From assembly GCF_000973105.1 (NCBI RefSeq), contig NC_015844.1, forward strand, positions 4,894,501 through 4,958,500: a stretch of 64,000 nucleotides of DNA. Direction: 5' to 3'. The DNA comes from Zobellia galactanivorans. GTDB lineage: Bacteria; Bacteroidota; Bacteroidia; Flavobacteriales; Flavobacteriaceae. Numbering within the stretch: position 1 is the stretch's first letter; every line of letters starts with the position of its first letter. Below the pieces are notes generated by a model, which saw only the letters and a list, made by a program, of their open reading frames with translations, was not told the origin of the DNA and did not search any database. Position numbers and translations under genes: made by a program. Positions 1-64,000 of the stretch are shown piece by piece.

Positions 1-54
1 AAATTAAAGATCAAATACCGTGTCAAACGCGAAACCAACACCGATAACGAATGA
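1..54 (+). CDS. C-terminal end of an upstream CDS (partial)
   Basis: Reading frame 1 is open from the first base and ends at TGA 52-54, giving about 17 residues rich in Lys, Arg, Thr and Asn. The stop overlaps the ATG of the next gene at 51 (ATGA), the usual mark of translational coupling, so this is probably the tail of the preceding gene in the same operon. The product cannot be recognised from so short a tail. Confidence 0.55.
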   Translation, partial: KLKIKYRVKRETNTDNE

Positions 55-749
55 TCAAAAAATACCGCCTACACCTAGCTATTTTCAGCTGCCTGCTCTT
101 TTTGCAGTGCAAGCCGGTAAAGGAAACGGTACAGCTTCCTGAAATTATAGATAGACCCATTGTCTTTGACGAAACCCGAAAACAACTGAGCCTAGAATAC
201 CTTCGGAATCGCTATGGACTGGAAAGGGTGACACCGACCATAATTCCGAGAATGATCGTACTGCATTGGACGGTCATACCCACCTTCGAAGAAGCGTTCG
301 AAGCCTTTGATCCTCCGGCCTTGCCCAATTGGCGACCCGATATTAAGGATGTAAGCGGATTAAACGTTTCTTCCCAATTTTTGGTAGACCGTGATGGCAG
401 CATTTATCGCCTGTTGCCCGAGACCACCATGGCCCGACATGTCATTGGCTTGAACCATTGCGCCATAGGCATAGAAAATGTCGGGGGCACCGAAGCCTTG
501 CCCTTGACCGAGGCCCAACTGAAATCGAATATCGAACTGGTAAAATACCTAGCCGACAAATATGCCATCGATTACCTGATAGGGCATTATGAATACACCT
601 ATTTTGAGAACCACCCGCTGTGGTTGGAAAAGGACAAAGGCTACCGTACCCAAAAGACCGACCCGGGCGAAGATTTTATGGGCAAGGTTCGACGAGCCAC
701 CAAAAACCTTAATTTTGCACCCGTACCAAAAAAACCGATTACCCCATGA
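51..749 (+). CDS. N-acetylmuramoyl-L-alanine amidase lipoprotein (Amidase_2 type)
   Basis: This is a 232-residue peptidoglycan amidase of the zinc-dependent Amidase_2/PGRP fold. It would cut the bond between N-acetylmuramic acid and the stem peptide, in the periplasm or at the outer membrane. The N-terminus is a short signal ending in a lipobox (LFLQC, C20). Visible family signs are VLHWT with His72, the ARHVIG block with His129, IGIEN with Glu141, GHYE with His178 and TDPGEDF with Asp203. H72, H178 and D203 are the likely zinc ligands. The gene overlaps its neighbours by ATGA on both sides, so it lies in an operon with an M14 peptidase, which suits cell-wall peptide turnover. Confidence 0.85.
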   Translation: MIKKYRLHLAIFSCLLFLQCKPVKETVQLPEIIDRPIVFDETRKQLSLEYLRNRYGLERVTPTIIPRMIVLHWTVIPTFEEAFEAFDPPALPNWRPDIKDVSGLNVSSQFLVDRDGSIYRLLPETTMARHVIGLNHCAIGIENVGGTEALPLTEAQLKSNIELVKYLADKYAIDYLIGHYEYTYFENHPLWLEKDKGYRTQKTDPGEDFMGKVRRATKNLNFAPVPKKPITP

Positions 750-2212
750 GAATACCGATTACCGCCCTTATCCTTTTTGTCTGCATATTCAGCCATGCAC
801 AGCAAAAGGATCTGACTACCCAACTTTACGAAACCTATGAAACGTACAAAGAGCCCTTGCTTCAAAAAAGACGTATAAAGCACCATGAGCTGCAGCCCTT
901 AATAGAACAGTACAAAAACCACCCTAAATTTAAGGTCGCCCAAGTCGGCAAGTCCATCGAGGGCCGTTCCTTGTCGCTCATCAGTCTAGGGGAGGGACCG
1001 ACCGACGTTTTCCTATGGTCACAGATGCACGGTGACGAACCTACCGCAACACAAGCTATTTTCGATATATTCAATTTTTTCAAGAGCGATGATTTCGCTG
1101 TAGAAAAACAGGAAATCTTGGCCAACTGCACCTTGCATTTTTTACCCATGTTAAATCCTGATGGGGCAGAAGTCTTTCAACGAAGAAACCGCTTGGGCAT
1201 CGATGTCAACCGTGATGCATTGCGCTTACAATCTCCCGAGGGCCAGACCCTGAAAAGGGTACGTGATAGTCTAAATGCCGATTTTGGCTTCAACCTACAC
1301 GACCAAAGTACCTATTACAATGCCGAAAGAACCGAAAAACCGGCCACCATCTCATACTTGGCCCCGGCATACAATTACGAAAAAGACATCAATGAAGTAC
1401 GGGGCAACGCCATGAAGGTCATTGTCTTTATGAACAAGATTATTCAAAAATACGCTCCGGGCCAGGTTGGGCGATACAATGACGATTTTGAACCAAGGGC
1501 CTTCGGTGATAATATCCAAAAGTGGGGCACCAGTGCCATTTTAATAGAATCAGGAGGCTATCATAACGATGTGGAGAAGCAGGAGATAAGGAAACTGAAC
1601 TATGTTTCGATCCTTTCCGCCATATATACCATTGCCAAGGAAAACTATAAGGATATCGCCTTGGAGGAATACGAGGAAATACCTGAAAACGACCGGAAGC
1701 TTTTTGATTTGAAAATAGCGAATGCCACCTATCCGCTTTTGGGTAAAAACTATATCTTGGATATAGGTATGAACCGTCTAGAGGTAGACAAAAAAGACCA
1801 TAACGATTTTTGGTACAGCAGCCGCATCCTAGACCAAGGGGACCTCTCTACCTATTATGGATACGAAACCCTTGATGCTTCGGGCCATACCATCGTTCCG
1901 GGCAAGGTATACCCCAAGCTAGTGAATACATTGAACGACCTGGCCGCCCTTGATATCACTTCCTTATTAAAATCGGGGTACACCTATGTACGGGTAGAAA
2001 ACATTCCATCGTCGAAACTGTCTTCTCCCTTTCCCATACATATCATCGGAAAGCGGTATAAGTTACCCGAGTTTTCAATAGAAATCGGACTCAACCCTAC
2101 CTTCCTCTTGGAAAAAGGTGGAAAAATCACGCACGCCATAATCAACGGTTTTTTGATCGACCTTGAGGCCGATAAGAAAACGAATTTCAAGAATGCGATG
2201 ATCTATCGATAA
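746..2212 (+). CDS. Secreted M14-family zinc carboxypeptidase
   Basis: The 488-residue protein has a cleavable signal peptide (cleavage near HAQQ, residues 18-20). The M14 zinc site is complete by eye: His95 and Glu98 in MHGDEPT, and His185 in FNLHDQS. NPDG near 137-140, NVNRDA near 154-159 and Glu268 in LIESGGYH fit the substrate-binding and catalytic parts. It should remove C-terminal residues from peptides, possibly wall peptides given the upstream amidase with which it overlaps by 4 bp. Residues after about 300 form an extra domain that I do not recognise. The substrate is inferred only from context. Confidence 0.85.
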   Translation: MRIPITALILFVCIFSHAQQKDLTTQLYETYETYKEPLLQKRRIKHHELQPLIEQYKNHPKFKVAQVGKSIEGRSLSLISLGEGPTDVFLWSQMHGDEPTATQAIFDIFNFFKSDDFAVEKQEILANCTLHFLPMLNPDGAEVFQRRNRLGIDVNRDALRLQSPEGQTLKRVRDSLNADFGFNLHDQSTYYNAERTEKPATISYLAPAYNYEKDINEVRGNAMKVIVFMNKIIQKYAPGQVGRYNDDFEPRAFGDNIQKWGTSAILIESGGYHNDVEKQEIRKLNYVSILSAIYTIAKENYKDIALEEYEEIPENDRKLFDLKIANATYPLLGKNYILDIGMNRLEVDKKDHNDFWYSSRILDQGDLSTYYGYETLDASGHTIVPGKVYPKLVNTLNDLAALDITSLLKSGYTYVRVENIPSSKLSSPFPIHIIGKRYKLPEFSIEIGLNPTFLLEKGGKITHAIINGFLIDLEADKKTNFKNAMIYR

Positions 2213-2225
2213 GTGGTATTCGCGC

Positions 2226-2429
2226 TTAGTAGCCGAACCGCATGGCCATTTCAGACATCTCTGAAGCCTGAAGGGCTATTCTAAAGTACATTGAAATTGC
2301 CAAGGTCGCAATGATAGCAAACAATGTAAGGGTCAAGGCCTGGTACCATTTAGGCATTCCGTTTAAAGCGGTGTTCTGAATAATAACTGTTAATACATCC
2401 ATGTGTTCTAAAATTTTGCCATTTAGCAT
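2226..2429 (-). CDS. Small single-span membrane protein, unknown
   Basis: This 67-residue ORF fills the gap between two convergent larger genes. It contains one clear hydrophobic segment (about residues 30-50: ALTLTLFAIIATLAISMYF) preceded by a Pro-Lys-Trp-Tyr turn. ATG at 2429 is the longest start, and Met10 (2402) is also possible. Hydrophobic organisation and an otherwise empty gap support a real gene. No family is recognised. Confidence 0.45.
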   Translation of the reverse strand: MLNGKILEHMDVLTVIIQNTALNGMPKWYQALTLTLFAIIATLAISMYFRIALQASEMSEMAMRFGY

Positions 2430-2546
2430 AGCATTTGTTCTGGATGTAGGTTTTCATTTTCTAATATGGGGTACTCGTGTTCTCTTTGAACAGCGAAGTA
2501 GAAGAAAACCCCACCTAATATTGTTTTAATTCGTTGAATCGCACAA

Positions 2547-2577
2547 AAAAAGGAAGAACGGTAAGTTCTTCCTTTTT
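2547..2577. terminator. Bidirectional intrinsic terminator
   Basis: A 13-bp perfect stem (arms 2547-2559 and 2565-2577; GGAAGAAC / GTTCTTCC core with A and T runs) encloses a 5-nt loop. A run on one side and T run on the other let it act in both directions. It ends the OmpA-like gene on the minus strand and any plus-strand read-through from the M14 operon. Confidence 0.85.
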
Positions 2578-2625
2578 AACTGTTGTGCAATAGCCGAGAC
2601 AAATTATCGGCAATACCACTGTGTT

Positions 2626-3453
2626 TTATAGTGTTTCCGCGTCCAAAAGGGCGAAAAACTTGTTCAAGTTCGGAATGATAACGATTTTAGTACGTCTGTT
2701 CTTCGCACGGTTTTCTTTAGTGTCGTTATCCACCAAAGGTAAATAGCTACTTCTACCGGCTGCGATCATTTTAGTAGGATCAACATTGTACTTGTTCTGA
2801 AGGATCTGAACCACACTTGTAGCACGCTTAACGCTCAAGTCCCAGTTATCACGGAACATTTCAGTGCTGATGCTTCTTGAATCGGTGTGACCTTCGACCA
2901 TAACTTCCATGCTTGGCTCAGAGTTGATTACCTGCGCCAATTTTTCAAGAATCTTGTTGGCTTTGCTGCTTACGCGGTAGCTACCACTATTGAAAAGAAG
3001 TTTGTCGGAAATGTTGATCATAACAACGGTCTTGTCGATGTTCACATCTACATCGTCATCGTCATCTGAAATAGATTTCTTAAGGTTGTAAGAAATGGCC
3101 AAGTTCATTGAATCTTGCAAAGTTTTTGCTTCGGCAAGTTTAGCGGGATCCACTTTGGCAAGTGTTGATCTCATCTTCGCTTTGGTGTTGTTGCTCATTA
3201 CGGCAACATCGTCAACAGAAGTCATTTGACTATCGTTGATCTCCTTTAAAGAATTGATCTTTTCGTTATACTCGGTTACACGAGCTTCTATCTTAGACAT
3301 TTTACCTTCAAGTTCTTCCTTTTCAACTTGGGTCTTTGTCAATGCGCTTTGCGTTTCGGACAAGTTGTTTTCAAGAGCAACATATTTTTTCTTAGAAACA
3401 CAAGATGCCATTAGGGTAACGGCAAGCGTACTTAGGATAATTGATTTTTTCAT
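2626..3453 (-). CDS. OmpA-family peptidoglycan-binding lipoprotein
   Basis: The start is set at the ATG at 3453, because the following MKKSIILS... signal with lipobox LMASC (C18) is typical and the 43 residues upstream do not look coding. The mature protein (275-residue precursor) has a heptad-rich coiled coil at about residues 25-75 and a C-terminal OmpA domain at about 150-265, with the signatures EGHTDS, NWDLSVKRA and ENRAKNRRTKIVI. It should anchor the outer membrane to peptidoglycan. It is flanked by terminators on both sides, so it is transcribed alone. Confidence 0.88.
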   Translation of the reverse strand: MKKSIILSTLAVTLMASCVSKKKYVALENNLSETQSALTKTQVEKEELEGKMSKIEARVTEYNEKINSLKEINDSQMTSVDDVAVMSNNTKAKMRSTLAKVDPAKLAEAKTLQDSMNLAISYNLKKSISDDDDDVDVNIDKTVVMINISDKLLFNSGSYRVSSKANKILEKLAQVINSEPSMEVMVEGHTDSRSISTEMFRDNWDLSVKRATSVVQILQNKYNVDPTKMIAAGRSSYLPLVDNDTKENRAKNRRTKIVIIPNLNKFFALLDAETL

Positions 3454-3630
3454 TTTAAAACGTTTTGATATAAAAGTATATTGATTCACTACTATAATAC
3501 GGAATAGGTCTGCAATTGGATCTTCACCTATGGTCAACATTCTAGGCAAAGGGTTATATAAACCCGACAAAAGGGGGCGCAACCCTTTGTTATTGAAGGA
3601 TTAAGGCTTTTGTAAAAAAGAAAAAAAAAA

Positions 3631-3655
3631 GACGCCTATTTTAGGCGTCTTTTTT
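3631..3655. terminator. Intrinsic terminator
   Basis: An 8-bp GC-rich stem (GACGCCTA 3631-3638 with TAGGCGTC 3642-3649) has a T run on the plus side and an A run on the minus side. It lies just after the VWA lipoprotein gene on the minus strand and upstream of the OmpA-like gene, and so separates the two transcripts. Confidence 0.85.
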
Positions 3656-3678
3656 ACTGTTTTATTGAGATAGGCTGA

Positions 3679-4764
3679 TTATTCACAGCCTCCTGTAAAG
3701 CCTTCTGCGCTAAATTTGGTCTGAACGGCACCTTGTAAACTACCATTTTTTACTTGAATGGCCAGGTTGTTGTCACCACCTCTTTTAGGGCTACAGTACT
3801 CGAAAAGGTAAAAACTGTTGGCTCGCTCGGAAACGATTTCGGAAATCCTATTGAAAGTATCTTCCAATTCATCTTTGTTAGCGGCAAATTCGCTAGAGTT
3901 CTTTCCGAGGTCGCTCAAGACCTGTGTATCGATCTCGCTTCCCAAACCAATGGTAAAGAAGGAAATGTTCGGATCGGCCGTATCTACTTTTTTCTGGGCG
4001 GCATCTTTAGCATAGCGTGAAGCCTGATCTGTACCATCGGTAAAGATTACCACGGAAGCAGCACCGATCTTATCGCCTTTTGTACTATCCTTCAAAAGGT
4101 CACTGGCTTTATCGGTAGCTTTAATGACAGCACCGTAAAGGTCGGTAGACACATCGCTACTGATATCCTTATTGATGGTCTCGATCGCAGCGGTCAAGTC
4201 CGATTTCACGGAAGTCAAAGGAGTTAGCTCATGTAATATGTCTTCCCCGTCAAACCAATAAATGGCCATTTTATATGACTCCTGCGATGTAGCCGGCATT
4301 ACGGCATCGATAAAACTGATACTCGCGGCCTTTAGTTCATCGACACTCTCGCTCAAAACACTATTACTTAAATCAAGTATTAAAAGGGTGTTACTAGAAA
4401 ATATTTGCTCATTGGGAGAAATACGCGCTTGTGATTCCGATGGGGAAATGGTATTGAAGCAATCGTCGTTCCTTCCTTGTTCGTAAATCGTAAACTGGTC
4501 AGCGGTCAATCCTGAAACAGGACTCCCTTCACTATTCGATACTTTAAAGAAAATAGAAACCTTACCGGGGGCGGTAGTGTATTGGTCCTGTATGGAAAGG
4601 ACAAGTTCATTGTCACCCAGGTCCAAACATTTGTCAACGGGTTGTCCTTTCCCAAGTCCATCACCTGTATTTAGGGCATAGTTCACATCGTCATCGGCAT
4701 TTCCGCAAGAAGCAAATAGAATAATGGAGAAAAAAAACAAAAGTAGTTTTGAGGAGGAATTCAT
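3679..4764 (-). CDS. VWA-domain surface lipoprotein
   Basis: ATG at 4764 is preferred over the in-frame TTG at 4785 because it directly precedes a standard lipoprotein signal (FASC, C20). The 361-residue protein carries a von Willebrand factor A domain with a complete metal-ion-dependent adhesion site: D131-x-S133-x-S135, T207 and D243. An Ig-like N-terminal part (about residues 50-100) precedes it. Four late cysteines may form disulfides. VWA lipoproteins bind protein partners or ligands through a divalent metal. The partner here is unknown, and the gene stands alone with its own terminator. Confidence 0.82.
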   Translation of the reverse strand: MNSSSKLLLFFFSIILFASCGNADDDVNYALNTGDGLGKGQPVDKCLDLGDNELVLSIQDQYTTAPGKVSIFFKVSNSEGSPVSGLTADQFTIYEQGRNDDCFNTISPSESQARISPNEQIFSSNTLLILDLSNSVLSESVDELKAASISFIDAVMPATSQESYKMAIYWFDGEDILHELTPLTSVKSDLTAAIETINKDISSDVSTDLYGAVIKATDKASDLLKDSTKGDKIGAASVVIFTDGTDQASRYAKDAAQKKVDTADPNISFFTIGLGSEIDTQVLSDLGKNSSEFAANKDELEDTFNRISEIVSERANSFYLFEYCSPKRGGDNNLAIQVKNGSLQGAVQTKFSAEGFTGGCE

Positions 4765-5055
4765 TTTCGTGGATTTTACGTTCAACCATCACAACGTTGA
4801 TTTTGGTTTTTAAGTATTGTGAAGTCGAAAAAATATGTTAAAGATTGTTAAGGCCCTAAAATTAAGGCATGAAATGGATATTTCGAAATTAGTTCACTAA
4901 TTTTTAAGAATTATTTTTTCTGGGGATTGCATCGGTTTTCCTTATTCTACATGGTCTGTTACAACACCAAAGAAATTGTTAAAACGAAGATGAAATCTTA
5001 ATTTTTTAATACCTTGTGTAGATCTAACACAAAACTTTAAACTAAAACGATATTT

Positions 5056-5517
5056 ATGCCAACGTATCAACTAACGGTTAACGGAAAAGAACACACGGTA
5101 GAGGCAAGTGAAGACACTCCACTATTATGGGTCTTGAGAGACCATTTAAACATGGTCGGCACTAAATTTGGTTGCGGGATAGCCCAATGCGGTGCTTGTA
5201 CGGTACATGTCGAAGGCAATGCCACCAGAAGTTGTTCATTGCCCGTGGCCTCGGCCGTAGGCATGTCGATCACTACCATCGAAGGGCTTTCTGAAGACGG
5301 CTCGCATCCTGTGCAACAGGCTTGGAAAGAAGTTGACGTACCCCAATGCGGATACTGTCAGGCAGGTCAAATGATGACCGCCTCGGCTTTTTTGGCAAAG
5401 AACCCCAGTCCTACGGAAGAAGAAATTTCCGAGGCCATGAACGGTAACATTTGTAGATGTTCCGCATATAACCGTATAAAGAAAGCGGTGGGCGTAGCGG
5501 CCGAAAAAATGGCTTAA
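5056..5517 (+). CDS. iorA: Isoquinoline 1-oxidoreductase-type small subunit, 2x[2Fe-2S]
   Basis: This 153-residue ferredoxin-like subunit belongs to the molybdenum hydroxylase (xanthine oxidase) family. The plant-type cluster cysteines are C40, C45, C48 and C60. The second cluster uses C98-x2-C101 and C133-x-C135 in the helical domain (CGYCQAGQ, NICRC). It carries electrons from the Mo subunit encoded next. No FAD subunit gene is present, as in isoquinoline or aldehyde oxidoreductases that use a membrane or cytochrome acceptor. The gene symbol follows family homology. The true substrate is not known. Confidence 0.88.
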   Translation: MPTYQLTVNGKEHTVEASEDTPLLWVLRDHLNMVGTKFGCGIAQCGACTVHVEGNATRSCSLPVASAVGMSITTIEGLSEDGSHPVQQAWKEVDVPQCGYCQAGQMMTASAFLAKNPSPTEEEISEAMNGNICRCSAYNRIKKAVGVAAEKMA

Positions 5518-5577
5518 CAAAACATACCATTAGGCTTTTGATCACAAGAAAAGCTTTAATTCTATAATTTACAGCTC

Positions 5578-7806
5578 ATGTCAACACCATCCATACCTTT
5601 TAGTCGAAGAAACTTTTTACGCACCTCGTCATTGGCGAGTGGGGGACTCCTAATAGGTTTCAATCTTTTTACCGCCTGCAAATCGGATGTCAAACCTCCG
5701 GTCGATTTAGCGGATTTAAATTACAACGATTTCAATGCCTTTATAAAAATCGCCAAAAATGGGGCCGTGACCATTTTTTCGCCCAATCCTGAAATCGGAC
5801 AAGGGGTAAAAACAGCTATGCCCATGATCATTGCCGAAGAGCTAGATGTGGCTTGGGACAATGTTTATGTACAACAAGGCGTGCTCGATACAAAAAACTA
5901 TACCAGACAAATCGCAGGGGGTAGCCAGTCCATTCGCTTCGGGTGGGATGCCTTACGCCAGACAGGGGCTACGGCCAAGCAAATGTTGGTGAACGCCGCG
6001 GCGGCACGTTGGGGCGTCGATGCTTCCGAATTGTCCGTTAGCGAAGGAATCATCACGAATAAGGCCGGGGAAACCCTAAGTTATGGCGATGTGGTCGAGG
6101 AGGCCGCAGCTTTGGAAGTTCCTGAAAACGTTACCTTAAAAGAACCCAAGGACTATAAAATAATAGGCACTGACCAACGCAATGTCGATATCGATAAAAT
6201 CATTACCGGACAGCCTTTGTACGGTATGGATTATAAGGTAGAGGGCATGGTCTATGCCGCTGTACTTAGGCCACCGGCATTCGGACAGGAATTGGTTTCC
6301 TTTGATGCTACCGAGGCCAAAGCCATACCCGGGGTTATCGACGTCATTCAAATTGGCGATAAGGCCAAGGCTTTATTGGAAAAGGATAAAGTAAACTGGA
6401 CGGCCCAATTAAGCGGGAGCGGAAAGGTGGTCGTTTTGGCAAAGACAACTTGGGATGCCTTCAAGGGTAAAAAAGCCATCAAGGCCACTTGGTCCGATGC
6501 GACCCCTCTTGAAAGTACCGAGTTTCATGACGAAAAACTCAATGCCCTTTTAGATGGCAAAGATTTTGTAACCATGAGAAAGGATGGCGATGTCAACAAG
6601 GCATTCGCTCAGGCCGATAAAGTATTGGAGCGTACCTACGAATCTCCCTTCCTTCCGCACAACTGTATGGAACCCATGAACTTTTTCGCCCATGTAACCG
6701 ATGAGAAGATTCATTTGGTAGGACCGGTGCAAACCCCTGAAGATGCGGCAAATACCGTCGCCGAACTTTTAGGGCGCGATGTGGCCGATATCCACTTGGA
6801 AATGACCCGTATGGGCGGTGGTTTCGGAAGAAGGCTGTATGGGGATTTCGTTTATGAAGCGGCAGAGATCAGTGACGCTATCCGAAAGCCCGTAAAAATG
6901 GTTTCTTCCCGCGAAGACGACATGTCTACCGGGGTATACAGGCCTTCCATAAAATACAGGATCAAAGCGGCCATTAAAGATGGGCAATTAACAGGCTACC
7001 AGTTAAAAGAGGCCGCCATCAATGGAAACATGTACGGATTGATCCCGAATTTCTTTCCGGCCGGTGCAGTCGAAAACTACCAAGTCGACGTGGCCAACTA
7101 TAAAAGCAATATTACTACGGGAGCATGGCGGGCACCGTACACCAACTTCTTGGCCTATGCCGAACAGAGTTTCTTTGATGAACTAGCCGAAGAAATGGAA
7201 GTGGACAAGATCAAGCTACGCTTAGATTTATTGGAAAAAGTAAAGGGCACTACGGACGAGCGGATCGAATATTCCCCGGAACGTATGCAAAAGGTTATAA
7301 AAATGGCCGTCGATAAGTCCGGTTGGGGAAAACAGCCCCAAGGGACGTATCAAGGCTTTGTTGCCTATTATTGCCATAATACCCATGTGGCGGAAGTAGC
7401 GGACGTGGTCATTGAAAAAGGCCTTCCGGTGGTCAAAAAGGTAACCTGTGTGGTCGATTGTGGCATTGTCATCAATCCTTTAGGGGCCCTGAACCAAATA
7501 GAGGGAGGTATCGTAGACGGTATCGGACACAGTATGTACGGTAGTTTCGGTTTCGAAAACGGCCAACCTACCGCAAAGAATTTTGACAAGTACCGTTTGG
7601 GCCGAATGAAAGATGCAGCCGCCGTAGAAACCTATCTGGTACAAAACGAACTATCGCCAACCGGTTTGGGCGAACCCACTTTACCACCTGCTGGTGGTGC
7701 GGTAGCCAATGCCTTAAAGGCGGCCACCGGCAAGCGGGTCTACAAACAACCTTTTATAGAGCAGGAAGAATTGTGGCAAGCCAAACAAGAAGAAATACTG
7801 GGATAG
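5578..7806 (+). CDS. iorB: Isoquinoline 1-oxidoreductase-type molybdopterin large subunit
   Basis: The 742-residue protein starts with a twin-arginine signal (SRRNFLR, residues 9-15, then a hydrophobic stretch), so the folded enzyme is exported with its cofactors. The family blocks are present: GQGVKTAMPMI, MGGGFGRR near residue 420, and TGLGEPTLPPAGG near the C-terminus, with the conserved Glu of the active site. It would hydroxylate an aromatic heterocycle or oxidise an aldehyde, using water as oxygen donor. It follows the 2Fe-2S subunit by 60 bp and precedes two cofactor-maturation genes. A Cys at 34 is a weak lipobox candidate. Confidence 0.88.
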   Translation: MSTPSIPFSRRNFLRTSSLASGGLLIGFNLFTACKSDVKPPVDLADLNYNDFNAFIKIAKNGAVTIFSPNPEIGQGVKTAMPMIIAEELDVAWDNVYVQQGVLDTKNYTRQIAGGSQSIRFGWDALRQTGATAKQMLVNAAAARWGVDASELSVSEGIITNKAGETLSYGDVVEEAAALEVPENVTLKEPKDYKIIGTDQRNVDIDKIITGQPLYGMDYKVEGMVYAAVLRPPAFGQELVSFDATEAKAIPGVIDVIQIGDKAKALLEKDKVNWTAQLSGSGKVVVLAKTTWDAFKGKKAIKATWSDATPLESTEFHDEKLNALLDGKDFVTMRKDGDVNKAFAQADKVLERTYESPFLPHNCMEPMNFFAHVTDEKIHLVGPVQTPEDAANTVAELLGRDVADIHLEMTRMGGGFGRRLYGDFVYEAAEISDAIRKPVKMVSSREDDMSTGVYRPSIKYRIKAAIKDGQLTGYQLKEAAINGNMYGLIPNFFPAGAVENYQVDVANYKSNITTGAWRAPYTNFLAYAEQSFFDELAEEMEVDKIKLRLDLLEKVKGTTDERIEYSPERMQKVIKMAVDKSGWGKQPQGTYQGFVAYYCHNTHVAEVADVVIEKGLPVVKKVTCVVDCGIVINPLGALNQIEGGIVDGIGHSMYGSFGFENGQPTAKNFDKYRLGRMKDAAAVETYLVQNELSPTGLGEPTLPPAGGAVANALKAATGKRVYKQPFIEQEELWQAKQEEILG

Positions 7807-7860
7807 TCCATAGAGGACCGTTCCTACTAGACCGATTGTACTTAAGCGATTCCGATTTGT

Positions 7861-8871
7861 ATGACGCATGAACTAAAAAACATTATTAGGGCCTATAAGC
7901 TCGCCAAAGAAAAGAAGCAAAAGACCGTCCTCGCGACGGTCGTTGCTTTAGAAGGCTCTTCATACCGCCGACCAGGAGTGCGTATGCTCATACGTGAAGA
8001 CGGCAAAATGATCGGGGCGGTCAGTGGCGGCTGTGTCGAAAAGGAAATCTTTAGGCAGGCCCATACCGTCTTTAACGACGATGTGCCCAAGATGATGATC
8101 TATGATGGGCGTTACCGATTGGGCTGCGAAGGCATTCTCTATATCTTAATAGAACCTTTCGCCCCAAGTACATCTTTTATAGAGGCCTTTGAGCTTACCA
8201 TAAAGCATAGGGAACAGTTTACCATTCGTTCTTCCTATATCAAAAAGGAAGGAAGCCATGCAGCCTTGGCTTCGTTCTTTGTTTTCGGAAAAAATAGAAT
8301 TGGGTTAAGGCCCAAGGTCGTTCCATCCGACGATTTCCCTGTGTTCGAGCAACAAATGAACCCTTGTTTTAAACTGATTATAATCGGTGCGGAACACGAT
8401 GCGGTACAATTGTGTTCCTTTGCTTCCTTAATGGGCTGGGAAGTGACCATCGTAGCTTCCGCAGCGGAGGAAAAGAACATCAACGATTTTCCCGGGGCCG
8501 ACCTTTTCCTTAGCGAAGAACCTGAAATGCTATCCCTCGATACTATCGACGAACAAACCGCAATCGTTTTAATGACACATAGTTATGTACGTGACCTAAA
8601 GTATTTGTTAGCGATAAGGGAATCGAAACCCGTATACCTGGGATTGCTCGGTCCGGCCAAGCGAAGGGAAAAACTATTGAACGAGTTTATAGAGCATTAC
8701 CCCGAAGTGGTGGATACCTTTTTTGATGCCATACACGGCCCTGCCGGTCTAGATATAGGAGCGGAAACGGCTCAAGAAATCGCCTTGGCCATTCTATCGG
8801 AAATACTTTCGGTAACCCGGGGCAAGGAAGCCATAATGCTCAAAAACAAATTGGGAAGAATACACACCTAA
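7861..8871 (+). CDS. XdhC/CoxI-family molybdoenzyme maturation factor
   Basis: This 336-residue protein has an N-terminal XdhC/CoxI domain (SSYRRPGVRM and VSGGCVE, residues 32-58) and a C-terminal Rossmann-type domain (IIGAEHDAVQL near 175, then the GPAGLDIGAETAQEIALAI block near the end). Family members bind and insert sulfurated Mo cofactor into xanthine-oxidase-type enzymes. Position directly after the large subunit fits that job. Its stop overlaps the next ATG by one base (TAATG). Confidence 0.85.
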   Translation: MTHELKNIIRAYKLAKEKKQKTVLATVVALEGSSYRRPGVRMLIREDGKMIGAVSGGCVEKEIFRQAHTVFNDDVPKMMIYDGRYRLGCEGILYILIEPFAPSTSFIEAFELTIKHREQFTIRSSYIKKEGSHAALASFFVFGKNRIGLRPKVVPSDDFPVFEQQMNPCFKLIIIGAEHDAVQLCSFASLMGWEVTIVASAAEEKNINDFPGADLFLSEEPEMLSLDTIDEQTAIVLMTHSYVRDLKYLLAIRESKPVYLGLLGPAKRREKLLNEFIEHYPEVVDTFFDAIHGPAGLDIGAETAQEIALAILSEILSVTRGKEAIMLKNKLGRIHT

Positions 8872-9485
8872 TGAAAAGTGCTCCACATCGTATCGCAATA
8901 TTGATTTTGGCCGCAGGGGCGTCTTCACGTATGGGAAAACCCAAGCAGCTACTTCCTTGGCGAGACACTACGCTCTTGGGCCAGGCCATACGCACCGCAA
9001 AGGCGTCGAAGGCCTCAGAAATACTGTCGGTTTTAGGGGCAAATGCCGAAAAAATACGCTCTGCGGTAACAGAGCCCTTTGCCTTTACGGAAAATACGGC
9101 GTGGGAATTGGGAATGGGGAGTTCCATAGCGCACGGAACGGCATCCTTGATGGGCTCGGACAAAGATATCGAAGGCATATTGATCATGCTGGCCGACCAA
9201 CCTTTGATCGAAGAAAGCTACCTTAACCTCTTGATCGATCATTCCATACGGCATAAGGATAAAATTATCGCCACCACATATAAGCATAGGGCAGGGGTGC
9301 CCGCACTTTTTCCCAAGCCGTATTTTGAGGCCCTGTTAAAACTGAATAAGGATTTTGGGGCCAAGCAGCTCTTGCAAAAAGAAGGAAGCCATATCATTAG
9401 GGTTTCTGCGGGACAGAACATCATTGATATCGATACGAGCGAAGATTACGAACAACTAAAGCATAAGAATGAAACTGAACATTAG
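8871..9485 (+). CDS. MocA-like molybdenum cofactor cytidylyltransferase
   Basis: The 204-residue protein is a nucleotidyltransferase of the MobA/MocA type, with the signature LAAGASSRMGKPKQLLPW near residues 12-30 and the LADQPLI metal-binding block near 107. It would convert Mo-molybdopterin to the cytosine dinucleotide form used by this class of hydroxylase. It is translationally coupled to the XdhC gene (one-base overlap) and overlaps the next gene by 17 bp, so the four genes plus the amidohydrolase form one operon. Confidence 0.85.
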   Translation: MKSAPHRIAILILAAGASSRMGKPKQLLPWRDTTLLGQAIRTAKASKASEILSVLGANAEKIRSAVTEPFAFTENTAWELGMGSSIAHGTASLMGSDKDIEGILIMLADQPLIEESYLNLLIDHSIRHKDKIIATTYKHRAGVPALFPKPYFEALLKLNKDFGAKQLLQKEGSHIIRVSAGQNIIDIDTSEDYEQLKHKNETEH

Positions 9486-10554
9486 TATCGCATTTTTGCT
9501 CTTGGCCTGCACGGGTCTATGGGCGCAAGAAATGAGTTTTGAAGGCTACAACCCCAAATCTACCTTAGTGGTGCCCGGGCATGAAATAACCAAGGCTAAA
9601 TATCCCTTTGTCGACATCCACAGTCACCAGCGCAACATGGGGGCTTCGCGCCTGAAAAGCTTGGTAGCCGATATGGATGCCCTCAATGAGGCCGTTATGG
9701 TCAACCTAAGTGGAGGGTCGGGCAGTGGCCTGGCCGAAAGCGTAGATAACGTAGCCAAAACCTATCCCAATCGATTCGTGGTATTTGCCAACGTCGACTT
9801 TGATGGGGCAGGAAAGCCGGGCTGGACGGAAAAGGCCGTGGCCCAATTGGAAGCCGATATTAAAAATGGGGCAAAGGGCCTAAAGGTCTTTAAGAGTCTA
9901 GGGTTGCGAAACGTGGATAATGAAGGAAAGCGATTGGCTGTAGACGATGAACGCCTAGATCCGATTTGGGCCAAATGTGGCGAACTGGGTGTGCCCGTAT
10001 TGATACATTCCGCCGACCCAAAATCTTTTTGGGACGATATGGATGCCGACAACGAGCGTTGGTTGGAACTAAAGACCCATCCCCGTAGAAAACGGAGCGA
10101 TACGGATCCGGCCCCTTGGCAGCAAATTATTGACGAACAGCACCGCATGTTCAAAAAACACCCGAATACAAAGTTTATCAATGCCCATATGGGCTGGTAT
10201 GCCAATAACTTACAGCAATTGGGCCGCTTTCTCGATGAAATTCCCAACATGTATGTGGGTATAGCCGCGGTAATCGCCGAACTGGGGCGACAGCCGCAAA
10301 ACGCACGGCAATTTTTTATCAAGTATCAAGACCGTATCCTCTTCGGGAAGGATAGCTGGAAACCCGAGGAATTCCCTACTTATTTTAGGGTCTTGGAATC
10401 GAATGACGAATATTTTCCCTATTACAAAAAATACCACGCCTTTTGGGCCATGTACGGACTCAACCTGCCTGACGAGGTGTTAAAGAAGGTGTATTATAAG
10501 AATGCCCTTGCTTTGGTACCGGGATTGGATCAAAGTTTGTTCCCCAAAGAATAA
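9469..10554 (+). CDS. Secreted amidohydrolase (Amidohydro_2-type TIM barrel)
   Basis: The 361-residue protein has a signal peptide (cleavage after LWAQ, residue 20) and a metal-dependent hydrolase barrel: DIHSHQ near residue 49 gives the His-x-His pair, VLIHSADP near 180 and INAHMGW near 239 give further ligands, and FGKDSW near 285 the late acidic residue. Family members hydrolyse or decarboxylate cyclic and aromatic substrates. It begins inside the MocA-like gene and may act on the product of the molybdenum hydroxylase in the same operon. That functional link is inference. Confidence 0.8.
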   Translation: MKLNISIAFLLLACTGLWAQEMSFEGYNPKSTLVVPGHEITKAKYPFVDIHSHQRNMGASRLKSLVADMDALNEAVMVNLSGGSGSGLAESVDNVAKTYPNRFVVFANVDFDGAGKPGWTEKAVAQLEADIKNGAKGLKVFKSLGLRNVDNEGKRLAVDDERLDPIWAKCGELGVPVLIHSADPKSFWDDMDADNERWLELKTHPRRKRSDTDPAPWQQIIDEQHRMFKKHPNTKFINAHMGWYANNLQQLGRFLDEIPNMYVGIAAVIAELGRQPQNARQFFIKYQDRILFGKDSWKPEEFPTYFRVLESNDEYFPYYKKYHAFWAMYGLNLPDEVLKKVYYKNALALVPGLDQSLFPKE

Positions 10555-10655
10555 GCTTTTTTATTTCTTATTTAAGGGAAAAACTTAACGCTTAATTTTT
10601 GGAGGTAAGCTAAAAACGTACGAAATTACATCGTAAATCAGAAACCCCATTTTTT

Positions 10656-11672
10656 ATGTGTACCCATGCCCAATGCTATATTGTACCTCCCTATTTGCTC
10701 GAAAAACTGGCCAAACTCGGCAACAACAGTTGTAAGAGGGCTTTGAACGATACGGGTAGGATTGCGGAACGAAGAAGGAACAGCCTTAACAACCTCTTAT
10801 TACGCAAGCCGGAAGAGGGGAAGGGTGAACGCTATATCTACGACTCCAAAAACCAATTCGAACAACGCTTGGAGCTGGTTCGAAAAGAGGGACAGGAAGC
10901 CGTAGAAGACCCAAGTGTAAATAAGGCCTATGAGACTTCGGGTTTTGTTCGCGATTATTTTAAAGAAACTTTTGGCCTCAATTCCATTGATGGCAACGGT
11001 CTGGATATTATTTCCAACGTTCATTATGGCGAGGGCTATAACAATGCCTATTGGGACGGCGATGAGATGACCTATGGCGATGGTGACGGAAAGGAATTTA
11101 CCGATTTTGCCAGTGCTATTGACGTTGTGGCCCATGAACTGGCCCACGGGGTGACCCAATTTTTTGCCAATTTAGAATACCAGAGCCAGCCTGGGGCTCT
11201 TAATGAGCACTTTTCCGATGTGTTCGGCACCATTATTAAACAGAAATACCTAAAGCAAGATATTTCAGAGGCCGATTGGCTTATAGGGGACAGTGTGGTT
11301 ACCGAGGGATTTCCCGGCGTTGCCATCCGCTCTATGAAGGCACCGGGAACGGCCAACGATTTTGACACCCAGCCCGACCATATGGACAACTACTATAACG
11401 GAAGCGGGGATAACCAAGGCGTACATATCAATTCAGGAATTCCTAACAAGGCCTTTTATCTCTGCTGCCTTGAAATCGGCATAGATGACTGTGCCCTGAT
11501 ATGGTTCGAAACCTTAAAATCGCTCTGGCGCACGGCAGATTTTAACGATATGGTAGAAACCTTGACCCGTACCGCAGAACAACTTATTTCGGAAAACAAG
11601 GTGTCCGAAAAGGCAATTGAAGCTATCAGTAGTAGTTTTACGCAAGTAGGTCTAAGCCCAATTATAGCATAA
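10656..11672 (+). CDS. Protealysin-like M4 metalloprotease
   Basis: This is a 338-residue thermolysin-family (M4) protease. Zinc ligands are H160 and H164 with catalytic E161 (HELAHG) and E184 in GALNEHFSD. The transition-state histidine is H257 in GVHINSG. It has no signal peptide. Instead of the long FTP/PepSY prosequence it has a short N-terminal segment with IVPPYLLEKL (residues 9-18), the PPY-type precursor motif of protealysin. Two cysteines just before it (C2, C7) are unusual. Protealysins can act inside cells or leave without a classical signal. The next gene overlaps by one base and looks like its inhibitor. Confidence 0.88.
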   Translation: MCTHAQCYIVPPYLLEKLAKLGNNSCKRALNDTGRIAERRRNSLNNLLLRKPEEGKGERYIYDSKNQFEQRLELVRKEGQEAVEDPSVNKAYETSGFVRDYFKETFGLNSIDGNGLDIISNVHYGEGYNNAYWDGDEMTYGDGDGKEFTDFASAIDVVAHELAHGVTQFFANLEYQSQPGALNEHFSDVFGTIIKQKYLKQDISEADWLIGDSVVTEGFPGVAIRSMKAPGTANDFDTQPDHMDNYYNGSGDNQGVHINSGIPNKAFYLCCLEIGIDDCALIWFETLKSLWRTADFNDMVETLTRTAEQLISENKVSEKAIEAISSSFTQVGLSPIIA

Positions 11673-11938
11673 TGAAGTATCAAATCAACATAGAAGGAGG
11701 TTTTACAGGTATTCCCAAGCAATTTGAAGGGGAATTGAAACTCGATAAAGAAGCGGAAAAGGAAATGCTCGAAGCCGTCAGTGTTAAACGCGAAGACCAT
11801 AGCCATTTAAGGGACGGATTTACCTATACGGTAAAGTTTAGCGATGGCAAGGAAGTCTACGAGTCACAATTTAACGAATCGAACCTTCCCGAGAATCTTC
11901 GCCGTTTTATTACCGATGTTCAAAAAGGAAGCCACTGA
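11672..11938 (+). CDS. Emfourin-like inhibitor of M4 protease
   Basis: This 88-residue acidic protein starts in the last base of the M4 protease gene (TAATG), so the two are translationally coupled. The N-terminal strand MKYQINIEGGFTGIP resembles the start of emfourin, the protealysin inhibitor of Serratia, whose gene is likewise coupled to its protease. No signal peptide is present, matching the signal-less protease. The family call rests on context and a short motif. A structure prediction or profile search would settle it. Likely role: keeps the protease inactive in the cytoplasm. Confidence 0.65.
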   Translation: MKYQINIEGGFTGIPKQFEGELKLDKEAEKEMLEAVSVKREDHSHLRDGFTYTVKFSDGKEVYESQFNESNLPENLRRFITDVQKGSH

Positions 11939-11950
11939 ACTGCAGCTAAA

Positions 11951-12634
11951 ATGTCGGCAAAAGTAAAGAAACCCGAGCTACTGATTTTCGATGTAAACGA
12001 GACCCTATTAGATATGGGACCTCTGGAAAATGCGATTAACGAATCATTAAATTCAGAACATGCCTTTTCCTTGTGGTTTAGAACCTTACTGCATTACTCC
12101 TTAACCGAAACTTTAACGGGTAACTATGTAGATTTCGGCACTATCGGAAAAGCCACCCTTAAGATGACCATGCGGAAATTCGGTAAAAACCTATCGGAAG
12201 ATCGCTTGGATGCCATTCTGGGAAATATAAAGAAGTTGCCTGCGCACGAAGATGTAAAAGAAGGCTTAAAAATGTTGAAGGAGGCCCAAATCAAACTCGT
12301 GGCCTTATCGAATAGTAACGGAAAACTTTTAAATGCACAATTGCAATTTGCGGGTCTTGCCGATTATTTTGACGCTATTTTTTCTGTGGAAGCCGTAGGA
12401 CGTTACAAACCCGAGCTTGCTTCTTACAGGGCGGTTCTCGAGACCATGAAGGTTCCGGCAGAAAATACCATGATGGTCGCTGCCCACGGATGGGATATTT
12501 TAGGAGCCAAAAGGGCAGGCTTACGAACCGCCTTCGTTGCCCGTGAAGGACATGCCATCTATCCTTTGGACGGCACACCCGAACTAGAGGCGAAAACCGT
12601 TTTGGAAGTAGCCCGAACCTTATTGAAGAACTAG
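11951..12634 (+). CDS. L-2-haloacid dehalogenase (HAD superfamily, type II)
   Basis: The 227-residue HAD hydrolase has nucleophile D14 in LIFDVNETLLD, the Ser/Asn motif VALSNSNGK (about 117-125), K153 in GRYKPE and the final acidic motif region with MVAAHGWD (H179). The AHxWD-type block is typical of type II 2-haloacid dehalogenases, which hydrolyse short-chain L-2-haloacids to D-2-hydroxy acids. A dehalogenase of this kind has been studied from Zobellia galactanivorans, where brown and red algae supply halogenated compounds. This is probably that gene, judged from memory. It follows the inhibitor gene by 12 bp. Confidence 0.85.
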   Translation: MSAKVKKPELLIFDVNETLLDMGPLENAINESLNSEHAFSLWFRTLLHYSLTETLTGNYVDFGTIGKATLKMTMRKFGKNLSEDRLDAILGNIKKLPAHEDVKEGLKMLKEAQIKLVALSNSNGKLLNAQLQFAGLADYFDAIFSVEAVGRYKPELASYRAVLETMKVPAENTMMVAAHGWDILGAKRAGLRTAFVAREGHAIYPLDGTPELEAKTVLEVARTLLKN

Positions 12635-12645
12635 TAGCTACTAGT
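12630..12645. repeat. 16-bp perfect palindrome at the dehalogenase stop codon
   Basis: ACTAGTAGCTACTAGT (12630-12645) is a perfect palindrome spanning the TAG stop of the dehalogenase gene. It could form a short hairpin with no loop and is followed by CCTTTATT, so any terminator would be weak. The role is unknown and it may be chance. Confidence 0.35.
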
Positions 12646-12871
12646 CCTTTATTCGTTCAGTATCCTGGCTTAAATCACCGTAGTCTTGAAAAATACCGCA
12701 AGAGTATTCCCTCTTTACCAATGATTTTTCTTCTCGCTTTTTCTTTTTGGCCAAAACTTCGATTTGTGGAGATAAGTAACCCATCTTATTGTTTTTTTTA
12801 GGTATCGTTAAAACGCCTGTGATTAAAAATTGTTGTCCTCTTTTTCGGTTTTCAATCGAATTATAGATCAA
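12641..12871 (-). CDS. Small basic hypothetical protein (doubtful)
   Basis: This 76-residue ORF has a Lys/Arg-rich middle and no recognised domain. An internal Met30 would give a 47-residue product. It occupies an otherwise empty gap but starts close to the end of the dehalogenase gene and overlaps its terminal palindrome. There is no supporting motif or convincing ribosome-binding context, so it may be spurious. Confidence 0.2.
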   Translation of the reverse strand: MIYNSIENRKRGQQFLITGVLTIPKKNNKMGYLSPQIEVLAKKKKREEKSLVKREYSCGIFQDYGDLSQDTERIKD

Positions 12872-13055
12872 ATGTATATCTGTATTTTCGATCCGTAATT
12901 CATTTTACAAAAACTTTGTGATTATTTAACCGAAGCATTGAAAATGAACAACATAAAGGTACGCAACACTTTGTACGATATCGATACGAATAATGACGCA
13001 AGAGCGCAAAATCACTGCAAAAAAACCAAGGGTTTACTGATTTTTATTGAAGAAT
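12872..13055. other. Intergenic stretch without clear features
   Basis: With the doubtful ORF at 12641-12871 this makes a gap of about 420 bp between the dehalogenase and the GntR gene. A 50-codon plus-strand frame beginning at 12943 runs into the 3' end of the GntR gene and looks random. I see no RNA gene, repeat or strong terminator here. Confidence 0.5.
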
Positions 13056-13688
13056 CTATAACACCACAAGCTGCTTTTCGATATAGCTTTTTATGAGCAT
13101 CCAATTCATTTTTAGAACCAATGCGGCCGATGGAATATTATCGTCTTCAATGGCCGAGATAATGGCGTCGTGCTGGTCGTTGGAATTATAGTGAAAGGAA
13201 TCGTTGGACATAAAGGCGCGTTCATAGAAAAAAACACGGGTTTTGAGGTCCTTGAGTATTTGTTGAAAAACGGGATTTTTGTAGTTCGAGGTAAGCAGAC
13301 GGTGAAACTCCATATAGGCATTGACCCGTTCTAGGGCATTCTCGGCCTTGGCGATAAGGTCCCTTTGCTTTTTGAGTTTGGAAATCGCCGCTTCGTCAAA
13401 GGTCGATTCTTCCAAGGCTAGAACTTCCAAATGGGCGACCAGCTCATAGAGGTTCTTTGCCTCTTCGGGGTTTACGGCCGCAATCACGAATCCGCGGTTG
13501 GGTATGGCCCGTACGATATGTGATTGCTGTAATTGGGTCAAGGCTTCTCGAATAGGGGTTACGCTCACCTTGAGCTGTCGCGCCAAGGCGGCCAGGTTGA
13601 TGCCCTGTCCGGGCTGCAAATGGCCCTTTTGCATTTGCCTTAAAAGATGTTCCCTTACCTTGTCGCGTAGTATTATGCTCATTCCCAT
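13056..13688 (-). CDS. GntR-family transcriptional regulator (FadR/FCD type)
   Basis: The 210-residue protein has an N-terminal winged helix (residues about 5-70: LRDKVREHLLRQMQKGHLQPG, then LARQLKVSVTPIREAL) and an all-helical FCD effector domain (about 80-205) with acidic and His residues that usually bind a metal and a small acid. ATG at 13688 or 13682 are both possible. A perfect 14-bp palindrome lies 15 bp upstream of the start, which suggests autorepression. The regulated metabolic gene cannot be named from the sequence. Confidence 0.82.
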   Translation of the reverse strand: MGMSIILRDKVREHLLRQMQKGHLQPGQGINLAALARQLKVSVTPIREALTQLQQSHIVRAIPNRGFVIAAVNPEEAKNLYELVAHLEVLALEESTFDEAAISKLKKQRDLIAKAENALERVNAYMEFHRLLTSNYKNPVFQQILKDLKTRVFFYERAFMSNDSFHYNSNDQHDAIISAIEDDNIPSAALVLKMNWMLIKSYIEKQLVVL

Positions 13689-13702
13689 TCCGTAAATATA
13701 TG

Positions 13703-13716
13703 AATCGTATACGATT
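13703..13716. promoter_or_regulatory. Candidate GntR operator
   Basis: AATCGTATACGATT is a perfect palindrome immediately upstream of the GntR start. Its GTATAC centre matches the general form of operators bound by FCD-type GntR proteins (for example UxuR-like sites). Binding here would block the regulator's own promoter. Confidence 0.6.
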
Positions 13717-13906
13717 TTACGATGATTTTAGATGGAATAAATTCAGGTTTCGACTTCATATAGCCATTGAAAATAGTTAGGATACGGTTGGTACTATTTT
13801 TTGGGCCTTTCATCTGAAAAACGCCCGGAATCATACTAAAACACAGAAGATTGCGTTTTTAGTGCGTAACCCAAAAATTATGGACATGAGTTATTTATTC
13901 GAGAAA

Positions 13907-14689
13907 ATGAAACCTTTCGCCCTATATGGCGCCCTTGCCTTTTTGGCCTTTAGTTGTTCTAATGATGACGAAGGCACACTAAATGACGGACAAGACCAAA
14001 AAGTAGATCAGACCGAAATCAAGACCGTTCTGGAAACCGACCAAATGACCAGTGCCGCGGATACCGTGATACAAGACCTTTTTACGAATCGCCAATCGGG
14101 AAAATCGGCCAAAGACAACAGTTGCTACGAAGCCGAGTATACCAACACAGGCTTTACGGTCTCTTTTGACCAATGTAAAGTCGAAGACGATGGGGAAGTG
14201 CTTAGCGGTTCATTGACCGTAACCTATGGCGGACAAGACGATTCGTATACCTATAGCGTAAGCTATGACAATTTAATCGTCGGTGACATCGAATTAGATG
14301 GTACCCGAAGTATCTCCCTTGATGCCGGGGAAGAAAATTCAATCATATTCAATGTGGTCAGTGATATGTCATTGACCCTGGCCGACGACTCCGTAATTAG
14401 CGAAAAAGGAAACAAGATCTCCACCATCATATTAGGAGAGGAATTCGGAACCGGAAAACTTACCGTTGACGGGGAATGGATCGTTAAAGCCGATGGCAAT
14501 ACCTATTCCGTTAATATCAAGTCCGACCTTGAAGCCGAGTTTGGATGTGATTACGTCGGAAAAGGCCTTATGGAGCTAACAAAAAACGGATTGACCGTAG
14601 ATGTTGATTTCGGTAACGGCGAATGTGATGATATCGGAGAACTCACTTATCCCGATGGTACCAAAGAGACCATTTCATTAAAAGATTGA
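13907..14689 (+). CDS. Hypothetical lipoprotein
   Basis: The frame opens at a GTG (13862), but the lipoprotein signal MKPFALYGALAFLAFSC begins at the ATG at 13907, which I take as start. ATGs at 13880 and 13886 are alternatives. The mature part is acidic, about 240 residues, with repeated beta-strand patterns and two to three cysteine pairs (SCYE, FDQCKV, FGCDY, GECDD). No family is recognised. It is likely a surface or periplasmic beta-rich protein. A strong terminator follows. Confidence 0.75.
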   Translation: MKPFALYGALAFLAFSCSNDDEGTLNDGQDQKVDQTEIKTVLETDQMTSAADTVIQDLFTNRQSGKSAKDNSCYEAEYTNTGFTVSFDQCKVEDDGEVLSGSLTVTYGGQDDSYTYSVSYDNLIVGDIELDGTRSISLDAGEENSIIFNVVSDMSLTLADDSVISEKGNKISTIILGEEFGTGKLTVDGEWIVKADGNTYSVNIKSDLEAEFGCDYVGKGLMELTKNGLTVDVDFGNGECDDIGELTYPDGTKETISLKD

Positions 14690-14710
14690 CCCTCATAAAT
14701 AGAGACATAA

Positions 14711-14743
14711 AAAAGCCCTTATCTTTATCGGATAAGGGCTTTT
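14711..14743 (+). terminator. Intrinsic terminator
   Basis: A 13-bp stem (14711-14723 with 14731-14743; AAAAGCCCTTATC and its complement) has a 7-nt loop and a trailing T-rich run. It ends the lipoprotein transcript. Confidence 0.85.
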
Positions 14744-15143
14744 CTTTTGCTTTCCCATATAAACAAAATCCAATAAGTATGTAGCTAAAAGCGATGTATA
14801 AAGGGATTTTTTTGTTTTTATCCTTTTGGATTCCACTAGCCCTAGAAAGGATCCCTTTCTATCCATTACAATGAACGAATCTTAAGCGAAGGCTTTGGGG
14901 TTTTGACCTCTTTTGCTTCAAAAATGGGCCCGAAGTTTTAATTCATATGGAAACCAGAATAAAAAAGCCCTTCCAGCTTACAGAATTAATTGCCGTATCA
15001 ACCTAGGCTCAAGCACATTACCTTCTTTAATATAAAATGGGCCGAACATCCCCAAAGATGTAATTTCTTTGCCCGAAAATCATAATAAAATCAAAATAAA
15101 TGCCTATCTTATCCTCCTAATTTTAAAACAAGAAAAATACCGA
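14744..15143. other. Intergenic region, no gene seen
   Basis: About 400 bp between the terminator and the cold-shock gene. No ORF, tRNA or repeat is apparent. The last 100 bp presumably hold the promoter and 5' leader of the cold-shock-domain gene, where long leaders are common, but I cannot define the elements. Confidence 0.5.
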
Positions 15144-15599
15144 ATGGCAAAATCGCAGCAAACCTATAATAAGACTGAAAAAGAGAAGAAACGTCTAAAG
15201 AGACGAGAAGAGAAACAAAAGAAGAAAGAAGCTCGAAAAGCTGCTGCTAAAGAAGGAGGCGAAGGTATTCCTTTTGCTTACGTTGACCATAATGGTAACC
15301 TTGTAGATACTCCACCAGATCCATCCCAAAAAGTTCAGGTCGATGCCGAAGATATCGTATTGGGCATTCCCAAGAAAGTAGAAGGCGAAGAAGAGGAATT
15401 TGACCCTGTACGTAACGGTAAGGTGTCCTATTTCGATTTCTCCAAAGGCTTCGGTTTTATTATCGATTCTGAAAATCAAGAAAAATACTTTGTTCACGTT
15501 AGTGGTCTTATCGACGAAATCGATGAGAACGACAAGGTAGCCTTTGAACTTGAAAAGGGAATGAAGGGTATGAACGCCGTTCGCGTAAAGAAAATTTAA
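15144..15599 (+). CDS. Cold-shock-domain RNA-binding protein with basic N-terminal extension
   Basis: ATG at 15144 (MAKSQQTYNKTEKEKKRL) is chosen over an upstream in-frame TTG at 15069. The 151-residue protein has a highly charged Lys/Glu coiled N-terminus (residues 1-45), a linker, and a C-terminal cold-shock domain (about 85-151) with RNP1-like KGFGFI and RNP2-like KYFVHVS. This architecture is common in Bacteroidota. It likely acts as an RNA chaperone under cold or stress. Confidence 0.85.
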   Translation: MAKSQQTYNKTEKEKKRLKRREEKQKKKEARKAAAKEGGEGIPFAYVDHNGNLVDTPPDPSQKVQVDAEDIVLGIPKKVEGEEEEFDPVRNGKVSYFDFSKGFGFIIDSENQEKYFVHVSGLIDEIDENDKVAFELEKGMKGMNAVRVKKI

Positions 15600-15664
15600 G
15601 CGGCCGTTTTCAAATAATACAATCTTAATAAAAGGGCAGCATGTTATGTCCGTTTTCTACGTCT

Positions 15665-16348
15665 ATGAAAAAATTCATCTTAGTTTTTTCTCTAGCTTTT
15701 GCTACCCTATGTTCATGTACACCCTCTGCCAAGAACCTGTTCAATGGCAAGGACTTAAGTGGGTGGCATATTGATGTGCCGGCCATGGATAGCACGGATG
15801 CCAGAAACCCTTTTATTATGAGGGATGGCATGTTGGTCAGCTTGGGAACGCCTGCAGGCCACATCATTACGGATGCTTCGTACGAGGACTTCCGCCTTGA
15901 CGTTGAGTATCGTTTTGCCGGGGAACCGGGCAATTGTGGTGTCTTGGTCTTTGCCTCTACACCGCGCTCCCTTTATAAGATGTTCCCTAAATCCATTGAG
16001 GTGCAGATGATGCACGAGAATGCCGGTGATTTTTGGTGTATTGTCGAAGATATCAAGGTAGATGATATGGTGGAACGACGCGGGCCAAAAGAAGAATGGG
16101 GTATTACCGAAGGAAAGAAACGACGCATTGTCAACCTGACCGATGGTTCGGAAAAACCCGTAGGGGAGTGGAACCATATGACCATAGAATGCCTAAAAAA
16201 CGAGATCAAGGTTTGGGTAAACGGCGATATGGTCAACCATGGCTATGAGGCTACCGCCCAGAGCGGACAAATTGCCCTACAGGCCGAAGGTTCTGAAGTC
16301 GAATTTAGAAAAGTAGCGCTTACCCCAATTCAAAAATTGACCGAGTAA
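15665..16348 (+). CDS. DUF1080 (3-keto-disaccharide hydrolase-like) lipoprotein
   Basis: The start is the ATG at 15665, giving a lipoprotein signal ending in TLCSC. The 227-residue protein carries the DUF1080 concanavalin-like fold, with LFNGKDLSGWHID directly after the lipobox, FRLDVEYRFAGEPGNCGV, and EVQMMHENAGDFW. DUF1080 proteins are linked to hydrolysis of 3-keto-glycosides and to surface carbohydrate handling. Nearby genes for a sugar isomerase/epimerase barrel and a sorbosone-dehydrogenase-like protein support a sugar-oxidation setting. Confidence 0.82.
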   Translation: MKKFILVFSLAFATLCSCTPSAKNLFNGKDLSGWHIDVPAMDSTDARNPFIMRDGMLVSLGTPAGHIITDASYEDFRLDVEYRFAGEPGNCGVLVFASTPRSLYKMFPKSIEVQMMHENAGDFWCIVEDIKVDDMVERRGPKEEWGITEGKKRRIVNLTDGSEKPVGEWNHMTIECLKNEIKVWVNGDMVNHGYEATAQSGQIALQAEGSEVEFRKVALTPIQKLTE

Positions 16349-16353
16349 TTCGA

Positions 16354-16947
16354 TCATTCGAGATTTAGTACCGCAGGCATATCCGGAAAATCGATAACAT
16401 CGGACGGATTCATGCCTTGCAAGGTCACCGACCCGATACGTACCCGCACCAATCGCAAGGTAGGAAAGCCTACCGCCGCCGTCATTTTTCGTACTTGCCG
16501 AAATTTACCTTCCGTTAAGGTCACCGATAACCAAGAATTAGGCCGATGCGTCCCCACACGCAATAAGGGGTGGGCCTTAGGAAAACCCGGGTCTTCCTTT
16601 ATCAATCGCGCCGCACAGGGCTTAGTACGGTATTTTTTACCTGCAATACCGATTTCCACGCCTTGCTGAAGTTCTTCTATGGCTTCCGGACTAATGCTAC
16701 CGTCCAATTGGGCATAATATTCCTTTTCTATGCCCGACCGGTTCACCGTATCGCTCAATTTTCCGTCCGTCGTCATTAAAAGGAGTCCCTCCGATTTTTC
16801 GTCCAGCCTTCCTATAGCCATACTTCCTTCTACAAAATCATACAGTTCGCTTATAAAGCGCTTGGTACGTTTCTCCTTTATATTGTTCGACCCCATCTGA
16901 CTGATGAGTCCGAAAGGCTTATAGATCTTATAATGCTGATGGGCCAT
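16354..16947 (-). CDS. Pseudouridine synthase, RsuA/RluE type
   Basis: The 197-residue protein is a stand-alone catalytic domain of the RsuA family without an S4 domain, as in RluE. The catalytic Asp is D49 in GRLDEKSEGLLLMT. KPFGLIS at the start and GKFRQVRKM with LVRVRIG near the end are family blocks. It modifies a uridine in 23S (or 16S) rRNA. The exact position cannot be deduced. It ends 6 bp from the convergent DUF1080 gene, with no room for separate terminators. Confidence 0.85.
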   Translation of the reverse strand: MAHQHYKIYKPFGLISQMGSNNIKEKRTKRFISELYDFVEGSMAIGRLDEKSEGLLLMTTDGKLSDTVNRSGIEKEYYAQLDGSISPEAIEELQQGVEIGIAGKKYRTKPCAARLIKEDPGFPKAHPLLRVGTHRPNSWLSVTLTEGKFRQVRKMTAAVGFPTLRLVRVRIGSVTLQGMNPSDVIDFPDMPAVLNLE

Positions 16948-17073
16948 TCAAAAAAAATTATGCCGCAAAGGTAAGGAAGCGCAACGGAATGTTTTTGGGG
17001 CAAAAAGGAATCATTCTGGATCAAGCCGCGCCATAGCTTAGACGTAACTTCGTAGGAACAAAAAAACGATGAA

Positions 17074-17703
17074 ATGGAAAATGTATTAGTAGCGGGTGCC
17101 AACGGTACCACAGGAAAAAAGATAGTAGCCTTACTCAACGAATCACAATATTTCACCCCCGTGGCCATGGTGCGCAAGGCATCGCAACAGGCTCAATTTG
17201 AAAAGGATAACATTGCCACGGTCTTGGGCGACTTGGAAGGGGACATATCGCATACGGTAAAGGACATCGATAAGGCAATATTCGCCGCCGGTTCAGGAGG
17301 GAAGAAAGTTAAGGAGGTGGATGAAGAGGGGGCCAACAAACTGGTAGATGCCTCAAAATCCGTCCATCTAAAAAAATTCGTAATGCTGAGTTCCATGGGC
17401 GCCGATAGGCCCGAACAGGCAAGCGACCTAAAGGAATACCTTAAGGCCAAGCACAATGCCGATGTATATTTAAAGGAAAGCAAGCTTACCTATGCCATCG
17501 TACGCCCCGGTTCATTGACCAACGATAAGGGAAGCGGAAAGATCAAGGCCGCGTCGAGCTTAGGCCAATCCGGCTCCATTAGCAGGGACGATGTAGCCCA
17601 AACCTTAGTCCGTGCCCTCCACGATGACGCCCTTACCAATGCGACCATAGAAATTCTAGAAGGCGACACCCTTATCGGGAAAGCACTGGAATCGGTTTCA
17701 TAA
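17074..17703 (+). CDS. NAD(P)-binding atypical SDR (NmrA/YwnB-like)
   Basis: The 209-residue Rossmann protein has the dinucleotide-binding start VLVAGANGTTGKKI (residues 4-17) and a conserved FVMLSSMGAD strand near 108-116, then YAIVRPGSLT near 148. It lacks the classical YxxxK, as usual for atypical SDRs of the NAD(P)H-binding type that act as reductases or redox sensors. No operon partner is evident, and the next gene starts 95 bp downstream. Confidence 0.75.
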   Translation: MENVLVAGANGTTGKKIVALLNESQYFTPVAMVRKASQQAQFEKDNIATVLGDLEGDISHTVKDIDKAIFAAGSGGKKVKEVDEEGANKLVDASKSVHLKKFVMLSSMGADRPEQASDLKEYLKAKHNADVYLKESKLTYAIVRPGSLTNDKGSGKIKAASSLGQSGSISRDDVAQTLVRALHDDALTNATIEILEGDTLIGKALESVS

Positions 17704-17797
17704 ATCGTATAAATTTTCGTTCTCCCAAAACTTTGTAATATATTCGGGTTTGCCTTATCGGGCAGACCCTTTTTTTTTGAATGAGATATCGCCAATA

Positions 17798-18691
17798 ATG
17801 GAACGAAGAGATTTTATTAAACGGAGTACATGGGCATCGGCCGCAACCCTACTGCCCATTACCAAATTTCCCTTGGCCCGTAAACCCAAGTTCAAAATGG
17901 GCCTACAACTGTTTACCATTCGCGATGCCATGGCGAAAGCCCCTATAGAGAGCCTTAAAAAGGCAAGGGCCATGGGCTATGAAGACCTTGAGATCTATGG
18001 TTTTGACCCAGACCGTATCGGGTATTACGGGTATAGGGCAGGGGAGTTCAAACAGATTTTGGATGATCTTGACCTGACCGTCTCTAGCGGACATTATAAT
18101 TTTTCGTCTTATTTTGACAAACCCGAAGACGAGCTAAAAGCCTATTTGGACGCCTGTATCAAAGGGGCCCAAATCCTGGACAAACCCTATATTACCTGGC
18201 CTTGGTTGGCCCCCGAGTTTAGAACCCTTGAAAACTTTAAGGTACTAAGTGGTAAATTGAATTGGATGGGGGAGCAGGTAAAGGCCGCAGGCTTGGGTTT
18301 TGCGTATCATAACCACGATTTTGAATTTACCGACCACAATGGGCAAACCGGTTATGATATTATCCTAAGGGAAACCGACCCTGATTTGGTCAAGTTGCAG
18401 ATGGATATGTATTGGGTGGTACATTCGTCAAACAGTACCCCACAAGAGCTTATTGCCCAACATCCGGGGCGTTATGTCATGTGGCATATCAAGGATATGG
18501 ATAAAGTGAGCCGCGACTATACCGAACTGGGCAATGGCTCCATTGACTACGTAAAAATGCTGTCGCAAATCGACCCTGATGCCCTAGCGTATTATTATAT
18601 TGAGCAAGGCGGAAACTTCGCCCACAACGACATGCAGAGCATTGCCGATAGCGCTACGTTCTTTAAAGAAAATTTAAAAAAATACCTCTAA
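17798..18691 (+). CDS. Exported sugar isomerase/epimerase-type TIM barrel
   Basis: The start is the ATG at 17798 (MERRDFIKR). The first residues form a twin-arginine signal (RRDFIKR followed by a short hydrophobic stretch), so this is probably a Tat-exported protein of about 297 residues. The xylose-isomerase-like barrel is shown by GLQLFTIRD, YEDLEIYGFD, YHNHDFEF with metal-binding His/Glu, LQMDMYWV, MWHIKDMD and YYYIEQGG. Related exported barrels in Bacteroidota work with 3-keto-sugars. The sorbosone-dehydrogenase-like lipoprotein follows by 10 bp. Confidence 0.82.
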   Translation: MERRDFIKRSTWASAATLLPITKFPLARKPKFKMGLQLFTIRDAMAKAPIESLKKARAMGYEDLEIYGFDPDRIGYYGYRAGEFKQILDDLDLTVSSGHYNFSSYFDKPEDELKAYLDACIKGAQILDKPYITWPWLAPEFRTLENFKVLSGKLNWMGEQVKAAGLGFAYHNHDFEFTDHNGQTGYDIILRETDPDLVKLQMDMYWVVHSSNSTPQELIAQHPGRYVMWHIKDMDKVSRDYTELGNGSIDYVKMLSQIDPDALAYYYIEQGGNFAHNDMQSIADSATFFKENLKKYL

Positions 18692-18701
18692 CAACAAACA
18701 C

Positions 18702-19904
18702 ATGAAAAACCTTACCCTAAAAACATTTGCAGCCGCCCTGATAATGGTTGGCTTTACGGCCTGTAACGACAAAAAGGAAAAAACCGAAGAAAAGGAACCC
18801 GCGGTAAGCTACGACGAAGCCAAGTCCCAACTCCCCATTGACCGCCTGAACTTACCTGATGGATTTAAGATAGAGGTATTCGCCGACAGTATCGATGGTG
18901 CACGCTCTATGGCCATGGGTGACGACGGGACTCTTTTCGTGGGCACTAGAAACGACAAAAGGGTATATGCCATTCAAGACCGTGATAAGGATTTTAAGGC
19001 GGACAGAGTGATTGAGTTGGATACTATTTTTGATTCGCCCAACGGAATCGCTTTTAGAAATGGCTCACTTTATGTGGCCGATGTAAGCAAACTCTTCCGT
19101 TATGACAATATTGAGGCCAATTTAGACAGTGTACCCGAACCCAAGCTCGTGTATGACGATTTTCCCGAGGCCTTTCATCACGGATGGAAATACATCGCCT
19201 TTGGCCCCGATGACAAATTGTACGTTCCCGTAGGCGCTCCCTGTAACATTTGTGATTCTACCATGGTAGATGAGCGTTTTGCCAGCATTAGCCGTATGGA
19301 CCCCGATGGAAGCAACCGCGAGATCTATGCCAGGGGCGTTCGTAATACCGTAGGTTTTACATGGCACCCAGAAACCAAGGAAATGTATTTTACCGATAAT
19401 GGCAGGGATATGATGGGCGATGATATTCCTCCCTGTGAATTGAACCGGGTCACGGAGGCCGGACAGCATTATGGCTATCCGTTTTGCCACGGTGGCACCA
19501 TCAAGGATCCCGAGTTCGGAGACCAACGCCCATGCTCCGATTTTGTAGCGCCCATTCAGACCCTAGGAGCCCATGTAGCCCCCTTGGGCATAAAGTTTTA
19601 TACCGGAGCTATGTTTCCCGAAAAATATAAAAAATACGCCTTTATCGCCGAACACGGCTCGTGGAACCGCTCTAAAAAATCTGGCTATAGGATTTCTTTG
19701 GTGAAAATCGAAAACAATGAAGCGGTAGCTTATGAAACCTTTATAGACGGCTGGTTGGACGAAGAAAGCCAGGAAGCCTTTGGAAGGCCCGTAGATGTGC
19801 TATTCCTTGAAGATGGCTCCCTTCTGATTTCCGATGATTTTGGCGATGCCATTTATAGGGTGACCTATACTGGCGAAAGCGGACAGTTGGCCAGCGCCGA
19901 GTAG
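18702..19904 (+). CDS. PQQ/sorbosone-dehydrogenase-like beta-propeller lipoprotein
   Basis: The 400-residue lipoprotein (GFTAC, C21) has a glucose/sorbosone dehydrogenase-type six-bladed propeller: LPDGFKIEVFAD, FDSPNGIAFRNGSLYVAD, KYIAFGPDDKLYVPVG, GVRNTVGFTWHPETKEMYFTDNGRD, and FIAEHGSWNRS near 315. These are standard blocks of sugar dehydrogenases that may use PQQ. It lies 10 bp after the exported isomerase-like gene and is probably co-transcribed. The cofactor and substrate are not proven, since no PQQ genes are seen in the window. Confidence 0.82.
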   Translation: MKNLTLKTFAAALIMVGFTACNDKKEKTEEKEPAVSYDEAKSQLPIDRLNLPDGFKIEVFADSIDGARSMAMGDDGTLFVGTRNDKRVYAIQDRDKDFKADRVIELDTIFDSPNGIAFRNGSLYVADVSKLFRYDNIEANLDSVPEPKLVYDDFPEAFHHGWKYIAFGPDDKLYVPVGAPCNICDSTMVDERFASISRMDPDGSNREIYARGVRNTVGFTWHPETKEMYFTDNGRDMMGDDIPPCELNRVTEAGQHYGYPFCHGGTIKDPEFGDQRPCSDFVAPIQTLGAHVAPLGIKFYTGAMFPEKYKKYAFIAEHGSWNRSKKSGYRISLVKIENNEAVAYETFIDGWLDEESQEAFGRPVDVLFLEDGSLLISDDFGDAIYRVTYTGESGQLASAE

Positions 19905-19918
19905 TTCAACTCCTGATA

Positions 19919-20070
19919 AAATCCCCCTTTTTGAAGGGGGATGCCCATAGGGCAGGGGAGGTATTCCCCGATTAAGGCAAGGCTCCTACTCGTGGTATCC
20001 GCACAGCGATATATGAGATACTTATTTTTGACGTTGTCAATTTAGGATAGCATTAATGATGATATCCCAT
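19919..20070 (+). repeat. Dispersed intergenic repeat, copy 1
   Basis: It begins with an inverted repeat (ATCCCCCTT / AAGGGGGAT), continues with a G-rich block ending GGGGAGGTATTCC, and has a right arm with CTTATTTTTGACGTT and TAGCATTAATGATGATATCC. It aligns over its whole length with copy 2 (20576-20726), with only scattered differences. It sits between the sorbosone-dehydrogenase-like gene and the DUF2185-like gene, ending about 70 bp before the latter. Confidence 0.75.
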
Positions 20071-20141
20071 TCGTGGCGTGCATTGGAAAAATTCAGACTA
20101 CGAAGAATGACAAATGAATTTCACTCACTTTACTAATTGCT

Positions 20142-20468
20142 ATGAGCCTATTTAACCTATTCGGAAAAGGAAAAAACGACCAAAACAAACCGGAATTTAA
20201 ATTTAACGACCCCGAAAACAAGGCCGTTTTTACCTGCAATCATGTAGTTGATGAAAAATGTCCGATACTATATGCATCGCACGATACGGATGGAGATTGG
20301 CAATTCTTATGTGGAGGGAACGACCACACGGAAGAAAACGCAAAACTCATTTCTTTAAAAAATGCTGTGGAACTCGATAACACCCTGAACGAATTGTTTG
20401 AAATGCCCATTGGAGTTGGGGCAGAGCGGAATGGAATAGGGGGAAAATGGGAGCCGTTTAGACTTTAA
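20142..20468 (+). CDS. DUF2185/Imm33-like small protein
   Basis: This 108-residue cytoplasmic protein has no signal. Its central blocks VFTCNHVVDEKCPILYASHD and DGDWQFLCGGNDH, followed by a region of the form SLKNAVELDNTLNELFEMPIG, resemble DUF2185-type proteins, a group listed among predicted immunity proteins of polymorphic toxin systems. The charged N-terminus MSLFNLFGKGK is shared in style with the proteins at 20757 and 36746. No toxin gene is adjacent. The family assignment is from memory and moderate. Confidence 0.55.
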   Translation: MSLFNLFGKGKNDQNKPEFKFNDPENKAVFTCNHVVDEKCPILYASHDTDGDWQFLCGGNDHTEENAKLISLKNAVELDNTLNELFEMPIGVGAERNGIGGKWEPFRL

Positions 20469-20575
20469 AACTAACGGTAAAGACCGAAGCACCACCCCTT
20501 CATTAAAGATGCTGCCCCCCTAGTTTCCATGCATCACCCCGACCAAAAAAAACAAACTAATACAAGGTCCGAATA

Positions 20576-20726
20576 GAGTCCCCCTTTGAAGGCGCGCGCA
20601 GGCAGGGCGGGGGAGGTATTCCTCGACTAGGGCAAGCCTCATCCTTATGTTATCCGTAAAGCGATATAAGAGATGCTTATTTTTGACGTTATCAATTTAG
20701 AATAGCATCAATAATCATATCCTTTT
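20576..20726 (+). repeat. Dispersed intergenic repeat, copy 2
   Basis: The left part is AGTCCCCCTTTGAAGG, then a G-rich block ending GGGGGAGGTATTCC, and the right arm is CTTATTTTTGACGTT with TAGCATCAATAATCATATCC. It is nearly collinear with copy 1. About 55 bp of sequence before it (GACCAAAAAAAACAAAC ... GGTCCGAATA) also matches the sequence before copy 3, so the repeated unit extends further left. The next gene starts 30 bp downstream. Confidence 0.75.
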
Positions 20727-20756
20727 ATATAACCAACTCGACCAAAACACCAAAGC

Positions 20757-21872
20757 ATGAGTTTCCTAAAAAATCTATTTTCATCCGAAGAAGAAGAATT
20801 TCAAGAAGCCGAAGTCCTGATCGAGGAAGCATCACCTTCTTGCCCGATTAAAGCATTTGTGGAACAAGACAACCGAGTCGTCTACTTTTATTTATGGGGA
20901 GATGAAAAAACAAATTTTGGGGTAAAATCTTGCTGGGTTAGAAATCTAAAAAAAGCCCCGGCCAAATTGGAAGAAAAATTAATGGACAAGGGCATTCCCC
21001 CTATGCTGCCCGAACAATTTTGTAAGTTCAAGGAAGGACAGGGGAAATTGGATCCAAATGATTTGGAAATTATTTGGACCGAAGAAGGAGATGCCGCAAG
21101 TCTTTTAGCAAATGGGGAAGTAATTGCCATCATCCCAAGCTGGGGAGGAAAAAATGGCTTTTATGGATATGCAAGGGATTGTATCGGACAAGGGGATTTT
21201 GCTTGGGAATTGACAAAATCAAATGAATTTTTGGACAGGATACAACAATCTAAGGCCTATTGGGATTCTTGGGGCAATGAATTGAACCCTTTTCAAATTC
21301 AACAACCCTTGATATTAGGCACCTACGATGAATCGTTTGGGAAGCACGACAAGTATTACGCCATAGATGGAAACGAATGGCCGCCTAAAGGCCTCTATTT
21401 GAGAGCGGGCGAGTCAAAAACGGTCTTTGCGACAGTGGGACTTTCCTTAGTCCCTATGCCCTTGGTTGAGATGTACTTTGAAGACCGGTTTGAGTCGAAT
21501 CGGATCGAGCTCGGAATTATATTGAATTCCGTTTTTTCCGATGATGAATTACAGGAAATGGCTAGGTGGATAAGTGCCCAATCTTCTATCCCTTGGGACC
21601 ATATTACGTTTTTAGGCGAAGGGCACACCATCAATTTTATGCGTTTTAATTCTTCAATATTCAATTTTGTTTGGCTCACCAATAGATTGGACATCCTCCC
21701 TAAGCCTGAACTAGAGGACTATCGTGGCTCAAAAATCAATTTCCTATGGATGGTGCCCATATCAGAAAGGGAAAGAAAAGAAATCATGGACAATGGTAGC
21801 GATTCGGTTATTGAGAAGTTTAACGAATTAGGTAAAGACATATTTTCACTTCAACGCAAGGAAATAGTATAG
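20757..21872 (+). CDS. SUFU-domain protein (suppressor of fused-like)
   Basis: The 371-residue cytoplasmic protein has an N-terminal part (1-165) that looks like a DUF of its own (FGVKSCWVRNLKKAP, ANGEVIAIIPSWGG) and a C-terminal suppressor-of-fused domain (about 190-365), with TVGLSLVPMPLVEMYFED and the IPWDHITFLGEGHTINF strand. Bacterial SUFU-domain proteins are common immunity proteins in toxin-immunity loci. Here no toxin is next to it, and repeat copies lie on both sides of the small gene group. Confidence 0.7.
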   Translation: MSFLKNLFSSEEEEFQEAEVLIEEASPSCPIKAFVEQDNRVVYFYLWGDEKTNFGVKSCWVRNLKKAPAKLEEKLMDKGIPPMLPEQFCKFKEGQGKLDPNDLEIIWTEEGDAASLLANGEVIAIIPSWGGKNGFYGYARDCIGQGDFAWELTKSNEFLDRIQQSKAYWDSWGNELNPFQIQQPLILGTYDESFGKHDKYYAIDGNEWPPKGLYLRAGESKTVFATVGLSLVPMPLVEMYFEDRFESNRIELGIILNSVFSDDELQEMARWISAQSSIPWDHITFLGEGHTINFMRFNSSIFNFVWLTNRLDILPKPELEDYRGSKINFLWMVPISERERKEIMDNGSDSVIEKFNELGKDIFSLQRKEIV

Positions 21873-21909
21873 TACTACTGGCTCTCATTTGAAAACCATA
21901 ACGCGCATA

Positions 21910-22353
21910 ATGATCAGGAAATATTCAAATAAGGATAAACCGAAAATAATCGAATTACTACGAAAGAATACTCCTGCTTTTTTTGCTCCTTCCGAAGAAG
22001 CCGATTTATCAAACTATCTTGATCGCGAAGTGGAAGATTACTTTGTTTATGAAGAGAATGCCGTCATTATTGGAGCAGGAGGGATAAATTACTTCCCTAA
22101 ATTAAGACTTGCCCGAATTTCGTGGGATATCATCAACCCAAATTTCCAAGGAAAAGGCGTGGGAAGAACGCTGATACAACACCGGCTTGATCATTTGAAG
22201 GGGATTGAAAATATGGATTCAATCGTCGTTCGAACAACACAATTGGCCCATAAGTTTTATGAAAAAATGGGATTCGAACTTGAAAAAACGGAAAAGGATT
22301 TTTGGGCAAAAGGTTTTGACCTTTACCAAATGAAGATGCCCCATAAAAAATAA
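21910..22353 (+). CDS. GNAT-family N-acetyltransferase
   Basis: ATG at 21910 (MIRKYSNKDK) is preferred over the in-frame TTG at 21889. The 147-residue protein shows the GNAT acetyl-CoA loop NFQGKGVGRTLIQH (residues about 76-89) and the C-terminal YEKMGFE strand-helix. The acceptor is unknown. It starts 37 bp after the SUFU gene and may share its transcript. Confidence 0.8.
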   Translation: MIRKYSNKDKPKIIELLRKNTPAFFAPSEEADLSNYLDREVEDYFVYEENAVIIGAGGINYFPKLRLARISWDIINPNFQGKGVGRTLIQHRLDHLKGIENMDSIVVRTTQLAHKFYEKMGFELEKTEKDFWAKGFDLYQMKMPHKK

Positions 22354-22440
22354 GGCATTCCCGCTTCGTTAGGGAAGGTTAGCCCCACACCACATAGGCA
22401 TCCTGACCAGAAAAAATCAAAGCCATACAAGATCCAAATA

Positions 22441-22560
22441 CAGTCCCCCTTTGAAGGGGGTATGTACTTCCCGGCTGACACAAGGTTACGAGAGATTTAC
22501 TACCTTAGTTGCTATAAGTAGAATAGCATCAATGACTATACCCTCCTGGTATGTGACTTG
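22441..22560 (+). repeat. Dispersed intergenic repeat, copy 3 (short form)
   Basis: CAGTCCCCCTTTGAAGGGGG (22441-22460) forms a perfect inverted repeat. It is followed by GTACTTCCCGG and a right arm TTAGTTGCTATAAG then TAGAATAGCATCAATGACTA and TGGTATGTGACTTGAAAA. The same right-arm words recur in copies 2, 4 and 8. The 60 bp before it (CATCCTGACCAG ... GATCCAAATA) matches copy 2. The CrtA-like gene starts 38 bp downstream. Confidence 0.75.
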
Positions 22561-22597
22561 AAAACAGCATAGAACTACGAATTCAAATAAAGTCAAA

Positions 22598-23299
22598 GTG
22601 AGCCTATTCTCGTATCATTTAGTAAAACTTCCCTTTTTTGATGCGATGAAAGGCATATTCTCGAATCCGATTGCCAAGAATACGAAAGGGCTGATCCACT
22701 CGGAATACATGACGGCAATGACCCTGGGCGCTCCTATCTTATCCTCGTCTCGAATCTTACTCGGGCAAGTGGCCGTTTTTATGCAATGGGAAAACGAAAG
22801 TGCCCTTGAAAACTATTTGAAAGAAGACCGTTTTGGACGTAGGCTCGCTAAAGCTTGGCACGTGCGCCTGTCCTTTATTAGGGAATGGGGAAAGTTTAGC
22901 GGGTTTGAAATACCAAAGCACAGAGCGCAACCGGAAAGTTCAAATGCGCCTGTAGTCGCAGTCACCATAGCACGAATGAAGCCATTGGCCCTTCCAAGGT
23001 TTATTCATTGGGGAAGACCTGTAGAAAAACTGGTGAGAGACCACCCGGGTACGGTACTTTCATTAGCGTCTATCAATTTTCCCAATACCGTCTCGACTTT
23101 TTCGATTTGGAAAACGGAAAAAGAAATGACCGATATGGTCCATGGTCATAGTGCGGTAGAAAGACCTCAAAGACATTCCGCCGCCATGAAAGAAAGAGAA
23201 AGAAAGAACTTTCATTATGAGTTTACTACTTTAAGGTTTAAGCCTTTGGCCGAATTCGGCGAGTGGAAAGGGAAATCAAATTTTATTCCCCCTACATAA
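22598..23299 (+). CDS. CrtA-like (spheroidene monooxygenase-type) protein
   Basis: The 233-residue protein starts at GTG 22598. Two alpha-beta barrel-like halves are visible: MTLGAPILSSSRILLGQVAV with FMQWENESALENYL, and VSTFSIWKTEKEMTDMVHGH ending in FHYEFTTLRFKPLAEFGEW. The late block matches the pattern of proteins annotated as spheroidene monooxygenase in actinobacteria and other non-phototrophs. True CrtA oxidises acyclic carotenoids with haem. Here the substrate is unknown, and no carotenoid genes are in the window. Confidence 0.6.
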   Translation: MSLFSYHLVKLPFFDAMKGIFSNPIAKNTKGLIHSEYMTAMTLGAPILSSSRILLGQVAVFMQWENESALENYLKEDRFGRRLAKAWHVRLSFIREWGKFSGFEIPKHRAQPESSNAPVVAVTIARMKPLALPRFIHWGRPVEKLVRDHPGTVLSLASINFPNTVSTFSIWKTEKEMTDMVHGHSAVERPQRHSAAMKERERKNFHYEFTTLRFKPLAEFGEWKGKSNFIPPT

Positions 23300-23313
23300 G
23301 GGTTTCGGTAGAT

Positions 23314-24183
23314 ATGGGAATAGCACATAAAAAACAAAGTCTTCAAGATCGGATCACGCAGCAATGGGTTATTCTTTTTGGAAAGAAAATCGATACGACC
23401 GAACACCAATGGCTCTTAGGACCTTTTGGCGGCACCAATGGTATTGGTTTGAAATTTATCGACTACCTGGCCAAAAAAGAAGGTTTACATATGGATCATG
23501 GGAAAAGGAACAAGGGATTGATTCAATCGATCGACCAACTCAAGCTGTCTCCCAATGAATTAAATACCTTATCTAAAGATGTGGTTGACTTTTATCAAAA
23601 CACATCTGATTACGACCTTCGGTTAAAAGTAAAATGGAATCCTTTTTTTAAGGGCTTCGGCGTTTTACTAAACATACTGTTCAGCAAAAGAATAGAGCAA
23701 CTAAACGTCCCAATAAAAAACATAAAGGACCCGTCAGGATTGACAAGTGAAATAATTCAACTAGTAGACCCCAAAACAAATGAAGTCAAAAGAACGGTCT
23801 GGCTCCGAACCTTTAAGTCTACCGATCAAATCGTGTATTCGGGGGTTTATGAAACCTGTACCATACCATCGGGACAGACAGGTATCAAAGCGATATTTCC
23901 TTTACCCAATGGAAATGCTACTGTCATTTTAACCCCTAAGGTCGGAAGAAACGGTGAACTCATACTCGATTCCGCAGGACATCGAATAGGGGATAGCGGA
24001 TTTTACTTTTTACTGGAAGACTCAAAGGGACAATTATGGACCAAGTTCATTTCCTCATTTAAAGACAAGCTTGTAGTACGAAGTGAACATCAAAGAATTA
24101 CCGCTACCCAGACCTTGACCTTGTGGAATTTGAGGGTTTTACAATTTGAATACAAAATAAAAAAAGCGGCACATGATAACTAG
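23314..24183 (+). CDS. Hypothetical protein, partner of CrtA-like gene
   Basis: The start is set at ATG 23314, 15 bp after the CrtA-like stop, rather than at the longer frame that overlaps that gene. The 289-residue protein has no signal and no recognised domain. The N-terminal third has HQWLLGPFGGTNGIGLKFIDYLAKKEGL, and the C-terminal half is beta-rich (GVYETCTIPSGQTGIKAIFPLPNGNATVILTP as separate strands). Tight spacing implies co-transcription with the CrtA-like gene. Its function is unknown. Confidence 0.65.
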   Translation: MGIAHKKQSLQDRITQQWVILFGKKIDTTEHQWLLGPFGGTNGIGLKFIDYLAKKEGLHMDHGKRNKGLIQSIDQLKLSPNELNTLSKDVVDFYQNTSDYDLRLKVKWNPFFKGFGVLLNILFSKRIEQLNVPIKNIKDPSGLTSEIIQLVDPKTNEVKRTVWLRTFKSTDQIVYSGVYETCTIPSGQTGIKAIFPLPNGNATVILTPKVGRNGELILDSAGHRIGDSGFYFLLEDSKGQLWTKFISSFKDKLVVRSEHQRITATQTLTLWNLRVLQFEYKIKKAAHDN

Positions 24184-24214
24184 GCCATGGGCACAATGAA
24201 TAAAAATAAAGCAA

Positions 24215-24817
24215 ATGCTAAATTTCGACTGTAAGAACAACCACATTTTAGAAGACGACTTTGTCAAATTAAGTCCCCTTAAGACCGAGCACGTCAACGA
24301 CTTAATTGAAATCGCCAACGAAGCCGATATCTGGAAATACTCTTTCGTAAAAGGCGACGGAATTGAAAACCTGACCCAATACATCCAATCGGCCATTAAC
24401 AACCGAAAGATAGGGAAGGAGTATCCATTTATCGTTTTTGACAAAATCAAGAATCAATTTGCCGGAAGCACCAGATATTGTGAAATAACCCCTAGTCTGA
24501 AAGCCATCCGGTTAGGCTATACTTGGTACGGAAAAGCGTTCAGGGGAACGGGTCTAAACAAACATTGCAAATATCTGTTGTTTGAATTTGCCTTTGAGAG
24601 AATGGGAGCTGAAAGAATAGGGCTAGGAGCCTATATCGAAAATAAAATAAGCATTGCGGCAATGGAAAGCGTAGGCTGTAAAAAAGAAGGCATCATGCGG
24701 GGAATTTTTCCGGCAACGAACGGAATAGGACGAACCGACTCCGTTTTATTGAGCATTCTAAAAAACGAATGGGATGAAAATGGAAAATCGCAATTAAAAA
24801 GCAAGTTGAACACATAG
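24215..24817 (+). CDS. GNAT acetyltransferase, RimJ/RimL type
   Basis: The 200-residue protein has the RimJ/RimL layout: LSPLKTEHVNDLIEIA, FAGSTRYCEI, RLGYTWYGKAFRGTGLNKH (acetyl-CoA loop) and MESVGCKKEGIMRG. Such enzymes acetylate protein N-termini or small molecules. It starts 31 bp after the unknown partner of the CrtA-like gene, so it may belong to the same transcript. Confidence 0.82.
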   Translation: MLNFDCKNNHILEDDFVKLSPLKTEHVNDLIEIANEADIWKYSFVKGDGIENLTQYIQSAINNRKIGKEYPFIVFDKIKNQFAGSTRYCEITPSLKAIRLGYTWYGKAFRGTGLNKHCKYLLFEFAFERMGAERIGLGAYIENKISIAAMESVGCKKEGIMRGIFPATNGIGRTDSVLLSILKNEWDENGKSQLKSKLNT

Positions 24818-25046
24818 GTACACCGTACCGTATATCATATTTATGGGAAGAAAATAGTGGAATCGAATGCCGAAATTTAGAATCCATAGTGCATCCGCTA
24901 AAAGAGATACCCCTTGGCCAGCTTTCTTTAGGGGATGTATTGCTTTAGCGCCTATAACTATATAGTACCGATACCCATTTTTCATTGTTGACTTTCATTG
25001 TTCAAGTTCACTTATCTTAAAATTAAGACCAACTAAAACCAAAATC

Positions 25047-25454
25047 ATGGGAACAAAACAGAACATTCAAACCATTGACACCTTGTACAAGGCTTTTGCT
25101 ACCGGCGATATGCCCATTGTTCTGGGCTTGATGCACGCAAAAATCGAATGGAAGGAAGCCGAGAGCAATCCACTTGCGGACGGAAACCCCTACATAGGTC
25201 CAGATTCGATCTTAGAAGGCGTATTTGCACGCCTTGGAGCCAAGCACGAGCACTTTGGCGTACAAGACGTAAAAGTCCATGGCATGAGCGATAACATGGT
25301 CTTAGCTACCCTAAGGTACAATGCCAAGGTAAAGGCTACCGGAAAAAGTTATAATGCCCAGGCCGCACATTTATGGACACTTAACGATGAAGGAAAGATT
25401 ACCGCCTTTCAGCAGTATGTCGATACCAAGAAATTGGCCGACGCCGAAATGTAA
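25047..25454 (+). CDS. SnoaL/NTF2-like protein
   Basis: The 135-residue protein is a single cone-shaped NTF2-like domain: TIDTLYKAFATGDMPIVLGL, IEWKEAESNPLADGNPYIGP, and AAHLWTLNDEGKITAFQQYVD. Members act as isomerases, hydrolases or ligand binders in ketosteroid-isomerase/SnoaL style. No signal peptide is present. The 230 bp upstream has a possible degenerate repeat (see findings). Confidence 0.78.
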   Translation: MGTKQNIQTIDTLYKAFATGDMPIVLGLMHAKIEWKEAESNPLADGNPYIGPDSILEGVFARLGAKHEHFGVQDVKVHGMSDNMVLATLRYNAKVKATGKSYNAQAAHLWTLNDEGKITAFQQYVDTKKLADAEM

Positions 25455-25556
25455 TTTACAGTCCCGTCCCATAATAGGCCCCAATTACAAGACCGTACTA
25501 TTTCGGGCCAAAGAACAACAACCTATAAGGGCATAATGCCCGAATACAAATTGAAG

Positions 25557-27284
25557 ATGAAGTACATACTTAGCCTCCTTTTTTTACTGATATCGTTTTT
25601 CGGTTTTTCCCAAAAGCCATACGATTACACCTTATTGACCTATTCGCAGGTAGGATACGATAGCCATATGCCCAAACATGCCATGATTCAAAATACCGAT
25701 TCTACATTTTTGAGTGCCGATGCCACTTTTATATTAAGAAGGGCCTCAGACCATAAAAAGGTGCTTAAAGGTAAGATTGGGAAATCTACCAAAAAGTGGA
25801 ACAAATTCTGGTGGAAAGTCGATTTTTCAGATTGTAAAACGGCCGGCGCCTATGTTTTGGAAATTAGGGACCATAACAAACCTATATTCCAAAGTAAAAA
25901 GGAATTACCCATTACCATAGGCAAAAAACGGCTCTGGGACGAAACTTGGTATGCAACCGCGCTATCGCACTTACATATACGCGATAGCCTGAGCTATCAA
26001 CCTGAAGGGGGATGGAAAGATTGTGGCAGTCCCTTACAAGAGGTAAGCAGCCATATCATTATGTTAAACGCCTTATGTGACCTATTGGAATTGGACAAAG
26101 AGAACCTATCCCAGGCGCACAAATCGGAAATACACGAACAATTGATAGTGGGGGCGAATTACGTTGCCCTGTGTCAAGACAAGGCGCAAGAACTGGGCTT
26201 CAAGGAAGGTGCCGTCATTCATGAAGCCCGGGAGAATTTAAAGGTCGTGACCGGAAATGTGGCCAAAACGGCCATGATATTGGCCAAAATATCGCGTTTG
26301 ATACGGGCTGAAAACCCTTCGCTTGCCAATGCATATAAAGCCCGCTCCCTAAAATCATATCAATGGATTTCAGAGTATGGCCCCGTGCTTCATTGGGACA
26401 ATACCGATAATTTCGCCATCACCCACGGCGCGCCTTACGGCATGAAAAGACCGCCCAAGGAATGGATGACCAGGGATTTGGTTATGATGATGTGGGCCTC
26501 GCTCGAACTATACAAGTGCGGAGAATTGGAGTATAAAAACAAAGCCGTTGACTATGCTTCAAAAATCATAAAAAGACAAGTACCGAAAGACCGGGCCGAA
26601 GATGGCCTTTACGGTCATTTCTACACCTACGACTCTTATGATTTTACCGAAAAAGCCGATATACACTGCGGTGCATGGAATGCCAATTATAAGGCCTATA
26701 ACCAAGGCGGACACTTTCCCCATTACTTGATTCCGTTAATAGAGATGATGGATCTATGGGGCGATCACCCGAATGCGGTGAGTTGGAAAGCCTGTGTCGA
26801 TAGTTTCGCTTTTAACTACTTTCTGCCGGCCACCCATCAAAATCCTTTTAAAATACTACCCGCCGGATACTACAAAAACGAGGGATTATTGAACTGGAGT
26901 GGATGGTACCACGGACATAATAAAATTTTCGGCTATGCCGCAGGCCTCGCCATGGAGTTTTATAACCTATATCACGACGATAGGTTTATTGAAATCGCCG
27001 TTGGTAATTTACAGTGGATATCGGGACTTCACTCAGGCTTCCATGAAAATACGGAAGACTTTTCGGCAAGTATGATCGTTGGAATAGGAAACCGTTCCAA
27101 ATCGGATTGGGATGCCATGACCGGCACCATAACCAATGGCTTTGAGGCCGATGGTCAGTTCAAACTGAGCAAACCTAAAAAAGAAACCGATCTACCTACG
27201 GTTTTCGGCGATGAAGGCGGAATTCACCACCCTGCCGGCTGGATTAGCGGACTCACTCGTTTGTATTATTACCAGAAAAAATAA
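25557..27284 (+). CDS. GH9-like secreted glycoside hydrolase with altered active site
   Basis: The start is ATG 25557 (MKYILSLLFLLISFFGFSQ signal), 21 bp inside the longest frame. The 575-residue protein has an N-terminal cellulase-type Ig-like domain (about 25-125: YSQVGYDSHMPKHAMI, GAYVLEI) and an alpha/alpha-barrel GH9-type domain. In ordinary GH9 enzymes a DAGD motif supplies two catalytic Asp. Here the matching place is GGWKDCGSP, so the second Asp is Ser. The C-terminal region has GDEGGIHHPAGW rather than the usual YNA block. It may be a divergent hydrolase with another mechanism or a non-catalytic binder. Confidence 0.65.
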   Translation: MKYILSLLFLLISFFGFSQKPYDYTLLTYSQVGYDSHMPKHAMIQNTDSTFLSADATFILRRASDHKKVLKGKIGKSTKKWNKFWWKVDFSDCKTAGAYVLEIRDHNKPIFQSKKELPITIGKKRLWDETWYATALSHLHIRDSLSYQPEGGWKDCGSPLQEVSSHIIMLNALCDLLELDKENLSQAHKSEIHEQLIVGANYVALCQDKAQELGFKEGAVIHEARENLKVVTGNVAKTAMILAKISRLIRAENPSLANAYKARSLKSYQWISEYGPVLHWDNTDNFAITHGAPYGMKRPPKEWMTRDLVMMMWASLELYKCGELEYKNKAVDYASKIIKRQVPKDRAEDGLYGHFYTYDSYDFTEKADIHCGAWNANYKAYNQGGHFPHYLIPLIEMMDLWGDHPNAVSWKACVDSFAFNYFLPATHQNPFKILPAGYYKNEGLLNWSGWYHGHNKIFGYAAGLAMEFYNLYHDDRFIEIAVGNLQWISGLHSGFHENTEDFSASMIVGIGNRSKSDWDAMTGTITNGFEADGQFKLSKPKKETDLPTVFGDEGGIHHPAGWISGLTRLYYYQKK

Positions 27285-27401
27285 GTCCTGAAATAGTTCC
27301 GTATGCGATGGCGTGGAAATCGACAGTGCCGACACACCGACCCAACCGGCACAAGCCTGCTGTTCGCTCCGCGTAAATAAAAATGCCTTGCAATAAATTT
27401 C

Positions 27402-27560
27402 CGCTGCGGAAGGCTCAGTATTAGATTTTGAAGGGCGCGCCCAGGGTAGGGGATGTCCTTTCCAGGCCAACAAACCATTCAAAGGTGAGGAATTTCTTAT
27501 ATTAGTCGCTGTGAGTAGGAGGCATTCATGGGGATATCTAATCATTATCAAATATGTGGT
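27402..27560 (+). repeat. Dispersed intergenic repeat, copy 4
   Basis: It contains GCGGAAGGCTCAGTA, then TTTTGAAGGGCGCGCCC, AGGGTAGGGGATGTCC and TTTCCAGGCCAA. The right arm is TTATATTAGTCGCTGTGAG followed by GGGGATATC and AATATGTGG. The first words correspond to the extra 26-bp segment seen in copies 5 and 7 (long form). It lies between the GH9-like gene and a small membrane-protein gene. Confidence 0.65.
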
Positions 27561-27642
27561 CCACACCGAATACCAAGCGAATACCATATCCAACACCTTA
27601 AACACCGATAAAAAGCCTACTCTAATTTCTCTTTAACCGCGT

Positions 27643-28068
27643 ATGAAAAAACTCAAAATTTGGACCATAGCCTTACATTCCTTAATTCTTCTAATTCATA
27701 AAAGCCTTATTTCCATAATGTTCATAATCGAGTTTTTCTCTATAGGCAGGGGGTTTTCCATGGGTAATAAGTTTTCGGATGCTTTTTCCCATATCTTACT
27801 GATGGCTACAATAACCGCTATTTTAGGCAAGTTACTTATCGTGTTAAGTCTCGTAATCAAAAAGACCATTGCCAAAAATGCAATTGGAATTATAGGTGTG
27901 CTTTTACTCTACCTTTCATTTAGATACTTGGCATATCCCACACTTCCTCATACGGATTTTCATAAATGGGCCTTCTGGTCCGGGCTACCTTTTCTTCTGG
28001 TGTCTATATTCTTATTTCACGAACAGTATACCGTACTAAAAGCAAGCTTCAAAAAGAAAAGTACCTAA
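27643..28068 (+). CDS. Four-helix small membrane protein, unknown
   Basis: The 141-residue protein has four predicted transmembrane segments (about residues 8-33, 47-70, 75-95, 105-125) and a basic C-terminus (KASFKKKST). There is no recognised family. It stands alone after a repeat copy and before the agaA terminator. Confidence 0.65.
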   Translation: MKKLKIWTIALHSLILLIHKSLISIMFIIEFFSIGRGFSMGNKFSDAFSHILLMATITAILGKLLIVLSLVIKKTIAKNAIGIIGVLLLYLSFRYLAYPTLPHTDFHKWAFWSGLPFLLVSIFLFHEQYTVLKASFKKKST

Positions 28069-28228
28069 TTTACCCAGTAAACAGGGCATACACCATGTGC
28101 CGACATTGCACAAAAACGAAGCGGTTTACAGCAAGTACAAGAAGCCCCAAAACACAGATCATATTCTAGTTAGAAGAAGCTAACAATACCACCTAAAAAT
28201 TTATCTTGGTTCCTGAAGTAACTTAAAA

Positions 28229-28271
28229 AACGACAAAGGCCTTTCTGTATCATCAGAGCGCCTTTGTCGTT
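28229..28271. terminator. Bidirectional intrinsic terminator after agaA
   Basis: A 12-bp perfect stem (AACGACAAAGGC 28229-28240 with GCCTTTGTCGTT 28260-28271) encloses a 19-nt loop, with A-rich sequence on the left for minus-strand termination. It ends the agaA transcript and could stop read-through from the small membrane-protein gene. Confidence 0.8.
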
Positions 28272-28292
28272 TAATTGAAATTGTTATTGTGT

Positions 28293-29912
28293 TTATTGGA
28301 CAATAAGTTTTGTACTCTGACCATTCAAATTGATAAAGTACATTCCTTTAGCAAATCCTTCTAGTGATATTTTCTGATTTTCGGAAACCACACTTACTTT
28401 TTTCACTACTTGACCTGCACTATTATAGATGATTATACTACTTCCAATTTCACTATTGGGAACAGTCACAAAATCATCTGTTTTTGCGGGGTTAGGATAT
28501 AAAAATTCCGTAGTTTCCACAGGATCTTCCAATGTTAATCCTTTTGCCGCTAACAAATTAGCGCTGTTGCTCGTAACTTTTCTAATCCAGATTCTTGTAA
28601 TGGACCACACATCCCCGCCATTACCAACTGAAAATCGCAAATCTAGTTTTCCGTCGTTGACATTTACGTCAAACGACCTACTAACATATTGCCCGGCATT
28701 GGTGTTTATGTTTGTTAATTTATTTTGCCCTTCGGCCGCGACGTTCATATTTTTTCGGGCATAGGTGTCCCCAAAAGTGATCAATACGTTATAAGTGCCA
28801 TTGGATAGGTCTTGAGTGAAGAACCTAGTTTGTGAACTAAAATTAATATCACGGTTTATATTGTTCCTTCCGTTAGAAGCCCCACGATCTCTTGATCCGA
28901 TGTCATTGGTGTTCGCCCATCCAAAATTACCAGCCCTAGTGGTGTTGGAAACCCGTGTATACCCTGGCCATACTGCCGAGGTGTCCGTTCCTAAATCATA
29001 TTGAAATTCAGTGGCACCGTCGTTACCGTTGTTTCCACCTCCACTTACCGCAACAGGCTTGTACACACGTATCCAATCGACCCAGAAGATATTTTTGCTA
29101 TCATCGGCCAGTTCTTCTTGAGTAGCCGCGGGCCTCCAATCTGTTTGATTTTCACAATCAATAATAATATTTGTTGCCTGATTCAACCCTGTTCCGCCGA
29201 GATGATTATTAGGATCAATTTCGGCTCTTGTGACCGTTCTAACCTTTACCCCGTCAATATAATATTCCAATGTAAATGGATCTTTCCAATAACATCCATA
29301 ACGGTGATATGCTGAACGCCATGGTGTACCTCCGTTGTAATACCATGTAGCGTCTCCCATAGGCTGATAATCCGTAAAGGGGTTACGAATAAATGTATGG
29401 TGGCTCAAATGCATTCTTTGGGCGAACCAAGTTCCCCCCCGATCACTGCCATAGCCTTCCATAATATCAATTTCCTGAGTCTCGTCGTCAGTCAAGGTCC
29501 AGAAAGCATTTGCTAGTACCTGGTCCATTATCTTGGCCTTAATTTCCATATACACCGGGTACTGGATCTTATTTTTGGAGGTGATAATTCCGTTGTAAGA
29601 TTTTCCATTCCCTGCTGGTTGTGCCTGAATTGCCAATTGAGAACCATTGGTCCATGCCTGCGGCGCATTAAAAATTGTTGATCCAGGACCAGTCCATCCA
29701 TTGATATAGGAAGGTTTCCATTTACTAGTAAAGGCAGTAGGCCTATTTCCTTCACTACTTGTGTAATTAAAACTATCCGAAACATTATCCTGTAATTGCC
29801 AAGTCATACCATTTCCGGGATTGGCAGGTACAGGAATTCCGTTCCAGTCCTGTGCAGCGATAGAGCCACACAAAAGAAAAATAAAATACAGTAAAAGATA
29901 ATTTTTTTTCAT
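28293..29912 (-). CDS. agaA: Beta-agarase A, GH16, type IX secreted
   Basis: The 539-residue protein matches the well-known Zobellia galactanivorans AgaA. The signal peptide is residues 1-20. The GH16 beta-jelly-roll catalytic domain runs from about 21 to 290 with E147, D149 and E152 in EIDIMEG (nucleophile, assisting Asp, acid/base). A second beta-sandwich domain (about 300-460, GYTRVSNTTRAGNFGW ... VWSITRIWIRKV) is of the kind attached to several Zobellia polysaccharidases. Residues about 470-539 (FLYPNPA ... GMYFINLNGQSTKLIVQ) are a type IX secretion sorting domain. It cleaves beta-1,4 bonds in agarose outside the cell. It stands alone, not in a typical SusCD locus. Confidence 0.96.
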   Translation of the reverse strand: MKKNYLLLYFIFLLCGSIAAQDWNGIPVPANPGNGMTWQLQDNVSDSFNYTSSEGNRPTAFTSKWKPSYINGWTGPGSTIFNAPQAWTNGSQLAIQAQPAGNGKSYNGIITSKNKIQYPVYMEIKAKIMDQVLANAFWTLTDDETQEIDIMEGYGSDRGGTWFAQRMHLSHHTFIRNPFTDYQPMGDATWYYNGGTPWRSAYHRYGCYWKDPFTLEYYIDGVKVRTVTRAEIDPNNHLGGTGLNQATNIIIDCENQTDWRPAATQEELADDSKNIFWVDWIRVYKPVAVSGGGNNGNDGATEFQYDLGTDTSAVWPGYTRVSNTTRAGNFGWANTNDIGSRDRGASNGRNNINRDINFSSQTRFFTQDLSNGTYNVLITFGDTYARKNMNVAAEGQNKLTNINTNAGQYVSRSFDVNVNDGKLDLRFSVGNGGDVWSITRIWIRKVTSNSANLLAAKGLTLEDPVETTEFLYPNPAKTDDFVTVPNSEIGSSIIIYNSAGQVVKKVSVVSENQKISLEGFAKGMYFINLNGQSTKLIVQ

Positions 29913-29973
29913 GATAATGTAATTTTAGGGGTTAATAAAAATGTATTCAACAAACAAACAGATGAATCATCGC

Positions 29974-29981
29974 CAAATATA
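29974..29981 (-). promoter_or_regulatory. Candidate agaA -7 promoter element
   Basis: On the minus strand TATATTTG (29981 to 29974) fits the Bacteroidota -7 consensus TAnnTTTG exactly, about 60 bp before the agaA start. I did not find a convincing -33 TTG at the standard distance, so the call rests on the -7 box only. Confidence 0.45.
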
Positions 29982-30129
29982 CAATGCCGTGTCTGTTTTC
30001 TAGGTTTTACCAACTCGACAAAAACTGAACAAAGATGTTTTTTGTGTTAAATTTTCCTACAATATTAGTAAAGAATAATCCTATTAATACAGTAGGCTTT
30101 TGAAGCTATTTTATCAATACTACACCCTA

Positions 30130-30330
30130 ATAGGCTAGGGCTTCATAGACGCCTGTGGAGAAGTGTCAAATATGGGAAGGTATCCGAACCCGCCAAATGA
30201 AGGACTGGAACTGTCCCTACTATTGGCCGAGTATTTTGAATATTACAATAAGGAAAGAAAATATGAATCCATAGCTTATCATAGACCGATGGACATGTTT
30301 GGAAAAGTAGCATCAATTAACCGAGATATG
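30130..30330 (+). pseudogene. IS3-type transposase remnant (3' end of orfB)
   Basis: Two adjoining frames give pieces of the C-terminal part of an IS3-family DDE transposase. Frame one (about 30139-30171) reads RRLWRSVKYGK. After a frameshift the frame opened by GTG 30163 reads YPNPPNEGLELSLLLAEYF then EYYNKERKYESIAYHRPMDMF. This is the conserved run in which ERLWRSVKYE leads to FYNxxRxHQSLxYxTP. Upstream catalytic parts are missing and I see no intact inverted repeats, so it is a decayed fragment. It lies between agaA and the MORN gene. Confidence 0.75.
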
Positions 30331-30386
30331 TATAAAGGCTATCCTACTTATTGGGGAATGAACATAGAGCGAACTATACACGAAAC

Positions 30387-32474
30387 CTATTCTTCGATTT
30401 TAATGAGGTTGGTGTACTTTTTTATTTTTTTGTCAACGGTTTTATCCTTCAGCTTTATTTTTTTATAGGTATTGTTCTTTATGGCAGCAGGAAAGCCCCT
30501 GTTCTCTATAATATAGTCCAACACATCTTCTTTATCTTCGGGGCTAAGGAGCCGTTTCTTTTTTTCCTTACCATCAACGATTAAGTTTTCTCCTTTGAAA
30601 GTAAATTCTGCGTTTTCAAATTTCCTGATCTCATCGCTAGTTACATTATAGGCAATGATAAAATCGTTATACGCTTGAAGGGTTTCAGCTTCAAGTATGC
30701 TATGCAGTATTTTGGACTGACCATCCTTGGTTTTGATACCTAATTTTAAGGAGGTGGGTTTCTTTACATCTACTTGAAAAGTTTCATAACTATGCGAATA
30801 ATTTTCCATTGCTTGCTGGGGATCATCGTCCAAGGCATACCATTGCTTGTTCAATTGCAGTAAGGGTTTACTGGGAGAATCGTAATTATAATACTGAATG
30901 CGAATGGTGTCTTTTAGGGTATCGTCCTTTCTGCCATACACTGCAAAGGCCTGCTTTTGTTCTTTGGGCACTTGTAATTTCAAGGATCCGTTTTTTAAAT
31001 GATAGGCTCCGTACATAACCAGGTCCATACTGCCCACACTTAGTGAGAAGAAAAACCGGTGGGTGTCTAAAAAGACTATGGAACTTGCCATTTCAAAACC
31101 GCCCATGTTATACCCGCCTTCCACCGTATCGGAACCTTTTGAAAAGGCTTGTAAGCGCTCTTGTTCTTCACTGTCTACCACTACATTTTCCCTAATCCGT
31201 ACCCCATTTTTATAAGCACGGTATTCGTCATTGAACAAGACTATACCTTCAAATGGTTTTCCGTCTTTATAGGTTGCCTCTGCAAGTACTTCCCCGTCAT
31301 AATAAAAAGCGGCATAGGCCCCTTCTTTTATTCCCGCTTTTGCATGGTAATACCCTATGGTCATATCCCTGGCTACATTGTAGAATTTTTGTTGGCCTTC
31401 TTCCTTGCCATCCTTTAAATTCACAATAATGGGGATTTTAGACCAACCGGTAAACTGTCTTTTTTCAACAAAAGTCCCATCCTGTTTTAGGCCTTCTTTA
31501 TAAAATCCTTCGGCAATTTTCTTTCCCTTGTTCCATACCGTTTCCTTTCCATTTTTGGTCCCCTTGGTATAGGTTGTGATATAGGTCAGGTTATCCTCAT
31601 CTTCCGTCTCAAAAGTACCTTCGTAAGGTTCGTTATCTTTGTAGATGCCGGAATAAATTACGTCGCCATTATTGTCATACCTCGTATAGGGGCCGTTAAA
31701 GCCCCCATGTTCAATTTTTGTAATGGATTTTATACCTTTTACGTATCCACACCGATTTCCTTTGAAAAAGCTTATGGCCGCGCCATCCAAAACTTTTTCG
31801 TCCATACAGTTGTTTTTTTGGATTACCCTTCCGGATTTGTCGTAAAAGATCTCTGTGTTTTCATCATAACAACCCTTATCGGGGCAAATACGTTCATAGG
31901 CCAGTATTTTAGTGTTTTCATAATACAATTGCTCTGCTATTATACGCCCCTCTTTATACTGTATAAAACATTTACTAATCCCTTCGTTTGCCCTGCCATC
32001 TTTATAGTGCAATGTGGTCAGTAATTTACCTTCCTTGTCATAGGATTTGGAGGATTGCCATTCGCCATCCAAAACTTCGGCATCACTTTTTACGGCACCA
32101 TTTTCATAATAAGAGGTGATCGCTCCGTTCTCTTTCTTATTTTTATAGGTAATCGTTGTTTTTTTATGACCATTGGGATAATACCACACTACGGTACCGT
32201 CGTAATAAGTATTGGCGCCCAAAGGTGCCGCTTCCGTAGCGTCCATCCTTAGCTCCCATCCCTCAAATTGCAGGGTGCCATCGATATAATAGTCTTTTAC
32301 CAAATATTTATTCCCGTCTTGCTTTAACGGCAAGGGCCTGTAAAAACTGGCATTTGATTTTGTGGTTTCGCCCCAATTGTGATCGTAATAAATGGTGTCA
32401 TTTTGGGCGTTTATTTCGGTTTGAAAGAATAGGGTAAAAACTAAAAGGCAAACGGTGTAGTATTTTGTGTTCAT
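30387..32474 (-). CDS. Exported MORN/YwqK-repeat protein
   Basis: The 695-residue protein has a signal peptide (cleavage after INAQ, residue 24) and many MORN-type repeats in the first 430 residues (YYPNGHKKTTITYKNKKENG, YYENGAVKS, YDKEGKLLTTLHYKDG, GFYKEGLKQDG and so on), each with a Tyr-x-x-Gly-x pattern. Such proteins are often labelled YwqK-family antitoxin-like, though the evidence for that role is thin. The C-terminal 260 residues have no recognised domain. It is likely periplasmic or on the outer membrane. Confidence 0.78.
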   Translation of the reverse strand: MNTKYYTVCLLVFTLFFQTEINAQNDTIYYDHNWGETTKSNASFYRPLPLKQDGNKYLVKDYYIDGTLQFEGWELRMDATEAAPLGANTYYDGTVVWYYPNGHKKTTITYKNKKENGAITSYYENGAVKSDAEVLDGEWQSSKSYDKEGKLLTTLHYKDGRANEGISKCFIQYKEGRIIAEQLYYENTKILAYERICPDKGCYDENTEIFYDKSGRVIQKNNCMDEKVLDGAAISFFKGNRCGYVKGIKSITKIEHGGFNGPYTRYDNNGDVIYSGIYKDNEPYEGTFETEDEDNLTYITTYTKGTKNGKETVWNKGKKIAEGFYKEGLKQDGTFVEKRQFTGWSKIPIIVNLKDGKEEGQQKFYNVARDMTIGYYHAKAGIKEGAYAAFYYDGEVLAEATYKDGKPFEGIVLFNDEYRAYKNGVRIRENVVVDSEEQERLQAFSKGSDTVEGGYNMGGFEMASSIVFLDTHRFFFSLSVGSMDLVMYGAYHLKNGSLKLQVPKEQKQAFAVYGRKDDTLKDTIRIQYYNYDSPSKPLLQLNKQWYALDDDPQQAMENYSHSYETFQVDVKKPTSLKLGIKTKDGQSKILHSILEAETLQAYNDFIIAYNVTSDEIRKFENAEFTFKGENLIVDGKEKKKRLLSPEDKEDVLDYIIENRGFPAAIKNNTYKKIKLKDKTVDKKIKKYTNLIKIEE

Positions 32475-32766
32475 GATTTTATTTTAATTAGGCGGAAATG
32501 GCACCGCACATAGCAAATTTAGGCGTTAATAGATAGGGGACACGATAAAGGCGGGTAGGGGGGATAGGTAGGCTTGGTTCCCTTTTCCAAAGCTATAAAA
32601 GCGGGTGGAATCGAGAAATTATTCGCCCCATTAGGGCAAGTGTCGCCCCCTTGGCAATTTATGTTTTTACTAAACTTGATGGCAATATGTGAAATAGGAT
32701 TTTTCTTTTAATCTTATAATTAATTTACTAGCCTAAACCAACCCTTAAATTTTAGTGGAAAAAAAT

Positions 32767-33042
32767 ATGTTCACCCCCGACCCCATAAGGCCTATGCTTC
32801 AATTCAAGCTTAGCTACGCACTATTGGGGATATGGGCACAGAACGGATATAACATTTACAAAAAAAAACAAGGATTACTTTATGAGGCTATAAACGGTAA
32901 TTTGTTTAAAATATTTTCAGGGAAAATGAACCCCGTCCCCATGTTGATGAAGATGACACCTATACAAGTACCCCTTAAAACCGAACCTGCCCTTGCCAAA
33001 CTATTGGGCATCACGGAAAATCAATGCCAAGCCTTGTTTTAA
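32767..33042 (+). CDS. Small hypothetical protein
   Basis: A frame of 95 codons opens at GTG 32755. ATG 32767 gives 91 residues and is preferred. The protein is weakly basic with an amphipathic middle (QFKLSYALLGIWAQNGYNI) and no known domain. The 290-bp gap before it holds no other gene that I can see. Low GC and isolation leave its status uncertain. Confidence 0.4.
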   Translation: MFTPDPIRPMLQFKLSYALLGIWAQNGYNIYKKKQGLLYEAINGNLFKIFSGKMNPVPMLMKMTPIQVPLKTEPALAKLLGITENQCQALF

Positions 33043-33145
33043 CTAAAGTCCGAGGCCCCATTAAGGGAGCAACGCCACCAGAGATCCAAATAAAGTCAAT
33101 TCGCCGTTATTTTCAACTTGCACATTTATGGTGTTAGGGCCAAAA

Positions 33146-35812
33146 CTATTTGAAATGTATTGTGAACGTCGTTCCTACATTAACCTTGCTAGATGCAGAG
33201 ATAACGCCGCCCATGGCTTCAATCTGCGTTCTTGTCAAAAATAAACCTACACCTTTTGCATCAGGATGTCTGTGAAAAACCTTATTCAATCCAAACAATT
33301 TATGCCCGTGTTGCTCTAAATCAATACCGAGTCCATTGTCATGGAACTTAAGTATGGTTTTTTCGTTTTCAATCTCTGTGGTAATACGTATTTCCGGTAA
33401 GCGGTCTTCCGATTTATATTTGATCGCATTTCCGACCAAATTGAGGAAAATGCTTTCCATGTAAATTCTCTTATAGGGAATGGTAGAAACCTTGGAAAAG
33501 TCGCTCTTGATGATGACACCGGACTTTAATATTGCCCCACTAAGAATTTCTTTGGTATCTAATAGCACATCGGCCAAATTGATCTCTTCAAGGTCTTCCC
33601 CTGAATCACTGATCTTTGTTTTTAATGCATCGACCAAGGTATTAAGCGTTAAGGTCAGATGTTGAACAACTATTTTAAACTTGCTAAATATATCAATACG
33701 GTCTACTTCATTTTCTGACTGATCATATATTTGAAGTAAGGCATTAAGGTTGGCCACTGGGGCCCTTAAATTATGAGAGGTTATATGGGTGAAATCTGCA
33801 AGCTGCTTGTTTTGTGCGGACAGTGTTTGAGCTACGAGTTCTAAATTATTTTTTGCGTCATTAATTTTTTGTTCGGCTAATTTCTGTTTAGTAATATCAC
33901 GTATAGCAGCGGAAACCAACAAACCCTCTTCTGTGTGAAGAGGACTCAAACTTATTTGAATGGGTACTTCTTTCCCATTTTTTTTTAATGCGAACAACTC
34001 TCTGCCATCGCCCATTTCTCGTGATATCGGGGAATGGAAAAAACGATTTCGATGGTTGGAATGTTTATGATAAAATCTAGCGGGTATTAAGATTTCTACC
34101 GGTTTATCAACTAACTCTTCTGGTGTATATCCAAATAATTTTTCCGATTGTTTATTGATCAACTGTATAACTCCTTTATCATTTACGATAACCATGGCGT
34201 CAGGAGCAGATTCTAGAAGCCCTCTGAACTTCCTTTCCTCCATTTTAATTTCAGTAACATCTTGGCAAGTGCCGATCATTTCTATAATCTGGCCTTTTTC
34301 GTTTGTAAAAACTTCCCCAAAAAGTTGAATTGTTTTGACCTTGCCCGAGGTTGTTATTATACGATGCGTAAAGCTCTCCCACTTTTTGTCGTTTTCTACG
34401 TTCTCAAAATGTTGATCGACAATTTTTATATCCTTAGGATGGACAAACCTATAATACGAGTCAAAATTAAGGTCGGATATGTCTTCGTCAAGCTCTAAAA
34501 TTTTATAGAAATTTTGTGACCATTTCACCTTATCGGCAACTGTATCCCATTTCCAACTGGCCATCATTGAAATCTGTTCCGCAAAATTCAAAAGCTGATT
34601 TTTTTTCAGTAATTCATTCTCAACGTACTTTATTTCAGAAATATCTTTTGAGATTGCAATAAACCCTTCATTCTCATTGTCGCGATTTTTTATACCCGTT
34701 ATTGTAGAGATGACGTAAACCGGCGAACCATCTTTTTTATAATACGTCCATTCACGAGTGTCGTTTAACTCTATTTTATGAAAATTTACATAATGATCAA
34801 AGGTGGCCGGGTCTCTTCCGTTAAGTTCTGCTATGTCATTTCTAAATTTTATTATTTCTTCCTCGCCAATATATAATCTAGGCTTTTCTTTTCCTACCAT
34901 TTCAGCCGCAGAATACCCCAATAAAGCCTCGGCACCCTGGTTAAAACGTTTAATAACACCCTTCTTATCCGTTGATACGATCATAATCGATTTAGAATCG
35001 AATATAGCCTGCAATTCAGAATGGGCCTTATTTAATTGTTGTTCGGCAAATTTTGTTTTATCAATGTCTTGTATTATTCCAAAAAGCCTAGATGGTTTTC
35101 CATTCGAGTATTCTGCCCTTCCAATCACCCTAGTCCAACAGACATTACCTTTGGCTGTAATAATTTCTAATTCTAAATTAAAATGAGTGCCGTCAGCCTC
35201 AGCATTATCAAACGCATTTAGTAATTTATCCCTACTTTCTCCTTCTTTGAAAAAGTTAAATCCATTATCAAAAACGGGGATAAAGTCTTCTGAAACCTCG
35301 TGTATTTCACGAGTTATTTTATTCCAATACACCACTTTTGTTATAAGATTCAACTCCCAAGCCCCTATTCTCGCAATTTCATTTGTTTTTTCAAGTATGT
35401 CATCAATTCTGGCTTTTTCCAGCTCTTTTTCCTTTCGACGTGTAATATCGCCAGTATGCATTAAAATTCCGCCAATTTTGTCCTCTGATATAAACCAAGG
35501 GCGAACATCCCAATAGATCCATTGTATGGAACCATTTTTACGCTTAAAAGCCGTTTCTTCACAAATATCCGTAGCTCCGTTTAGGCATCTCTTGTGCATA
35601 GCTTTCCAATCATCACCTATTTCAGGAAAAATTTCATAGTGCGAACGGCCTATTATTTCAATTCCTTCCAGGCCATAATCTTTTATCCATGATCGAGATG
35701 CTGCAATGTAGCGCATGTCATTATCGACCATAGCCATTGCGCTAGAAGCCTGGTCAATGAACATTTTCTGATACTCTTTCTGTGACTTCGAATCGTTTTT
35801 AGCTACACCCAA
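33146..35812 (-). CDS. Soluble five-PAS sensor histidine kinase
   Basis: The 888-residue protein has no membrane segments. Five PAS/PAC units can be traced at about 15-130, 137-262, 265-400, 405-525 and 527-645, each ending in a PAC-type GDITRRK, QDIDKTK, KDISEIK, QDVTEIK or RDITKQK. The dimerisation/phosphoacceptor region follows, with H680 in THITSHNLRAPVAN. The ATPase domain has N-box NLVGNAIKY, G1 HDNGLGID and G2 GVGLFLT. No response regulator or receiver domain is nearby, so it is an orphan kinase. The signal is unknown. PAS units suggest redox, light or small-molecule sensing. Confidence 0.92.
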   Translation of the reverse strand: MGVAKNDSKSQKEYQKMFIDQASSAMAMVDNDMRYIAASRSWIKDYGLEGIEIIGRSHYEIFPEIGDDWKAMHKRCLNGATDICEETAFKRKNGSIQWIYWDVRPWFISEDKIGGILMHTGDITRRKEKELEKARIDDILEKTNEIARIGAWELNLITKVVYWNKITREIHEVSEDFIPVFDNGFNFFKEGESRDKLLNAFDNAEADGTHFNLELEIITAKGNVCWTRVIGRAEYSNGKPSRLFGIIQDIDKTKFAEQQLNKAHSELQAIFDSKSIMIVSTDKKGVIKRFNQGAEALLGYSAAEMVGKEKPRLYIGEEEIIKFRNDIAELNGRDPATFDHYVNFHKIELNDTREWTYYKKDGSPVYVISTITGIKNRDNENEGFIAISKDISEIKYVENELLKKNQLLNFAEQISMMASWKWDTVADKVKWSQNFYKILELDEDISDLNFDSYYRFVHPKDIKIVDQHFENVENDKKWESFTHRIITTSGKVKTIQLFGEVFTNEKGQIIEMIGTCQDVTEIKMEERKFRGLLESAPDAMVIVNDKGVIQLINKQSEKLFGYTPEELVDKPVEILIPARFYHKHSNHRNRFFHSPISREMGDGRELFALKKNGKEVPIQISLSPLHTEEGLLVSAAIRDITKQKLAEQKINDAKNNLELVAQTLSAQNKQLADFTHITSHNLRAPVANLNALLQIYDQSENEVDRIDIFSKFKIVVQHLTLTLNTLVDALKTKISDSGEDLEEINLADVLLDTKEILSGAILKSGVIIKSDFSKVSTIPYKRIYMESIFLNLVGNAIKYKSEDRLPEIRITTEIENEKTILKFHDNGLGIDLEQHGHKLFGLNKVFHRHPDAKGVGLFLTRTQIEAMGGVISASSKVNVGTTFTIHFK

Positions 35813-36252
35813 TGATTCTAATTTTATAGAAATTTTATTTAAGGTAATGAAAATTAGTGATGTAGAATAGAATAGTTGGCTTGAGTAGCTGTTTTTACCT
35901 AATAAAAAAAATCTTACAACATTTAAACGAATTATCGTAATAATAAACTGTTTTTTTTATATAACCCAACTCGCCCTTTTTTTACCATACCCGCATGGGA
36001 CTCATAAAATAGTCTTGACATTGTATGGGGTAGTAGATCGAATAGACGTATTTACGAACATGGGGCTTTTGGGTTTTCTTAAGCCTACGGTAATCGATTC
36101 CGTCAAATCTGCACACCGGTAAATACATTGCCCTGATCAAATATTATCGTGGGTGCCGAATATCATCATAGGCTGTTCCGTAATTATTATTAAATTCCCG
36201 CAGGAATTTCGAAATGATTTTATGCAAATGGACTTCACGCAAAGCGTAAAAA
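35813..36252. other. Long intergenic region, no gene seen
   Basis: This 440-bp AT-rich divergent region separates the kinase from the Cys-motif protein and presumably holds both promoters. I see no ORF over 30 codons with coding character and no full copy of the dispersed repeat. ATATCATCATAGG near 36160 recurs near 37545, which may be a trace of a repeat tail. Confidence 0.45.
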
Positions 36253-36606
36253 ATGAATATAGCTACATTTGAGGCGAATTGCACCCAACCTACTTGCGGA
36301 CATAAATTTGACGCCCCGTTATTATCGGATTTCAGCTATGGGGAATATATTTATAGTTCAAACGACGGTATGGAAATTAAATATTTTTGTGGTTTAAAAA
36401 GTGAAGCCTGGAAGCTTATTGGAGAAATAATATCCGAAGCGGATGAAAAAGATAAAACACTAAAAATTGGTCCTACTATTCAAAGGTTAATCGGACTTGT
36501 TGCAGACAGGAAAAATCCTGATTCCTATTTCACTCAAGACATCTATTGTCCAAAATGTCGCTCAAAAGTTTTCACTATCGATTCTGATAAAAAAAACAGG
36601 AATTAA
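36253..36606 (+). CDS. Zinc-ribbon-like hypothetical protein, probably frameshifted near its end
   Basis: The 117-residue product has a Cys pair region at the start (NCTQPTCGHKF, C10 and C15) and another at the end (YCPKCRSKVF, near 98-101), which together could bind zinc. No family is recognised. The annotated frame ends at TAA 36604 after a run of eight A. Removing one A would extend the protein by about 31 sensible residues to 36697. The gene may therefore be frameshifted or use slippage. The DUF6882-like gene follows. Confidence 0.6.
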   Translation: MNIATFEANCTQPTCGHKFDAPLLSDFSYGEYIYSSNDGMEIKYFCGLKSEAWKLIGEIISEADEKDKTLKIGPTIQRLIGLVADRKNPDSYFTQDIYCPKCRSKVFTIDSDKKNRN

Positions 36607-36697
36607 CGATTACCTAACTTTGACATTTGAAAATTTCATGAATTTACCTGAGCTTAAACGAAAATATTTAATAGAGAGCTTGATAATGGAACAATAA
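36588..36697 (+). pseudogene. Out-of-frame C-terminal extension of the Cys-motif gene
   Basis: After the A8 run at about 36588-36595, the alternative frame reads TGINDYLTLTFENFMNLPEL then KRKYLIESLIMEQ and stops at 36697. Its composition (TFENFMNLPELKRKYLIESL) looks like a genuine helical end rather than random sequence. This suggests a single-base frameshift or transcriptional slippage at the A run. Confidence 0.5.
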
Positions 36698-36745
36698 ATT
36701 CAAAGAACCTCGGGTTAATAAAACCTACAAACAAAAGCTTTCGCT

Positions 36746-37492
36746 ATGGGAATATTAGATAACCTCTTTGGAGGAAAGAAACAGAAAGGGAAACCTGAAA
36801 TTGATTCTTCCACATTCAAAGTAATTGAAAAAACCGATTACAACAGTTTTAAGGAAGCTGTTGAACAAAATGCTGGACTTTCCTTTGAAAAACAAATGAT
36901 TTTCGGGGATGTAATCGGTTCAAAAGCTTGGGAGCTTGATATGGGAGAGGGAAAAATCATATTCGATTCCTTAGAGTTTCCTATTCAAATAATAGGCTCA
37001 CTATCTTTTAATGACAACTCTTGGATGTGGGCCTGGGCGAATACGCAAAGTGGAATGCCTGAAAACCTGTTAATTCAATCCAACCAACTGAAAGCCATAG
37101 GGGAAGAGAAGCATATTGAAGAATTGACCGATCCTCATTTTAATGTGGAGGAAGGTTTTGAACACAAAATAGGAATGATGGTTTGTGGCTTGTTTGGCTC
37201 TAAAAGCTATTACTGTGCCAATTACGGGCAAGGAACCCTCGTTGTAACCATAGATGACGATAAAATACCCGGCATTGACAAAAACCACTTTGAAAAAATA
37301 ATGACTTGTTTCCCACAATTAATAAGTGGAGTAGAATTAAACCATAAAAATGCTTTCATGAATTATCTGATCGACCGAGACTTTCAATTGGTTATTTCAG
37401 AAGATAAGGTTGAAGGATTGAGAAATGGTAAAGTCGTTGTAGCGGAATTTGACGAATTGCACCGGCTGAAGTCCTTGAAAGGGAAAATATAA
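36746..37492 (+). CDS. DUF6882-like protein
   Basis: The 248-residue cytoplasmic protein begins MGILDNLFGGKKQKGK. Its core has FGDVIGSKAWELDMGEGKI, LEFPIQIIGSLSFNDNSWMW and AWANTQSGMPENLL, which fits the DUF6882 family as I know it. The C-terminal 60 residues (LVISEDKVEGLRNGKVVVAEFDEL in pieces) appear separate. Such proteins are found scattered in accessory regions and may be immunity-type. No partner toxin is visible. Confidence 0.6.
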   Translation: MGILDNLFGGKKQKGKPEIDSSTFKVIEKTDYNSFKEAVEQNAGLSFEKQMIFGDVIGSKAWELDMGEGKIIFDSLEFPIQIIGSLSFNDNSWMWAWANTQSGMPENLLIQSNQLKAIGEEKHIEELTDPHFNVEEGFEHKIGMMVCGLFGSKSYYCANYGQGTLVVTIDDDKIPGIDKNHFEKIMTCFPQLISGVELNHKNAFMNYLIDRDFQLVISEDKVEGLRNGKVVVAEFDELHRLKSLKGKI

Positions 37493-37567
37493 AATAATTA
37501 GGAACAACAGGTATCAGATACACCTTCCTTTGGTCTGTCCCTCGATATCATCATAGGTCTACATACA

Positions 37568-38143
37568 TTGAAAAAACATATACTGAGCATATACCCGCTG
37601 ATTTTTGCGGTCCTGTTTCTGATTTCTTGCAATGCGGAAAAGAAAGAAATACCAACTACCGAAAAAGATTGGGATCAAGTCATACACTTAAGCGATCTAT
37701 ACTCCGAAGAACAAATTGACCAATATTTTACAGAGGTCAAATCCGATTTTAAAAAGTTTGTTGAAGATGATGGAATAATTACTTACGAGTTACAACAAGA
37801 ACAAATAGCAAATAAAAGTGTCTTAGGATTATATAATAAAACCACAGCCTTTCCTCTAGATGTAGAAGAAAATCTATTTATGGGTTTTGTAATGGACCAA
37901 ACCGTAGAATTATTAGATTCTAAGGAATTAGATTACACTAAAGTCGAAAACATTACCATAAATTCAACAAATTATGTGACGTATGAAGTTTTTTCGGATA
38001 ATCGCAAATTTGGTTACTTTATATTATTTCACAAAAAGAATAAAATGTTCTCCGTAAATCTATTTGCCCTTCCTTTTATAGAACCTGATTTTGAACGGTT
38101 GAATAAAAAAATAGATGATATGGAGAAAAGTATAAACCGATAA
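37568..38143 (+). CDS. Hypothetical lipoprotein, TTG start
   Basis: The 191-residue protein starts at TTG 37568, because no ATG lies before the signal (KKHILSIYPLIFAVLFLISC, lipobox at C21). The mature part is acidic with mixed alpha-beta content and no recognised domain. It lies 75 bp after the DUF6882-like gene on the same strand and ends before a partial repeat. Confidence 0.65.
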   Translation: MKKHILSIYPLIFAVLFLISCNAEKKEIPTTEKDWDQVIHLSDLYSEEQIDQYFTEVKSDFKKFVEDDGIITYELQQEQIANKSVLGLYNKTTAFPLDVEENLFMGFVMDQTVELLDSKELDYTKVENITINSTNYVTYEVFSDNRKFGYFILFHKKNKMFSVNLFALPFIEPDFERLNKKIDDMEKSINR

Positions 38144-38227
38144 GCGCCCTTTGTTAACGCTTAGCTATTGCACGACTTACGTGAGCATCCCATGTATGGG
38201 AGCATATGTAAATGGCCTCAATAAATT

Positions 38228-38282
38228 ACCCCACTTCGGCAGGCTCAGTGCAAGGCTTTGAAGGGGCAAGCGCAGGCCGAAA
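38228..38282 (+). repeat. Dispersed intergenic repeat, copy 5 (partial, long form)
   Basis: Positions 38231-38256 are identical over 26 bp to 41566-41591 (words CACTTCGGCAGG and CTCAGTGCAAGG). The copy continues with TTTGAAGGGGC, AAGCGCAGG. The right arm seen in copies 1-4 is missing. It lies just before the glutaminase gene. Confidence 0.7.
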
Positions 38283-38381
38283 AAAAGGAAAAGAATTTCA
38301 CCATGTGCGTGGCGGAGAGCAAGAGGAGGTTTGTCACCCATCGTTAAGAGCTCATCCCTTGGCACCATTAATAACAGAAAT

Positions 38382-39296
38382 GTGGATATAAAAAAAGTAG
38401 TTCAAAATGTATACGACAAAGTAAAGGGTATTGATGATAAGGGAAATTTAGCATCGTATATCCCTGAATTAGGAAATGTAAATCCCGATTTTTTCGGGGT
38501 GCATATTTCAACCATAGACCATTTAAATTTTGGGGTAGGAAATAGTTCCGATAAATTTTCTATACAAAGTATCGTCAAGGTGCTTTCGTTAATTATGGCA
38601 TATCGTCTATTGGGCGAAGAACTATGGAATAGGGTAAAGGTGGAGCCCTCCGGAACCGCTTTTAATTCCCTTATCCAACTTGAAGTCGAAAATGGAATCC
38701 CTAGAAACCCATTTATCAACGCTGGAGCTCTTGTCATTGCAGACATACTCATAAGTAATTTAAGATATCCCAAGGAAGATTTTTTGAACTTTGTAAAAAA
38801 ACTTTCAAACAGTAAGGAGATTCGTTATTCCGAAAGAATAGCGACTTCCGAAAAAAATGTAGGCTACCGCAATGCCGCCTTATGTAATTTAATAAAGTCG
38901 TTCGGGAACATTGAAAACAATCCCTCAGAAGTTCTTGACTTCTATTTTAACCTTTGTTCACTCGAAATGAGTTGCGAAGACCTTTCGAATCTATTCTTGT
39001 TTTTAGCCAATGACGGCTTTACTTTAGGCGATAAGCAACAAATACTTACAAGAAGCCAAACCAAAAGGATAAATGCCCTAATGCAAACCTGCGGCTTCTA
39101 TGATGAATCTGGGGAATTTGCTTTCAAGGTAGGACTTCCGGGCAAAAGCGGTGTTGGTGGAGGAATTGTAGCGGTGCACCCAAAACAATATGCCATAGCC
39201 GTTTGGAGTCCCAAATTAAACGAAAAGGGAAATTCATATAAAGGAGTGAGATTCCTTGAAGAGTTTACAACAGAAACCGAATTATCAATATTTTAA
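38382..39296 (+). CDS. glsA: Glutaminase (GlsA type)
   Basis: The open frame begins at TTG 38331, but the first 17 codons run into repeat-derived sequence. GTG 38382 gives a 304-residue protein close to the 308-310 of E. coli YbaS/YneH. The beta-lactamase-like catalytic S63-x-x-K66 lies in FSIQSIVKVLSL. RNPFINAGAL, ERIATSEKNVGYRNAAL and GLPGKSGVGGGIVAVHP are family blocks. It deaminates glutamine to glutamate and may support acid resistance or nitrogen supply. Confidence 0.88.
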   Translation: MDIKKVVQNVYDKVKGIDDKGNLASYIPELGNVNPDFFGVHISTIDHLNFGVGNSSDKFSIQSIVKVLSLIMAYRLLGEELWNRVKVEPSGTAFNSLIQLEVENGIPRNPFINAGALVIADILISNLRYPKEDFLNFVKKLSNSKEIRYSERIATSEKNVGYRNAALCNLIKSFGNIENNPSEVLDFYFNLCSLEMSCEDLSNLFLFLANDGFTLGDKQQILTRSQTKRINALMQTCGFYDESGEFAFKVGLPGKSGVGGGIVAVHPKQYAIAVWSPKLNEKGNSYKGVRFLEEFTTETELSIF

Positions 39297-39489
39297 GAGA
39301 CCGAAGCCATACCAAGAGGTAAAACCAAGGGTAGGTAAGCAACCTTGATTTCCTATAATAAAACGGCATATACCCCTTTCGATACGTGTACAAGTAAGGC
39401 CTCCTCAAACATTTATGGGACCGGAAAAAGGAAAAAATTACAAGCGTTGATTTTCAACCCTCTCTAGCTCGAGCAGTATGCTTGTGCTA

Positions 39490-39545
39490 TCAATTCCTAC
39501 CCGCAGGGCTGGGGATGTTCTCCCGGAACCAAGCCATCAATGGTC
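39490..39545 (+). repeat. Dispersed intergenic repeat, copy 6 (fragment)
   Basis: CCCGCAGGGCTGGGGATGTT, then CTCCCGGAACCAAGCCATC, matches the middle part of copy 4 (AGGGTAGGGGATGTCC ... CCAGGCCAACAAACCATTC). The flanking left palindrome and right arm are not clear. It sits in the 360-bp gap before the TetR gene. Confidence 0.5.
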
Positions 39546-39631
39546 CTATCCGATTATTGGCCAATGGAGACAAAAAACGCGTCGGCAAAGAATGAAGAAG
39601 CGAATCAAACCCCATAAAAATTTGCTTATCC

Positions 39632-39649
39632 ATATACCGTAGAGTATAT
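39632..39649. promoter_or_regulatory. Candidate TetR operator 1
   Basis: ATATACCGTAGAGTATAT, ending 9 bp before the TetR ATG, is an imperfect palindrome with ATATAC/GTATAT arms. Its complement-strand twin occurs at 40265-40282 before fabF (16 of 18 bases agree), so the same regulator probably binds both. Confidence 0.65.
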
Positions 39650-39656
39650 TAGCAAT

Positions 39657-40247
39657 ATGATACGATCGGAAAAAACCAGGCAATTAATCATTGAGAAAAC
39701 CGCTTCAATATTCAATAAAAAGGGATATACAGGAACGTATTTGTCCGATTTAACCAAGGCTACCGGGTTAACAAAGGGCAGTATTTACGGTAATTTTAAA
39801 GATAAAAACGAGGTTGCACTAGAGGCTTTTCGGTACAATTATAAATTTCAGACGAGACAAATACTAGATAAAATTGAAAAAGAAAACAAGGCGATAGATA
39901 AATTAATCGCTTTCTTGAACCATTACAAAACATCCTTTAAACCCATTTTTAAAAACGGTGGCTGTGCCATATTGAATACGGCTGTAGATTCAGATGATGG
40001 AAATGATCTATTGAATAAGGAAGTCGTAAAAACCATTCACAATTGGCACCACAAGGTCACTTCAATTTTAGAAGACGGGGTCAATAGTAAGGAACTTAAA
40101 GAAATAGACGTCAACCAATTTTCCTACCGAATGATTTCTATGATCGAGGGTAGCATCTTACTGGCCAAAACACTGAACAAACCAGAAATTTTATTAAACA
40201 ATATAGCCTATCTAGAAACAGAAATTCTTCAATTAAAACAAGAGTAA
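39657..40247 (+). CDS. TetR-family repressor
   Basis: The 196-residue protein has an N-terminal TetR HTH (TRQLIIEKTASIFNKKGY, then LSDLTKATGLTKGSIYGNF, residues 5-50) and a C-terminal ligand domain with GGCAILNTAVDSDDG near 102-116, a pattern of the TetR_C group found next to reductases and lipid genes. Matching palindromes lie just before this gene and before the downstream FabF gene, 33 bp away, so it likely represses both. Confidence 0.85.
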   Translation: MIRSEKTRQLIIEKTASIFNKKGYTGTYLSDLTKATGLTKGSIYGNFKDKNEVALEAFRYNYKFQTRQILDKIEKENKAIDKLIAFLNHYKTSFKPIFKNGGCAILNTAVDSDDGNDLLNKEVVKTIHNWHHKVTSILEDGVNSKELKEIDVNQFSYRMISMIEGSILLAKTLNKPEILLNNIAYLETEILQLKQE

Positions 40248-40264
40248 AAAAAATTTAACCCACT

Positions 40265-40282
40265 ATATACCTTACGGTATAT
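40265..40282. promoter_or_regulatory. Candidate TetR operator 2
   Basis: ATATACCTTACGGTATAT has 7-bp arms (ATATACC/GGTATAT) and is the inverted twin of operator 1. It overlaps the first in-frame ATG of the FabF frame (40281), which argues that translation really begins at ATG 40299. Confidence 0.65.
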
Positions 40283-40298
40283 GAAAAAAAAGACAATT

Positions 40299-41546
40299 AT
40301 GAAAAGAGTAGTAGTAACAGGATTGGGAGCAATTACGCCGATTGGCAAAAACGTAAAGGAGTATTGGGATAATTTATTGAAAGGGGTTTCAGGGGCGAAC
40401 AAGATAACGCGTTTTGATGCGAACAAATTCAAAACCCAATTTGCTTGTGAAATAAAGAATTATGATGCTTTGGACTATTTTGACCGCAAGGAAGCAAGAA
40501 AACTCGATAGGTTTAGTCAATACGGACTAATCGCGTCAGAAGAGGCTATCAAAGATGCTGAACTGGAATTTTCAAAATTGGACACGAATAGAATTGGTGT
40601 GATATTCTCAAGTGGAATCGGTGGCTTTGAAACTTTTGAAAAGGAAATAATCGATTATACCAATAACCATTTCAACCCTCGTTTTAATCCTTTTTTTATA
40701 ACCAAAATAATTTCCAATGGTTTATCGGGAACCATTTCAATCAATAACGGATTAAGAGGTGTAAACTATTGTCCGGTAACGGCTTGTGCTTCGTCAACAC
40801 AGAGTGTAATCCAAGCTTTTAACTATATCCGTTTAGGAAAGGCGGATATCATTATCGCAGGTGGCTCGGAAGCTCCAATTACAGAAGCTTCAATTGGGGG
40901 GTTCAATGCAATGAAGGCCATGTCTACGAACAATGAAGACTATAGTTCCGCCTCAAAACCATTTGATAAAAAGAGAGATGGCTTTGTTGTTGGTGAAGGA
41001 GCTGGAGCCTTAATCATAGAGAGCTTGGATTCCGCGATAAGGAGAAATGCCAAAATTTACGCCGAAGTTGTCGGAGGCGGGGAAAGTTCAGATGCTTATC
41101 ATATTACCGGCACCCACCCTGAAGGACTTGGAGGGTATTTAGCCATGCAAAACGGAATAAGCGAAGCGAATATTACGCCCAAAGAAATTGATTATATAAA
41201 TGCGCACGCCACATCTACCGGCTTAGGAGACTTGTCTGAAATTAAAGCGATCGAAAAGCTATTTGATTCGAATCTAGATAAAATCCAAATTAGTGCGACT
41301 AAATCCATGACAGGACATTTATTAGGGGGAACAGGTGCCATAGAAGCGATATCAACTTGTTTATCGGTAAAAACAGCTATGATTCCCCCAACGATAAACA
41401 CCACCGAAGTAGATGAAAAAATATCAAAAAAACTGAATTTATCCCTCGGTAAAAAGACCTCTAAAGATATTAATTACGCCCTGAGCAACAGTTTTGGATT
41501 TGGAGGACATTGTGCCGCCCTTATACTAAAAAAATATGTTGGCTAA
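40299..41546 (+). CDS. Beta-ketoacyl-ACP synthase II-like (FabF paralogue)
   Basis: The start is set at ATG 40299 because the ATG at 40281 lies inside the operator-like palindrome. The 415-residue protein keeps the Cys-His-His triad: C163 in TACASSTQS, H303 in NAHATSTGLGD and H340 in SMTGHLLGGTGA. It would condense acyl-ACP with malonyl-ACP. It is not accompanied by fabD, fabG or acpP, so it is an extra copy under its own TetR switch, perhaps adjusting membrane lipids under stress. Confidence 0.88.
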   Translation: MKRVVVTGLGAITPIGKNVKEYWDNLLKGVSGANKITRFDANKFKTQFACEIKNYDALDYFDRKEARKLDRFSQYGLIASEEAIKDAELEFSKLDTNRIGVIFSSGIGGFETFEKEIIDYTNNHFNPRFNPFFITKIISNGLSGTISINNGLRGVNYCPVTACASSTQSVIQAFNYIRLGKADIIIAGGSEAPITEASIGGFNAMKAMSTNNEDYSSASKPFDKKRDGFVVGEGAGALIIESLDSAIRRNAKIYAEVVGGGESSDAYHITGTHPEGLGGYLAMQNGISEANITPKEIDYINAHATSTGLGDLSEIKAIEKLFDSNLDKIQISATKSMTGHLLGGTGAIEAISTCLSVKTAMIPPTINTTEVDEKISKKLNLSLGKKTSKDINYALSNSFGFGGHCAALILKKYVG

Positions 41547-41559
41547 CCATACATAAAAA

Positions 41560-41745
41560 TGCCCCCCACTTCGGCAGGCTCAGTGCAAGGCACTAAAGGG
41601 CGCCCCTAGGGTGGGGGATGCTTCCTAGGCCAATACACCGAACTCCAATATAGGTAATTTCCCATCTTAGTCCTTGTAGGCAGTGTCGCATCGACACCCA
41701 TCTATTGGTTGGTCACACGGTATATAAAGTCATAGTTCCCTAACG
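41560..41745 (+). repeat. Dispersed intergenic repeat, copy 7 (long form)
   Basis: It starts GCCCCCCACTTCGGCAGG, includes the 26-bp segment shared with copy 5 (41566-41591), then TAAAGGGCGCCCC, TAGGGTGGGGGATGCTTCC and TAGGCCAATACACC. The right arm ATCTTAGTCCTTGTAGGCAG and GACACCCATC corresponds to TTAGTCGCTATAAG in other copies. TGGTCACACGGTATATAAAG at the end is similar to part of copy 9. Confidence 0.65.
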
Positions 41746-41760
41746 GATGCCTGGCCTTAT

Positions 41761-41886
41761 ATGTCCCTCAATAACAAAGCAAACCAACCTATATCCGCTT
41801 TGTCTTATTTAGTCCTTATTGGTGCAATAATCCTTTCTACAAATTCGTTCTTTGGGATTATAAGCAATAACCTGACGAAACCATAA
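41761..41886 (+). CDS. Possible 41-residue membrane microprotein
   Basis: An ATG frame of 41 codons lies between repeat copies 7 and 8. It encodes MSLNNKANQPISALSYL then VLIGAIILSTNSFFGII and a short polar tail, giving one transmembrane segment. It may be a real small protein, or the first helix of a lost transporter gene. No typical ribosome-binding signal was identified. Confidence 0.3.
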   Translation: MSLNNKANQPISALSYLVLIGAIILSTNSFFGIISNNLTKP

Positions 41887-41944
41887 AAAGAATACCTAAA
41901 ATATTAAAAACGTGTTACCCCAATCCCTTATAAAAACCTGGTAA

Positions 41945-42095
41945 ACCCCATACTGTCCCTTGAAAGGACTTGTCCGAAGAGTAGGGGATATCTTCCCTAG
42001 ATCCACGCATCATCTAAACATCAGGGATTTATTATGTTAATCGCTATAAGGGGAAACGATATCAACCCCAATGGTATGTAACAGTTGGCCATCAT
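41945..42095 (+). repeat. Dispersed intergenic repeat, copy 8
   Basis: AACCCCATACTGTCCCTTGA, then GAGTAGGGGATATCTTCCC, and a right arm TTATTATGTTAATCGCTATA, GATATCAACCCC, TGGTATGTAAC. The right arm matches copy 3 best (TTAGTTGCTATAAG ... TGGTATGTGAC). The next gene starts 13 bp downstream. Confidence 0.6.
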
Positions 42096-42107
42096 TAAAA
42101 AAACGCA

Positions 42108-42749
42108 ATGAATATAGATAACAGATCATCTCAATTTTGGAATTGGTTCAATAGCAACAAAGCGAAATACGAGTATACTTTGGCCAATTTGAATTCACTA
42201 CATCAAGGCGAAATTGATGAAGCAATGAATGTTTTTGAAGAAAAATTGCACGTATACAATGAAAACATTTGGTTTAGAATGGGGGGAGAAAAACCATATG
42301 AACTATTAATAACGGCTGAAGGGAATGTAGAACAATTTGATGCTGTAATCGACCTGGTAAATAGCGCCCATACGATAGAAAACTGGAAAATCATACCCTT
42401 TATACAAGCTCGGGATATTTCTAAGTTTAACTACAGGCTTGACGATTTTGAACTTACCGAAAAAGATGTCTTTTTTACCTATACAGAAAATCTAAGTGGT
42501 GAAAATGGCTATTATTTGGAAACCATGTTCTACGTAACCGATGACAAATTTATCAATGATGATTCTTTTAAATCTTCTATCATTAGAATTGCAGAGACGG
42601 CACTTGGCGAATACGATTTTGCCAAAATCATTGGTTTTATAGATGTTGAAAAAGTCTCCAATACATACTCCGAACACAAAAGCGAAATGCTACCCATATA
42701 TAAGTTAAAAGACATTTCAGAAAGTATTAAAAATAAACTACGGGAATAA
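42108..42749 (+). CDS. Hypothetical cytoplasmic protein
   Basis: The 213-residue acidic protein has no signal or membrane segment. It opens with SSQFWNWFNSNKAKYEYTLA, and the middle contains GGEKPYELLITAEGN and AHTIENWKIIPFIQARD. The overall look, an alpha-beta protein with aromatic residues, is like small immunity-type or DUF proteins. No family is recognised. It is flanked by repeat copies on both sides. Confidence 0.65.
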   Translation: MNIDNRSSQFWNWFNSNKAKYEYTLANLNSLHQGEIDEAMNVFEEKLHVYNENIWFRMGGEKPYELLITAEGNVEQFDAVIDLVNSAHTIENWKIIPFIQARDISKFNYRLDDFELTEKDVFFTYTENLSGENGYYLETMFYVTDDKFINDDSFKSSIIRIAETALGEYDFAKIIGFIDVEKVSNTYSEHKSEMLPIYKLKDISESIKNKLRE

Positions 42750-42796
42750 CAAGCATAGCTAGCAAAGGTAAATCAAGTCTTCAGCTGGAGCGAGCG

Positions 42797-42846
42797 TCCC
42801 GCACCCATTTCGAAGGAGGGGCAAGGTGGAAGATACGCCCGCCATG
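42797..42846 (+). repeat. Possible degenerate repeat fragment
   Basis: CCCGCACCCATTTCGAAGG then AGGGGCAAGGTGGAAGATACG resembles the left part of the dispersed repeat (CCCC...TTTGAAGGGGC) at low similarity. It lies in the gap between two hypothetical genes, as other copies do. Confidence 0.35.
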
Positions 42847-42985
42847 GTACGCACCCCACTTATCACATCAATCGGATTCGAGGGTTAGTTTTACGTAAGT
42901 TCCTTTTTTCCAGTTGAAAAACCTAGGGTATAGCGATGGTGATTTCCGAAAAAAAATATAATTTACGATAGAAACGCCCTTTGTT

Positions 42986-43597
42986 ATGATTAGAAGAACA
43001 TCAGGAAAGTTTGCGCAAAACTACGAAGCAAAAAAGTACGCCCGACCAAAGTCCGCCACCGACAAACCCGATAAGGCAGCCGACCCTTCGGCCGAGTTTA
43101 GGCTTCTGCAGGCTTCCTACCTGAACGAGCTTGTAGAAGCTGCCGAATACAAGGTAGTTACAAAAAAGAAGAAGAAATTGTTTTGGACGGTTAAAGAAGA
43201 AGTTGTTGTCGATAATTATAAAGACTTCTTAAAATCGAAAACAAGCTTGGTCGGCGCATTGAACGATCGAGCCTTTTTAATGTTCGATGACCTTCAAAAT
43301 TTTCTAAAGCAAAAAGGAATACACATAACGAATAGTTTGACCGAAGAGGCCCGGCAAAAATTTAGGACACGGGACGAACATCCTATTTTGATCAATTACC
43401 AAACCGCCAAGAAGCTCGCAGAGCAATTAAAACACCTGAATATAACGGACGAAGACCTGCGCAAGGCCGATACCGACAACTTGCATCAATTAAATGAAAG
43501 CCTTTTCGAAAAGCAGCGTTCGGAAGTAAAGATGTTTGAACAGGCAGTCAACGAAATCGAGAAAGACGCCATCTTATTGGTTAGGATTAGGGATTAA
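42986..43597 (+). CDS. Hypothetical charged helical protein
   Basis: The 203-residue, Lys/Glu-rich protein has mostly helical content: a basic N-terminus (RRTSGKFAQNYEAKKYARPK), a KKKKKLF stretch near 60, and a long amphipathic C-terminal helix (SLFEKQRSEVKMFEQAVNE). No family is recognised and there is no signal peptide. It is followed by a repeat copy. Confidence 0.6.
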   Translation: MIRRTSGKFAQNYEAKKYARPKSATDKPDKAADPSAEFRLLQASYLNELVEAAEYKVVTKKKKKLFWTVKEEVVVDNYKDFLKSKTSLVGALNDRAFLMFDDLQNFLKQKGIHITNSLTEEARQKFRTRDEHPILINYQTAKKLAEQLKHLNITDEDLRKADTDNLHQLNESLFEKQRSEVKMFEQAVNEIEKDAILLVRIRD

Positions 43598-43644
43598 TGT
43601 GCCCCTCTTCCCAACTAACACGAATGTACCATTTAAAAAACCGT

Positions 43645-43765
43645 CCAAAACACCCCCCTCCTGGAGGAGCCCGTAAGGCGGGGGATGCTACCCTTAACGT
43701 TTGTACTTCCTAAAATGCTTCTATTATGGAGTCAGAGACACGGTATTCCTTCCCATCTATATAAT
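43645..43765 (+). repeat. Dispersed intergenic repeat, copy 9
   Basis: CACCCCCCTCCTGGAGGAGC forms a left inverted core, then AGGCGGGGGATGCTACCC. The right arm includes CTTCTATTATGGAGTCAGAG and CACGGTATTCC, diverged from other copies. It is the last copy seen in the window on the right side, before the alpha/beta-hydrolase lipoprotein gene. Confidence 0.5.
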
Positions 43766-43818
43766 AATTGCCCTCACTGAAACGTTGGCTATAATCCAAT
43801 CATTTATAAAAACCGTAC

Positions 43819-44871
43819 ATGAAAGCCATTGCCCAGGCCTTTTGCGCCTTATTGATCTTGACCGCTTGTTCCGAAGATGCCATTGAAGATCCCCTTCCCA
43901 CCTTACCCTCTGCTGAAAACGAACTTCAAGGCCCCATTGCAAAACCCTTGGGCGGCTATGGGAGCGATGGTACCTATACGGTGGCAAAGACCACATTTGA
44001 AAGTCCTATCTACGAAGGGAAAAATGTAGAAATATTCTATCCCCAAGAAGCCACTGAAGCTTTACCCACCATCTTCTATTCGCATCCTTACGGAGGTGAG
44101 GAAAGTGAATATAACATCGGACTGTATGAGTTTATAGCCAAAAAGGGATATGCCGTGGTCTTCGCGCCCTATCCCACGACCGGGGTATCGGTCGACGAAC
44201 GCTACGAGACCTTATGGGAAAGTTTTAAAAAGGCCGCAACCGATTATCCCGATATTATCGATACGGAAAAAGTCGGTTTTATGGGACACTCCTTCGGCGG
44301 CGGGGCATCATTTAGCCTGGCCTACAAAGGTTTTGTAGAAGAGGGCTGGGGCGAAAACGGCAGGTTTATTTTTGCCATGGCCCAATGGTTTTCCTACCAA
44401 CTCTCCGATACCCAGTTAGACCATTTTCCATCGAACACAAAACTTATCACACAGGTCTATGACGATGATGTAACCAACGACCATAGAATGGCCATTGATA
44501 TTTTTAAGAACATCAACATAGCCGATGCGGAAAAGGACTTTATCTTGATCAAAAGCAGTGTTTTGAACGACTATACCTATTCGGCCGAACACAATCTGCC
44601 CAATACGAAGTCGGCCTACGATGCCTATGATTATTATGGGATTTACAGACTCTTAGATGCCATGATCGATTATAGCTTTAACGGAAACCTTGAAGGAAAG
44701 AAGGTCGCCTTGGGCAACGGCTCCCTAGAGCAAATAAGCATGCCCAGTTACGATGGGCAGGCACTGGAACCCTTGGTCGTAACCGATGATCCCACACCAA
44801 ATTACCCACAGTCAAAATACTTGTTTAAATGCGCCTCATTGAAAAACCCAAGGAGCGCCCATTGTGAATAA
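43819..44871 (+). CDS. Alpha/beta-hydrolase lipoprotein
   Basis: The 350-residue lipoprotein (LLILTAC, C17) has an alpha/beta-hydrolase fold of the chlorophyllase/platelet-activating-factor acetylhydrolase sort: VEIFYPQE, TIFYSHPYGG as oxyanion region, nucleophile Ser in GFMGHSFGGGAS (about residues 152-163), and a late Asp region VYDDDVTNDHR. The substrate is an ester of unknown kind. A hairpin terminator follows at about 44937. Confidence 0.8.
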   Translation: MKAIAQAFCALLILTACSEDAIEDPLPTLPSAENELQGPIAKPLGGYGSDGTYTVAKTTFESPIYEGKNVEIFYPQEATEALPTIFYSHPYGGEESEYNIGLYEFIAKKGYAVVFAPYPTTGVSVDERYETLWESFKKAATDYPDIIDTEKVGFMGHSFGGGASFSLAYKGFVEEGWGENGRFIFAMAQWFSYQLSDTQLDHFPSNTKLITQVYDDDVTNDHRMAIDIFKNINIADAEKDFILIKSSVLNDYTYSAEHNLPNTKSAYDAYDYYGIYRLLDAMIDYSFNGNLEGKKVALGNGSLEQISMPSYDGQALEPLVVTDDPTPNYPQSKYLFKCASLKNPRSAHCE

Positions 44872-44935
44872 GGGTGGGGCAGGACCTGAGTGGGACCGAT
44901 CGTGTCCAACACGTTCTATTTATTTTAAGATATAG

Positions 44936-44962
44936 ATAAAGGCCCCATTCCGGGGCTTTTTA
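44936..44962 (+). terminator. Intrinsic terminator
   Basis: AAAGGCCCC pairs with GGGGCTTTT across a short ATTCC loop and is followed by T residues. It ends the alpha/beta-hydrolase lipoprotein transcript. Confidence 0.7.
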
Positions 44963-45119
44963 CTCGAATAACCTCCCCTTCATTATACTCCGGGTTTTAA
45001 ATTGAAAATGGCTAGGATCCCACAATTTATTTAACTTGTGCCCATAACCCTACGAAGAAAACCGACGGAATACCTAAGACGTTTAATCGCGTGGGCGCAT
45101 ATACCAAAAGCCAAGATAG

Positions 45120-45920
45120 ATGAAAACCTGCCTAAGCAAAATCCTACTATTCATTAGCCTATTCCTTTCCCTAGGCACATATGGCCAAGACCCCATTTTT
45201 ACGGAATACAAGGTCAAGGAATTTTCGTTTCAAGGACATGAGGCCAAAATAGTCTTTCCCAACACAGGAAACGCCAACCGTTATTGGATTTGGAGAGCAA
45301 GATTCTGGGGCCATGAACCGCAAGTCGACAAAGCCCTTTTGGAAAAAGGTTTTCACGTGGTATATGTTGATGTGTCCGATCTATTTGGGAGCAAGACGGC
45401 CGTGGACCTGTGGAACGACTTCTATACGTTTTGCACTTCGGAATACGGACTCCATAAAAAAGTGGTTTTAGAGGGAATGAGCCGAGGGGGACTGATCGTC
45501 TATAATTGGGCCTCACAAAACACCGACAAGGTATTCGCCATTTATGCCGACGCCCCGGTCTGCGATATTAAAAGCTGGCCAGGAGGCATGTTTAGCGGAG
45601 AGGGGAGTCCCCAAGCCTGGAAACGCTGCCTGGAAGCCTATGGCCTAGATGCCGATTCGGTCAAAGACTTTGATGATATCCCCATAAACAATAGTGTAAA
45701 AGTGGCCAAAGCCGGTATTCCGGTAATGCATGTATATGGAGATGCCGATGTAGTAGTACCTTACGGGGAAAATACGGCCCTACTTGCCAAGAACTTCAAG
45801 GAAGCAGGAGGCCACATTGAACTCATCGGAAAAAAAGGGGTTGGCCATCATCCCCATTCCTTAAAAGATCCTTCTCCTATCGTTGATTTTATATTACAAA
45901 GTGTAACTTACAAAGAATAG
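45120..45920 (+). CDS. Secreted alpha/beta-hydrolase
   Basis: The 266-residue protein has a signal peptide (cleavage after GTYGQ, residue 23). The hydrolase core has HVVYVDVSDLFGS, the nucleophile Ser in VVLEGMSRGGLIV (about 117-129), DADVVVPYGENTAL with the acid residue and GVGHHPHSL with the catalytic His. The family is the alpha/beta-hydrolase type often found with carbohydrate esterases and carboxyl hydrolases. Substrate unknown. Confidence 0.8.
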   Translation: MKTCLSKILLFISLFLSLGTYGQDPIFTEYKVKEFSFQGHEAKIVFPNTGNANRYWIWRARFWGHEPQVDKALLEKGFHVVYVDVSDLFGSKTAVDLWNDFYTFCTSEYGLHKKVVLEGMSRGGLIVYNWASQNTDKVFAIYADAPVCDIKSWPGGMFSGEGSPQAWKRCLEAYGLDADSVKDFDDIPINNSVKVAKAGIPVMHVYGDADVVVPYGENTALLAKNFKEAGGHIELIGKKGVGHHPHSLKDPSPIVDFILQSVTYKE

Positions 45921-46193
45921 CCCAAACCGGGTATCCGCGCCGAAACGAAAGGCCAAGAATCCCCCCTTCATGGGACATTCCGGTTTTAAAACGGAACCAC
46001 TGGAAAAATTGGGGGCGGCCGATTAAACTTTACCCTAAAAATACCGTCCAATAGGGGAGGACGCATCGGTCCTTTTAGGGCTTTTGAAGGAAGTCCGCAG
46101 CTAGTCGGCAGGAGTAAATCACCCAAAAAAAGCCTTAACAAACTATAATAAAGCGATTTACCCCTGCATATTTAATTTAGAAAAATAACAAAA

Positions 46194-46919
46194 ATGGGAA
46201 TAGTAGAGACCCTCATCAAAAAGATACTGGAGAAAGGAAGGATCGTAGAAAAATTGAAGCTCTCCGAATCGGTTTATAAAATCCGAATAACAAGCAAGCA
46301 CATTAAAGACGTTGATTTTACCCCCGGATATTTTATACGACTAGGGGTCGGTATCGGCCAAGAGGAAATTGCCTTAAAGGATAAGGTAAGAAGCTATAGC
46401 GTTTGGGCCATTGACAGGGAAAACGAGACCATAGATCTGGCCATTGCCACCCACAGCAGGGGAATAGGGGCAGTGTGGGCCGAAACTTGCCAAACGGATA
46501 CCGAGGTACACTTCAAGTGGAAAAAGGGAAATTTTCTTTTAGACGATAGTGCCGACAGTTACTTGATGATCGGCGATCTATCGGCTTTATCGCATCTCTA
46601 TGTGATAAAACGACATTTGCCAGAGGAAAAGCAGGTGGAAAGCATTATTTATAATCACGACCTAAGCGAAATGTTTCCCGATATTGATGGAAGCACGCCC
46701 TTTCGTTTTTTCGAAATGCCCGAAAATCCCGCAGAAGAGGTCTTGACCGAACTAAGACCCTTACTAAAAAAAATGCAGGGCAGAAAGATGGTCTATATTG
46801 CGGGCGACAGTAGGTTGTGCGTTGCCTTGAACAAATACTTTAGAAAGGAATTGAATTGGGATACGAAGCAAATCAAGACCAAGCCTTTTTGGAACCCTGA
46901 TAAAAAAGGATTGGAGTAA
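46194..46919 (+). CDS. Siderophore-interacting protein (FAD-linked reductase)
   Basis: The 241-residue protein has an FAD-binding N-terminal barrel (VDFTPGYFIRLGVG, KVRSYSVWAID, residues about 40-90) and a SIP C-terminal domain (SYLMIGDLSALSHLY near 122, MVYIAGDSRLCVALNKYF near 198). Family members reduce Fe(III)-siderophores in the cytoplasm with NAD(P)H. No siderophore transport genes are adjacent. A DUF4405 membrane gene and a Fur-type repressor follow, in line with a metal-responsive setting. Confidence 0.82.
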   Translation: MGIVETLIKKILEKGRIVEKLKLSESVYKIRITSKHIKDVDFTPGYFIRLGVGIGQEEIALKDKVRSYSVWAIDRENETIDLAIATHSRGIGAVWAETCQTDTEVHFKWKKGNFLLDDSADSYLMIGDLSALSHLYVIKRHLPEEKQVESIIYNHDLSEMFPDIDGSTPFRFFEMPENPAEEVLTELRPLLKKMQGRKMVYIAGDSRLCVALNKYFRKELNWDTKQIKTKPFWNPDKKGLE

Positions 46920-47075
46920 AGACGTCCGAAGGGTGATTTTATGTGTCGCTTTTTAGGTTCGGGTTTCACATTTACCATTTATCCCTATACTTTAACCTTT
47001 ACTTGAATGGATTTTAAACACATATTTGCGAGTTTCACCCCCATCATATGAAATATATTTTAAAGGCCTAAAGCA

Positions 47076-47849
47076 ATGAACGAGACTTCCAAAACCAAGA
47101 AAACGTCCAAGGTAAGAGTATATGTGGATTTGTTCTTTTTTACCCTTATGGTCTTAGTGCTCATTCCTCAAACTACAGGGATTCCTCTTCATGAATGGGC
47201 CAGTTTTATCATTATCCTCCCTTTTTTTTTACACCTCATTATTAATTGGAATTGGATCGCTACGAATTCGAAAAAATTCTTTCAAAGGGGATCCAACAAA
47301 ACCCGATTCGATTATGTCCTAAACTGGACCCTCTATTTTTTTATGATTGTCATAACGGTTTCCGGTATCGTTATTTCAGAGGCCGCTTTGCCCGTTTTTG
47401 GAATCCATTTTGAACCCGACCCGTTTTGGACAAAAATCCATAACCTTAGCGCCACCCTCTTTATGCCTGTCTTTGGTATTCATATCGCCTTGCATTGGCG
47501 ATGGATCCTCGGTGCTTTCAGCAAATTTAAATTTAAGTCCGATTTACACCATTTGACCGAAGTGGGCACCATCATATCAAAACGTATGCTCCAGCTACTA
47601 CTGTTGATTTGTTTAAGTATTGTTCTGTCTTTAACAGTGTATTTATTTGAATTCAGCGAATGGGCCGAAGGTTTTAGAACAAGTGCGGAAAGCAACTCGG
47701 GACAAGAGCCCGGAGGACCGGGCATGGGTTGGATGAGATATGTTTTACCCTTGGTCAAGGTTACCGTACTTACTGGTGTTCCGGCACTTATTGCGGGGGG
47801 CATCATACGACTCAAAAGGAAACTTCGAGGGAAGGAAATCCATTCTTAA
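47076..47849 (+). CDS. DUF4405-type cytochrome b-like membrane protein
   Basis: The 257-residue protein has five to six transmembrane helices. His residues on helices (HEWASFIIILPFFLHLIINW and HNLSATLFMPVFGIHIALHW) are spaced as in cytochrome b561-like haem ligands, which fits DUF4405. The C-terminal part has a loop with SNSGQEPGGPGMGW and a last helix. It may relay electrons across the membrane. It ends 4 bp from the convergent Fur-type gene. Confidence 0.75.
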   Translation: MNETSKTKKTSKVRVYVDLFFFTLMVLVLIPQTTGIPLHEWASFIIILPFFLHLIINWNWIATNSKKFFQRGSNKTRFDYVLNWTLYFFMIVITVSGIVISEAALPVFGIHFEPDPFWTKIHNLSATLFMPVFGIHIALHWRWILGAFSKFKFKSDLHHLTEVGTIISKRMLQLLLLICLSIVLSLTVYLFEFSEWAEGFRTSAESNSGQEPGGPGMGWMRYVLPLVKVTVLTGVPALIAGGIIRLKRKLRGKEIHS

Positions 47850-47852
47850 AAT

Positions 47853-48227
47853 TTAAGCACAATCTTTACAAACCCCAATAAGTACACAATTCACACTTTC
47901 CACTTCATAGCCCTTAGCTATGGTGAAATTTACGGGAAGGGGCAAGCATTCTATGGTCTCGCAATTTTTGCAGCGAAAATGAAAATGGTGCAAGGGTTTT
48001 TCGTTCTCGTCGCACTTTAAACACAGGGCGAAATATTGCTTCCCGTCGTCGGCTACTACTCTATGTAAAACCCCGTCCTCACAAAAGCGGTTCAGCACCC
48101 TGTAAATTGTAGCTCTGTCAATGGCGACATCTATTTTCTTCGCAATGGCATCAGGACTCATGGCCTTGGTACTGGAACTCAAAACGGAAAGTACCGCCTC
48201 CTTTGTGGGCGTATTTCTTCTTTTCAT
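47853..48227 (-). CDS. Fur-family metal-responsive repressor
   Basis: The 124-residue protein has an N-terminal winged helix (TKEAVLSVLSSSTKAMSPDA, RATIYRVLNRF) and a Zn-binding C-terminal half with H80, H81, H83 (LHHFHFRC), C86-x2-C89 and C120-x2-C123. This short form is typical of Fur/Zur-like repressors of Bacteroidota. It could be Zur or another subtype. It is divergent from a TrxR-like flavoprotein, with two matching candidate operators between the genes. Confidence 0.85.
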   Translation of the reverse strand: MKRRNTPTKEAVLSVLSSSTKAMSPDAIAKKIDVAIDRATIYRVLNRFCEDGVLHRVVADDGKQYFALCLKCDENEKPLHHFHFRCKNCETIECLPLPVNFTIAKGYEVESVNCVLIGVCKDCA

Positions 48228-48251
48228 AGTATAAAATTACATATAAATAAA

Positions 48252-48274
48252 TTAATGCGATGTTGTTGCAATTA
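48252..48274. promoter_or_regulatory. Candidate Fur-family operator A
   Basis: TTAATGCGATGTTGTTGCAA followed by TTA is a loose inverted repeat (AATGC ... GCAATT). Its twin lies at 48303-48325. The site is 25 bp before the Fur-type start. Confidence 0.45.
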
Positions 48275-48302
48275 TATAAAAAACGCATATATTCGTCAAA
48301 AG

Positions 48303-48325
48303 TTTAATGCGACTATTTTGCATTT
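48303..48325. promoter_or_regulatory. Candidate Fur-family operator B
   Basis: TTTAATGCGACTATTTTGCA then TTTA repeats the pattern of site A (TTAATGCGA ... TTGCA-TT) and forms AATGC-N9-GCATT. It lies about 20 bp before the flavoprotein ATG, suitable for repression of that gene. Confidence 0.45.
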
Positions 48326-48346
48326 ACAAATAAAATCCATCTTGCA

Positions 48347-49255
48347 ATGAACAGTACCGCACATTTTGAAATAATAGTTGTCGGAGGAAGTTACGCCGGT
48401 CTTTCCGCGGCAATGGCCTTAGGTCGTTCCTTACGAAGCGTATTGCTCATCGATAGTGGCTTGCCCTGTAATCGGTACACCCCACACGCCCATAATTTTA
48501 TTACCCATGACGGGGTAAAACCAAGTAACATATCAGAACAAGCCAAATCCCAGGTATTAAATTACCCCTCCGTTACGTTTATTGATGATGTTGCCATACA
48601 GGGAGTTAAAAGCGACCCAGGTTTTCGGATCTTCACGAAGAAAGGAAAGGAGTTTACCGCAAAAAAATTGATTTTTGCCACAGGAATCAAGGATACAATG
48701 CCCGATATATATAATTTTTCCTCTTGCTGGGGAATATCTGTTGTGCATTGCCCGTACTGCCATGGATATGAAATCCGTCATAAAAAAACAGCGATAATAA
48801 GCAATGGGGAACAAGCGATGCACTTGGCATCACTCGTTCTTAATCTCACGAAAGACCTTGTTATCTTAACCTCGGGAAAAGCAAATTTCAATACCGATCA
48901 AATCTTGAAGCTTACCAAAAACAACATAACGCTAATTGAAAAGGAGGTCGCTGGAATCGAACATGAAAATGGCTATATTAAAAATGTTGTATTTAAGGAC
49001 AATAGCAAAGAAGATTTTCATGCCGCATATGCAAGCCTTCCGTTCACACAGAGCTCCGATATACCTGATTTATTAGGTTGCCAACTGAATGAACAGGGGC
49101 TTATAAAAGTCGATGGCATGCAAAAAACTACTGTTGATGGGGTATTTGCTTGCGGTGACAACAGTCTAAGGGCCCGTTCCATAGCCAATGCGGTCTCTAC
49201 GGGAAATATGGCCGGGGCCATGGCAAATATGGAGCTCGCCCAGGAAGAATTTTAA
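48347..49255 (+). CDS. Thioredoxin-reductase-like FAD/NAD(P) oxidoreductase
   Basis: The 302-residue protein has the FAD-binding GGSYAGLSAAMALGRS start (residues 13-28), the redox pair C135-x2-C138 in HCPYCHGYE, and the FAD-binding late block VFACGDNSL (about 266-274). This HCPYCHGYE variant marks a group of TrxR-like proteins in Bacteroidota and actinobacteria, whose partner is often not thioredoxin. The gene shares an operon with a small HMA-like protein and a methyltransferase, and probably answers to the divergent Fur-type repressor. Confidence 0.85.
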   Translation: MNSTAHFEIIVVGGSYAGLSAAMALGRSLRSVLLIDSGLPCNRYTPHAHNFITHDGVKPSNISEQAKSQVLNYPSVTFIDDVAIQGVKSDPGFRIFTKKGKEFTAKKLIFATGIKDTMPDIYNFSSCWGISVVHCPYCHGYEIRHKKTAIISNGEQAMHLASLVLNLTKDLVILTSGKANFNTDQILKLTKNNITLIEKEVAGIEHENGYIKNVVFKDNSKEDFHAAYASLPFTQSSDIPDLLGCQLNEQGLIKVDGMQKTTVDGVFACGDNSLRARSIANAVSTGNMAGAMANMELAQEEF

Positions 49256-49277
49256 GATCATTGTAAAGAATAAGGTT

Positions 49278-49523
49278 ATGGTTGAAGTTTTGATTACCAA
49301 TATTGAAAAAATTTCAAAAGCAAAGAGAATGGTTAAACTGCTTGAAAAGGAATTCGACCAGTTAAAAATTGATTATGACATGAATGAAACGAAATTAGCC
49401 TATCCTTGCGGTCATACGATATTGCGCATCGAAGGGCGACATATTTACACAAAAGAAATAATCTCAACAATTGAGAGAGAAGGTATTCTTTGCGAACTTA
49501 TCAAGGATGAAATTTGTAGATAA
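49278..49523 (+). CDS. Small HMA/ferredoxin-like fold protein
   Basis: ATG 49278 lies 22 bp after the flavoprotein stop and is chosen over an out-of-context longer frame. The 81-residue protein shows a beta-alpha-beta-beta-alpha-beta pattern (VEVLITNIEKISKAKRMVKL, AYPCGHTILRIEGRHI, IISTIEREGILCELI). It resembles heavy-metal-associated domains in size and order, but lacks the usual CxxC. Cys residues at 44 (PCGH) and near the end (C75, C80) might bind metal. Function unknown, linked to the Fur-controlled operon. Confidence 0.6.
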   Translation: MVEVLITNIEKISKAKRMVKLLEKEFDQLKIDYDMNETKLAYPCGHTILRIEGRHIYTKEIISTIEREGILCELIKDEICR

Positions 49524-49534
49524 AAAGGGAAAGT

Positions 49535-50137
49535 ATGTCTGAGTTTTGGGAAGATAGTTTTTTAGACAAACAAGAAATGTGGGGGTTTAAACCGGCTAAG
49601 TCCGCTTTGTTGGCCCTAGATTTTTTTGATGGGCCATCGGTTAAAAATATACTCATCCCAGGTATCGGTTATGGTCGGAATGCGCAAATATTCAGATCAA
49701 AAGGTATACAGGTCACTGGCATAGAAATATCCAAAACCGCTATTGAATTGGCCCGAAAGCACTTCGGCGAAGCAATGGTTATACATCACGGTTCCGTAAC
49801 CGACATGCCTTTTGACGACAAAAAATACGACGGAATCTTTTGTCATGCCCTAATCCACCTATTAAATCCAAGCCAAAGGGCTAAGCTTATAAGGGACTGT
49901 TATGACCAACTAGCCGATAAGGGCCATATGGTGTTTACGGCCATAACAAAGACCGCTCCCAATTTTGGAAAAGGAAAATTGCTGGGCAAGGATTGTTATG
50001 AGTTTCACCAGGGTGTGCCCATATTCTTTTACGACACCGAAGCAGTGAAAGCCGAGTTCGATAAAGTTGGACTCTGTGAAATTATAGAGGTAGACGAAAA
50101 CCAACCCATGTTTTTGATACGGTGTAAGAAGGCCTGA
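49535..50137 (+). CDS. Class I SAM-dependent methyltransferase
   Basis: The 200-residue protein has SAM-binding motif I ILIPGIGYGRNAQIF (residues 38-52), motif II GIEIS, and post-motif FDDKKYDGIFCHALIHLLNP. Members of this Bacteroidota-type clade are related to tellurite- or thiol-methyltransferases (TehB/TPMT-like). Being directly downstream of a redox flavoprotein and a metal-like domain supports a role in metalloid or thiol handling, but this is inference. Confidence 0.8.
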   Translation: MSEFWEDSFLDKQEMWGFKPAKSALLALDFFDGPSVKNILIPGIGYGRNAQIFRSKGIQVTGIEISKTAIELARKHFGEAMVIHHGSVTDMPFDDKKYDGIFCHALIHLLNPSQRAKLIRDCYDQLADKGHMVFTAITKTAPNFGKGKLLGKDCYEFHQGVPIFFYDTEAVKAEFDKVGLCEIIEVDENQPMFLIRCKKA

Positions 50138-50243
50138 TCATCCGATTCCATAGATTTTAGATCGATATAAAGCTTGGCCATCTTCAGGGTCAAGCTTTTA
50201 TTTTGTTTATTTCCATAATTGCCCCTTAATTTTTTTCTATTTA

Positions 50244-50289
50244 CGTAACCAGTTACGAAAAATGATTTACATTTGCGTAACCAGTTACA
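50244..50289. promoter_or_regulatory. Paired MarR operators
   Basis: CGTAACCAGTTACG (50244-50257) is a perfect palindrome. A second copy, CGTAACCAGTTACA, sits at 50276-50289, 32 bp downstream, close to three helical turns. The second ends 9 bp before the MarR ATG, and the two sites cover the likely promoter. Confidence 0.75.
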
Positions 50290-50298
50290 TATAAATTT

Positions 50299-50781
50299 AT
50301 GAATGACTTTTTGACGGAGATAGAGTATGCAGGATTAATGAGTAGAATAAAGCGATTGAGCGATGAAGTGCTCTATAGCACAAGAGATTATTACAAGACG
50401 GTGGGCCTTGATATCGAGCCCAACTGGCATTTAATATTCTTATTGTTGGAGAAGCACAAGTGCATGACGATTACCGAAATAGCGCAGGAGCTGCGAATGT
50501 CACACCCTGCCTGTGTAAAGATCATTAAGAAAATGAAAAAAAAAGGATACATAAATACAAGTACCGACGATAATGACTCACGAAAACAATTGCTTGAGCT
50601 ATCGGAAAAATCAAAGGAGCAACTACCGGTTTTTCGTGAACATTGGAATGCAGGGGCAAAGACCACGGAAGATTTGATCAAAAATAGTCCGCATTTTGTT
50701 GAAGAATTAAAAGAAATGGAAATATTAGTAAGTGAAAAAAATTATAAAGAAAGAACCTTAAGCCACCTTAATTTGAAATGA
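50299..50781 (+). CDS. MarR-family regulator
   Basis: The 160-residue protein has a MarR winged helix at about 50-105 (ITEIAQELRMSHPACVKIIKKM, DDNDSRKQLLELS) and flanking dimerisation helices. Two identical palindromes directly upstream predict autorepression. The next gene overlaps its end by 4 bp (ATGA), so regulator and small membrane protein are made together. Confidence 0.85.
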   Translation: MNDFLTEIEYAGLMSRIKRLSDEVLYSTRDYYKTVGLDIEPNWHLIFLLLEKHKCMTITEIAQELRMSHPACVKIIKKMKKKGYINTSTDDNDSRKQLLELSEKSKEQLPVFREHWNAGAKTTEDLIKNSPHFVEELKEMEILVSEKNYKERTLSHLNLK

Positions 50782-51020
50782 ACCTGATTACAGAATTGTT
50801 TGGATATATTGCTATTGCAACTGGTTTTTTTGCAATAACAAAAAAGGAAATGGGGCCATTCAGGGTATGGCACCTAATCTCCAGTTTTTTCTATATCATT
50901 TATGGCGTGTTTTTAGAATCGATTCCTTTGGTCATCGCCGGCCTAGTTTTCTGTGTGATCCACGTATACCATTTGAAAAAGATCAAGCGCAACCAAGTCA
51001 ATAAGCCTCATAAATTATAA
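50778..51020 (+). CDS. Small YgjV-like membrane protein
   Basis: The 80-residue protein has three hydrophobic segments (LFGYIAIATGFFAITKK, WHLISSFFYIIYGVFL, VIAGLVFCVIHVYHLKK) with a basic tail. Pattern and length are like YgjV/CBU_0592-type inner membrane proteins. It overlaps the MarR gene by 4 bp and is therefore the probable target of that regulator. Confidence 0.65.
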   Translation: MNLITELFGYIAIATGFFAITKKEMGPFRVWHLISSFFYIIYGVFLESIPLVIAGLVFCVIHVYHLKKIKRNQVNKPHKL

Positions 51021-51369
51021 CCGATTTATGCGAACACCAGTCAATATTTCGTTAATTCAAGACGACTCTTAATCTAAGGGTCATATATTCTAAAACAAAA
51101 AGAACTCACCCATACCGGTGGACTCTTTGTGAATTGGAGGAAGTTCGATCATTTAAACGGTCATGTCTTTTAGACCCCTAACCCAATTACCTTCTGGCGA
51201 AGCGTGGATTGACAATAGGTAGGTCAATTGCATACATGCCCACCTGATTTGCACCTGATAATCAGGACCATATCGATAAGTCGGACGCCGGTATCTTTTT
51301 CGGTCCAACGATTTAAAACCTTTCAATAGCCTTATATTTATCTAAAAAAAATGAACTTTACATTTTTTT
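51021..51369. other. Intergenic region with a short palindrome
   Basis: In 349 bp with no convincing gene, CCTGATAATCAGG (51254-51266) is a perfect palindrome, preceded by a direct repeat of CACCTGAT. It could be a regulator site for the Crp-like gene, but no evidence links them. Confidence 0.4.
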
Positions 51370-51933
51370 ATGGAAGACCAGCTTAGAAAGCACATTGAAA
51401 AAGTAGTTTCAATATCGGATAAGGAGTTTGCTCATGTGTTGTCTCATTTCTCAAAAGCAAGCTATAAAAAAAACGATTTTCTTATCCAAAGGGGAGAAGA
51501 GGTCAACCATTGCTATTATGTTGTTTCGGGCCTCATGAAATTGGTTTATGATGATGTGGATGGAAAGGAACACATCGCATCATTTGCGATGAAGAATTGG
51601 TGGGAAAGCGACTTTACCGCCTATTTTACCCGAAGTAAGGCCAAACTGGCACTTCAATGTATTGAAGATACTCAGGTGTTTTGTATTACTCTGGGCAACT
51701 ACTACAAACTTGCAGCAGAGCTTCCTAAAATGGGACATTTCTTTTTAGAGAAATCCAATGCCGGCCATATCGCTTCACAACGAAGGATTTTATCCTTTCT
51801 AACTTCAAGTGCCAAAGAAAGATATGGGCAGCTCTTAAAGGAACATCCCACTTTGTTTCAACGGCTCCCCAAAACCCTTTTAGCTTCCTACTTGGGCGTA
51901 TCTCGGGAAACGCTAAGTAGAATGTCTTCTTGA
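51370..51933 (+). CDS. Crp/Fnr-family regulator with short C-terminus
   Basis: The 187-residue protein has a cyclic-nucleotide-binding-like beta-barrel (FLIQRGEEVNHCYYVVSGLM, residues 37-56) and a C-terminal HTH ending ASYLGVSRETLSRM. The chain stops three residues after the recognition helix, shorter than many relatives. It lacks the Cys cluster of Fnr. Such regulators in Bacteroidota often respond to unknown ligands. The RidA-like gene lies 137 bp downstream. Confidence 0.8.
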   Translation: MEDQLRKHIEKVVSISDKEFAHVLSHFSKASYKKNDFLIQRGEEVNHCYYVVSGLMKLVYDDVDGKEHIASFAMKNWWESDFTAYFTRSKAKLALQCIEDTQVFCITLGNYYKLAAELPKMGHFFLEKSNAGHIASQRRILSFLTSSAKERYGQLLKEHPTLFQRLPKTLLASYLGVSRETLSRMSS

Positions 51934-52070
51934 TTATTTTCTGATTTTTCATAATTGTGATGTTTATCACACCGTAAGCGATGCTAAAGTTCCAACCTTT
52001 GTAAGGCACATTCAAATCGAAGCCGTGACTTATAAAAAAAAGAATCTTAACCATCGCGCTATCGACTATC

Positions 52071-52490
52071 ATGTCAGTAGCTGCACAACATCAAAAACAA
52101 ATGGAGAAAAAAATTATCAACCCATGGCAATGGCAAAACGAAAGGAGTTATGTACAAGCGGTTGAAGTAATCAACCCAAAAGCTACGCTTTATATATCTG
52201 GTCAAACCGCAATTGATGCCCATGGAAAATCCAGCACGGAGGGTATGAAAACACAATTAATAAAGACGATTCAAAATCTGGAAAAAATTATAGAAGAGGC
52301 CGGGTTTGAATGTAATAATATCGTTAGATTAAATGTCTACACTACATCTACCGATGATTTTTTTAGCTGTTTTGATATATTTCAAAATTGGATTTCAGGG
52401 CATAACATACAACAAGCAAGTACCGTATTGGAAGTTAAAAGCCTTTTTGAAACCTTGAAAGTCGAATTGGAAGCCACCGTCATCAGATAA
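52071..52490 (+). CDS. RidA/YjgF-family protein
   Basis: ATG 52071 gives 139 residues. Met11 (52101) is also possible. The RidA trimer fold is shown by ATLYISGQTAIDAHGKS, KTIQNLEKIIEEAGF, and VELEATVIR at the end. The Arg that in classical RidA binds the enamine acid is not visible at the usual place, so this is probably a member of another Rid group rather than a true imine deaminase. Confidence 0.75.
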   Translation: MSVAAQHQKQMEKKIINPWQWQNERSYVQAVEVINPKATLYISGQTAIDAHGKSSTEGMKTQLIKTIQNLEKIIEEAGFECNNIVRLNVYTTSTDDFFSCFDIFQNWISGHNIQQASTVLEVKSLFETLKVELEATVIR

Positions 52491-52524
52491 GATGGCCATG
52501 GTTCAAGGGAAATATTAAAGATAA

Positions 52525-52561
52525 AAAAAAGGCCTACCGGTACACCCGGTAAGCCTTTTGC
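52525..52561. terminator. Bidirectional intrinsic terminator between convergent genes
   Basis: An imperfect stem (AAAAGGCCTACCGG 52527-52540 with CCGGTAAGCCTTTT 52546-52559) has an A run on the left and T residues on the right. It lies between the convergent RidA-like gene and the detoxification operon. Confidence 0.75.
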
Positions 52562-52579
52562 AAAAAGGGGGAACTACAA

Positions 52580-53257
52580 TTAGTTCAAACTGGCCAATAG
52601 TTTTTCGGCCACCAATTCCGATGAGGCAGGGTTTTGCCCTGTAATCAGGTTTCCGTCTTGCAAAGCATAGGCGGCCCAATCTTCCCCTCTAGAATATATT
52701 CCTCCATTGGACTTTAAGGCGTCTTCGACCAAAAATGGCACTACATTGGTCAATTGTACGGCTTCTTCTTCGGTATTGGAAAATCCTGTTACCTTTTTGC
52801 CCTTTACCAAGAAGTTTCCATCTCTACCCTTTACCTCTTTTAAGGCGGCAGGGGCGTGACATACGAAGGCTATAGGCTTGTTCTGCGCGTTGAACTTCTC
52901 GATCAAGGCCTTGGAATTTGCATCGGTAGCCAAATCCCATAGGGGACCGTGACCTCCAGGATAGAAAACCGCATCGAAGTCATCGGCCTTCATATCGGCC
53001 AATACTTTTGTGTTTTTGATTTTTTCCTGGGCTACCGGATCATTGTTGAAACGTTCGGTATCCTTGGTGCTGGCATCGGGCGTATCACTGCTCGGGTCAA
53101 TTGGGGCGGCACCGCCCTTAGGGGTTGCCAGGGTAATATCGGCCCCTTTGTCAAGCAAGGTGTAATACGGATTTGCGAATTCCTCTACCCAAAATCCTGT
53201 TTTTTTTCCTGTGTCTCCCAACTTGTCATGGGAGGTTAAAACGAATAATATTTTCAT
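52580..53257 (-). CDS. DJ-1/PfpI (Hsp31-like) protein
   Basis: The 225-residue protein has nucleophile C133 with H134 in IAFVCHAPAAL, E25 in GFWVEEF and the FYPGGHGPLWDL block near 99-110, features of Hsp31-like glyoxalase III/deglycase proteins. It would detoxify methylglyoxal or related aldehydes. It is the last gene of a five-gene minus-strand operon with alcohol dehydrogenase, MDR reductase and nitroreductase, which all handle reactive electrophiles. Confidence 0.85.
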   Translation of the reverse strand: MKILFVLTSHDKLGDTGKKTGFWVEEFANPYYTLLDKGADITLATPKGGAAPIDPSSDTPDASTKDTERFNNDPVAQEKIKNTKVLADMKADDFDAVFYPGGHGPLWDLATDANSKALIEKFNAQNKPIAFVCHAPAALKEVKGRDGNFLVKGKKVTGFSNTEEEAVQLTNVVPFLVEDALKSNGGIYSRGEDWAAYALQDGNLITGQNPASSELVAEKLLASLN

Positions 53258-53273
53258 CTTTTAATTTTTGAGG

Positions 53274-54434
53274 TTAATATGCCATTTTTACGATCTTCTC
53301 GGCATCTTGAGGAGTTAAGGCCTGACGTTCGCCAAGACCTTTCCATCCGCGATCGGTAAAACGTTGTGCTATTTTTTCGGCCGTACCTTCGTAATCGGAA
53401 GTATAGTCCGATAGTTTGGTGTCAATACCCAAGCCCTTAAAGAAGGCTTCGGTTTTTTCTATGGCCGCATAGGCCTTATCATCAATACTACCTTCGGTGA
53501 TGTTCCAAACACGCTCGCCATATTGGGCCAATTTTTCTTTCTTGGCCTCAAAGTTGTACTTATAATGACTTGGTGCTACGACCGCTAAAGTCCTGGCGTG
53601 ATCGATCCCGTACATTGCCGTAAGCTCGTGGCCCATCATATGTACCGCCCAGTCACCGGGAACCCCTTGTTGAATGAGTCCGTTAAGGGCCATGGTACAG
53701 CTCCACATAAAGTTGGCCGCGGCCTCGTAATCACTCGGGTCTTTGATCACCCTAGGAGCGATCTCGATTAGGGTCTGCAAGATACTTTCCGCGAAACGGT
53801 CCTGTAGAAGTCCCCCTGCAGGATAGGTCATATACTGTTCGAGAACATGGGTAAAGGCATCGGTGATACCGTTTACCAATTGTCTTTCTGGAATGGAGGT
53901 GATTACCTGTGGATCCAATACCGAAAACTGCGGGAATAGGGCAGGACCTCCAAAGGCCAACTTCTCTTGGGTTTCCTTCCTAGAGATTACCGTTCCCGAG
54001 TTCATTTCCGAACCGGTCGCCGGCAAGGTCAACACCGTACCGAAGGGCATTCCTTTTTGAATAGGCTCTCTTTTCCTTACAAAGTCCCATGGTTCTTCAC
54101 CTTCATAAACTGCTGCCGCGGATAAAAACTTGGTTCCGTCAATAACCGAACCACCACCGACAGCTAGTAGGTAGGTAATATTTTCTTCCTTGATAACCTT
54201 TAAGGCATCCATAAGTACGGCGTACTCTGGGTTGGCCGGAATACCTCCGAACTCAACGACATCCGCCTTGGCCAAGGCCGTCTTCACCTGTTCGTAAACC
54301 CCGTTCTTTTTGATACTTCCCCCGCCATAGAGCATTAATATTTTGGCATCGGAAGGAATTTCCTCTGTTATTTTATGGATCGTATCCTTCCCAAATATGA
54401 TTTTGGTAGGATTTTTAAATTCAAAATTATTCAT
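53274..54434 (-). CDS. Iron-type alcohol/aldehyde dehydrogenase (YqhD-like)
   Basis: The 386-residue protein has the NADP motif GGGSVID (93-99) and metal ligands D192, H196, H265 and H279, the same set as E. coli YqhD shifted by two residues. YqhD-type enzymes reduce short-chain and lipid-derived aldehydes with NADPH. It is 16 bp from the DJ-1 gene in the same operon. Confidence 0.88.
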   Translation of the reverse strand: MNNFEFKNPTKIIFGKDTIHKITEEIPSDAKILMLYGGGSIKKNGVYEQVKTALAKADVVEFGGIPANPEYAVLMDALKVIKEENITYLLAVGGGSVIDGTKFLSAAAVYEGEEPWDFVRKREPIQKGMPFGTVLTLPATGSEMNSGTVISRKETQEKLAFGGPALFPQFSVLDPQVITSIPERQLVNGITDAFTHVLEQYMTYPAGGLLQDRFAESILQTLIEIAPRVIKDPSDYEAAANFMWSCTMALNGLIQQGVPGDWAVHMMGHELTAMYGIDHARTLAVVAPSHYKYNFEAKKEKLAQYGERVWNITEGSIDDKAYAAIEKTEAFFKGLGIDTKLSDYTSDYEGTAEKIAQRFTDRGWKGLGERQALTPQDAEKIVKMAY

Positions 54435-54463
54435 AGCGTTTTTACTTTTGTGATTTGTGATCC

Positions 54464-55459
54464 TTAGATCTTAACGACCATTTTTCCTTTATTCTTTCCA
54501 TCGAACAAGTCGATAAATGCTTGGGGAATGTTTTCAAAACCTTCCACTATAGTCTCGCTATAGGTCAGTTTTCCTTCGGCCAACCAAGCGGATAATTGTT
54601 TTAGGGCTTCAGGATATTTTTCGTGGTAATTGAAGACGATAAAACCTTGCATTAGGGCACTATTCCTCACCAAAAACGGTTGAACACTGATGCTCTTGGG
54701 CAGTTCGGTATTGTTATACACTGAAATGGCCCCACAAATGATCAGTCGCGCAAACTGATTGATGTTGAACAAGACCGCATCTGAAATAGGTCCGCCCACA
54801 TTGTCAAAGTAAATATCAACTCCCTCGGGTGCCGCTTTTTTAATAGCTGCGGTCATATCATCGGTAGTGTTATAATTGATTCCCTCGTCAAAACCGAATT
54901 TCGATTTTAGCAAGTCTACCTTTTCATCACTGCCGGCAATACCGATAACCTTAAGACCGAGTATCTTCCCGATTTGGCCAACAACGCTTCCTACGGCACC
55001 TGCAGCCCCTGAGACTACCAAGGTTTCACCCTTCTTGGGTTTTCCTATTTCGGTGAGTCCCAAATAAGCGGTAAGTCCCGTCATCCCCAAAATACCCAAG
55101 TATGCACTTAAGGGGGCCTTGGTCTCGTCTACTTTGGTCAAACCTTCACCATTTGAAACCTGCTGGGTTTTCCAGTCCAGCATTCCCGCTAAGTAATCCC
55201 CGGGCTTGTAATCGGCATGTTTAGATGCCACAACCTTGGCCACGATTCCCGAATGAATGGGCTTGTTCAATTCAAAAGGAGGGGTGTACGACTTCACATC
55301 GTTCATCTTTCCCCTTAAATAGGGGTCTACGGAAACATAAGCGGTTTCCAAAAGCATTTCGCCCTCTTTTATTTCCGAAGGAGCCTCACTTTCAATAAAC
55401 TCAAAATCGGAGACCGTCGGTCTTCCCTTAGGCCTGTTCTTTAATAGGATTGTTTTCAT
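54464..55459 (-). CDS. Zinc-free MDR NADP-dependent oxidoreductase (CurA/LTB4DH-like)
   Basis: The 331-residue protein has the MDR layout without zinc-binding Cys: N-terminal catalytic part with YVSVDPYLRGKMND, then the Rossmann motif VSGAAGAVGSVVGQIGK (about 149-165) and IYFDNVGGPI near 217. These enzymes reduce double bonds of alpha,beta-unsaturated carbonyls, matching the electrophile theme of the operon. Confidence 0.88.
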   Translation of the reverse strand: MKTILLKNRPKGRPTVSDFEFIESEAPSEIKEGEMLLETAYVSVDPYLRGKMNDVKSYTPPFELNKPIHSGIVAKVVASKHADYKPGDYLAGMLDWKTQQVSNGEGLTKVDETKAPLSAYLGILGMTGLTAYLGLTEIGKPKKGETLVVSGAAGAVGSVVGQIGKILGLKVIGIAGSDEKVDLLKSKFGFDEGINYNTTDDMTAAIKKAAPEGVDIYFDNVGGPISDAVLFNINQFARLIICGAISVYNNTELPKSISVQPFLVRNSALMQGFIVFNYHEKYPEALKQLSAWLAEGKLTYSETIVEGFENIPQAFIDLFDGKNKGKMVVKI

Positions 55460-55470
55460 TTTCTTTTTTT

Positions 55471-56103
55471 TTAATCGAGTACGGTAACTAGGTCTTCAGT
55501 GCTCTTTCTCACTTTTACCAAGTTTACCAACCAATCGTTACTTGTATCCCTATAACCGATGGGCAATAACACACAGCTGCGTAGCCCCTTTGATCTTAGA
55601 TCGAGGATTTCATCTACCGCATCTGGGTCAAAACCTTCCATCGGGGTAGAATCTACCCCTTCAAAGGCGGCAGCGGCAATCGCCTGTGAAAATGCGATAT
55701 AGGCTTGGCGTGCGGCGTGTTGAAAATTTACCTCGGGGTCACGCTGTGGGTACATCCCCAACAATTGTTGTCTGTAATTTTCCCATCCTTCGTTCTTAAA
55801 GCCCCTAATTTCATTGGTGAGGTCGAACATTTTATTGATGCGCTCTTCGGTATAGTTGTCCCAGGCCGCAAAAACCAATAAATGCGATGAATCGGTGACC
55901 ACCGACTGGTTCCATGCTACCGCTTTTATCTTTTCCTTTAATTCTTGATTCGTAACCACTATGATTTCAAAAGGTTGCAAACCACTAGAGGTAGGAGCGA
56001 GGCGGGCCGCCTCAAGTATACGGTCCACTTTCTCCTGTGGTACGGTCTCTCCATTCATCGCCTTAGCTGCGTATCTCCAGTTTAATTTATCGAGTAATTC
56101 CAT
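55471..56103 (-). CDS. NAD(P)H nitroreductase (NfsB-like)
   Basis: The 210-residue FMN protein has the NfsB family start LDKLNWRYAAKAMNGETVP, RLAPTSSGLQPFEIIV (FMN-binding), EGVDSTPMEGFDP and LPIGYRD at the end. It would reduce quinones or nitroaromatics. It is the first structural gene after the TetR gene in the detoxification operon, 30 bp downstream of it. Confidence 0.88.
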   Translation of the reverse strand: MELLDKLNWRYAAKAMNGETVPQEKVDRILEAARLAPTSSGLQPFEIIVVTNQELKEKIKAVAWNQSVVTDSSHLLVFAAWDNYTEERINKMFDLTNEIRGFKNEGWENYRQQLLGMYPQRDPEVNFQHAARQAYIAFSQAIAAAAFEGVDSTPMEGFDPDAVDEILDLRSKGLRSCVLLPIGYRDTSNDWLVNLVKVRKSTEDLVTVLD

Positions 56104-56133
56104 ATATATATTTATTGTTTAATGATGTTCTGT

Positions 56134-56712
56134 TTATTTTTTAATACTGCTCCAAGCCGATTGATAAGCTTCTTCCAAATGGTCTTCGTTCAATTGAAAC
56201 GCCCCCCTTTTTTGCATGATCATTAAAAAGGATAAGGGGTTAATGGCATAGGCATATAAAATGTAATCGGATAAAGGTTTGATCCTTCCCTCTTTTCTGC
56301 CGCGTTCCCAAAGATCCAATAAGGGTTGTAAATGCTTAATACCTTGCTGACGGCTCGGCTCGTCAATGATGGGAGTATTGTCGCACTGCGCCAAGAACAT
56401 GGCTTCCTCACATTCCTTAAGTTTAAAATCGGCTATGCGTTTCCAAATGATCTCAAAGCCCTTTTCAACATCCATTTTGGGGTCGTAGGTAGCAAAGGCA
56501 TATTCCGTAAAGGCCGCCTTTACTTCGATATATACCTTATTGACCAAATCTTGTTTGTTCTCAAAATAGAGGTAAATAGTAGCAGGGGACACATTGGCCA
56601 TTTTTGCTATTTTCGACATGGGAGCCGCATGGAAACCGCTATTGTTCACCAATTCTATGGTGGCTTCTACCAGCGCCTTTCTTTTAATTTGACTCTTTGT
56701 TAATGCTGTCAT
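56134..56712 (-). CDS. TetR/AcrR repressor of the detoxification operon
   Basis: ATG 56712 (MTALTKSQIKRKALVEATIE) is preferred over GTG 56730. The 192-residue protein has the TetR HTH (APMSKIAKMANVSPATIYLYF, residues about 29-49) and a helical ligand domain. It heads the minus-strand operon and has a perfect 14-bp palindrome 34 bp upstream. It probably responds to reactive aldehydes or quinones. Confidence 0.85.
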   Translation of the reverse strand: MTALTKSQIKRKALVEATIELVNNSGFHAAPMSKIAKMANVSPATIYLYFENKQDLVNKVYIEVKAAFTEYAFATYDPKMDVEKGFEIIWKRIADFKLKECEEAMFLAQCDNTPIIDEPSRQQGIKHLQPLLDLWERGRKEGRIKPLSDYILYAYAINPLSFLMIMQKRGAFQLNEDHLEEAYQSAWSSIKK

Positions 56713-56745
56713 GGTTCTAAGTTCTGGCACAAAGGTAAGAACAAA

Positions 56746-56759
56746 AATGAACGTTCATT
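56746..56759. promoter_or_regulatory. Candidate TetR operator
   Basis: AATGAACGTTCATT is a perfect palindrome (centre AC|GT) 34 bp upstream of the TetR ATG, typical in length and form for a TetR/AcrR site. It would control the whole minus-strand operon. Confidence 0.7.
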
Positions 56760-56911
56760 CTTTTTTAACAAAGGTTTAGTTTTTCCGTGGGAATAGAGTG
56801 GTCTCCCTACCGATTACTTTAGTAAATTTGTAGGTAAGCGACTATCCATACATCTGGAAGCCCGCATTCACATTAGACCGAACCGATTTTATTCAGTAAA
56901 CACTATTTATT

Positions 56912-57391
56912 ATGGATCACAAGGAAGGATCGACCCTAGCCACCGTTTTTGAAAAGTTGAAACAACCCGAGCCTAATTGGCAGCAGCTCTTGGAGGACAT
57001 TATCAGTGGTTTTGACTGCACTACGGGAACCATCCACTTTTTAGACCAAGACACTTCTTTATTGCAATTACAGGCCCATAAGGGCATTCCTCCCTTTTTG
57101 ATACCCAAGTTATCTACCATTCCCATCGGAAAAGGTATGGCCGGTATTGCGGCCGAGCGCAAGGAGGCCGTTGAGATGTGTAATTTACAGACCGACAGTT
57201 CAGGCGTGGCCCGTCCTGCCGCCAAAGAAACCAAAGTAGAGGGTTCCATTGCGGCCCCTATGTTATTGGACGGGAAGTTATACGGCACCTTGGGTATTGC
57301 CAAGCCCGTACCCTATGATTTTACGGAAGAAGAGCGTAACGACCTCCTTAAGATAGGGGAAGAGATGAGCAGGGTTCTCGCCACGCGATAA
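56912..57391 (+). CDS. GAF-domain protein
   Basis: The 159-residue protein is a single GAF domain: TIHFLDQDTSLLQLQAHKGI, IPIGKGMAGIAAERKEAVEM, EGSIAAPMLLDGKLYGTLGI and a final helix. There is no output domain. It may bind a small ligand or act as an fRMsr-like protein, though the methionine sulfoxide reductase Cys residues are not evident. It is monocistronic. Confidence 0.8.
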   Translation: MDHKEGSTLATVFEKLKQPEPNWQQLLEDIISGFDCTTGTIHFLDQDTSLLQLQAHKGIPPFLIPKLSTIPIGKGMAGIAAERKEAVEMCNLQTDSSGVARPAAKETKVEGSIAAPMLLDGKLYGTLGIAKPVPYDFTEEERNDLLKIGEEMSRVLATR

Positions 57392-57403
57392 GTCGCTTGT
57401 CGT

Positions 57404-58165
57404 TTAAATGGAAAAGGTAAGTCCTAATTTCAGATTAGACGAACGATCGCTTTCCGAAGAGGTAGAAAAACTACTAAAGGAATAGTTGTACAAGGCGGAA
57501 AGGCTAAGATGGCCCGTTAGGGGCATTTCGGCCTTTAGCTGACTTAGTATACGATGGTTGGCTATATAGCGGTACAAGGGCTGGAAGTATACAGTTCCGG
57601 TAAAATCCAAACGCGTCTTCGGAAAGGCATAGGTAGCCGATAGATAACTGCTGTTCCTATGGTTATAGAATTGTTCTTCCGTATCTTTTTGTACCTCTAT
57701 TTCGTACATATAGGCATTGCCAAAATAGACCTTTGCATTTTCTTCTGAAATTAACTTTAACCGAAGCCCTGCACCGACCAGGTTTCTGTTCCGTATAGAT
57801 AACAGGGTGTTGTTCTGGTTTTGAACAAAACCTTCGAGCCTAAACAAATCGGTCAGTTTGTGATTGTAGCGTAGATGGAAGAAATAGGAATTCTGAAAAT
57901 CCTCGTCCTTACTTCGTATGAGGTTGTAGTTTCCGATAAAGAAAAGGATTTTTTTCAAATCCCTTGATTTCAACTGGGTGGTAAGGTTGGATCCTATCTG
58001 AAGGATATAGGCCCCATTATTGTCCGTATAATTGAAGAGCAGGTCGCTTTTCAGGGCAAAGCGCACCGAGTCTTTTTGCATGCGTTTGGACTCAATATTC
58101 ACCAACTGGGCGTTGGAAACACCAATAAAAATGAGGGCGGCACCTATGGTCAATGCTAGTTTCAT
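57404..58165 (-). CDS. Outer-membrane beta-barrel protein (DUF481-like)
   Basis: ATG 58165 gives a signal peptide MKLALTIGAALIFIGVSNAQ. The longer frame upstream is not needed. The 253-residue protein consists of alternating amphipathic strands and ends in LKLGLTFSI, an aromatic/hydrophobic C-terminal strand typical of outer-membrane barrels. Size and strand pattern fit DUF481. The transported or bound molecule is unknown. Confidence 0.72.
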   Translation of the reverse strand: MKLALTIGAALIFIGVSNAQLVNIESKRMQKDSVRFALKSDLLFNYTDNNGAYILQIGSNLTTQLKSRDLKKILFFIGNYNLIRSKDEDFQNSYFFHLRYNHKLTDLFRLEGFVQNQNNTLLSIRNRNLVGAGLRLKLISEENAKVYFGNAYMYEIEVQKDTEEQFYNHRNSSYLSATYAFPKTRLDFTGTVYFQPLYRYIANHRILSQLKAEMPLTGHLSLSALYNYSFSSFSTSSESDRSSNLKLGLTFSI

Positions 58166-58288
58166 GCGGCAAGCGATTTTATCAAGCTGCAAAACTATCA
58201 TATTCCAAGGTGAATTTCGGTACACTTTACCAATTTGTACATAAATGAACCGACCTCTCTCGTTTTTACGGTTAGAAAAGCTTCCCTA

Positions 58289-59749
58289 TTACCCCAAGAC
58301 CAGCTCCGCACCTAAGATGGAAGCCCCTTGTTTTTCAATCTCATCGAGCAAGTCCTGAAAATCAGCCTTCGAGGTCAATGGATTCATAATAGAACACCTT
58401 AGGGTCCGTTGATCCCCAATGGTGGTCTGCACGATGTAAAAACTTCCAGTGGACACCAAGCGCTTCCTGATTTCGGTATTCAGGTGGTTTAATTTATCGG
58501 TAGGCATATTTTTATGGGGCGTATACCTGAAATTGACAATGTTCGATTCGGGTTCGTGCAGCAGTTCCATCCCAGGCTTCCCCTTGATCATTTGTGCCAG
58601 TACTTGGGCCGAATCGTAGAGACGGTCTACATTTTTTTCAAAAATATCGTTGCCATAGGTCTTTAGAATCATATAGACATTTGCCGAGAGAAACGGTTTG
58701 CTACACTCAAAAGTCCTTTTCGCCGAATTGTACCATTCTTCAGATTCCGGTGAATCCCATAAATATTGGGCCCTTTGCATAAAGGTCCTATAAATTTTGT
58801 TTCCCTCCTTAAACAAGAGGGCCGTACTCAAAACCGGGGTCATCAACATCTTATGGAAATCGATAACTACGGAGTCCGCTTTTTCGATTCCCTTGACCAA
58901 GGGCCTGTATTTTTCGGAAAACACCACCGCACCGCCATGGGCACCATCAACATGTAACCAAAGCTTATGGGATTTGCTAAACTCCGCCAAGGCCTCAAGG
59001 TCATCGTAAGAACCCGTAGCCGTAGAGCCAGCACAGCCAATAACACAAAACACATGGAGTCCGTCTTCCTTGGCCTTTTCCAAATAATGGGGGAGTAGGT
59101 CGGCACGCATTTTGAACTCATCATCTACCGGAACTTTAATGATTCCTTTATCGCCTAGCCCCATGATTCGTGCCGCCCTGTCAATACAGTAATGGGCCTC
59201 TTCGGAGACCAATACCGCCAATTTTTCGTTATGGCCTTCTTCCCAAACATTGTGGGGTGCCCGGTCTTTTCTTGCGGCCAATAAGGCGGTAAGGTTCCCT
59301 AGGCTTCCTCCCGAGGTCATAAGGCCCGAGGCCGTCTTGGGATAGCCCACTTTCTTTTGCGTAAAGTCGGTAACGACTCGCTCCATGGCATTGGAAACCG
59401 GTCCCATTTCATAAACCCCCGAACTATTGTTCAAAAGGTCGGTTACCATGCCCGTAAGGGCCGTTATTGGAGCCGGAACCGCAGTTTGGTGCCCCATATA
59501 CCTTGGGTGCTGGGTTTGTTGCGAGCGAGCGATAATCGTTTTGAAGGTCGACATAGGATCTGATGGGCGCCCTAGGTCCCTTTCCCAAAACTGCAGCTCG
59601 TCTTCAGGGGCATTATCAGGGTAAACGGTTTTAGTATCTTGGTTTTGAAGGCTTCCCAAATGGTCGGCTAGAACATCGATAAGCTCCTTTCCCATTTCCC
59701 TAAATCGTTCCGCTTCGTAAACCTTCGATACTCTATTGTCTTTCATCAT
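58289..59749 (-). CDS. PLP-dependent group II amino acid decarboxylase
   Basis: The 486-residue protein has the fold type I decarboxylase residues: H186 (SEEAHYCI) stacking on the cofactor, D268 (HVDGAHGG) and Schiff-base K300 (VIDFHKM). HPRYMGHQ near 81-88 and MTSGGSLGNLTAL near 144-156 are group II signatures. Likely substrates are 2,4-diaminobutyrate, glutamate or aromatic amino acids. I cannot choose between them. It is divergent from a LysR gene across 113 bp. Confidence 0.88.
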   Translation of the reverse strand: MMKDNRVSKVYEAERFREMGKELIDVLADHLGSLQNQDTKTVYPDNAPEDELQFWERDLGRPSDPMSTFKTIIARSQQTQHPRYMGHQTAVPAPITALTGMVTDLLNNSSGVYEMGPVSNAMERVVTDFTQKKVGYPKTASGLMTSGGSLGNLTALLAARKDRAPHNVWEEGHNEKLAVLVSEEAHYCIDRAARIMGLGDKGIIKVPVDDEFKMRADLLPHYLEKAKEDGLHVFCVIGCAGSTATGSYDDLEALAEFSKSHKLWLHVDGAHGGAVVFSEKYRPLVKGIEKADSVVIDFHKMLMTPVLSTALLFKEGNKIYRTFMQRAQYLWDSPESEEWYNSAKRTFECSKPFLSANVYMILKTYGNDIFEKNVDRLYDSAQVLAQMIKGKPGMELLHEPESNIVNFRYTPHKNMPTDKLNHLNTEIRKRLVSTGSFYIVQTTIGDQRTLRCSIMNPLTSKADFQDLLDEIEKQGASILGAELVLG

Positions 59750-59802
59750 CGGGTGCTTTTTTTTAATTCTACATCTTCCTAAGCATTACAAAGCTAGACA
59801 TC

Positions 59803-59814
59803 CTTATTAATAAG
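59803..59814. promoter_or_regulatory. Candidate LysR site
   Basis: CTTATTAATAAG is a perfect 12-bp palindrome in the 113-bp divergent region between the decarboxylase and the LysR gene. The region is AT-rich, so chance is possible. Confidence 0.35.
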
Positions 59815-59862
59815 AATAAATACTTAATTTTGATAAACTAATAACAAATACGTATTACTGAA

Positions 59863-60777
59863 ATGGATTTACAACACATACGTAGCGCCATATTGCTTTC
59901 AAAAAAACTGAATTTCACCAAAACCGCCGAGGCCCTACATATTGTACAACCGGCCCTTAGCCGTAAAATCAAGCAATTGGAAGAAGGTATCAACACCCCC
60001 TTGTTCAAACGAAACAAGCGGAATGTTGAGTTGACGGAGGCCGGAAGGTATTTTATTCCGGAAATGGAAAAGCTCCTTCTTCAGTATGAATTTATCATTA
60101 AGAGGACGAACCAAATCCACAAAGGCGAAGCCGGGGAACTTAAAATCGGCTTTACCCATTCGGTAATGCAGTCCATACTCCCCGAAATCCTAATAGACAT
60201 TCGTCAAAACCTTCCGAACATCAAGACCATTTTAAAGGAACTCAACAACCGCGACCAATATATACGCCTGCAATCGGGGGAACTCGATATCGGTTTTGCC
60301 ACCAACCCCTTGGTGCCGGTAGGATTAAAAAGCAAGGTATTACATATAGATAATTATGCCGTGTTGGTACCCAAGGGGTTTGATATGGAGCGGTTGCAAA
60401 AGAATGGCTTTGCCACATTTACAAAAGAGCCCTTTATCTTTCCCTCAAAGACCGATGGCCCCAACTATGTGAATATTATAGAGTCGATTTGCACCAGTGC
60501 CGGTTTTATACCTAATGTGGTACACGAAACCGATTCGGTAAGCACCAGTATACGATTGATCGAGGCGGGCATGGGGGTGTCATTGGAGCCTATGTCATCG
60601 ATACGGGGACTCCATTTGCCCATAGACTTTCACGAATTGTCCGATACGCCCCAAAAGGCCCAATTGACCATGATATGGAATCCGAAATTAGAGTTTGAAC
60701 ACCCCAAGCTGTTTCAAATTCTACACCAAGTAAACCATGTAATGCCCCTAGACGGGCCAAAGGGAGAAACACACTGA
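59863..60777 (+). CDS. LysR-family regulator
   Basis: The 304-residue protein has the LysR HTH (LSKKLNFTKTAEALHIVQPALSRKIKQLE, split over residues 13-41) and a substrate-binding domain with GELKIGFTHSV (about 88-98). Its position divergent to the PLP decarboxylase predicts that it activates that gene in response to the substrate or product. Confidence 0.85.
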   Translation: MDLQHIRSAILLSKKLNFTKTAEALHIVQPALSRKIKQLEEGINTPLFKRNKRNVELTEAGRYFIPEMEKLLLQYEFIIKRTNQIHKGEAGELKIGFTHSVMQSILPEILIDIRQNLPNIKTILKELNNRDQYIRLQSGELDIGFATNPLVPVGLKSKVLHIDNYAVLVPKGFDMERLQKNGFATFTKEPFIFPSKTDGPNYVNIIESICTSAGFIPNVVHETDSVSTSIRLIEAGMGVSLEPMSSIRGLHLPIDFHELSDTPQKAQLTMIWNPKLEFEHPKLFQILHQVNHVMPLDGPKGETH

Positions 60778-60830
60778 AAAAATGGCAGCCCCGTACAGCG
60801 CTAACCCCTTGAAAAAGTGTCACTTTACAT

Positions 60831-60843
60831 TGTCAAAATGACA
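60831..60843. promoter_or_regulatory. Inverted repeat upstream of hsp20 (possible activator site)
   Basis: TGTCAAAATGACA is a perfect inverted repeat (TGTCA-AAA-TGACA) about 90 bp before the sigma-54-like promoter. Related half sites (GTGTCAC, AAAAGTG) lie close by. The position suits an enhancer-binding protein of the NtrC class. Confidence 0.5.
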
Positions 60844-60930
60844 TTTTCAAAAGTGTTTTTCTAACGCTTTTTCAACCCTTTTTCTTAAAAAGTTTTAAAA
60901 GTAAACCACAGTCCGTTTTAAGGCGTATTG

Positions 60931-60945
60931 TGGTATTTTTTTTGC
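60931..60945 (+). promoter_or_regulatory. Sigma-54-type promoter of hsp20
   Basis: TGGTATTTTTTTTGC has GG at 60932-60933 and GC at 60944-60945 with exactly 10 bases between, the fixed spacing of sigma-54 -24/-12 elements (consensus TGGCAC-N5-TTGC). It ends 44 bp before the hsp20 ATG. The T run makes it AT-biased, so this is a candidate only. Confidence 0.5.
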
Positions 60946-60989
60946 GGGCATTTCGATGAATTTATTGTTTAACTTAAATCTAATTTATT

Positions 60990-61475
60990 ATGAGCACTTT
61001 GGTTAAAAATGCTCCTGAAAAAGGAGGTTTGACAAGAACAAATTCAACTAGTTTATCAACTTACCCCATGCTTTCATCTTGGGTGGATGATCTGTTCACG
61101 CGAGATTGGCCATCGGTATTTTCACAAAACTTCAACACGGGAATAAGCTTACCCATGGTGAACATCAAAGAGACCCCCGATGCCTTTTCGGTGGATATGG
61201 CCGTACCCGGACTCAATAAATCGAATTTCCATATTGACCTAGACAACCAGGTATTGTCCATTTCAGCCGAGATTACCGAAGAGAACGAAGCCAAGGACGA
61301 AAAGTACACCCGTAGGGAGTTTGGCTACTCATCTTTTAAACGGAGCTTTACGCTTCCTGAAACGGTCGACGACAGCCAAATAAAGGCCAACTACCAAGAA
61401 GGTATACTCAGCGTATACTTGCCAAAAAAAGAAGAGGCCAAAAAGAAACCGCCCAAACGTATTGCTATTGCATAG
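60990..61475 (+). CDS. Small heat-shock protein Hsp20
   Basis: The 161-residue protein has an alpha-crystallin domain (about residues 50-145): DAFSVDMAVPGLNKSNFHID, VLSISAEI, FGYSSFKRSFTLPE and the conserved YQEGILSVYLPKK, followed by the KxKRIAIA-like tail. It should form oligomers that hold unfolding proteins. A candidate sigma-54 promoter and an upstream inverted repeat suggest stress-induced activation. A lipoprotein gene follows. Confidence 0.9.
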   Translation: MSTLVKNAPEKGGLTRTNSTSLSTYPMLSSWVDDLFTRDWPSVFSQNFNTGISLPMVNIKETPDAFSVDMAVPGLNKSNFHIDLDNQVLSISAEITEENEAKDEKYTRREFGYSSFKRSFTLPETVDDSQIKANYQEGILSVYLPKKEEAKKKPPKRIAIA

Positions 61476-61494
61476 AACAGACAAATAACAACGT

Positions 61495-61526
61495 AAGCGG
61501 ACCAAGGTATAGGTCCGCTTATTTTC
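61495..61526 (+). terminator. Hairpin between hsp20 and the next lipoprotein gene
   Basis: AAGCGGACC (61495-61503) pairs perfectly with GGTCCGCTT (61512-61520) and is followed by ATTTTCC. The T run is short, so it may only reduce read-through into the lipoprotein gene 30 bp later. Confidence 0.65.
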
Positions 61527-61554
61527 CGAATACAAAACCTAAAATTTATAAGTC

Positions 61555-62049
61555 ATGAGAACATTACCTTTTTTCTTGTTATTGGCTCTCTTGAACCTAG
61601 GCTGTAACGCCCAAGAGAGCAAAGACATAGCAGAACACAAAGAAGCGGAAAAACAAATAAACGAAGAGCCAAAGGGCACTTGGAAAGTGAACAAGGAATT
61701 TGACGAAAACGGCAACCTGATCCGTTTTGACTCCATCTACTCATGGTCTTCCGGAAACTTAGAAGACTTGGCGGGCCTTGATAAGGATAGCACCCTTCAA
61801 CAAATGCGCTCAAAATTCTACAGTAGATTTTCACACTTTAACCAAGAGGGATTTGAGGATGTTTTCGGACCGGACTCCTTGTTTACCAAACATTTTTTTA
61901 ACGACGACTTTTTTGAAAGTCCATTTGGCAAAGATTTTTTCGATTTAGACGCCTGGCATAAACATATGGAAAACAGGCAAAAGGAATTCTTGAAAAAATA
62001 TAGGTCCCAGTGGAAAGATGACCAACAGCCACAAGAAAGTACGCTATAA
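61555..62049 (+). CDS. Hypothetical lipoprotein next to hsp20
   Basis: The 164-residue lipoprotein (LLNLGC, C17) has an acidic mature region with a YSWSSGN segment and a highly aromatic stretch FFNDDFFESPFGKDFFDLD. No domain is recognised. A hairpin separates it from hsp20, but there is no clear own promoter in the 80-bp gap, so partial co-transcription is likely. A role in envelope stress is possible from context. Confidence 0.7.
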   Translation: MRTLPFFLLLALLNLGCNAQESKDIAEHKEAEKQINEEPKGTWKVNKEFDENGNLIRFDSIYSWSSGNLEDLAGLDKDSTLQQMRSKFYSRFSHFNQEGFEDVFGPDSLFTKHFFNDDFFESPFGKDFFDLDAWHKHMENRQKEFLKKYRSQWKDDQQPQESTL

Positions 62050-62117
62050 AGAGCGTAACAAATCTACATTTCTTATATATTTTGTAAAAACGTTAATATT
62101 ATTATTTTTTTGTATAA

Positions 62118-62172
62118 AAAAAGGACAAATAATTGTACTAAATTCAAATACCCCTATATATTTGTCCTTTTT
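62118..62172 (+). terminator. Long-loop terminator
   Basis: AAAAAGGACAAATA (62118-62131) is complementary over 14 bp to TATTTGTCCTTTTT (62159-62172), with a 27-nt AT-rich loop. The right side ends in a T run. It closes the hsp20/lipoprotein transcript. The remaining bases to 62416 hold no gene that I can see. Confidence 0.75.
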
Positions 62173-62416
62173 GCACATAAATAGCGGTAGAATAGCATAG
62201 AATATATAAAATTTTGAACAAAATTCCTTTTTTTTTACTATAAAATCCTTTTAATTTACTGAAGAGATATTGTTGCTTTACCAGCAAACCACCCTTGGTT
62301 AACAAAACCGATGACAGGGCGACATATTACATGGTAAATCAATACAAAAGGAGAGTAGTTCTAGAAGTTTAAATATTCGTGCTTGTCACCAACAAGGACG
62401 ATGGTAAATTACATTT

Positions 62417-63001
62417 ATGGCATTTGTACTATCAAGTATGATGGAACTAGGTACGAAAGCCCCTAATTTTAGGTTGCGCGATACCGTTTCCAATAACTTT
62501 ATGAGCCTGTGCGACATCAAATCCGATATAGCTACGGTCATAGTTTTTCTTTGCAACCACTGCCCCTTTGTTCAACACATCAATCCGAAATTGGTGGAAA
62601 TCGCTAACAAATACCAAGAATTAGGCGTTACATTTATTGCAATCAGTAGCAATGACGTTGAACAAAGTCCCAAAGACGCCCCGGTATTTATGAAGCAAAT
62701 TGCGGAATACCACAACTATCCTTTTCCTTACCTGTACGACGAGCACCAAAATGCCGCCCTTACCTACGAAGCACAGAGCACCCCTGATTTTTTTGTTTTC
62801 GACCACAACATGGAATGTGCCTACTCGGGAAGATTCGACATGACCCGTCCCTGCATTGCAAAAGCTACGGGCCAAGATTTGTGCAAGGCCCTTGACCACC
62901 TGATAGAAGGCAAAGAAGTCGATTCTAACCAATACCCCAGCATGGGCTCGAGTATCATTTGGAAAAGAAGCTATACCAACAAGAAGACTGACTTCCCCTA
63001 A
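62417..63001 (+). CDS. Thioredoxin-fold protein (AhpC/TSA-redoxin type)
   Basis: The 194-residue protein has the start LGTKAPNFRLRDTVSN, redox pair C46-x2-C49 in FLCNHCPFVQHINP, FIAISSNDVEQSPKDAP and STPDFFVFDHNMECAYSG. This CxHCPF form is typical of a Bacteroidota/cyanobacteria group of thioredoxin-like proteins of unknown electron partner. No signal peptide is present. It converges on the AraC gene. Confidence 0.82.
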   Translation: MAFVLSSMMELGTKAPNFRLRDTVSNNFMSLCDIKSDIATVIVFLCNHCPFVQHINPKLVEIANKYQELGVTFIAISSNDVEQSPKDAPVFMKQIAEYHNYPFPYLYDEHQNAALTYEAQSTPDFFVFDHNMECAYSGRFDMTRPCIAKATGQDLCKALDHLIEGKEVDSNQYPSMGSSIIWKRSYTNKKTDFP

Positions 63002-63016
63002 AAGTTCATTTTTGAA

Positions 63017-63910
63017 CTATACCTGAGCAGAACAGGAGTTTCTCTTTAAGATCATATATTCCCCATTGTTCTTGAATTCCCGAATCGAAGTCCCCGCATA
63101 ACGTTTAAAGGTTTTGGATAAGTGGCTTACATCGGTAAACCCAAGGTCATCGGCAATCTCGGAAAGGGTAAAGTCGGAGTTTAACAAGCGTATCTCCACC
63201 AACTTAAGCTTGGCCTTAATAATATACTCGCGGAGGGATATTTTTACCTGCTTCCTAAAATACTCGCTTACATAGGTGGGCGACATCATAAAAGTCTTTG
63301 CCAGGTTATCGATTTTCAAAAGCTCCGGCTTATCGATATGCTCATTGATATAGGCCAACATTTTAGTAATCCGCTCGTCACTGACCTTTTGCGCCATCTC
63401 ATAATAACTTCCCTTTTTAATGTTGCGGATCAAAAGTTCCAATATACTGGTCATAAGACTGGTTATAAGCTGTACCGATTCCCGCTCATAGCTCCGTGAT
63501 TCTTGCAATATCATGGTCACCAGATTCTGAAGGTGCTGTCGGTCAAGATCCGTCTTAATGATATCACCTGGCAATTGATTGTAGTTTGAAAGAATATAGG
63601 CCGCCTCATTGAACCACTCGTTCCGGTCAATATGCATGCCACGGCTTCCCTTTTTAAAGAAAGAATCGGTGAATTTTAAAAAAACAAATCGCGTCGGCCT
63701 AGTTATGGTAAACGAATGACATTTTAAAGGAGGAAGCAAAAAGACACTGTCCTTCGTATAAGGATAGTGATTGTAATTGATACACTGGGTACCCGAACCT
63801 TCCTTAATAAGAACCAATTCAAAAAAATTGTTTTTGACGGGACGCTGTTTCCAATCCGTCAATTCTATTTCTTGTATTTCAAAAGGTTTATGAGCTTCTA
63901 ATACTTGCAT
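63017..63910 (-). CDS. AraC-family regulator
   Basis: The 297-residue protein has an N-terminal cupin-like ligand domain (about 20-110: FFELVLIKEGSGTQCINYN, FLLPPLKCHSFTITRPTR) and a C-terminal double HTH (about 190-285: LAKTFMMSPTYVSEYFRKQV, LSEIADDLGFTDVSHLSKTFK). Such regulators in Bacteroidota usually control neighbouring transport or redox genes. The target lies outside the window or is the convergent thioredoxin-fold gene. Confidence 0.85.
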   Translation of the reverse strand: MQVLEAHKPFEIQEIELTDWKQRPVKNNFFELVLIKEGSGTQCINYNHYPYTKDSVFLLPPLKCHSFTITRPTRFVFLKFTDSFFKKGSRGMHIDRNEWFNEAAYILSNYNQLPGDIIKTDLDRQHLQNLVTMILQESRSYERESVQLITSLMTSILELLIRNIKKGSYYEMAQKVSDERITKMLAYINEHIDKPELLKIDNLAKTFMMSPTYVSEYFRKQVKISLREYIIKAKLKLVEIRLLNSDFTLSEIADDLGFTDVSHLSKTFKRYAGTSIREFKNNGEYMILKRNSCSAQV

Positions 63911-64000
63911 GTTTGTTTGATTTATTCAAAATCATCCGTTAAAATTAAAAAAAATAATAGTACAAGTGGTGTATCCGAGCCCAAAAACCTTTTATTGTAC

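Follow-up and report, generated by a model that had tools for sequence, protein, structure and literature searches.

Composite intergenic repeats of Zobellia galactanivorans share a module with the lead-ins of integron-like gene cassettes in Bacteroidota

Chromosomal integrons, such as the Vibrio superintegron, carry tandem cassettes in the same orientation with a recombinase gene in cis, and each unit consists of a gene and a downstream site whose R''-L''...L'-R' boxes are bounded by AAC and GTT and whose bottom strand folds better; all of these properties are shared by the cassette arrays described below. Passages of PMC2727003 describe attC recombination as using the bottom strand, with complementary R' and R'' boxes, and describe extrahelical bases in relation to attC strand asymmetry. 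Treponema integrons, as described in the cited part of PMC3607928, have an integrase co-oriented with the cassettes, as here (a likeness by description, not by sequence), and reverse-oriented IntI in Spirochaetota is mentioned in a passage of PMC9668308. Bacteroidota are listed among the integron-bearing phyla in sections of two reviews (PMC8618304, PMC9668308). In section 3.1 of the IntegronFinder 2.0 paper, covering 22,301 chromosomes, the sole complete Bacteroidetes integron named is that of Salinibacter ruber M1, In0 elements in Bacteroidetes are named from the earlier version of the program, and the phylum is given no CALIN count (PMC9024848). The S. ruber integron, set beside our system from its description, belongs to the same phylum. 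The attC-like sites reported here probably escape the IntegronFinder models, and no paper on them was found in the open-access PubMed Central literature (which holds no preprints and few subscription journals).

The window analysed here is a stretch of 64,000 nucleotides from Z. galactanivorans (contig NC_015844.1, positions 4,894,501 to 4,958,500), and coordinates of repeats are given as positions within it. The repeats, lying at 19.9-43.8 kb, are a composite of two modules: a REP-like left module, made up of a CCCCC..GGGGG hairpin and GGGGATGT, and a right module, made up of TAnnTTAG and ATAGCATCAATGACTATATCC, that is found elsewhere in the genome. The boundaries of the modules are ragged.

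In leave-one-out scoring, with the remainder of the window, 400 kb of control DNA and 15 dinucleotide shuffles serving as background, six of eight left-module candidates, all on the plus strand, outscored every background match. These are a (19917..19985; 28.0 bits against a best background of 7.0), which has a CCCCCTTTTTGAAGGGGG hairpin and AGGGCAGGGGAGGT..TTCCCC, b (20576..20640; 14.9 against 8.8), d (27420..27475; 16.5 against 8.6), f (39493..39540; 13.5 against 8.0), g (41588..41640; 17.2 against 8.4) and h (41955..42010; 11.8 against 8.9). Copy c (22441..22492, +), a weak match comprising the hairpin only, was not recovered by leave-one-out and scored 21.8 bits when the seed included it; the marginal copy i (43650..43705, +) did not exceed background (8.7 against 9.5 bits). 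Five of six right modules, again all on the plus strand, passed the same procedure: a (20000..20091, TATTTTTG .. GATAGCATTAATGATGATATCC; 30.6 against 7.0 bits), b (20656..20746; 16.6 against 7.6), c (22478..22569; 20.0 against 10.1), d (27474..27565; 17.7 against 8.6) and the weak h (42010..42091; 11.1 against 7.7), with g (41645..41717; 7.8 against 9.1) failing. A right-module remnant is present at f (39535-39564; 10.4 bits). Hairpin repeats of the TTCGGCAGGCTCAGTG type (family D2) adjoin d (27399..27435, +) and g (41564..41600, +), and repeat e (38229..38265, +) is neither a left nor a right module, its TTCGGCAGGCTCAGTGC hairpin being common to 27399 and 41564.

With a right-module profile built from seven copies outside the window, seven window sites (c, g, a, b, the f remnant, h and d) outranked the best other match of 8.1 bits. 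Copy c, the window copy most like those elsewhere in the genome, scored 44.7 bits, g 25.2 bits (E 8e-6) and a 18.0 bits; h and d stood barely above that match (9.4 and 9.1 bits, E 0.7-0.8). As the seven outside copies were originally located via window copies, these scores, especially the high score of c, are not fully independent.

A preliminary description of this DNA had proposed at least nine plus-strand intergenic copies, and a left or right module was indeed found at or near eight of the nine coordinates listed, 43645 being marginal and 38228 matching neither. A dispersed, co-oriented, intergenic family was borne out, as was its absence from the window's flanks, with no module match in the window outside 19.9-43.8 kb and neither module detected in the 400 kb of control DNA. 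The window gave zero Rfam matches at gathering scores, in keeping with the family not having been recognised as a known MITE, REP or riboswitch, and identity as a known structured RNA or riboswitch was rejected. The CCCCCTT..AAGGGGG motif attributed to every copy is present in exact form at just two positions of the window, 19919 and 22441. Covarying stems were demonstrated, with a strong signal, in the attC-like sites found elsewhere rather than in the window copies.

The idea of a single family restricted to one accessory region did not survive. A whole-genome search for the right-module core (up to 3 mismatches) gave 15 matches at 14 places, compared to 3 for a reversed control, and 11 of the 14 places fall outside the window. 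Six copies of the module lie at 3.74-3.81 Mb, and it is also present within cassette arrays. For the left module, weak matches were seen near 1.65, 3.90 and 4.61 Mb (E 0.018-0.24), the first two stretches having been picked for the CCCCCTT..AAGGGGG motif before the search, and a strict full-length pattern gave zero matches in the genome.

The right half of the window repeats resembles, above background, modules elsewhere that we call P, or lead-in, modules. Among the 33 cassettes in which R' and R'' agree at 12/14 or more, four (L044, Zu_C15, Zu_C13 and Zg_3.73), with cassette-specific inverted repeats at both ends, begin directly after a P module of class A or B. Class C occupies the same position before R' and is very similar to the stretch that immediately follows the integrase at 3.692 Mb. 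On sequence evidence, cassettes of this kind are part of an integron-like system in Bacteroidota.

The ends of these cassettes are 14-nt inverted repeats of the form GTT-N7-A-W3 ... W3'-C-N7'-AAC, specific to each cassette. R' and R'' agreed at 12 or more of 14 positions at 33 of 79 T sites, compared to 3.0% when R'' was swapped. A strict pair finder using the A/C rule returned 48 matches in the array and integrase loci (including at least one cassette counted twice and two matches pairing with the T core) against one in 400 kb of control DNA; with perfect complementarity (G/C) it returned none in the same loci. The array loci were selected for having matches, a selection against which the twenty control stretches guard only within their own genome.

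Of 22 integrase loci, 9 have a paired R' 27-130 nt past the integrase stop, with an IntI-like tyrosine recombinase gene just upstream and the same-strand order recombinase gene, attI-like site, cassette; among the remaining loci, several contigs stop within 1 kb. The recombinase gene is often followed by several tandem units of a gene and an attC-like site of about 121 bp, and in one locus 10 cassettes follow one another, spaced 120-187 nt apart. In the 140 nt that follow the integrase stop, an ATATAAC..GTT-type pattern occurs at 14 of 22 loci, two of these first matches probably not being the true site, compared to 5.8% of random windows; by these tests, 7 of 22 loci lack both a paired R' (within 130 nt) and this pattern (within 140 nt). 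Behind two integrases, L199 and L207, class A matched the attI-like site weakly (E 0.15 and 0.44). As no significant class A or B match was found beside any integrase examined (best E 0.06, off attI), the label attI-like rests mainly on position.

The recombinase differs from that of known chromosomal integrons in lacking most of a stretch of about 60 profile positions, where it has 17-19 residues. Positions 179-239 of the TIGR02249 profile, which we take to be the IntI insert (I2), are left unaligned, and the scores of 196.7 and 206.9 bits miss the cut-off of 265. A canonical IntI was rejected, with none above the cut-off in nine Zobellia genomes. An integrase specific to T-positive genomes was also rejected: all 10 T-negative genomes tested have homologues above 180 bits, and 5 of the 20 T-positive genomes have none.

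The attC-like sites have R and L boxes with AAC/GTT ends, and 23 of 34 span 115-126 nt from AAC to GTT. In an alignment of these 23 that omits one outlier and one near-duplicate, 60 cells had double changes, compared to 17.1 (sd 3.4) in shuffled alignments; neither this count nor the covariation score was matched by any of 500 shuffles, and two of the five covariation measures were less extreme (5/500 and 46/500 shuffles reaching the observed value). Standard pairs made up 395 of 399 on the bottom strand compared to 342 of 399 on the top strand, where the ratio of A.C to G.T was 53:1. With the L-box register picked for each site by best complement, 12.9 pairs were observed against 7.2 in shuffled sequence and 9.2 with swapped L', where the register was equally free. 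Unlike the chromosomal integrons described, the R pairing extends over 14 nt with one fixed A.C position, 16 of 23 sites have spacers of 3 and 6 nt, the L stems are mostly continuous, and the strand asymmetry seen is one of wobble, where the cited passages describe extrahelical bases (PMC2727003). A model of these sites matched 71 of 296 Bacteroidota genomes sampled, with three or more sites in 33; its E-values are rough, and the single-match genomes may include chance matches.

Evidence of movement came from the cassettes themselves. The L195 array contains three near-identical units whose identity begins and ends at CGTTA, and one 849-nt cassette is 91% identical between two genera with 60-nt flanks that are only 42% and 53% identical. 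Four of eight array genes scanned with Pfam were defence-like (OLD-type ATPase, Mrr, reverse transcriptase and PRTase-CE), which suggests a reservoir of phage defence.

We put at roughly 0.7 the probability that Bacteroidota carry a widespread, unrecognised class of integron, with an insert-less recombinase upstream of, and usually co-oriented with, the array, a wobble-coded choice of strand and the window repeats as fossil lead-ins; the strand signal would be G.T on the bottom strand and A.C on the top strand, including one fixed position each in the R and L boxes, replacing extrahelical bases. The recombinase would use the attC-like site as a folded bottom strand and make the exchange at the GTT in the R' box, and strand choice would come from the systematic top-strand A.C mismatches, which on the bottom strand become G.T wobbles.

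An integron array inside the window itself was rejected, as no T core (up to 3 mismatches), no A/C-rule R'/R'' pair and no attC model match (E<=1) was found there; the window genes are therefore not intact cassettes. No right-module copy in the window exceeded all 20 shuffles in R'/R'' complementarity. We consider the window repeats to be probably eroded composite elements, old cassette lead-ins beside REP-like hairpins, their relic status being inferred because one module is shared. The right modules would be old promoter/attI-like lead-ins whose functional cassette ends are gone, now serving mainly as promoter-leaders before accessory genes and as sites of homologous recombination for gene gain and loss; the left module would be a separate REP-like hairpin.

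Comparison with Z. uliginosa placed five of seven synteny breaks within 19.9-43.8 kb at repeats a/b, d, e-f, g and h, which speaks for this reading of the repeats; the other two, near 33.0 and 36.0 kb, and three more beyond the region lie away from repeats and speak against it. A 505-bp unit at a/b (20068..20572), holding a gene (20142-20468) that is weakly Imm33-like and under the Pfam cut-off, is missing in Z. uliginosa, as is a unit of hairpin repeat e, a glutaminase gene and left module f (38144..39556); at the site of left module g, Z. uliginosa carries an 18-kb block. A tentative alternative is that long-lived intergenic repeats passively become hot spots of homologous recombination and no specific element drives turnover. 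It is supported at a/b, where Z. uliginosa retains one mosaic repeat; a crossover within the repeat accounts for the difference, one diagnostic base being reversed. It is opposed at d, since what Z. uliginosa has inserted near the 3' end of the right module is an array of class B elements separated by genes, and passive recombination does not predict such an insert.

We regard as unlikely that the right module is a mere promoter-leader (a TAnnTTAG/TAnnTTTG box and a small hairpin) spread before accessory genes by ordinary duplication, with no integron origin and a place before cassettes owed to coincidence or convenience. TAnnTT[TA]G is indeed present in 12 of 16 rows checked (of 31 available), a same-strand ORF follows many copies, and the window is without attC or R'; against this, in the four cassettes above the cassette-specific R' starts right at the end of the module, and class C at that position is so like the sequence downstream of the 3.692 Mb integrase. 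Quite improbable is mobilisation of REP/MITE-like elements by a Y1 (RAYT) transposase with the right module hitch-hiking: the left module is, like REPs, a short intergenic palindrome with weak matches elsewhere, and the genome has three Y1_Tnp matches above cut-off (one with internal stops), but both intact genes are flanked by a different palindrome (GGCACTCGTT..AACGAGCGCTAGCGGGG), on which ground a RAYT/REP origin of the left module was rejected, no cognate RAYT flank was found (the supporting case would be a RAYT gene in a Zobellia relative with CCCCCTTTGAAGGGGG repeats on its flanks), the copies are too few and too diverged for an active REP, and a right module accompanies the left in 6 of 8 copies.

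If it is true that about a quarter of the sampled genomes carry attC-like sites, a major route of gene capture in Bacteroidota has been largely overlooked. As a means of selecting a single strand, wobble asymmetry is a simple alternative to extrahelical bases and one that can be tested. For the window, a puzzling repeat family becomes, if the reading as eroded lead-ins holds, the trace of cassette turnover.

The repeats listed between about 19.9 and 43.8 kb of the window (copies a to i) were found to split into two modules, a left, hairpin module with the rough consensus CCCCCTT(Y)GAAGGGGG..GCCC..AGGGCGGGGGATGT..TTCCC and a right module with the rough consensus TTTACTAYCTTAGTTGCTATAAGTAGGATAGCATCAATGACTATATCCC. 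In leave-one-out profiles, 6/8 left modules and 5/6 right modules scored above all background. When the window was scored with a profile of seven copies from 3.73-3.81 Mb of the source genome (a single contig of 5,521,712 bp, of which the window covers bases 4,894,501-4,958,500), copies that had themselves been discovered via those in the window, the six right modules, like a remnant at f, all exceeded the best other match (8.1 bits), h and d only narrowly (9.4 and 9.1 bits). The copy at 38228 does not belong to the family and has nothing in common with d and g except a hairpin. This TTCGGCAGGCTCAGTGC-type hairpin constitutes a third repeat, at window positions 27399, 38229 and 41564, which adjoins modules d and g and is solitary at e. 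Window positions 20142-21872 hold a weakly Imm33-like gene and a clear SUFU-domain gene, both of types known to serve as polymorphic-toxin immunity proteins.

The supposed confinement of the family to one region did not hold, with 15 matches to the right-core pattern (14 places) genome-wide compared with 3 for the reversed control. Pattern search and other matches combined gave six same-strand right-module copies at 3.74-3.81 Mb, and no match to either module in control DNA (twenty 20-kb stretches of the Z. galactanivorans genome) had an E-value under 0.9. A longer form of the right module, class B (~300 nt overall), with a 3' end identical to that of the shorter one, was found in 2/9 Zobellia genomes, with 10 matches in Z. 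galactanivorans and 6 in Z. uliginosa. At ~3,772,088-3,782,910, within the cassette-rich region, there are several repeat families of 260-330 nt in a single orientation and two copies of a 1,858-nt block that are 99% identical. The left module is a REP-like hairpin; two Y1_Tnp (RAYT-like) genes at ~3,887,900-3,890,800 are flanked not by it but by GGCACTCGTT..AACGAGCGCTAGCGGGG palindromes, which represent another REP type. These two genes also have ~670-nt blocks beside them that are nearly identical.

Alignment of the window to Z. uliginosa gave 11 blocks of 77-94% identity. Within 19.9-43.8 kb, five of seven synteny breaks fell at repeats (a/b, d, e-f, g and just before h), while the other two (near 33.0 and 36.0 kb) and all three further ones lay away from them. 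Absent from Z. uliginosa were a 505-bp unit between a and b, where a single a/b mosaic copy is retained, and positions 38144-39556, comprising hairpin e, a glutaminase gene and left module f. Conversely, Z. uliginosa carries a class B array of two elements close to the 3' end of right module d, and an 18-kb block (contig C12, ~757,600-775,800) that separates the left from the right module of g. This block has 20 ORFs of more than 100 aa among those listed, and no recombinase was seen by eye among the listed ORF beginnings. Repeat sites c and i are conserved.

The gene that lies between two elements of a class B array may begin and finish with cassette-specific inverted repeats (R' and R'', each 14 nt). 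Downstream of the cassette gene lies a conserved T core, AACANNGGTAACCGTTGCACAA, which was present in 93/397 sampled Flavobacteriaceae genomes (70/237 genera), compared with nine genomes, at one match each, for the reversed control in the same sample. R' and R'' agreed at 12 or more of 14 positions in 33 of the 79 T sites having enough upstream sequence, against 3.0% for swapped R'' controls. At loci L141-L160, repeats specific to each genome come after the T core and resemble intrinsic terminators by eye; no obvious partner box L' was seen in the T family. A rule free of the T core, GTT-x7-A-w3 ... w3'-C-x7'-AAC with exact complement of x7, was matched 7 times in array loci of Z. galactanivorans, 5 times in Z. 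uliginosa, 29 times in other genera at T loci and 7 times in integrase loci, at least one cassette (in genome G260) being counted twice and two matches pairing with the T core itself; the control gave 1 match in 400 kb and the window 0. The perfect complement, G/C in place of A/C, was absent from all four array groups and the control and occurred twice in the window, and seven other base combinations gave 0-2 per group. G/T gave back the same pairs, read off the opposite strand. Position 11 of the R boxes is therefore a fixed top-strand mismatch that becomes a wobble pair on the bottom strand.

Both species encode an IntI-like tyrosine recombinase, at 3.6917 Mb in Z. galactanivorans and on contig C13 in Z. 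uliginosa (272 aa), with 46% identity between them. The best named models were NF040815 (XerA/integron integrase; cut-off 220 bits), scoring 225 for the Z. uliginosa protein and 214 for that of Z. galactanivorans, and TIGR02249, with scores of 197 and 207 bits (cut-off 265). Across a ~60-position stretch of the integron integrase profile the recombinase matches have only 17-19 residues, and the closest PDB relatives by sequence are XerA and an XerC-like protein, followed by IntI4. Of 22 loci retrieved with homologues, nine have a paired R' on the recombinase strand that begins 27-130 nt past the stop; several of the rest sit at contig ends. An ATATAAC..GTT-type pattern followed the recombinase at 14/22 loci, two first matches probably not being the true site, compared with 5.8% of random windows; seven loci had neither feature, though three looked similar by eye. 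One locus, L195, has ten consecutive cassettes after the recombinase at 120-187 nt spacing (one with 6/7 matches), and Z. galactanivorans has three downstream, while the Z. uliginosa array is apparently divergent from its recombinase. In the latter (C13:60001-75000, locus positions 3047-6373), the recombinase gene is divergent from PRTase-CE, small-protein and reverse transcriptase genes. Homologues above 180 bits occurred in 15/20 genomes with T sites and 10/10 without.

The AAC-to-GTT length was 115-126 nt in 23 of 34 distinct inter-cassette sites extracted, with an attC-like architecture of R''-AAC, 3 nt, L'' (16), a variable middle, L' (16), 6 nt and GTT-R', the 3/6 register being exact in 16/23. 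On the top strand, the L''/L' positions comprised 296 Watson-Crick, 53 A.C, 1 G.T and 18 other pairs. Each site thus averaged 12.9 Watson-Crick pairs, compared with 7.2 when shuffled and 9.2 with swapped L'. An alignment of 21 sites had 60 cells with double-sided changes (shuffled 17.1, sd 3.4) and a covariation score of 0.398 (shuffled 0.099), a signal abolished by a one-column slide; two other covariation measures were matched by 5/500 and 46/500 shuffles. Standard pairs numbered 395/399 on the bottom strand and 342/399 on the top, where columns 18/111 were mismatched in 21/21 aligned sites. This asymmetry is in keeping with use of the folded bottom strand, the strand described for integron recombination in PMC2727003.

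A covariance model of these sites found, at E<=0.01, 22 sites in 25 array or targeted loci and 0 in both 20 control loci and the window. Applied to 296 Bacteroidota genomes, with a ceiling of 11 scored sites in each, it matched 71 (48/139 genera), 33 of the 71 having three or more sites; among the Flavobacteriaceae genomes listed, 17/30 matched, the 13 others all belonging to one genus. Bacteroidota are counted among integron-bearing phyla in PMC8618304 and PMC9668308, and the single complete Bacteroidetes integron named in section 3.1 of PMC9024848 is from Salinibacter ruber. Three L195 cassettes are 96-99.8% identical, identity beginning and ending at CGTTA, and an 849-nt cassette is 91% identical between two genera, with 60-nt flanks at 42% upstream and 53% downstream. 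Positions 3965-7071 of L195 (reverse complement) hold three copies of a ~437-nt cassette that looks non-coding by eye.

The lead-in (P) modules of classes A and B, which the window right modules resemble, stop where R' starts in four cassettes. At the same position before cassettes, a third class, C, is very similar to the sequence that immediately follows the Z. galactanivorans recombinase, so that P modules sit in the attI position. Near integrases, the class A profile itself gave no more than weak matches, two lying over attI-like sites (E 0.15 and 0.44). TAnnTT[TA]G, which we take to be the Bacteroidetes -7 box, was found at either of two near places in 12/16 rows checked. From this motif and the attI position of the P modules we infer, as the weakest step in the chain, that the window right modules are eroded lead-ins of a promoter/attI-like kind.
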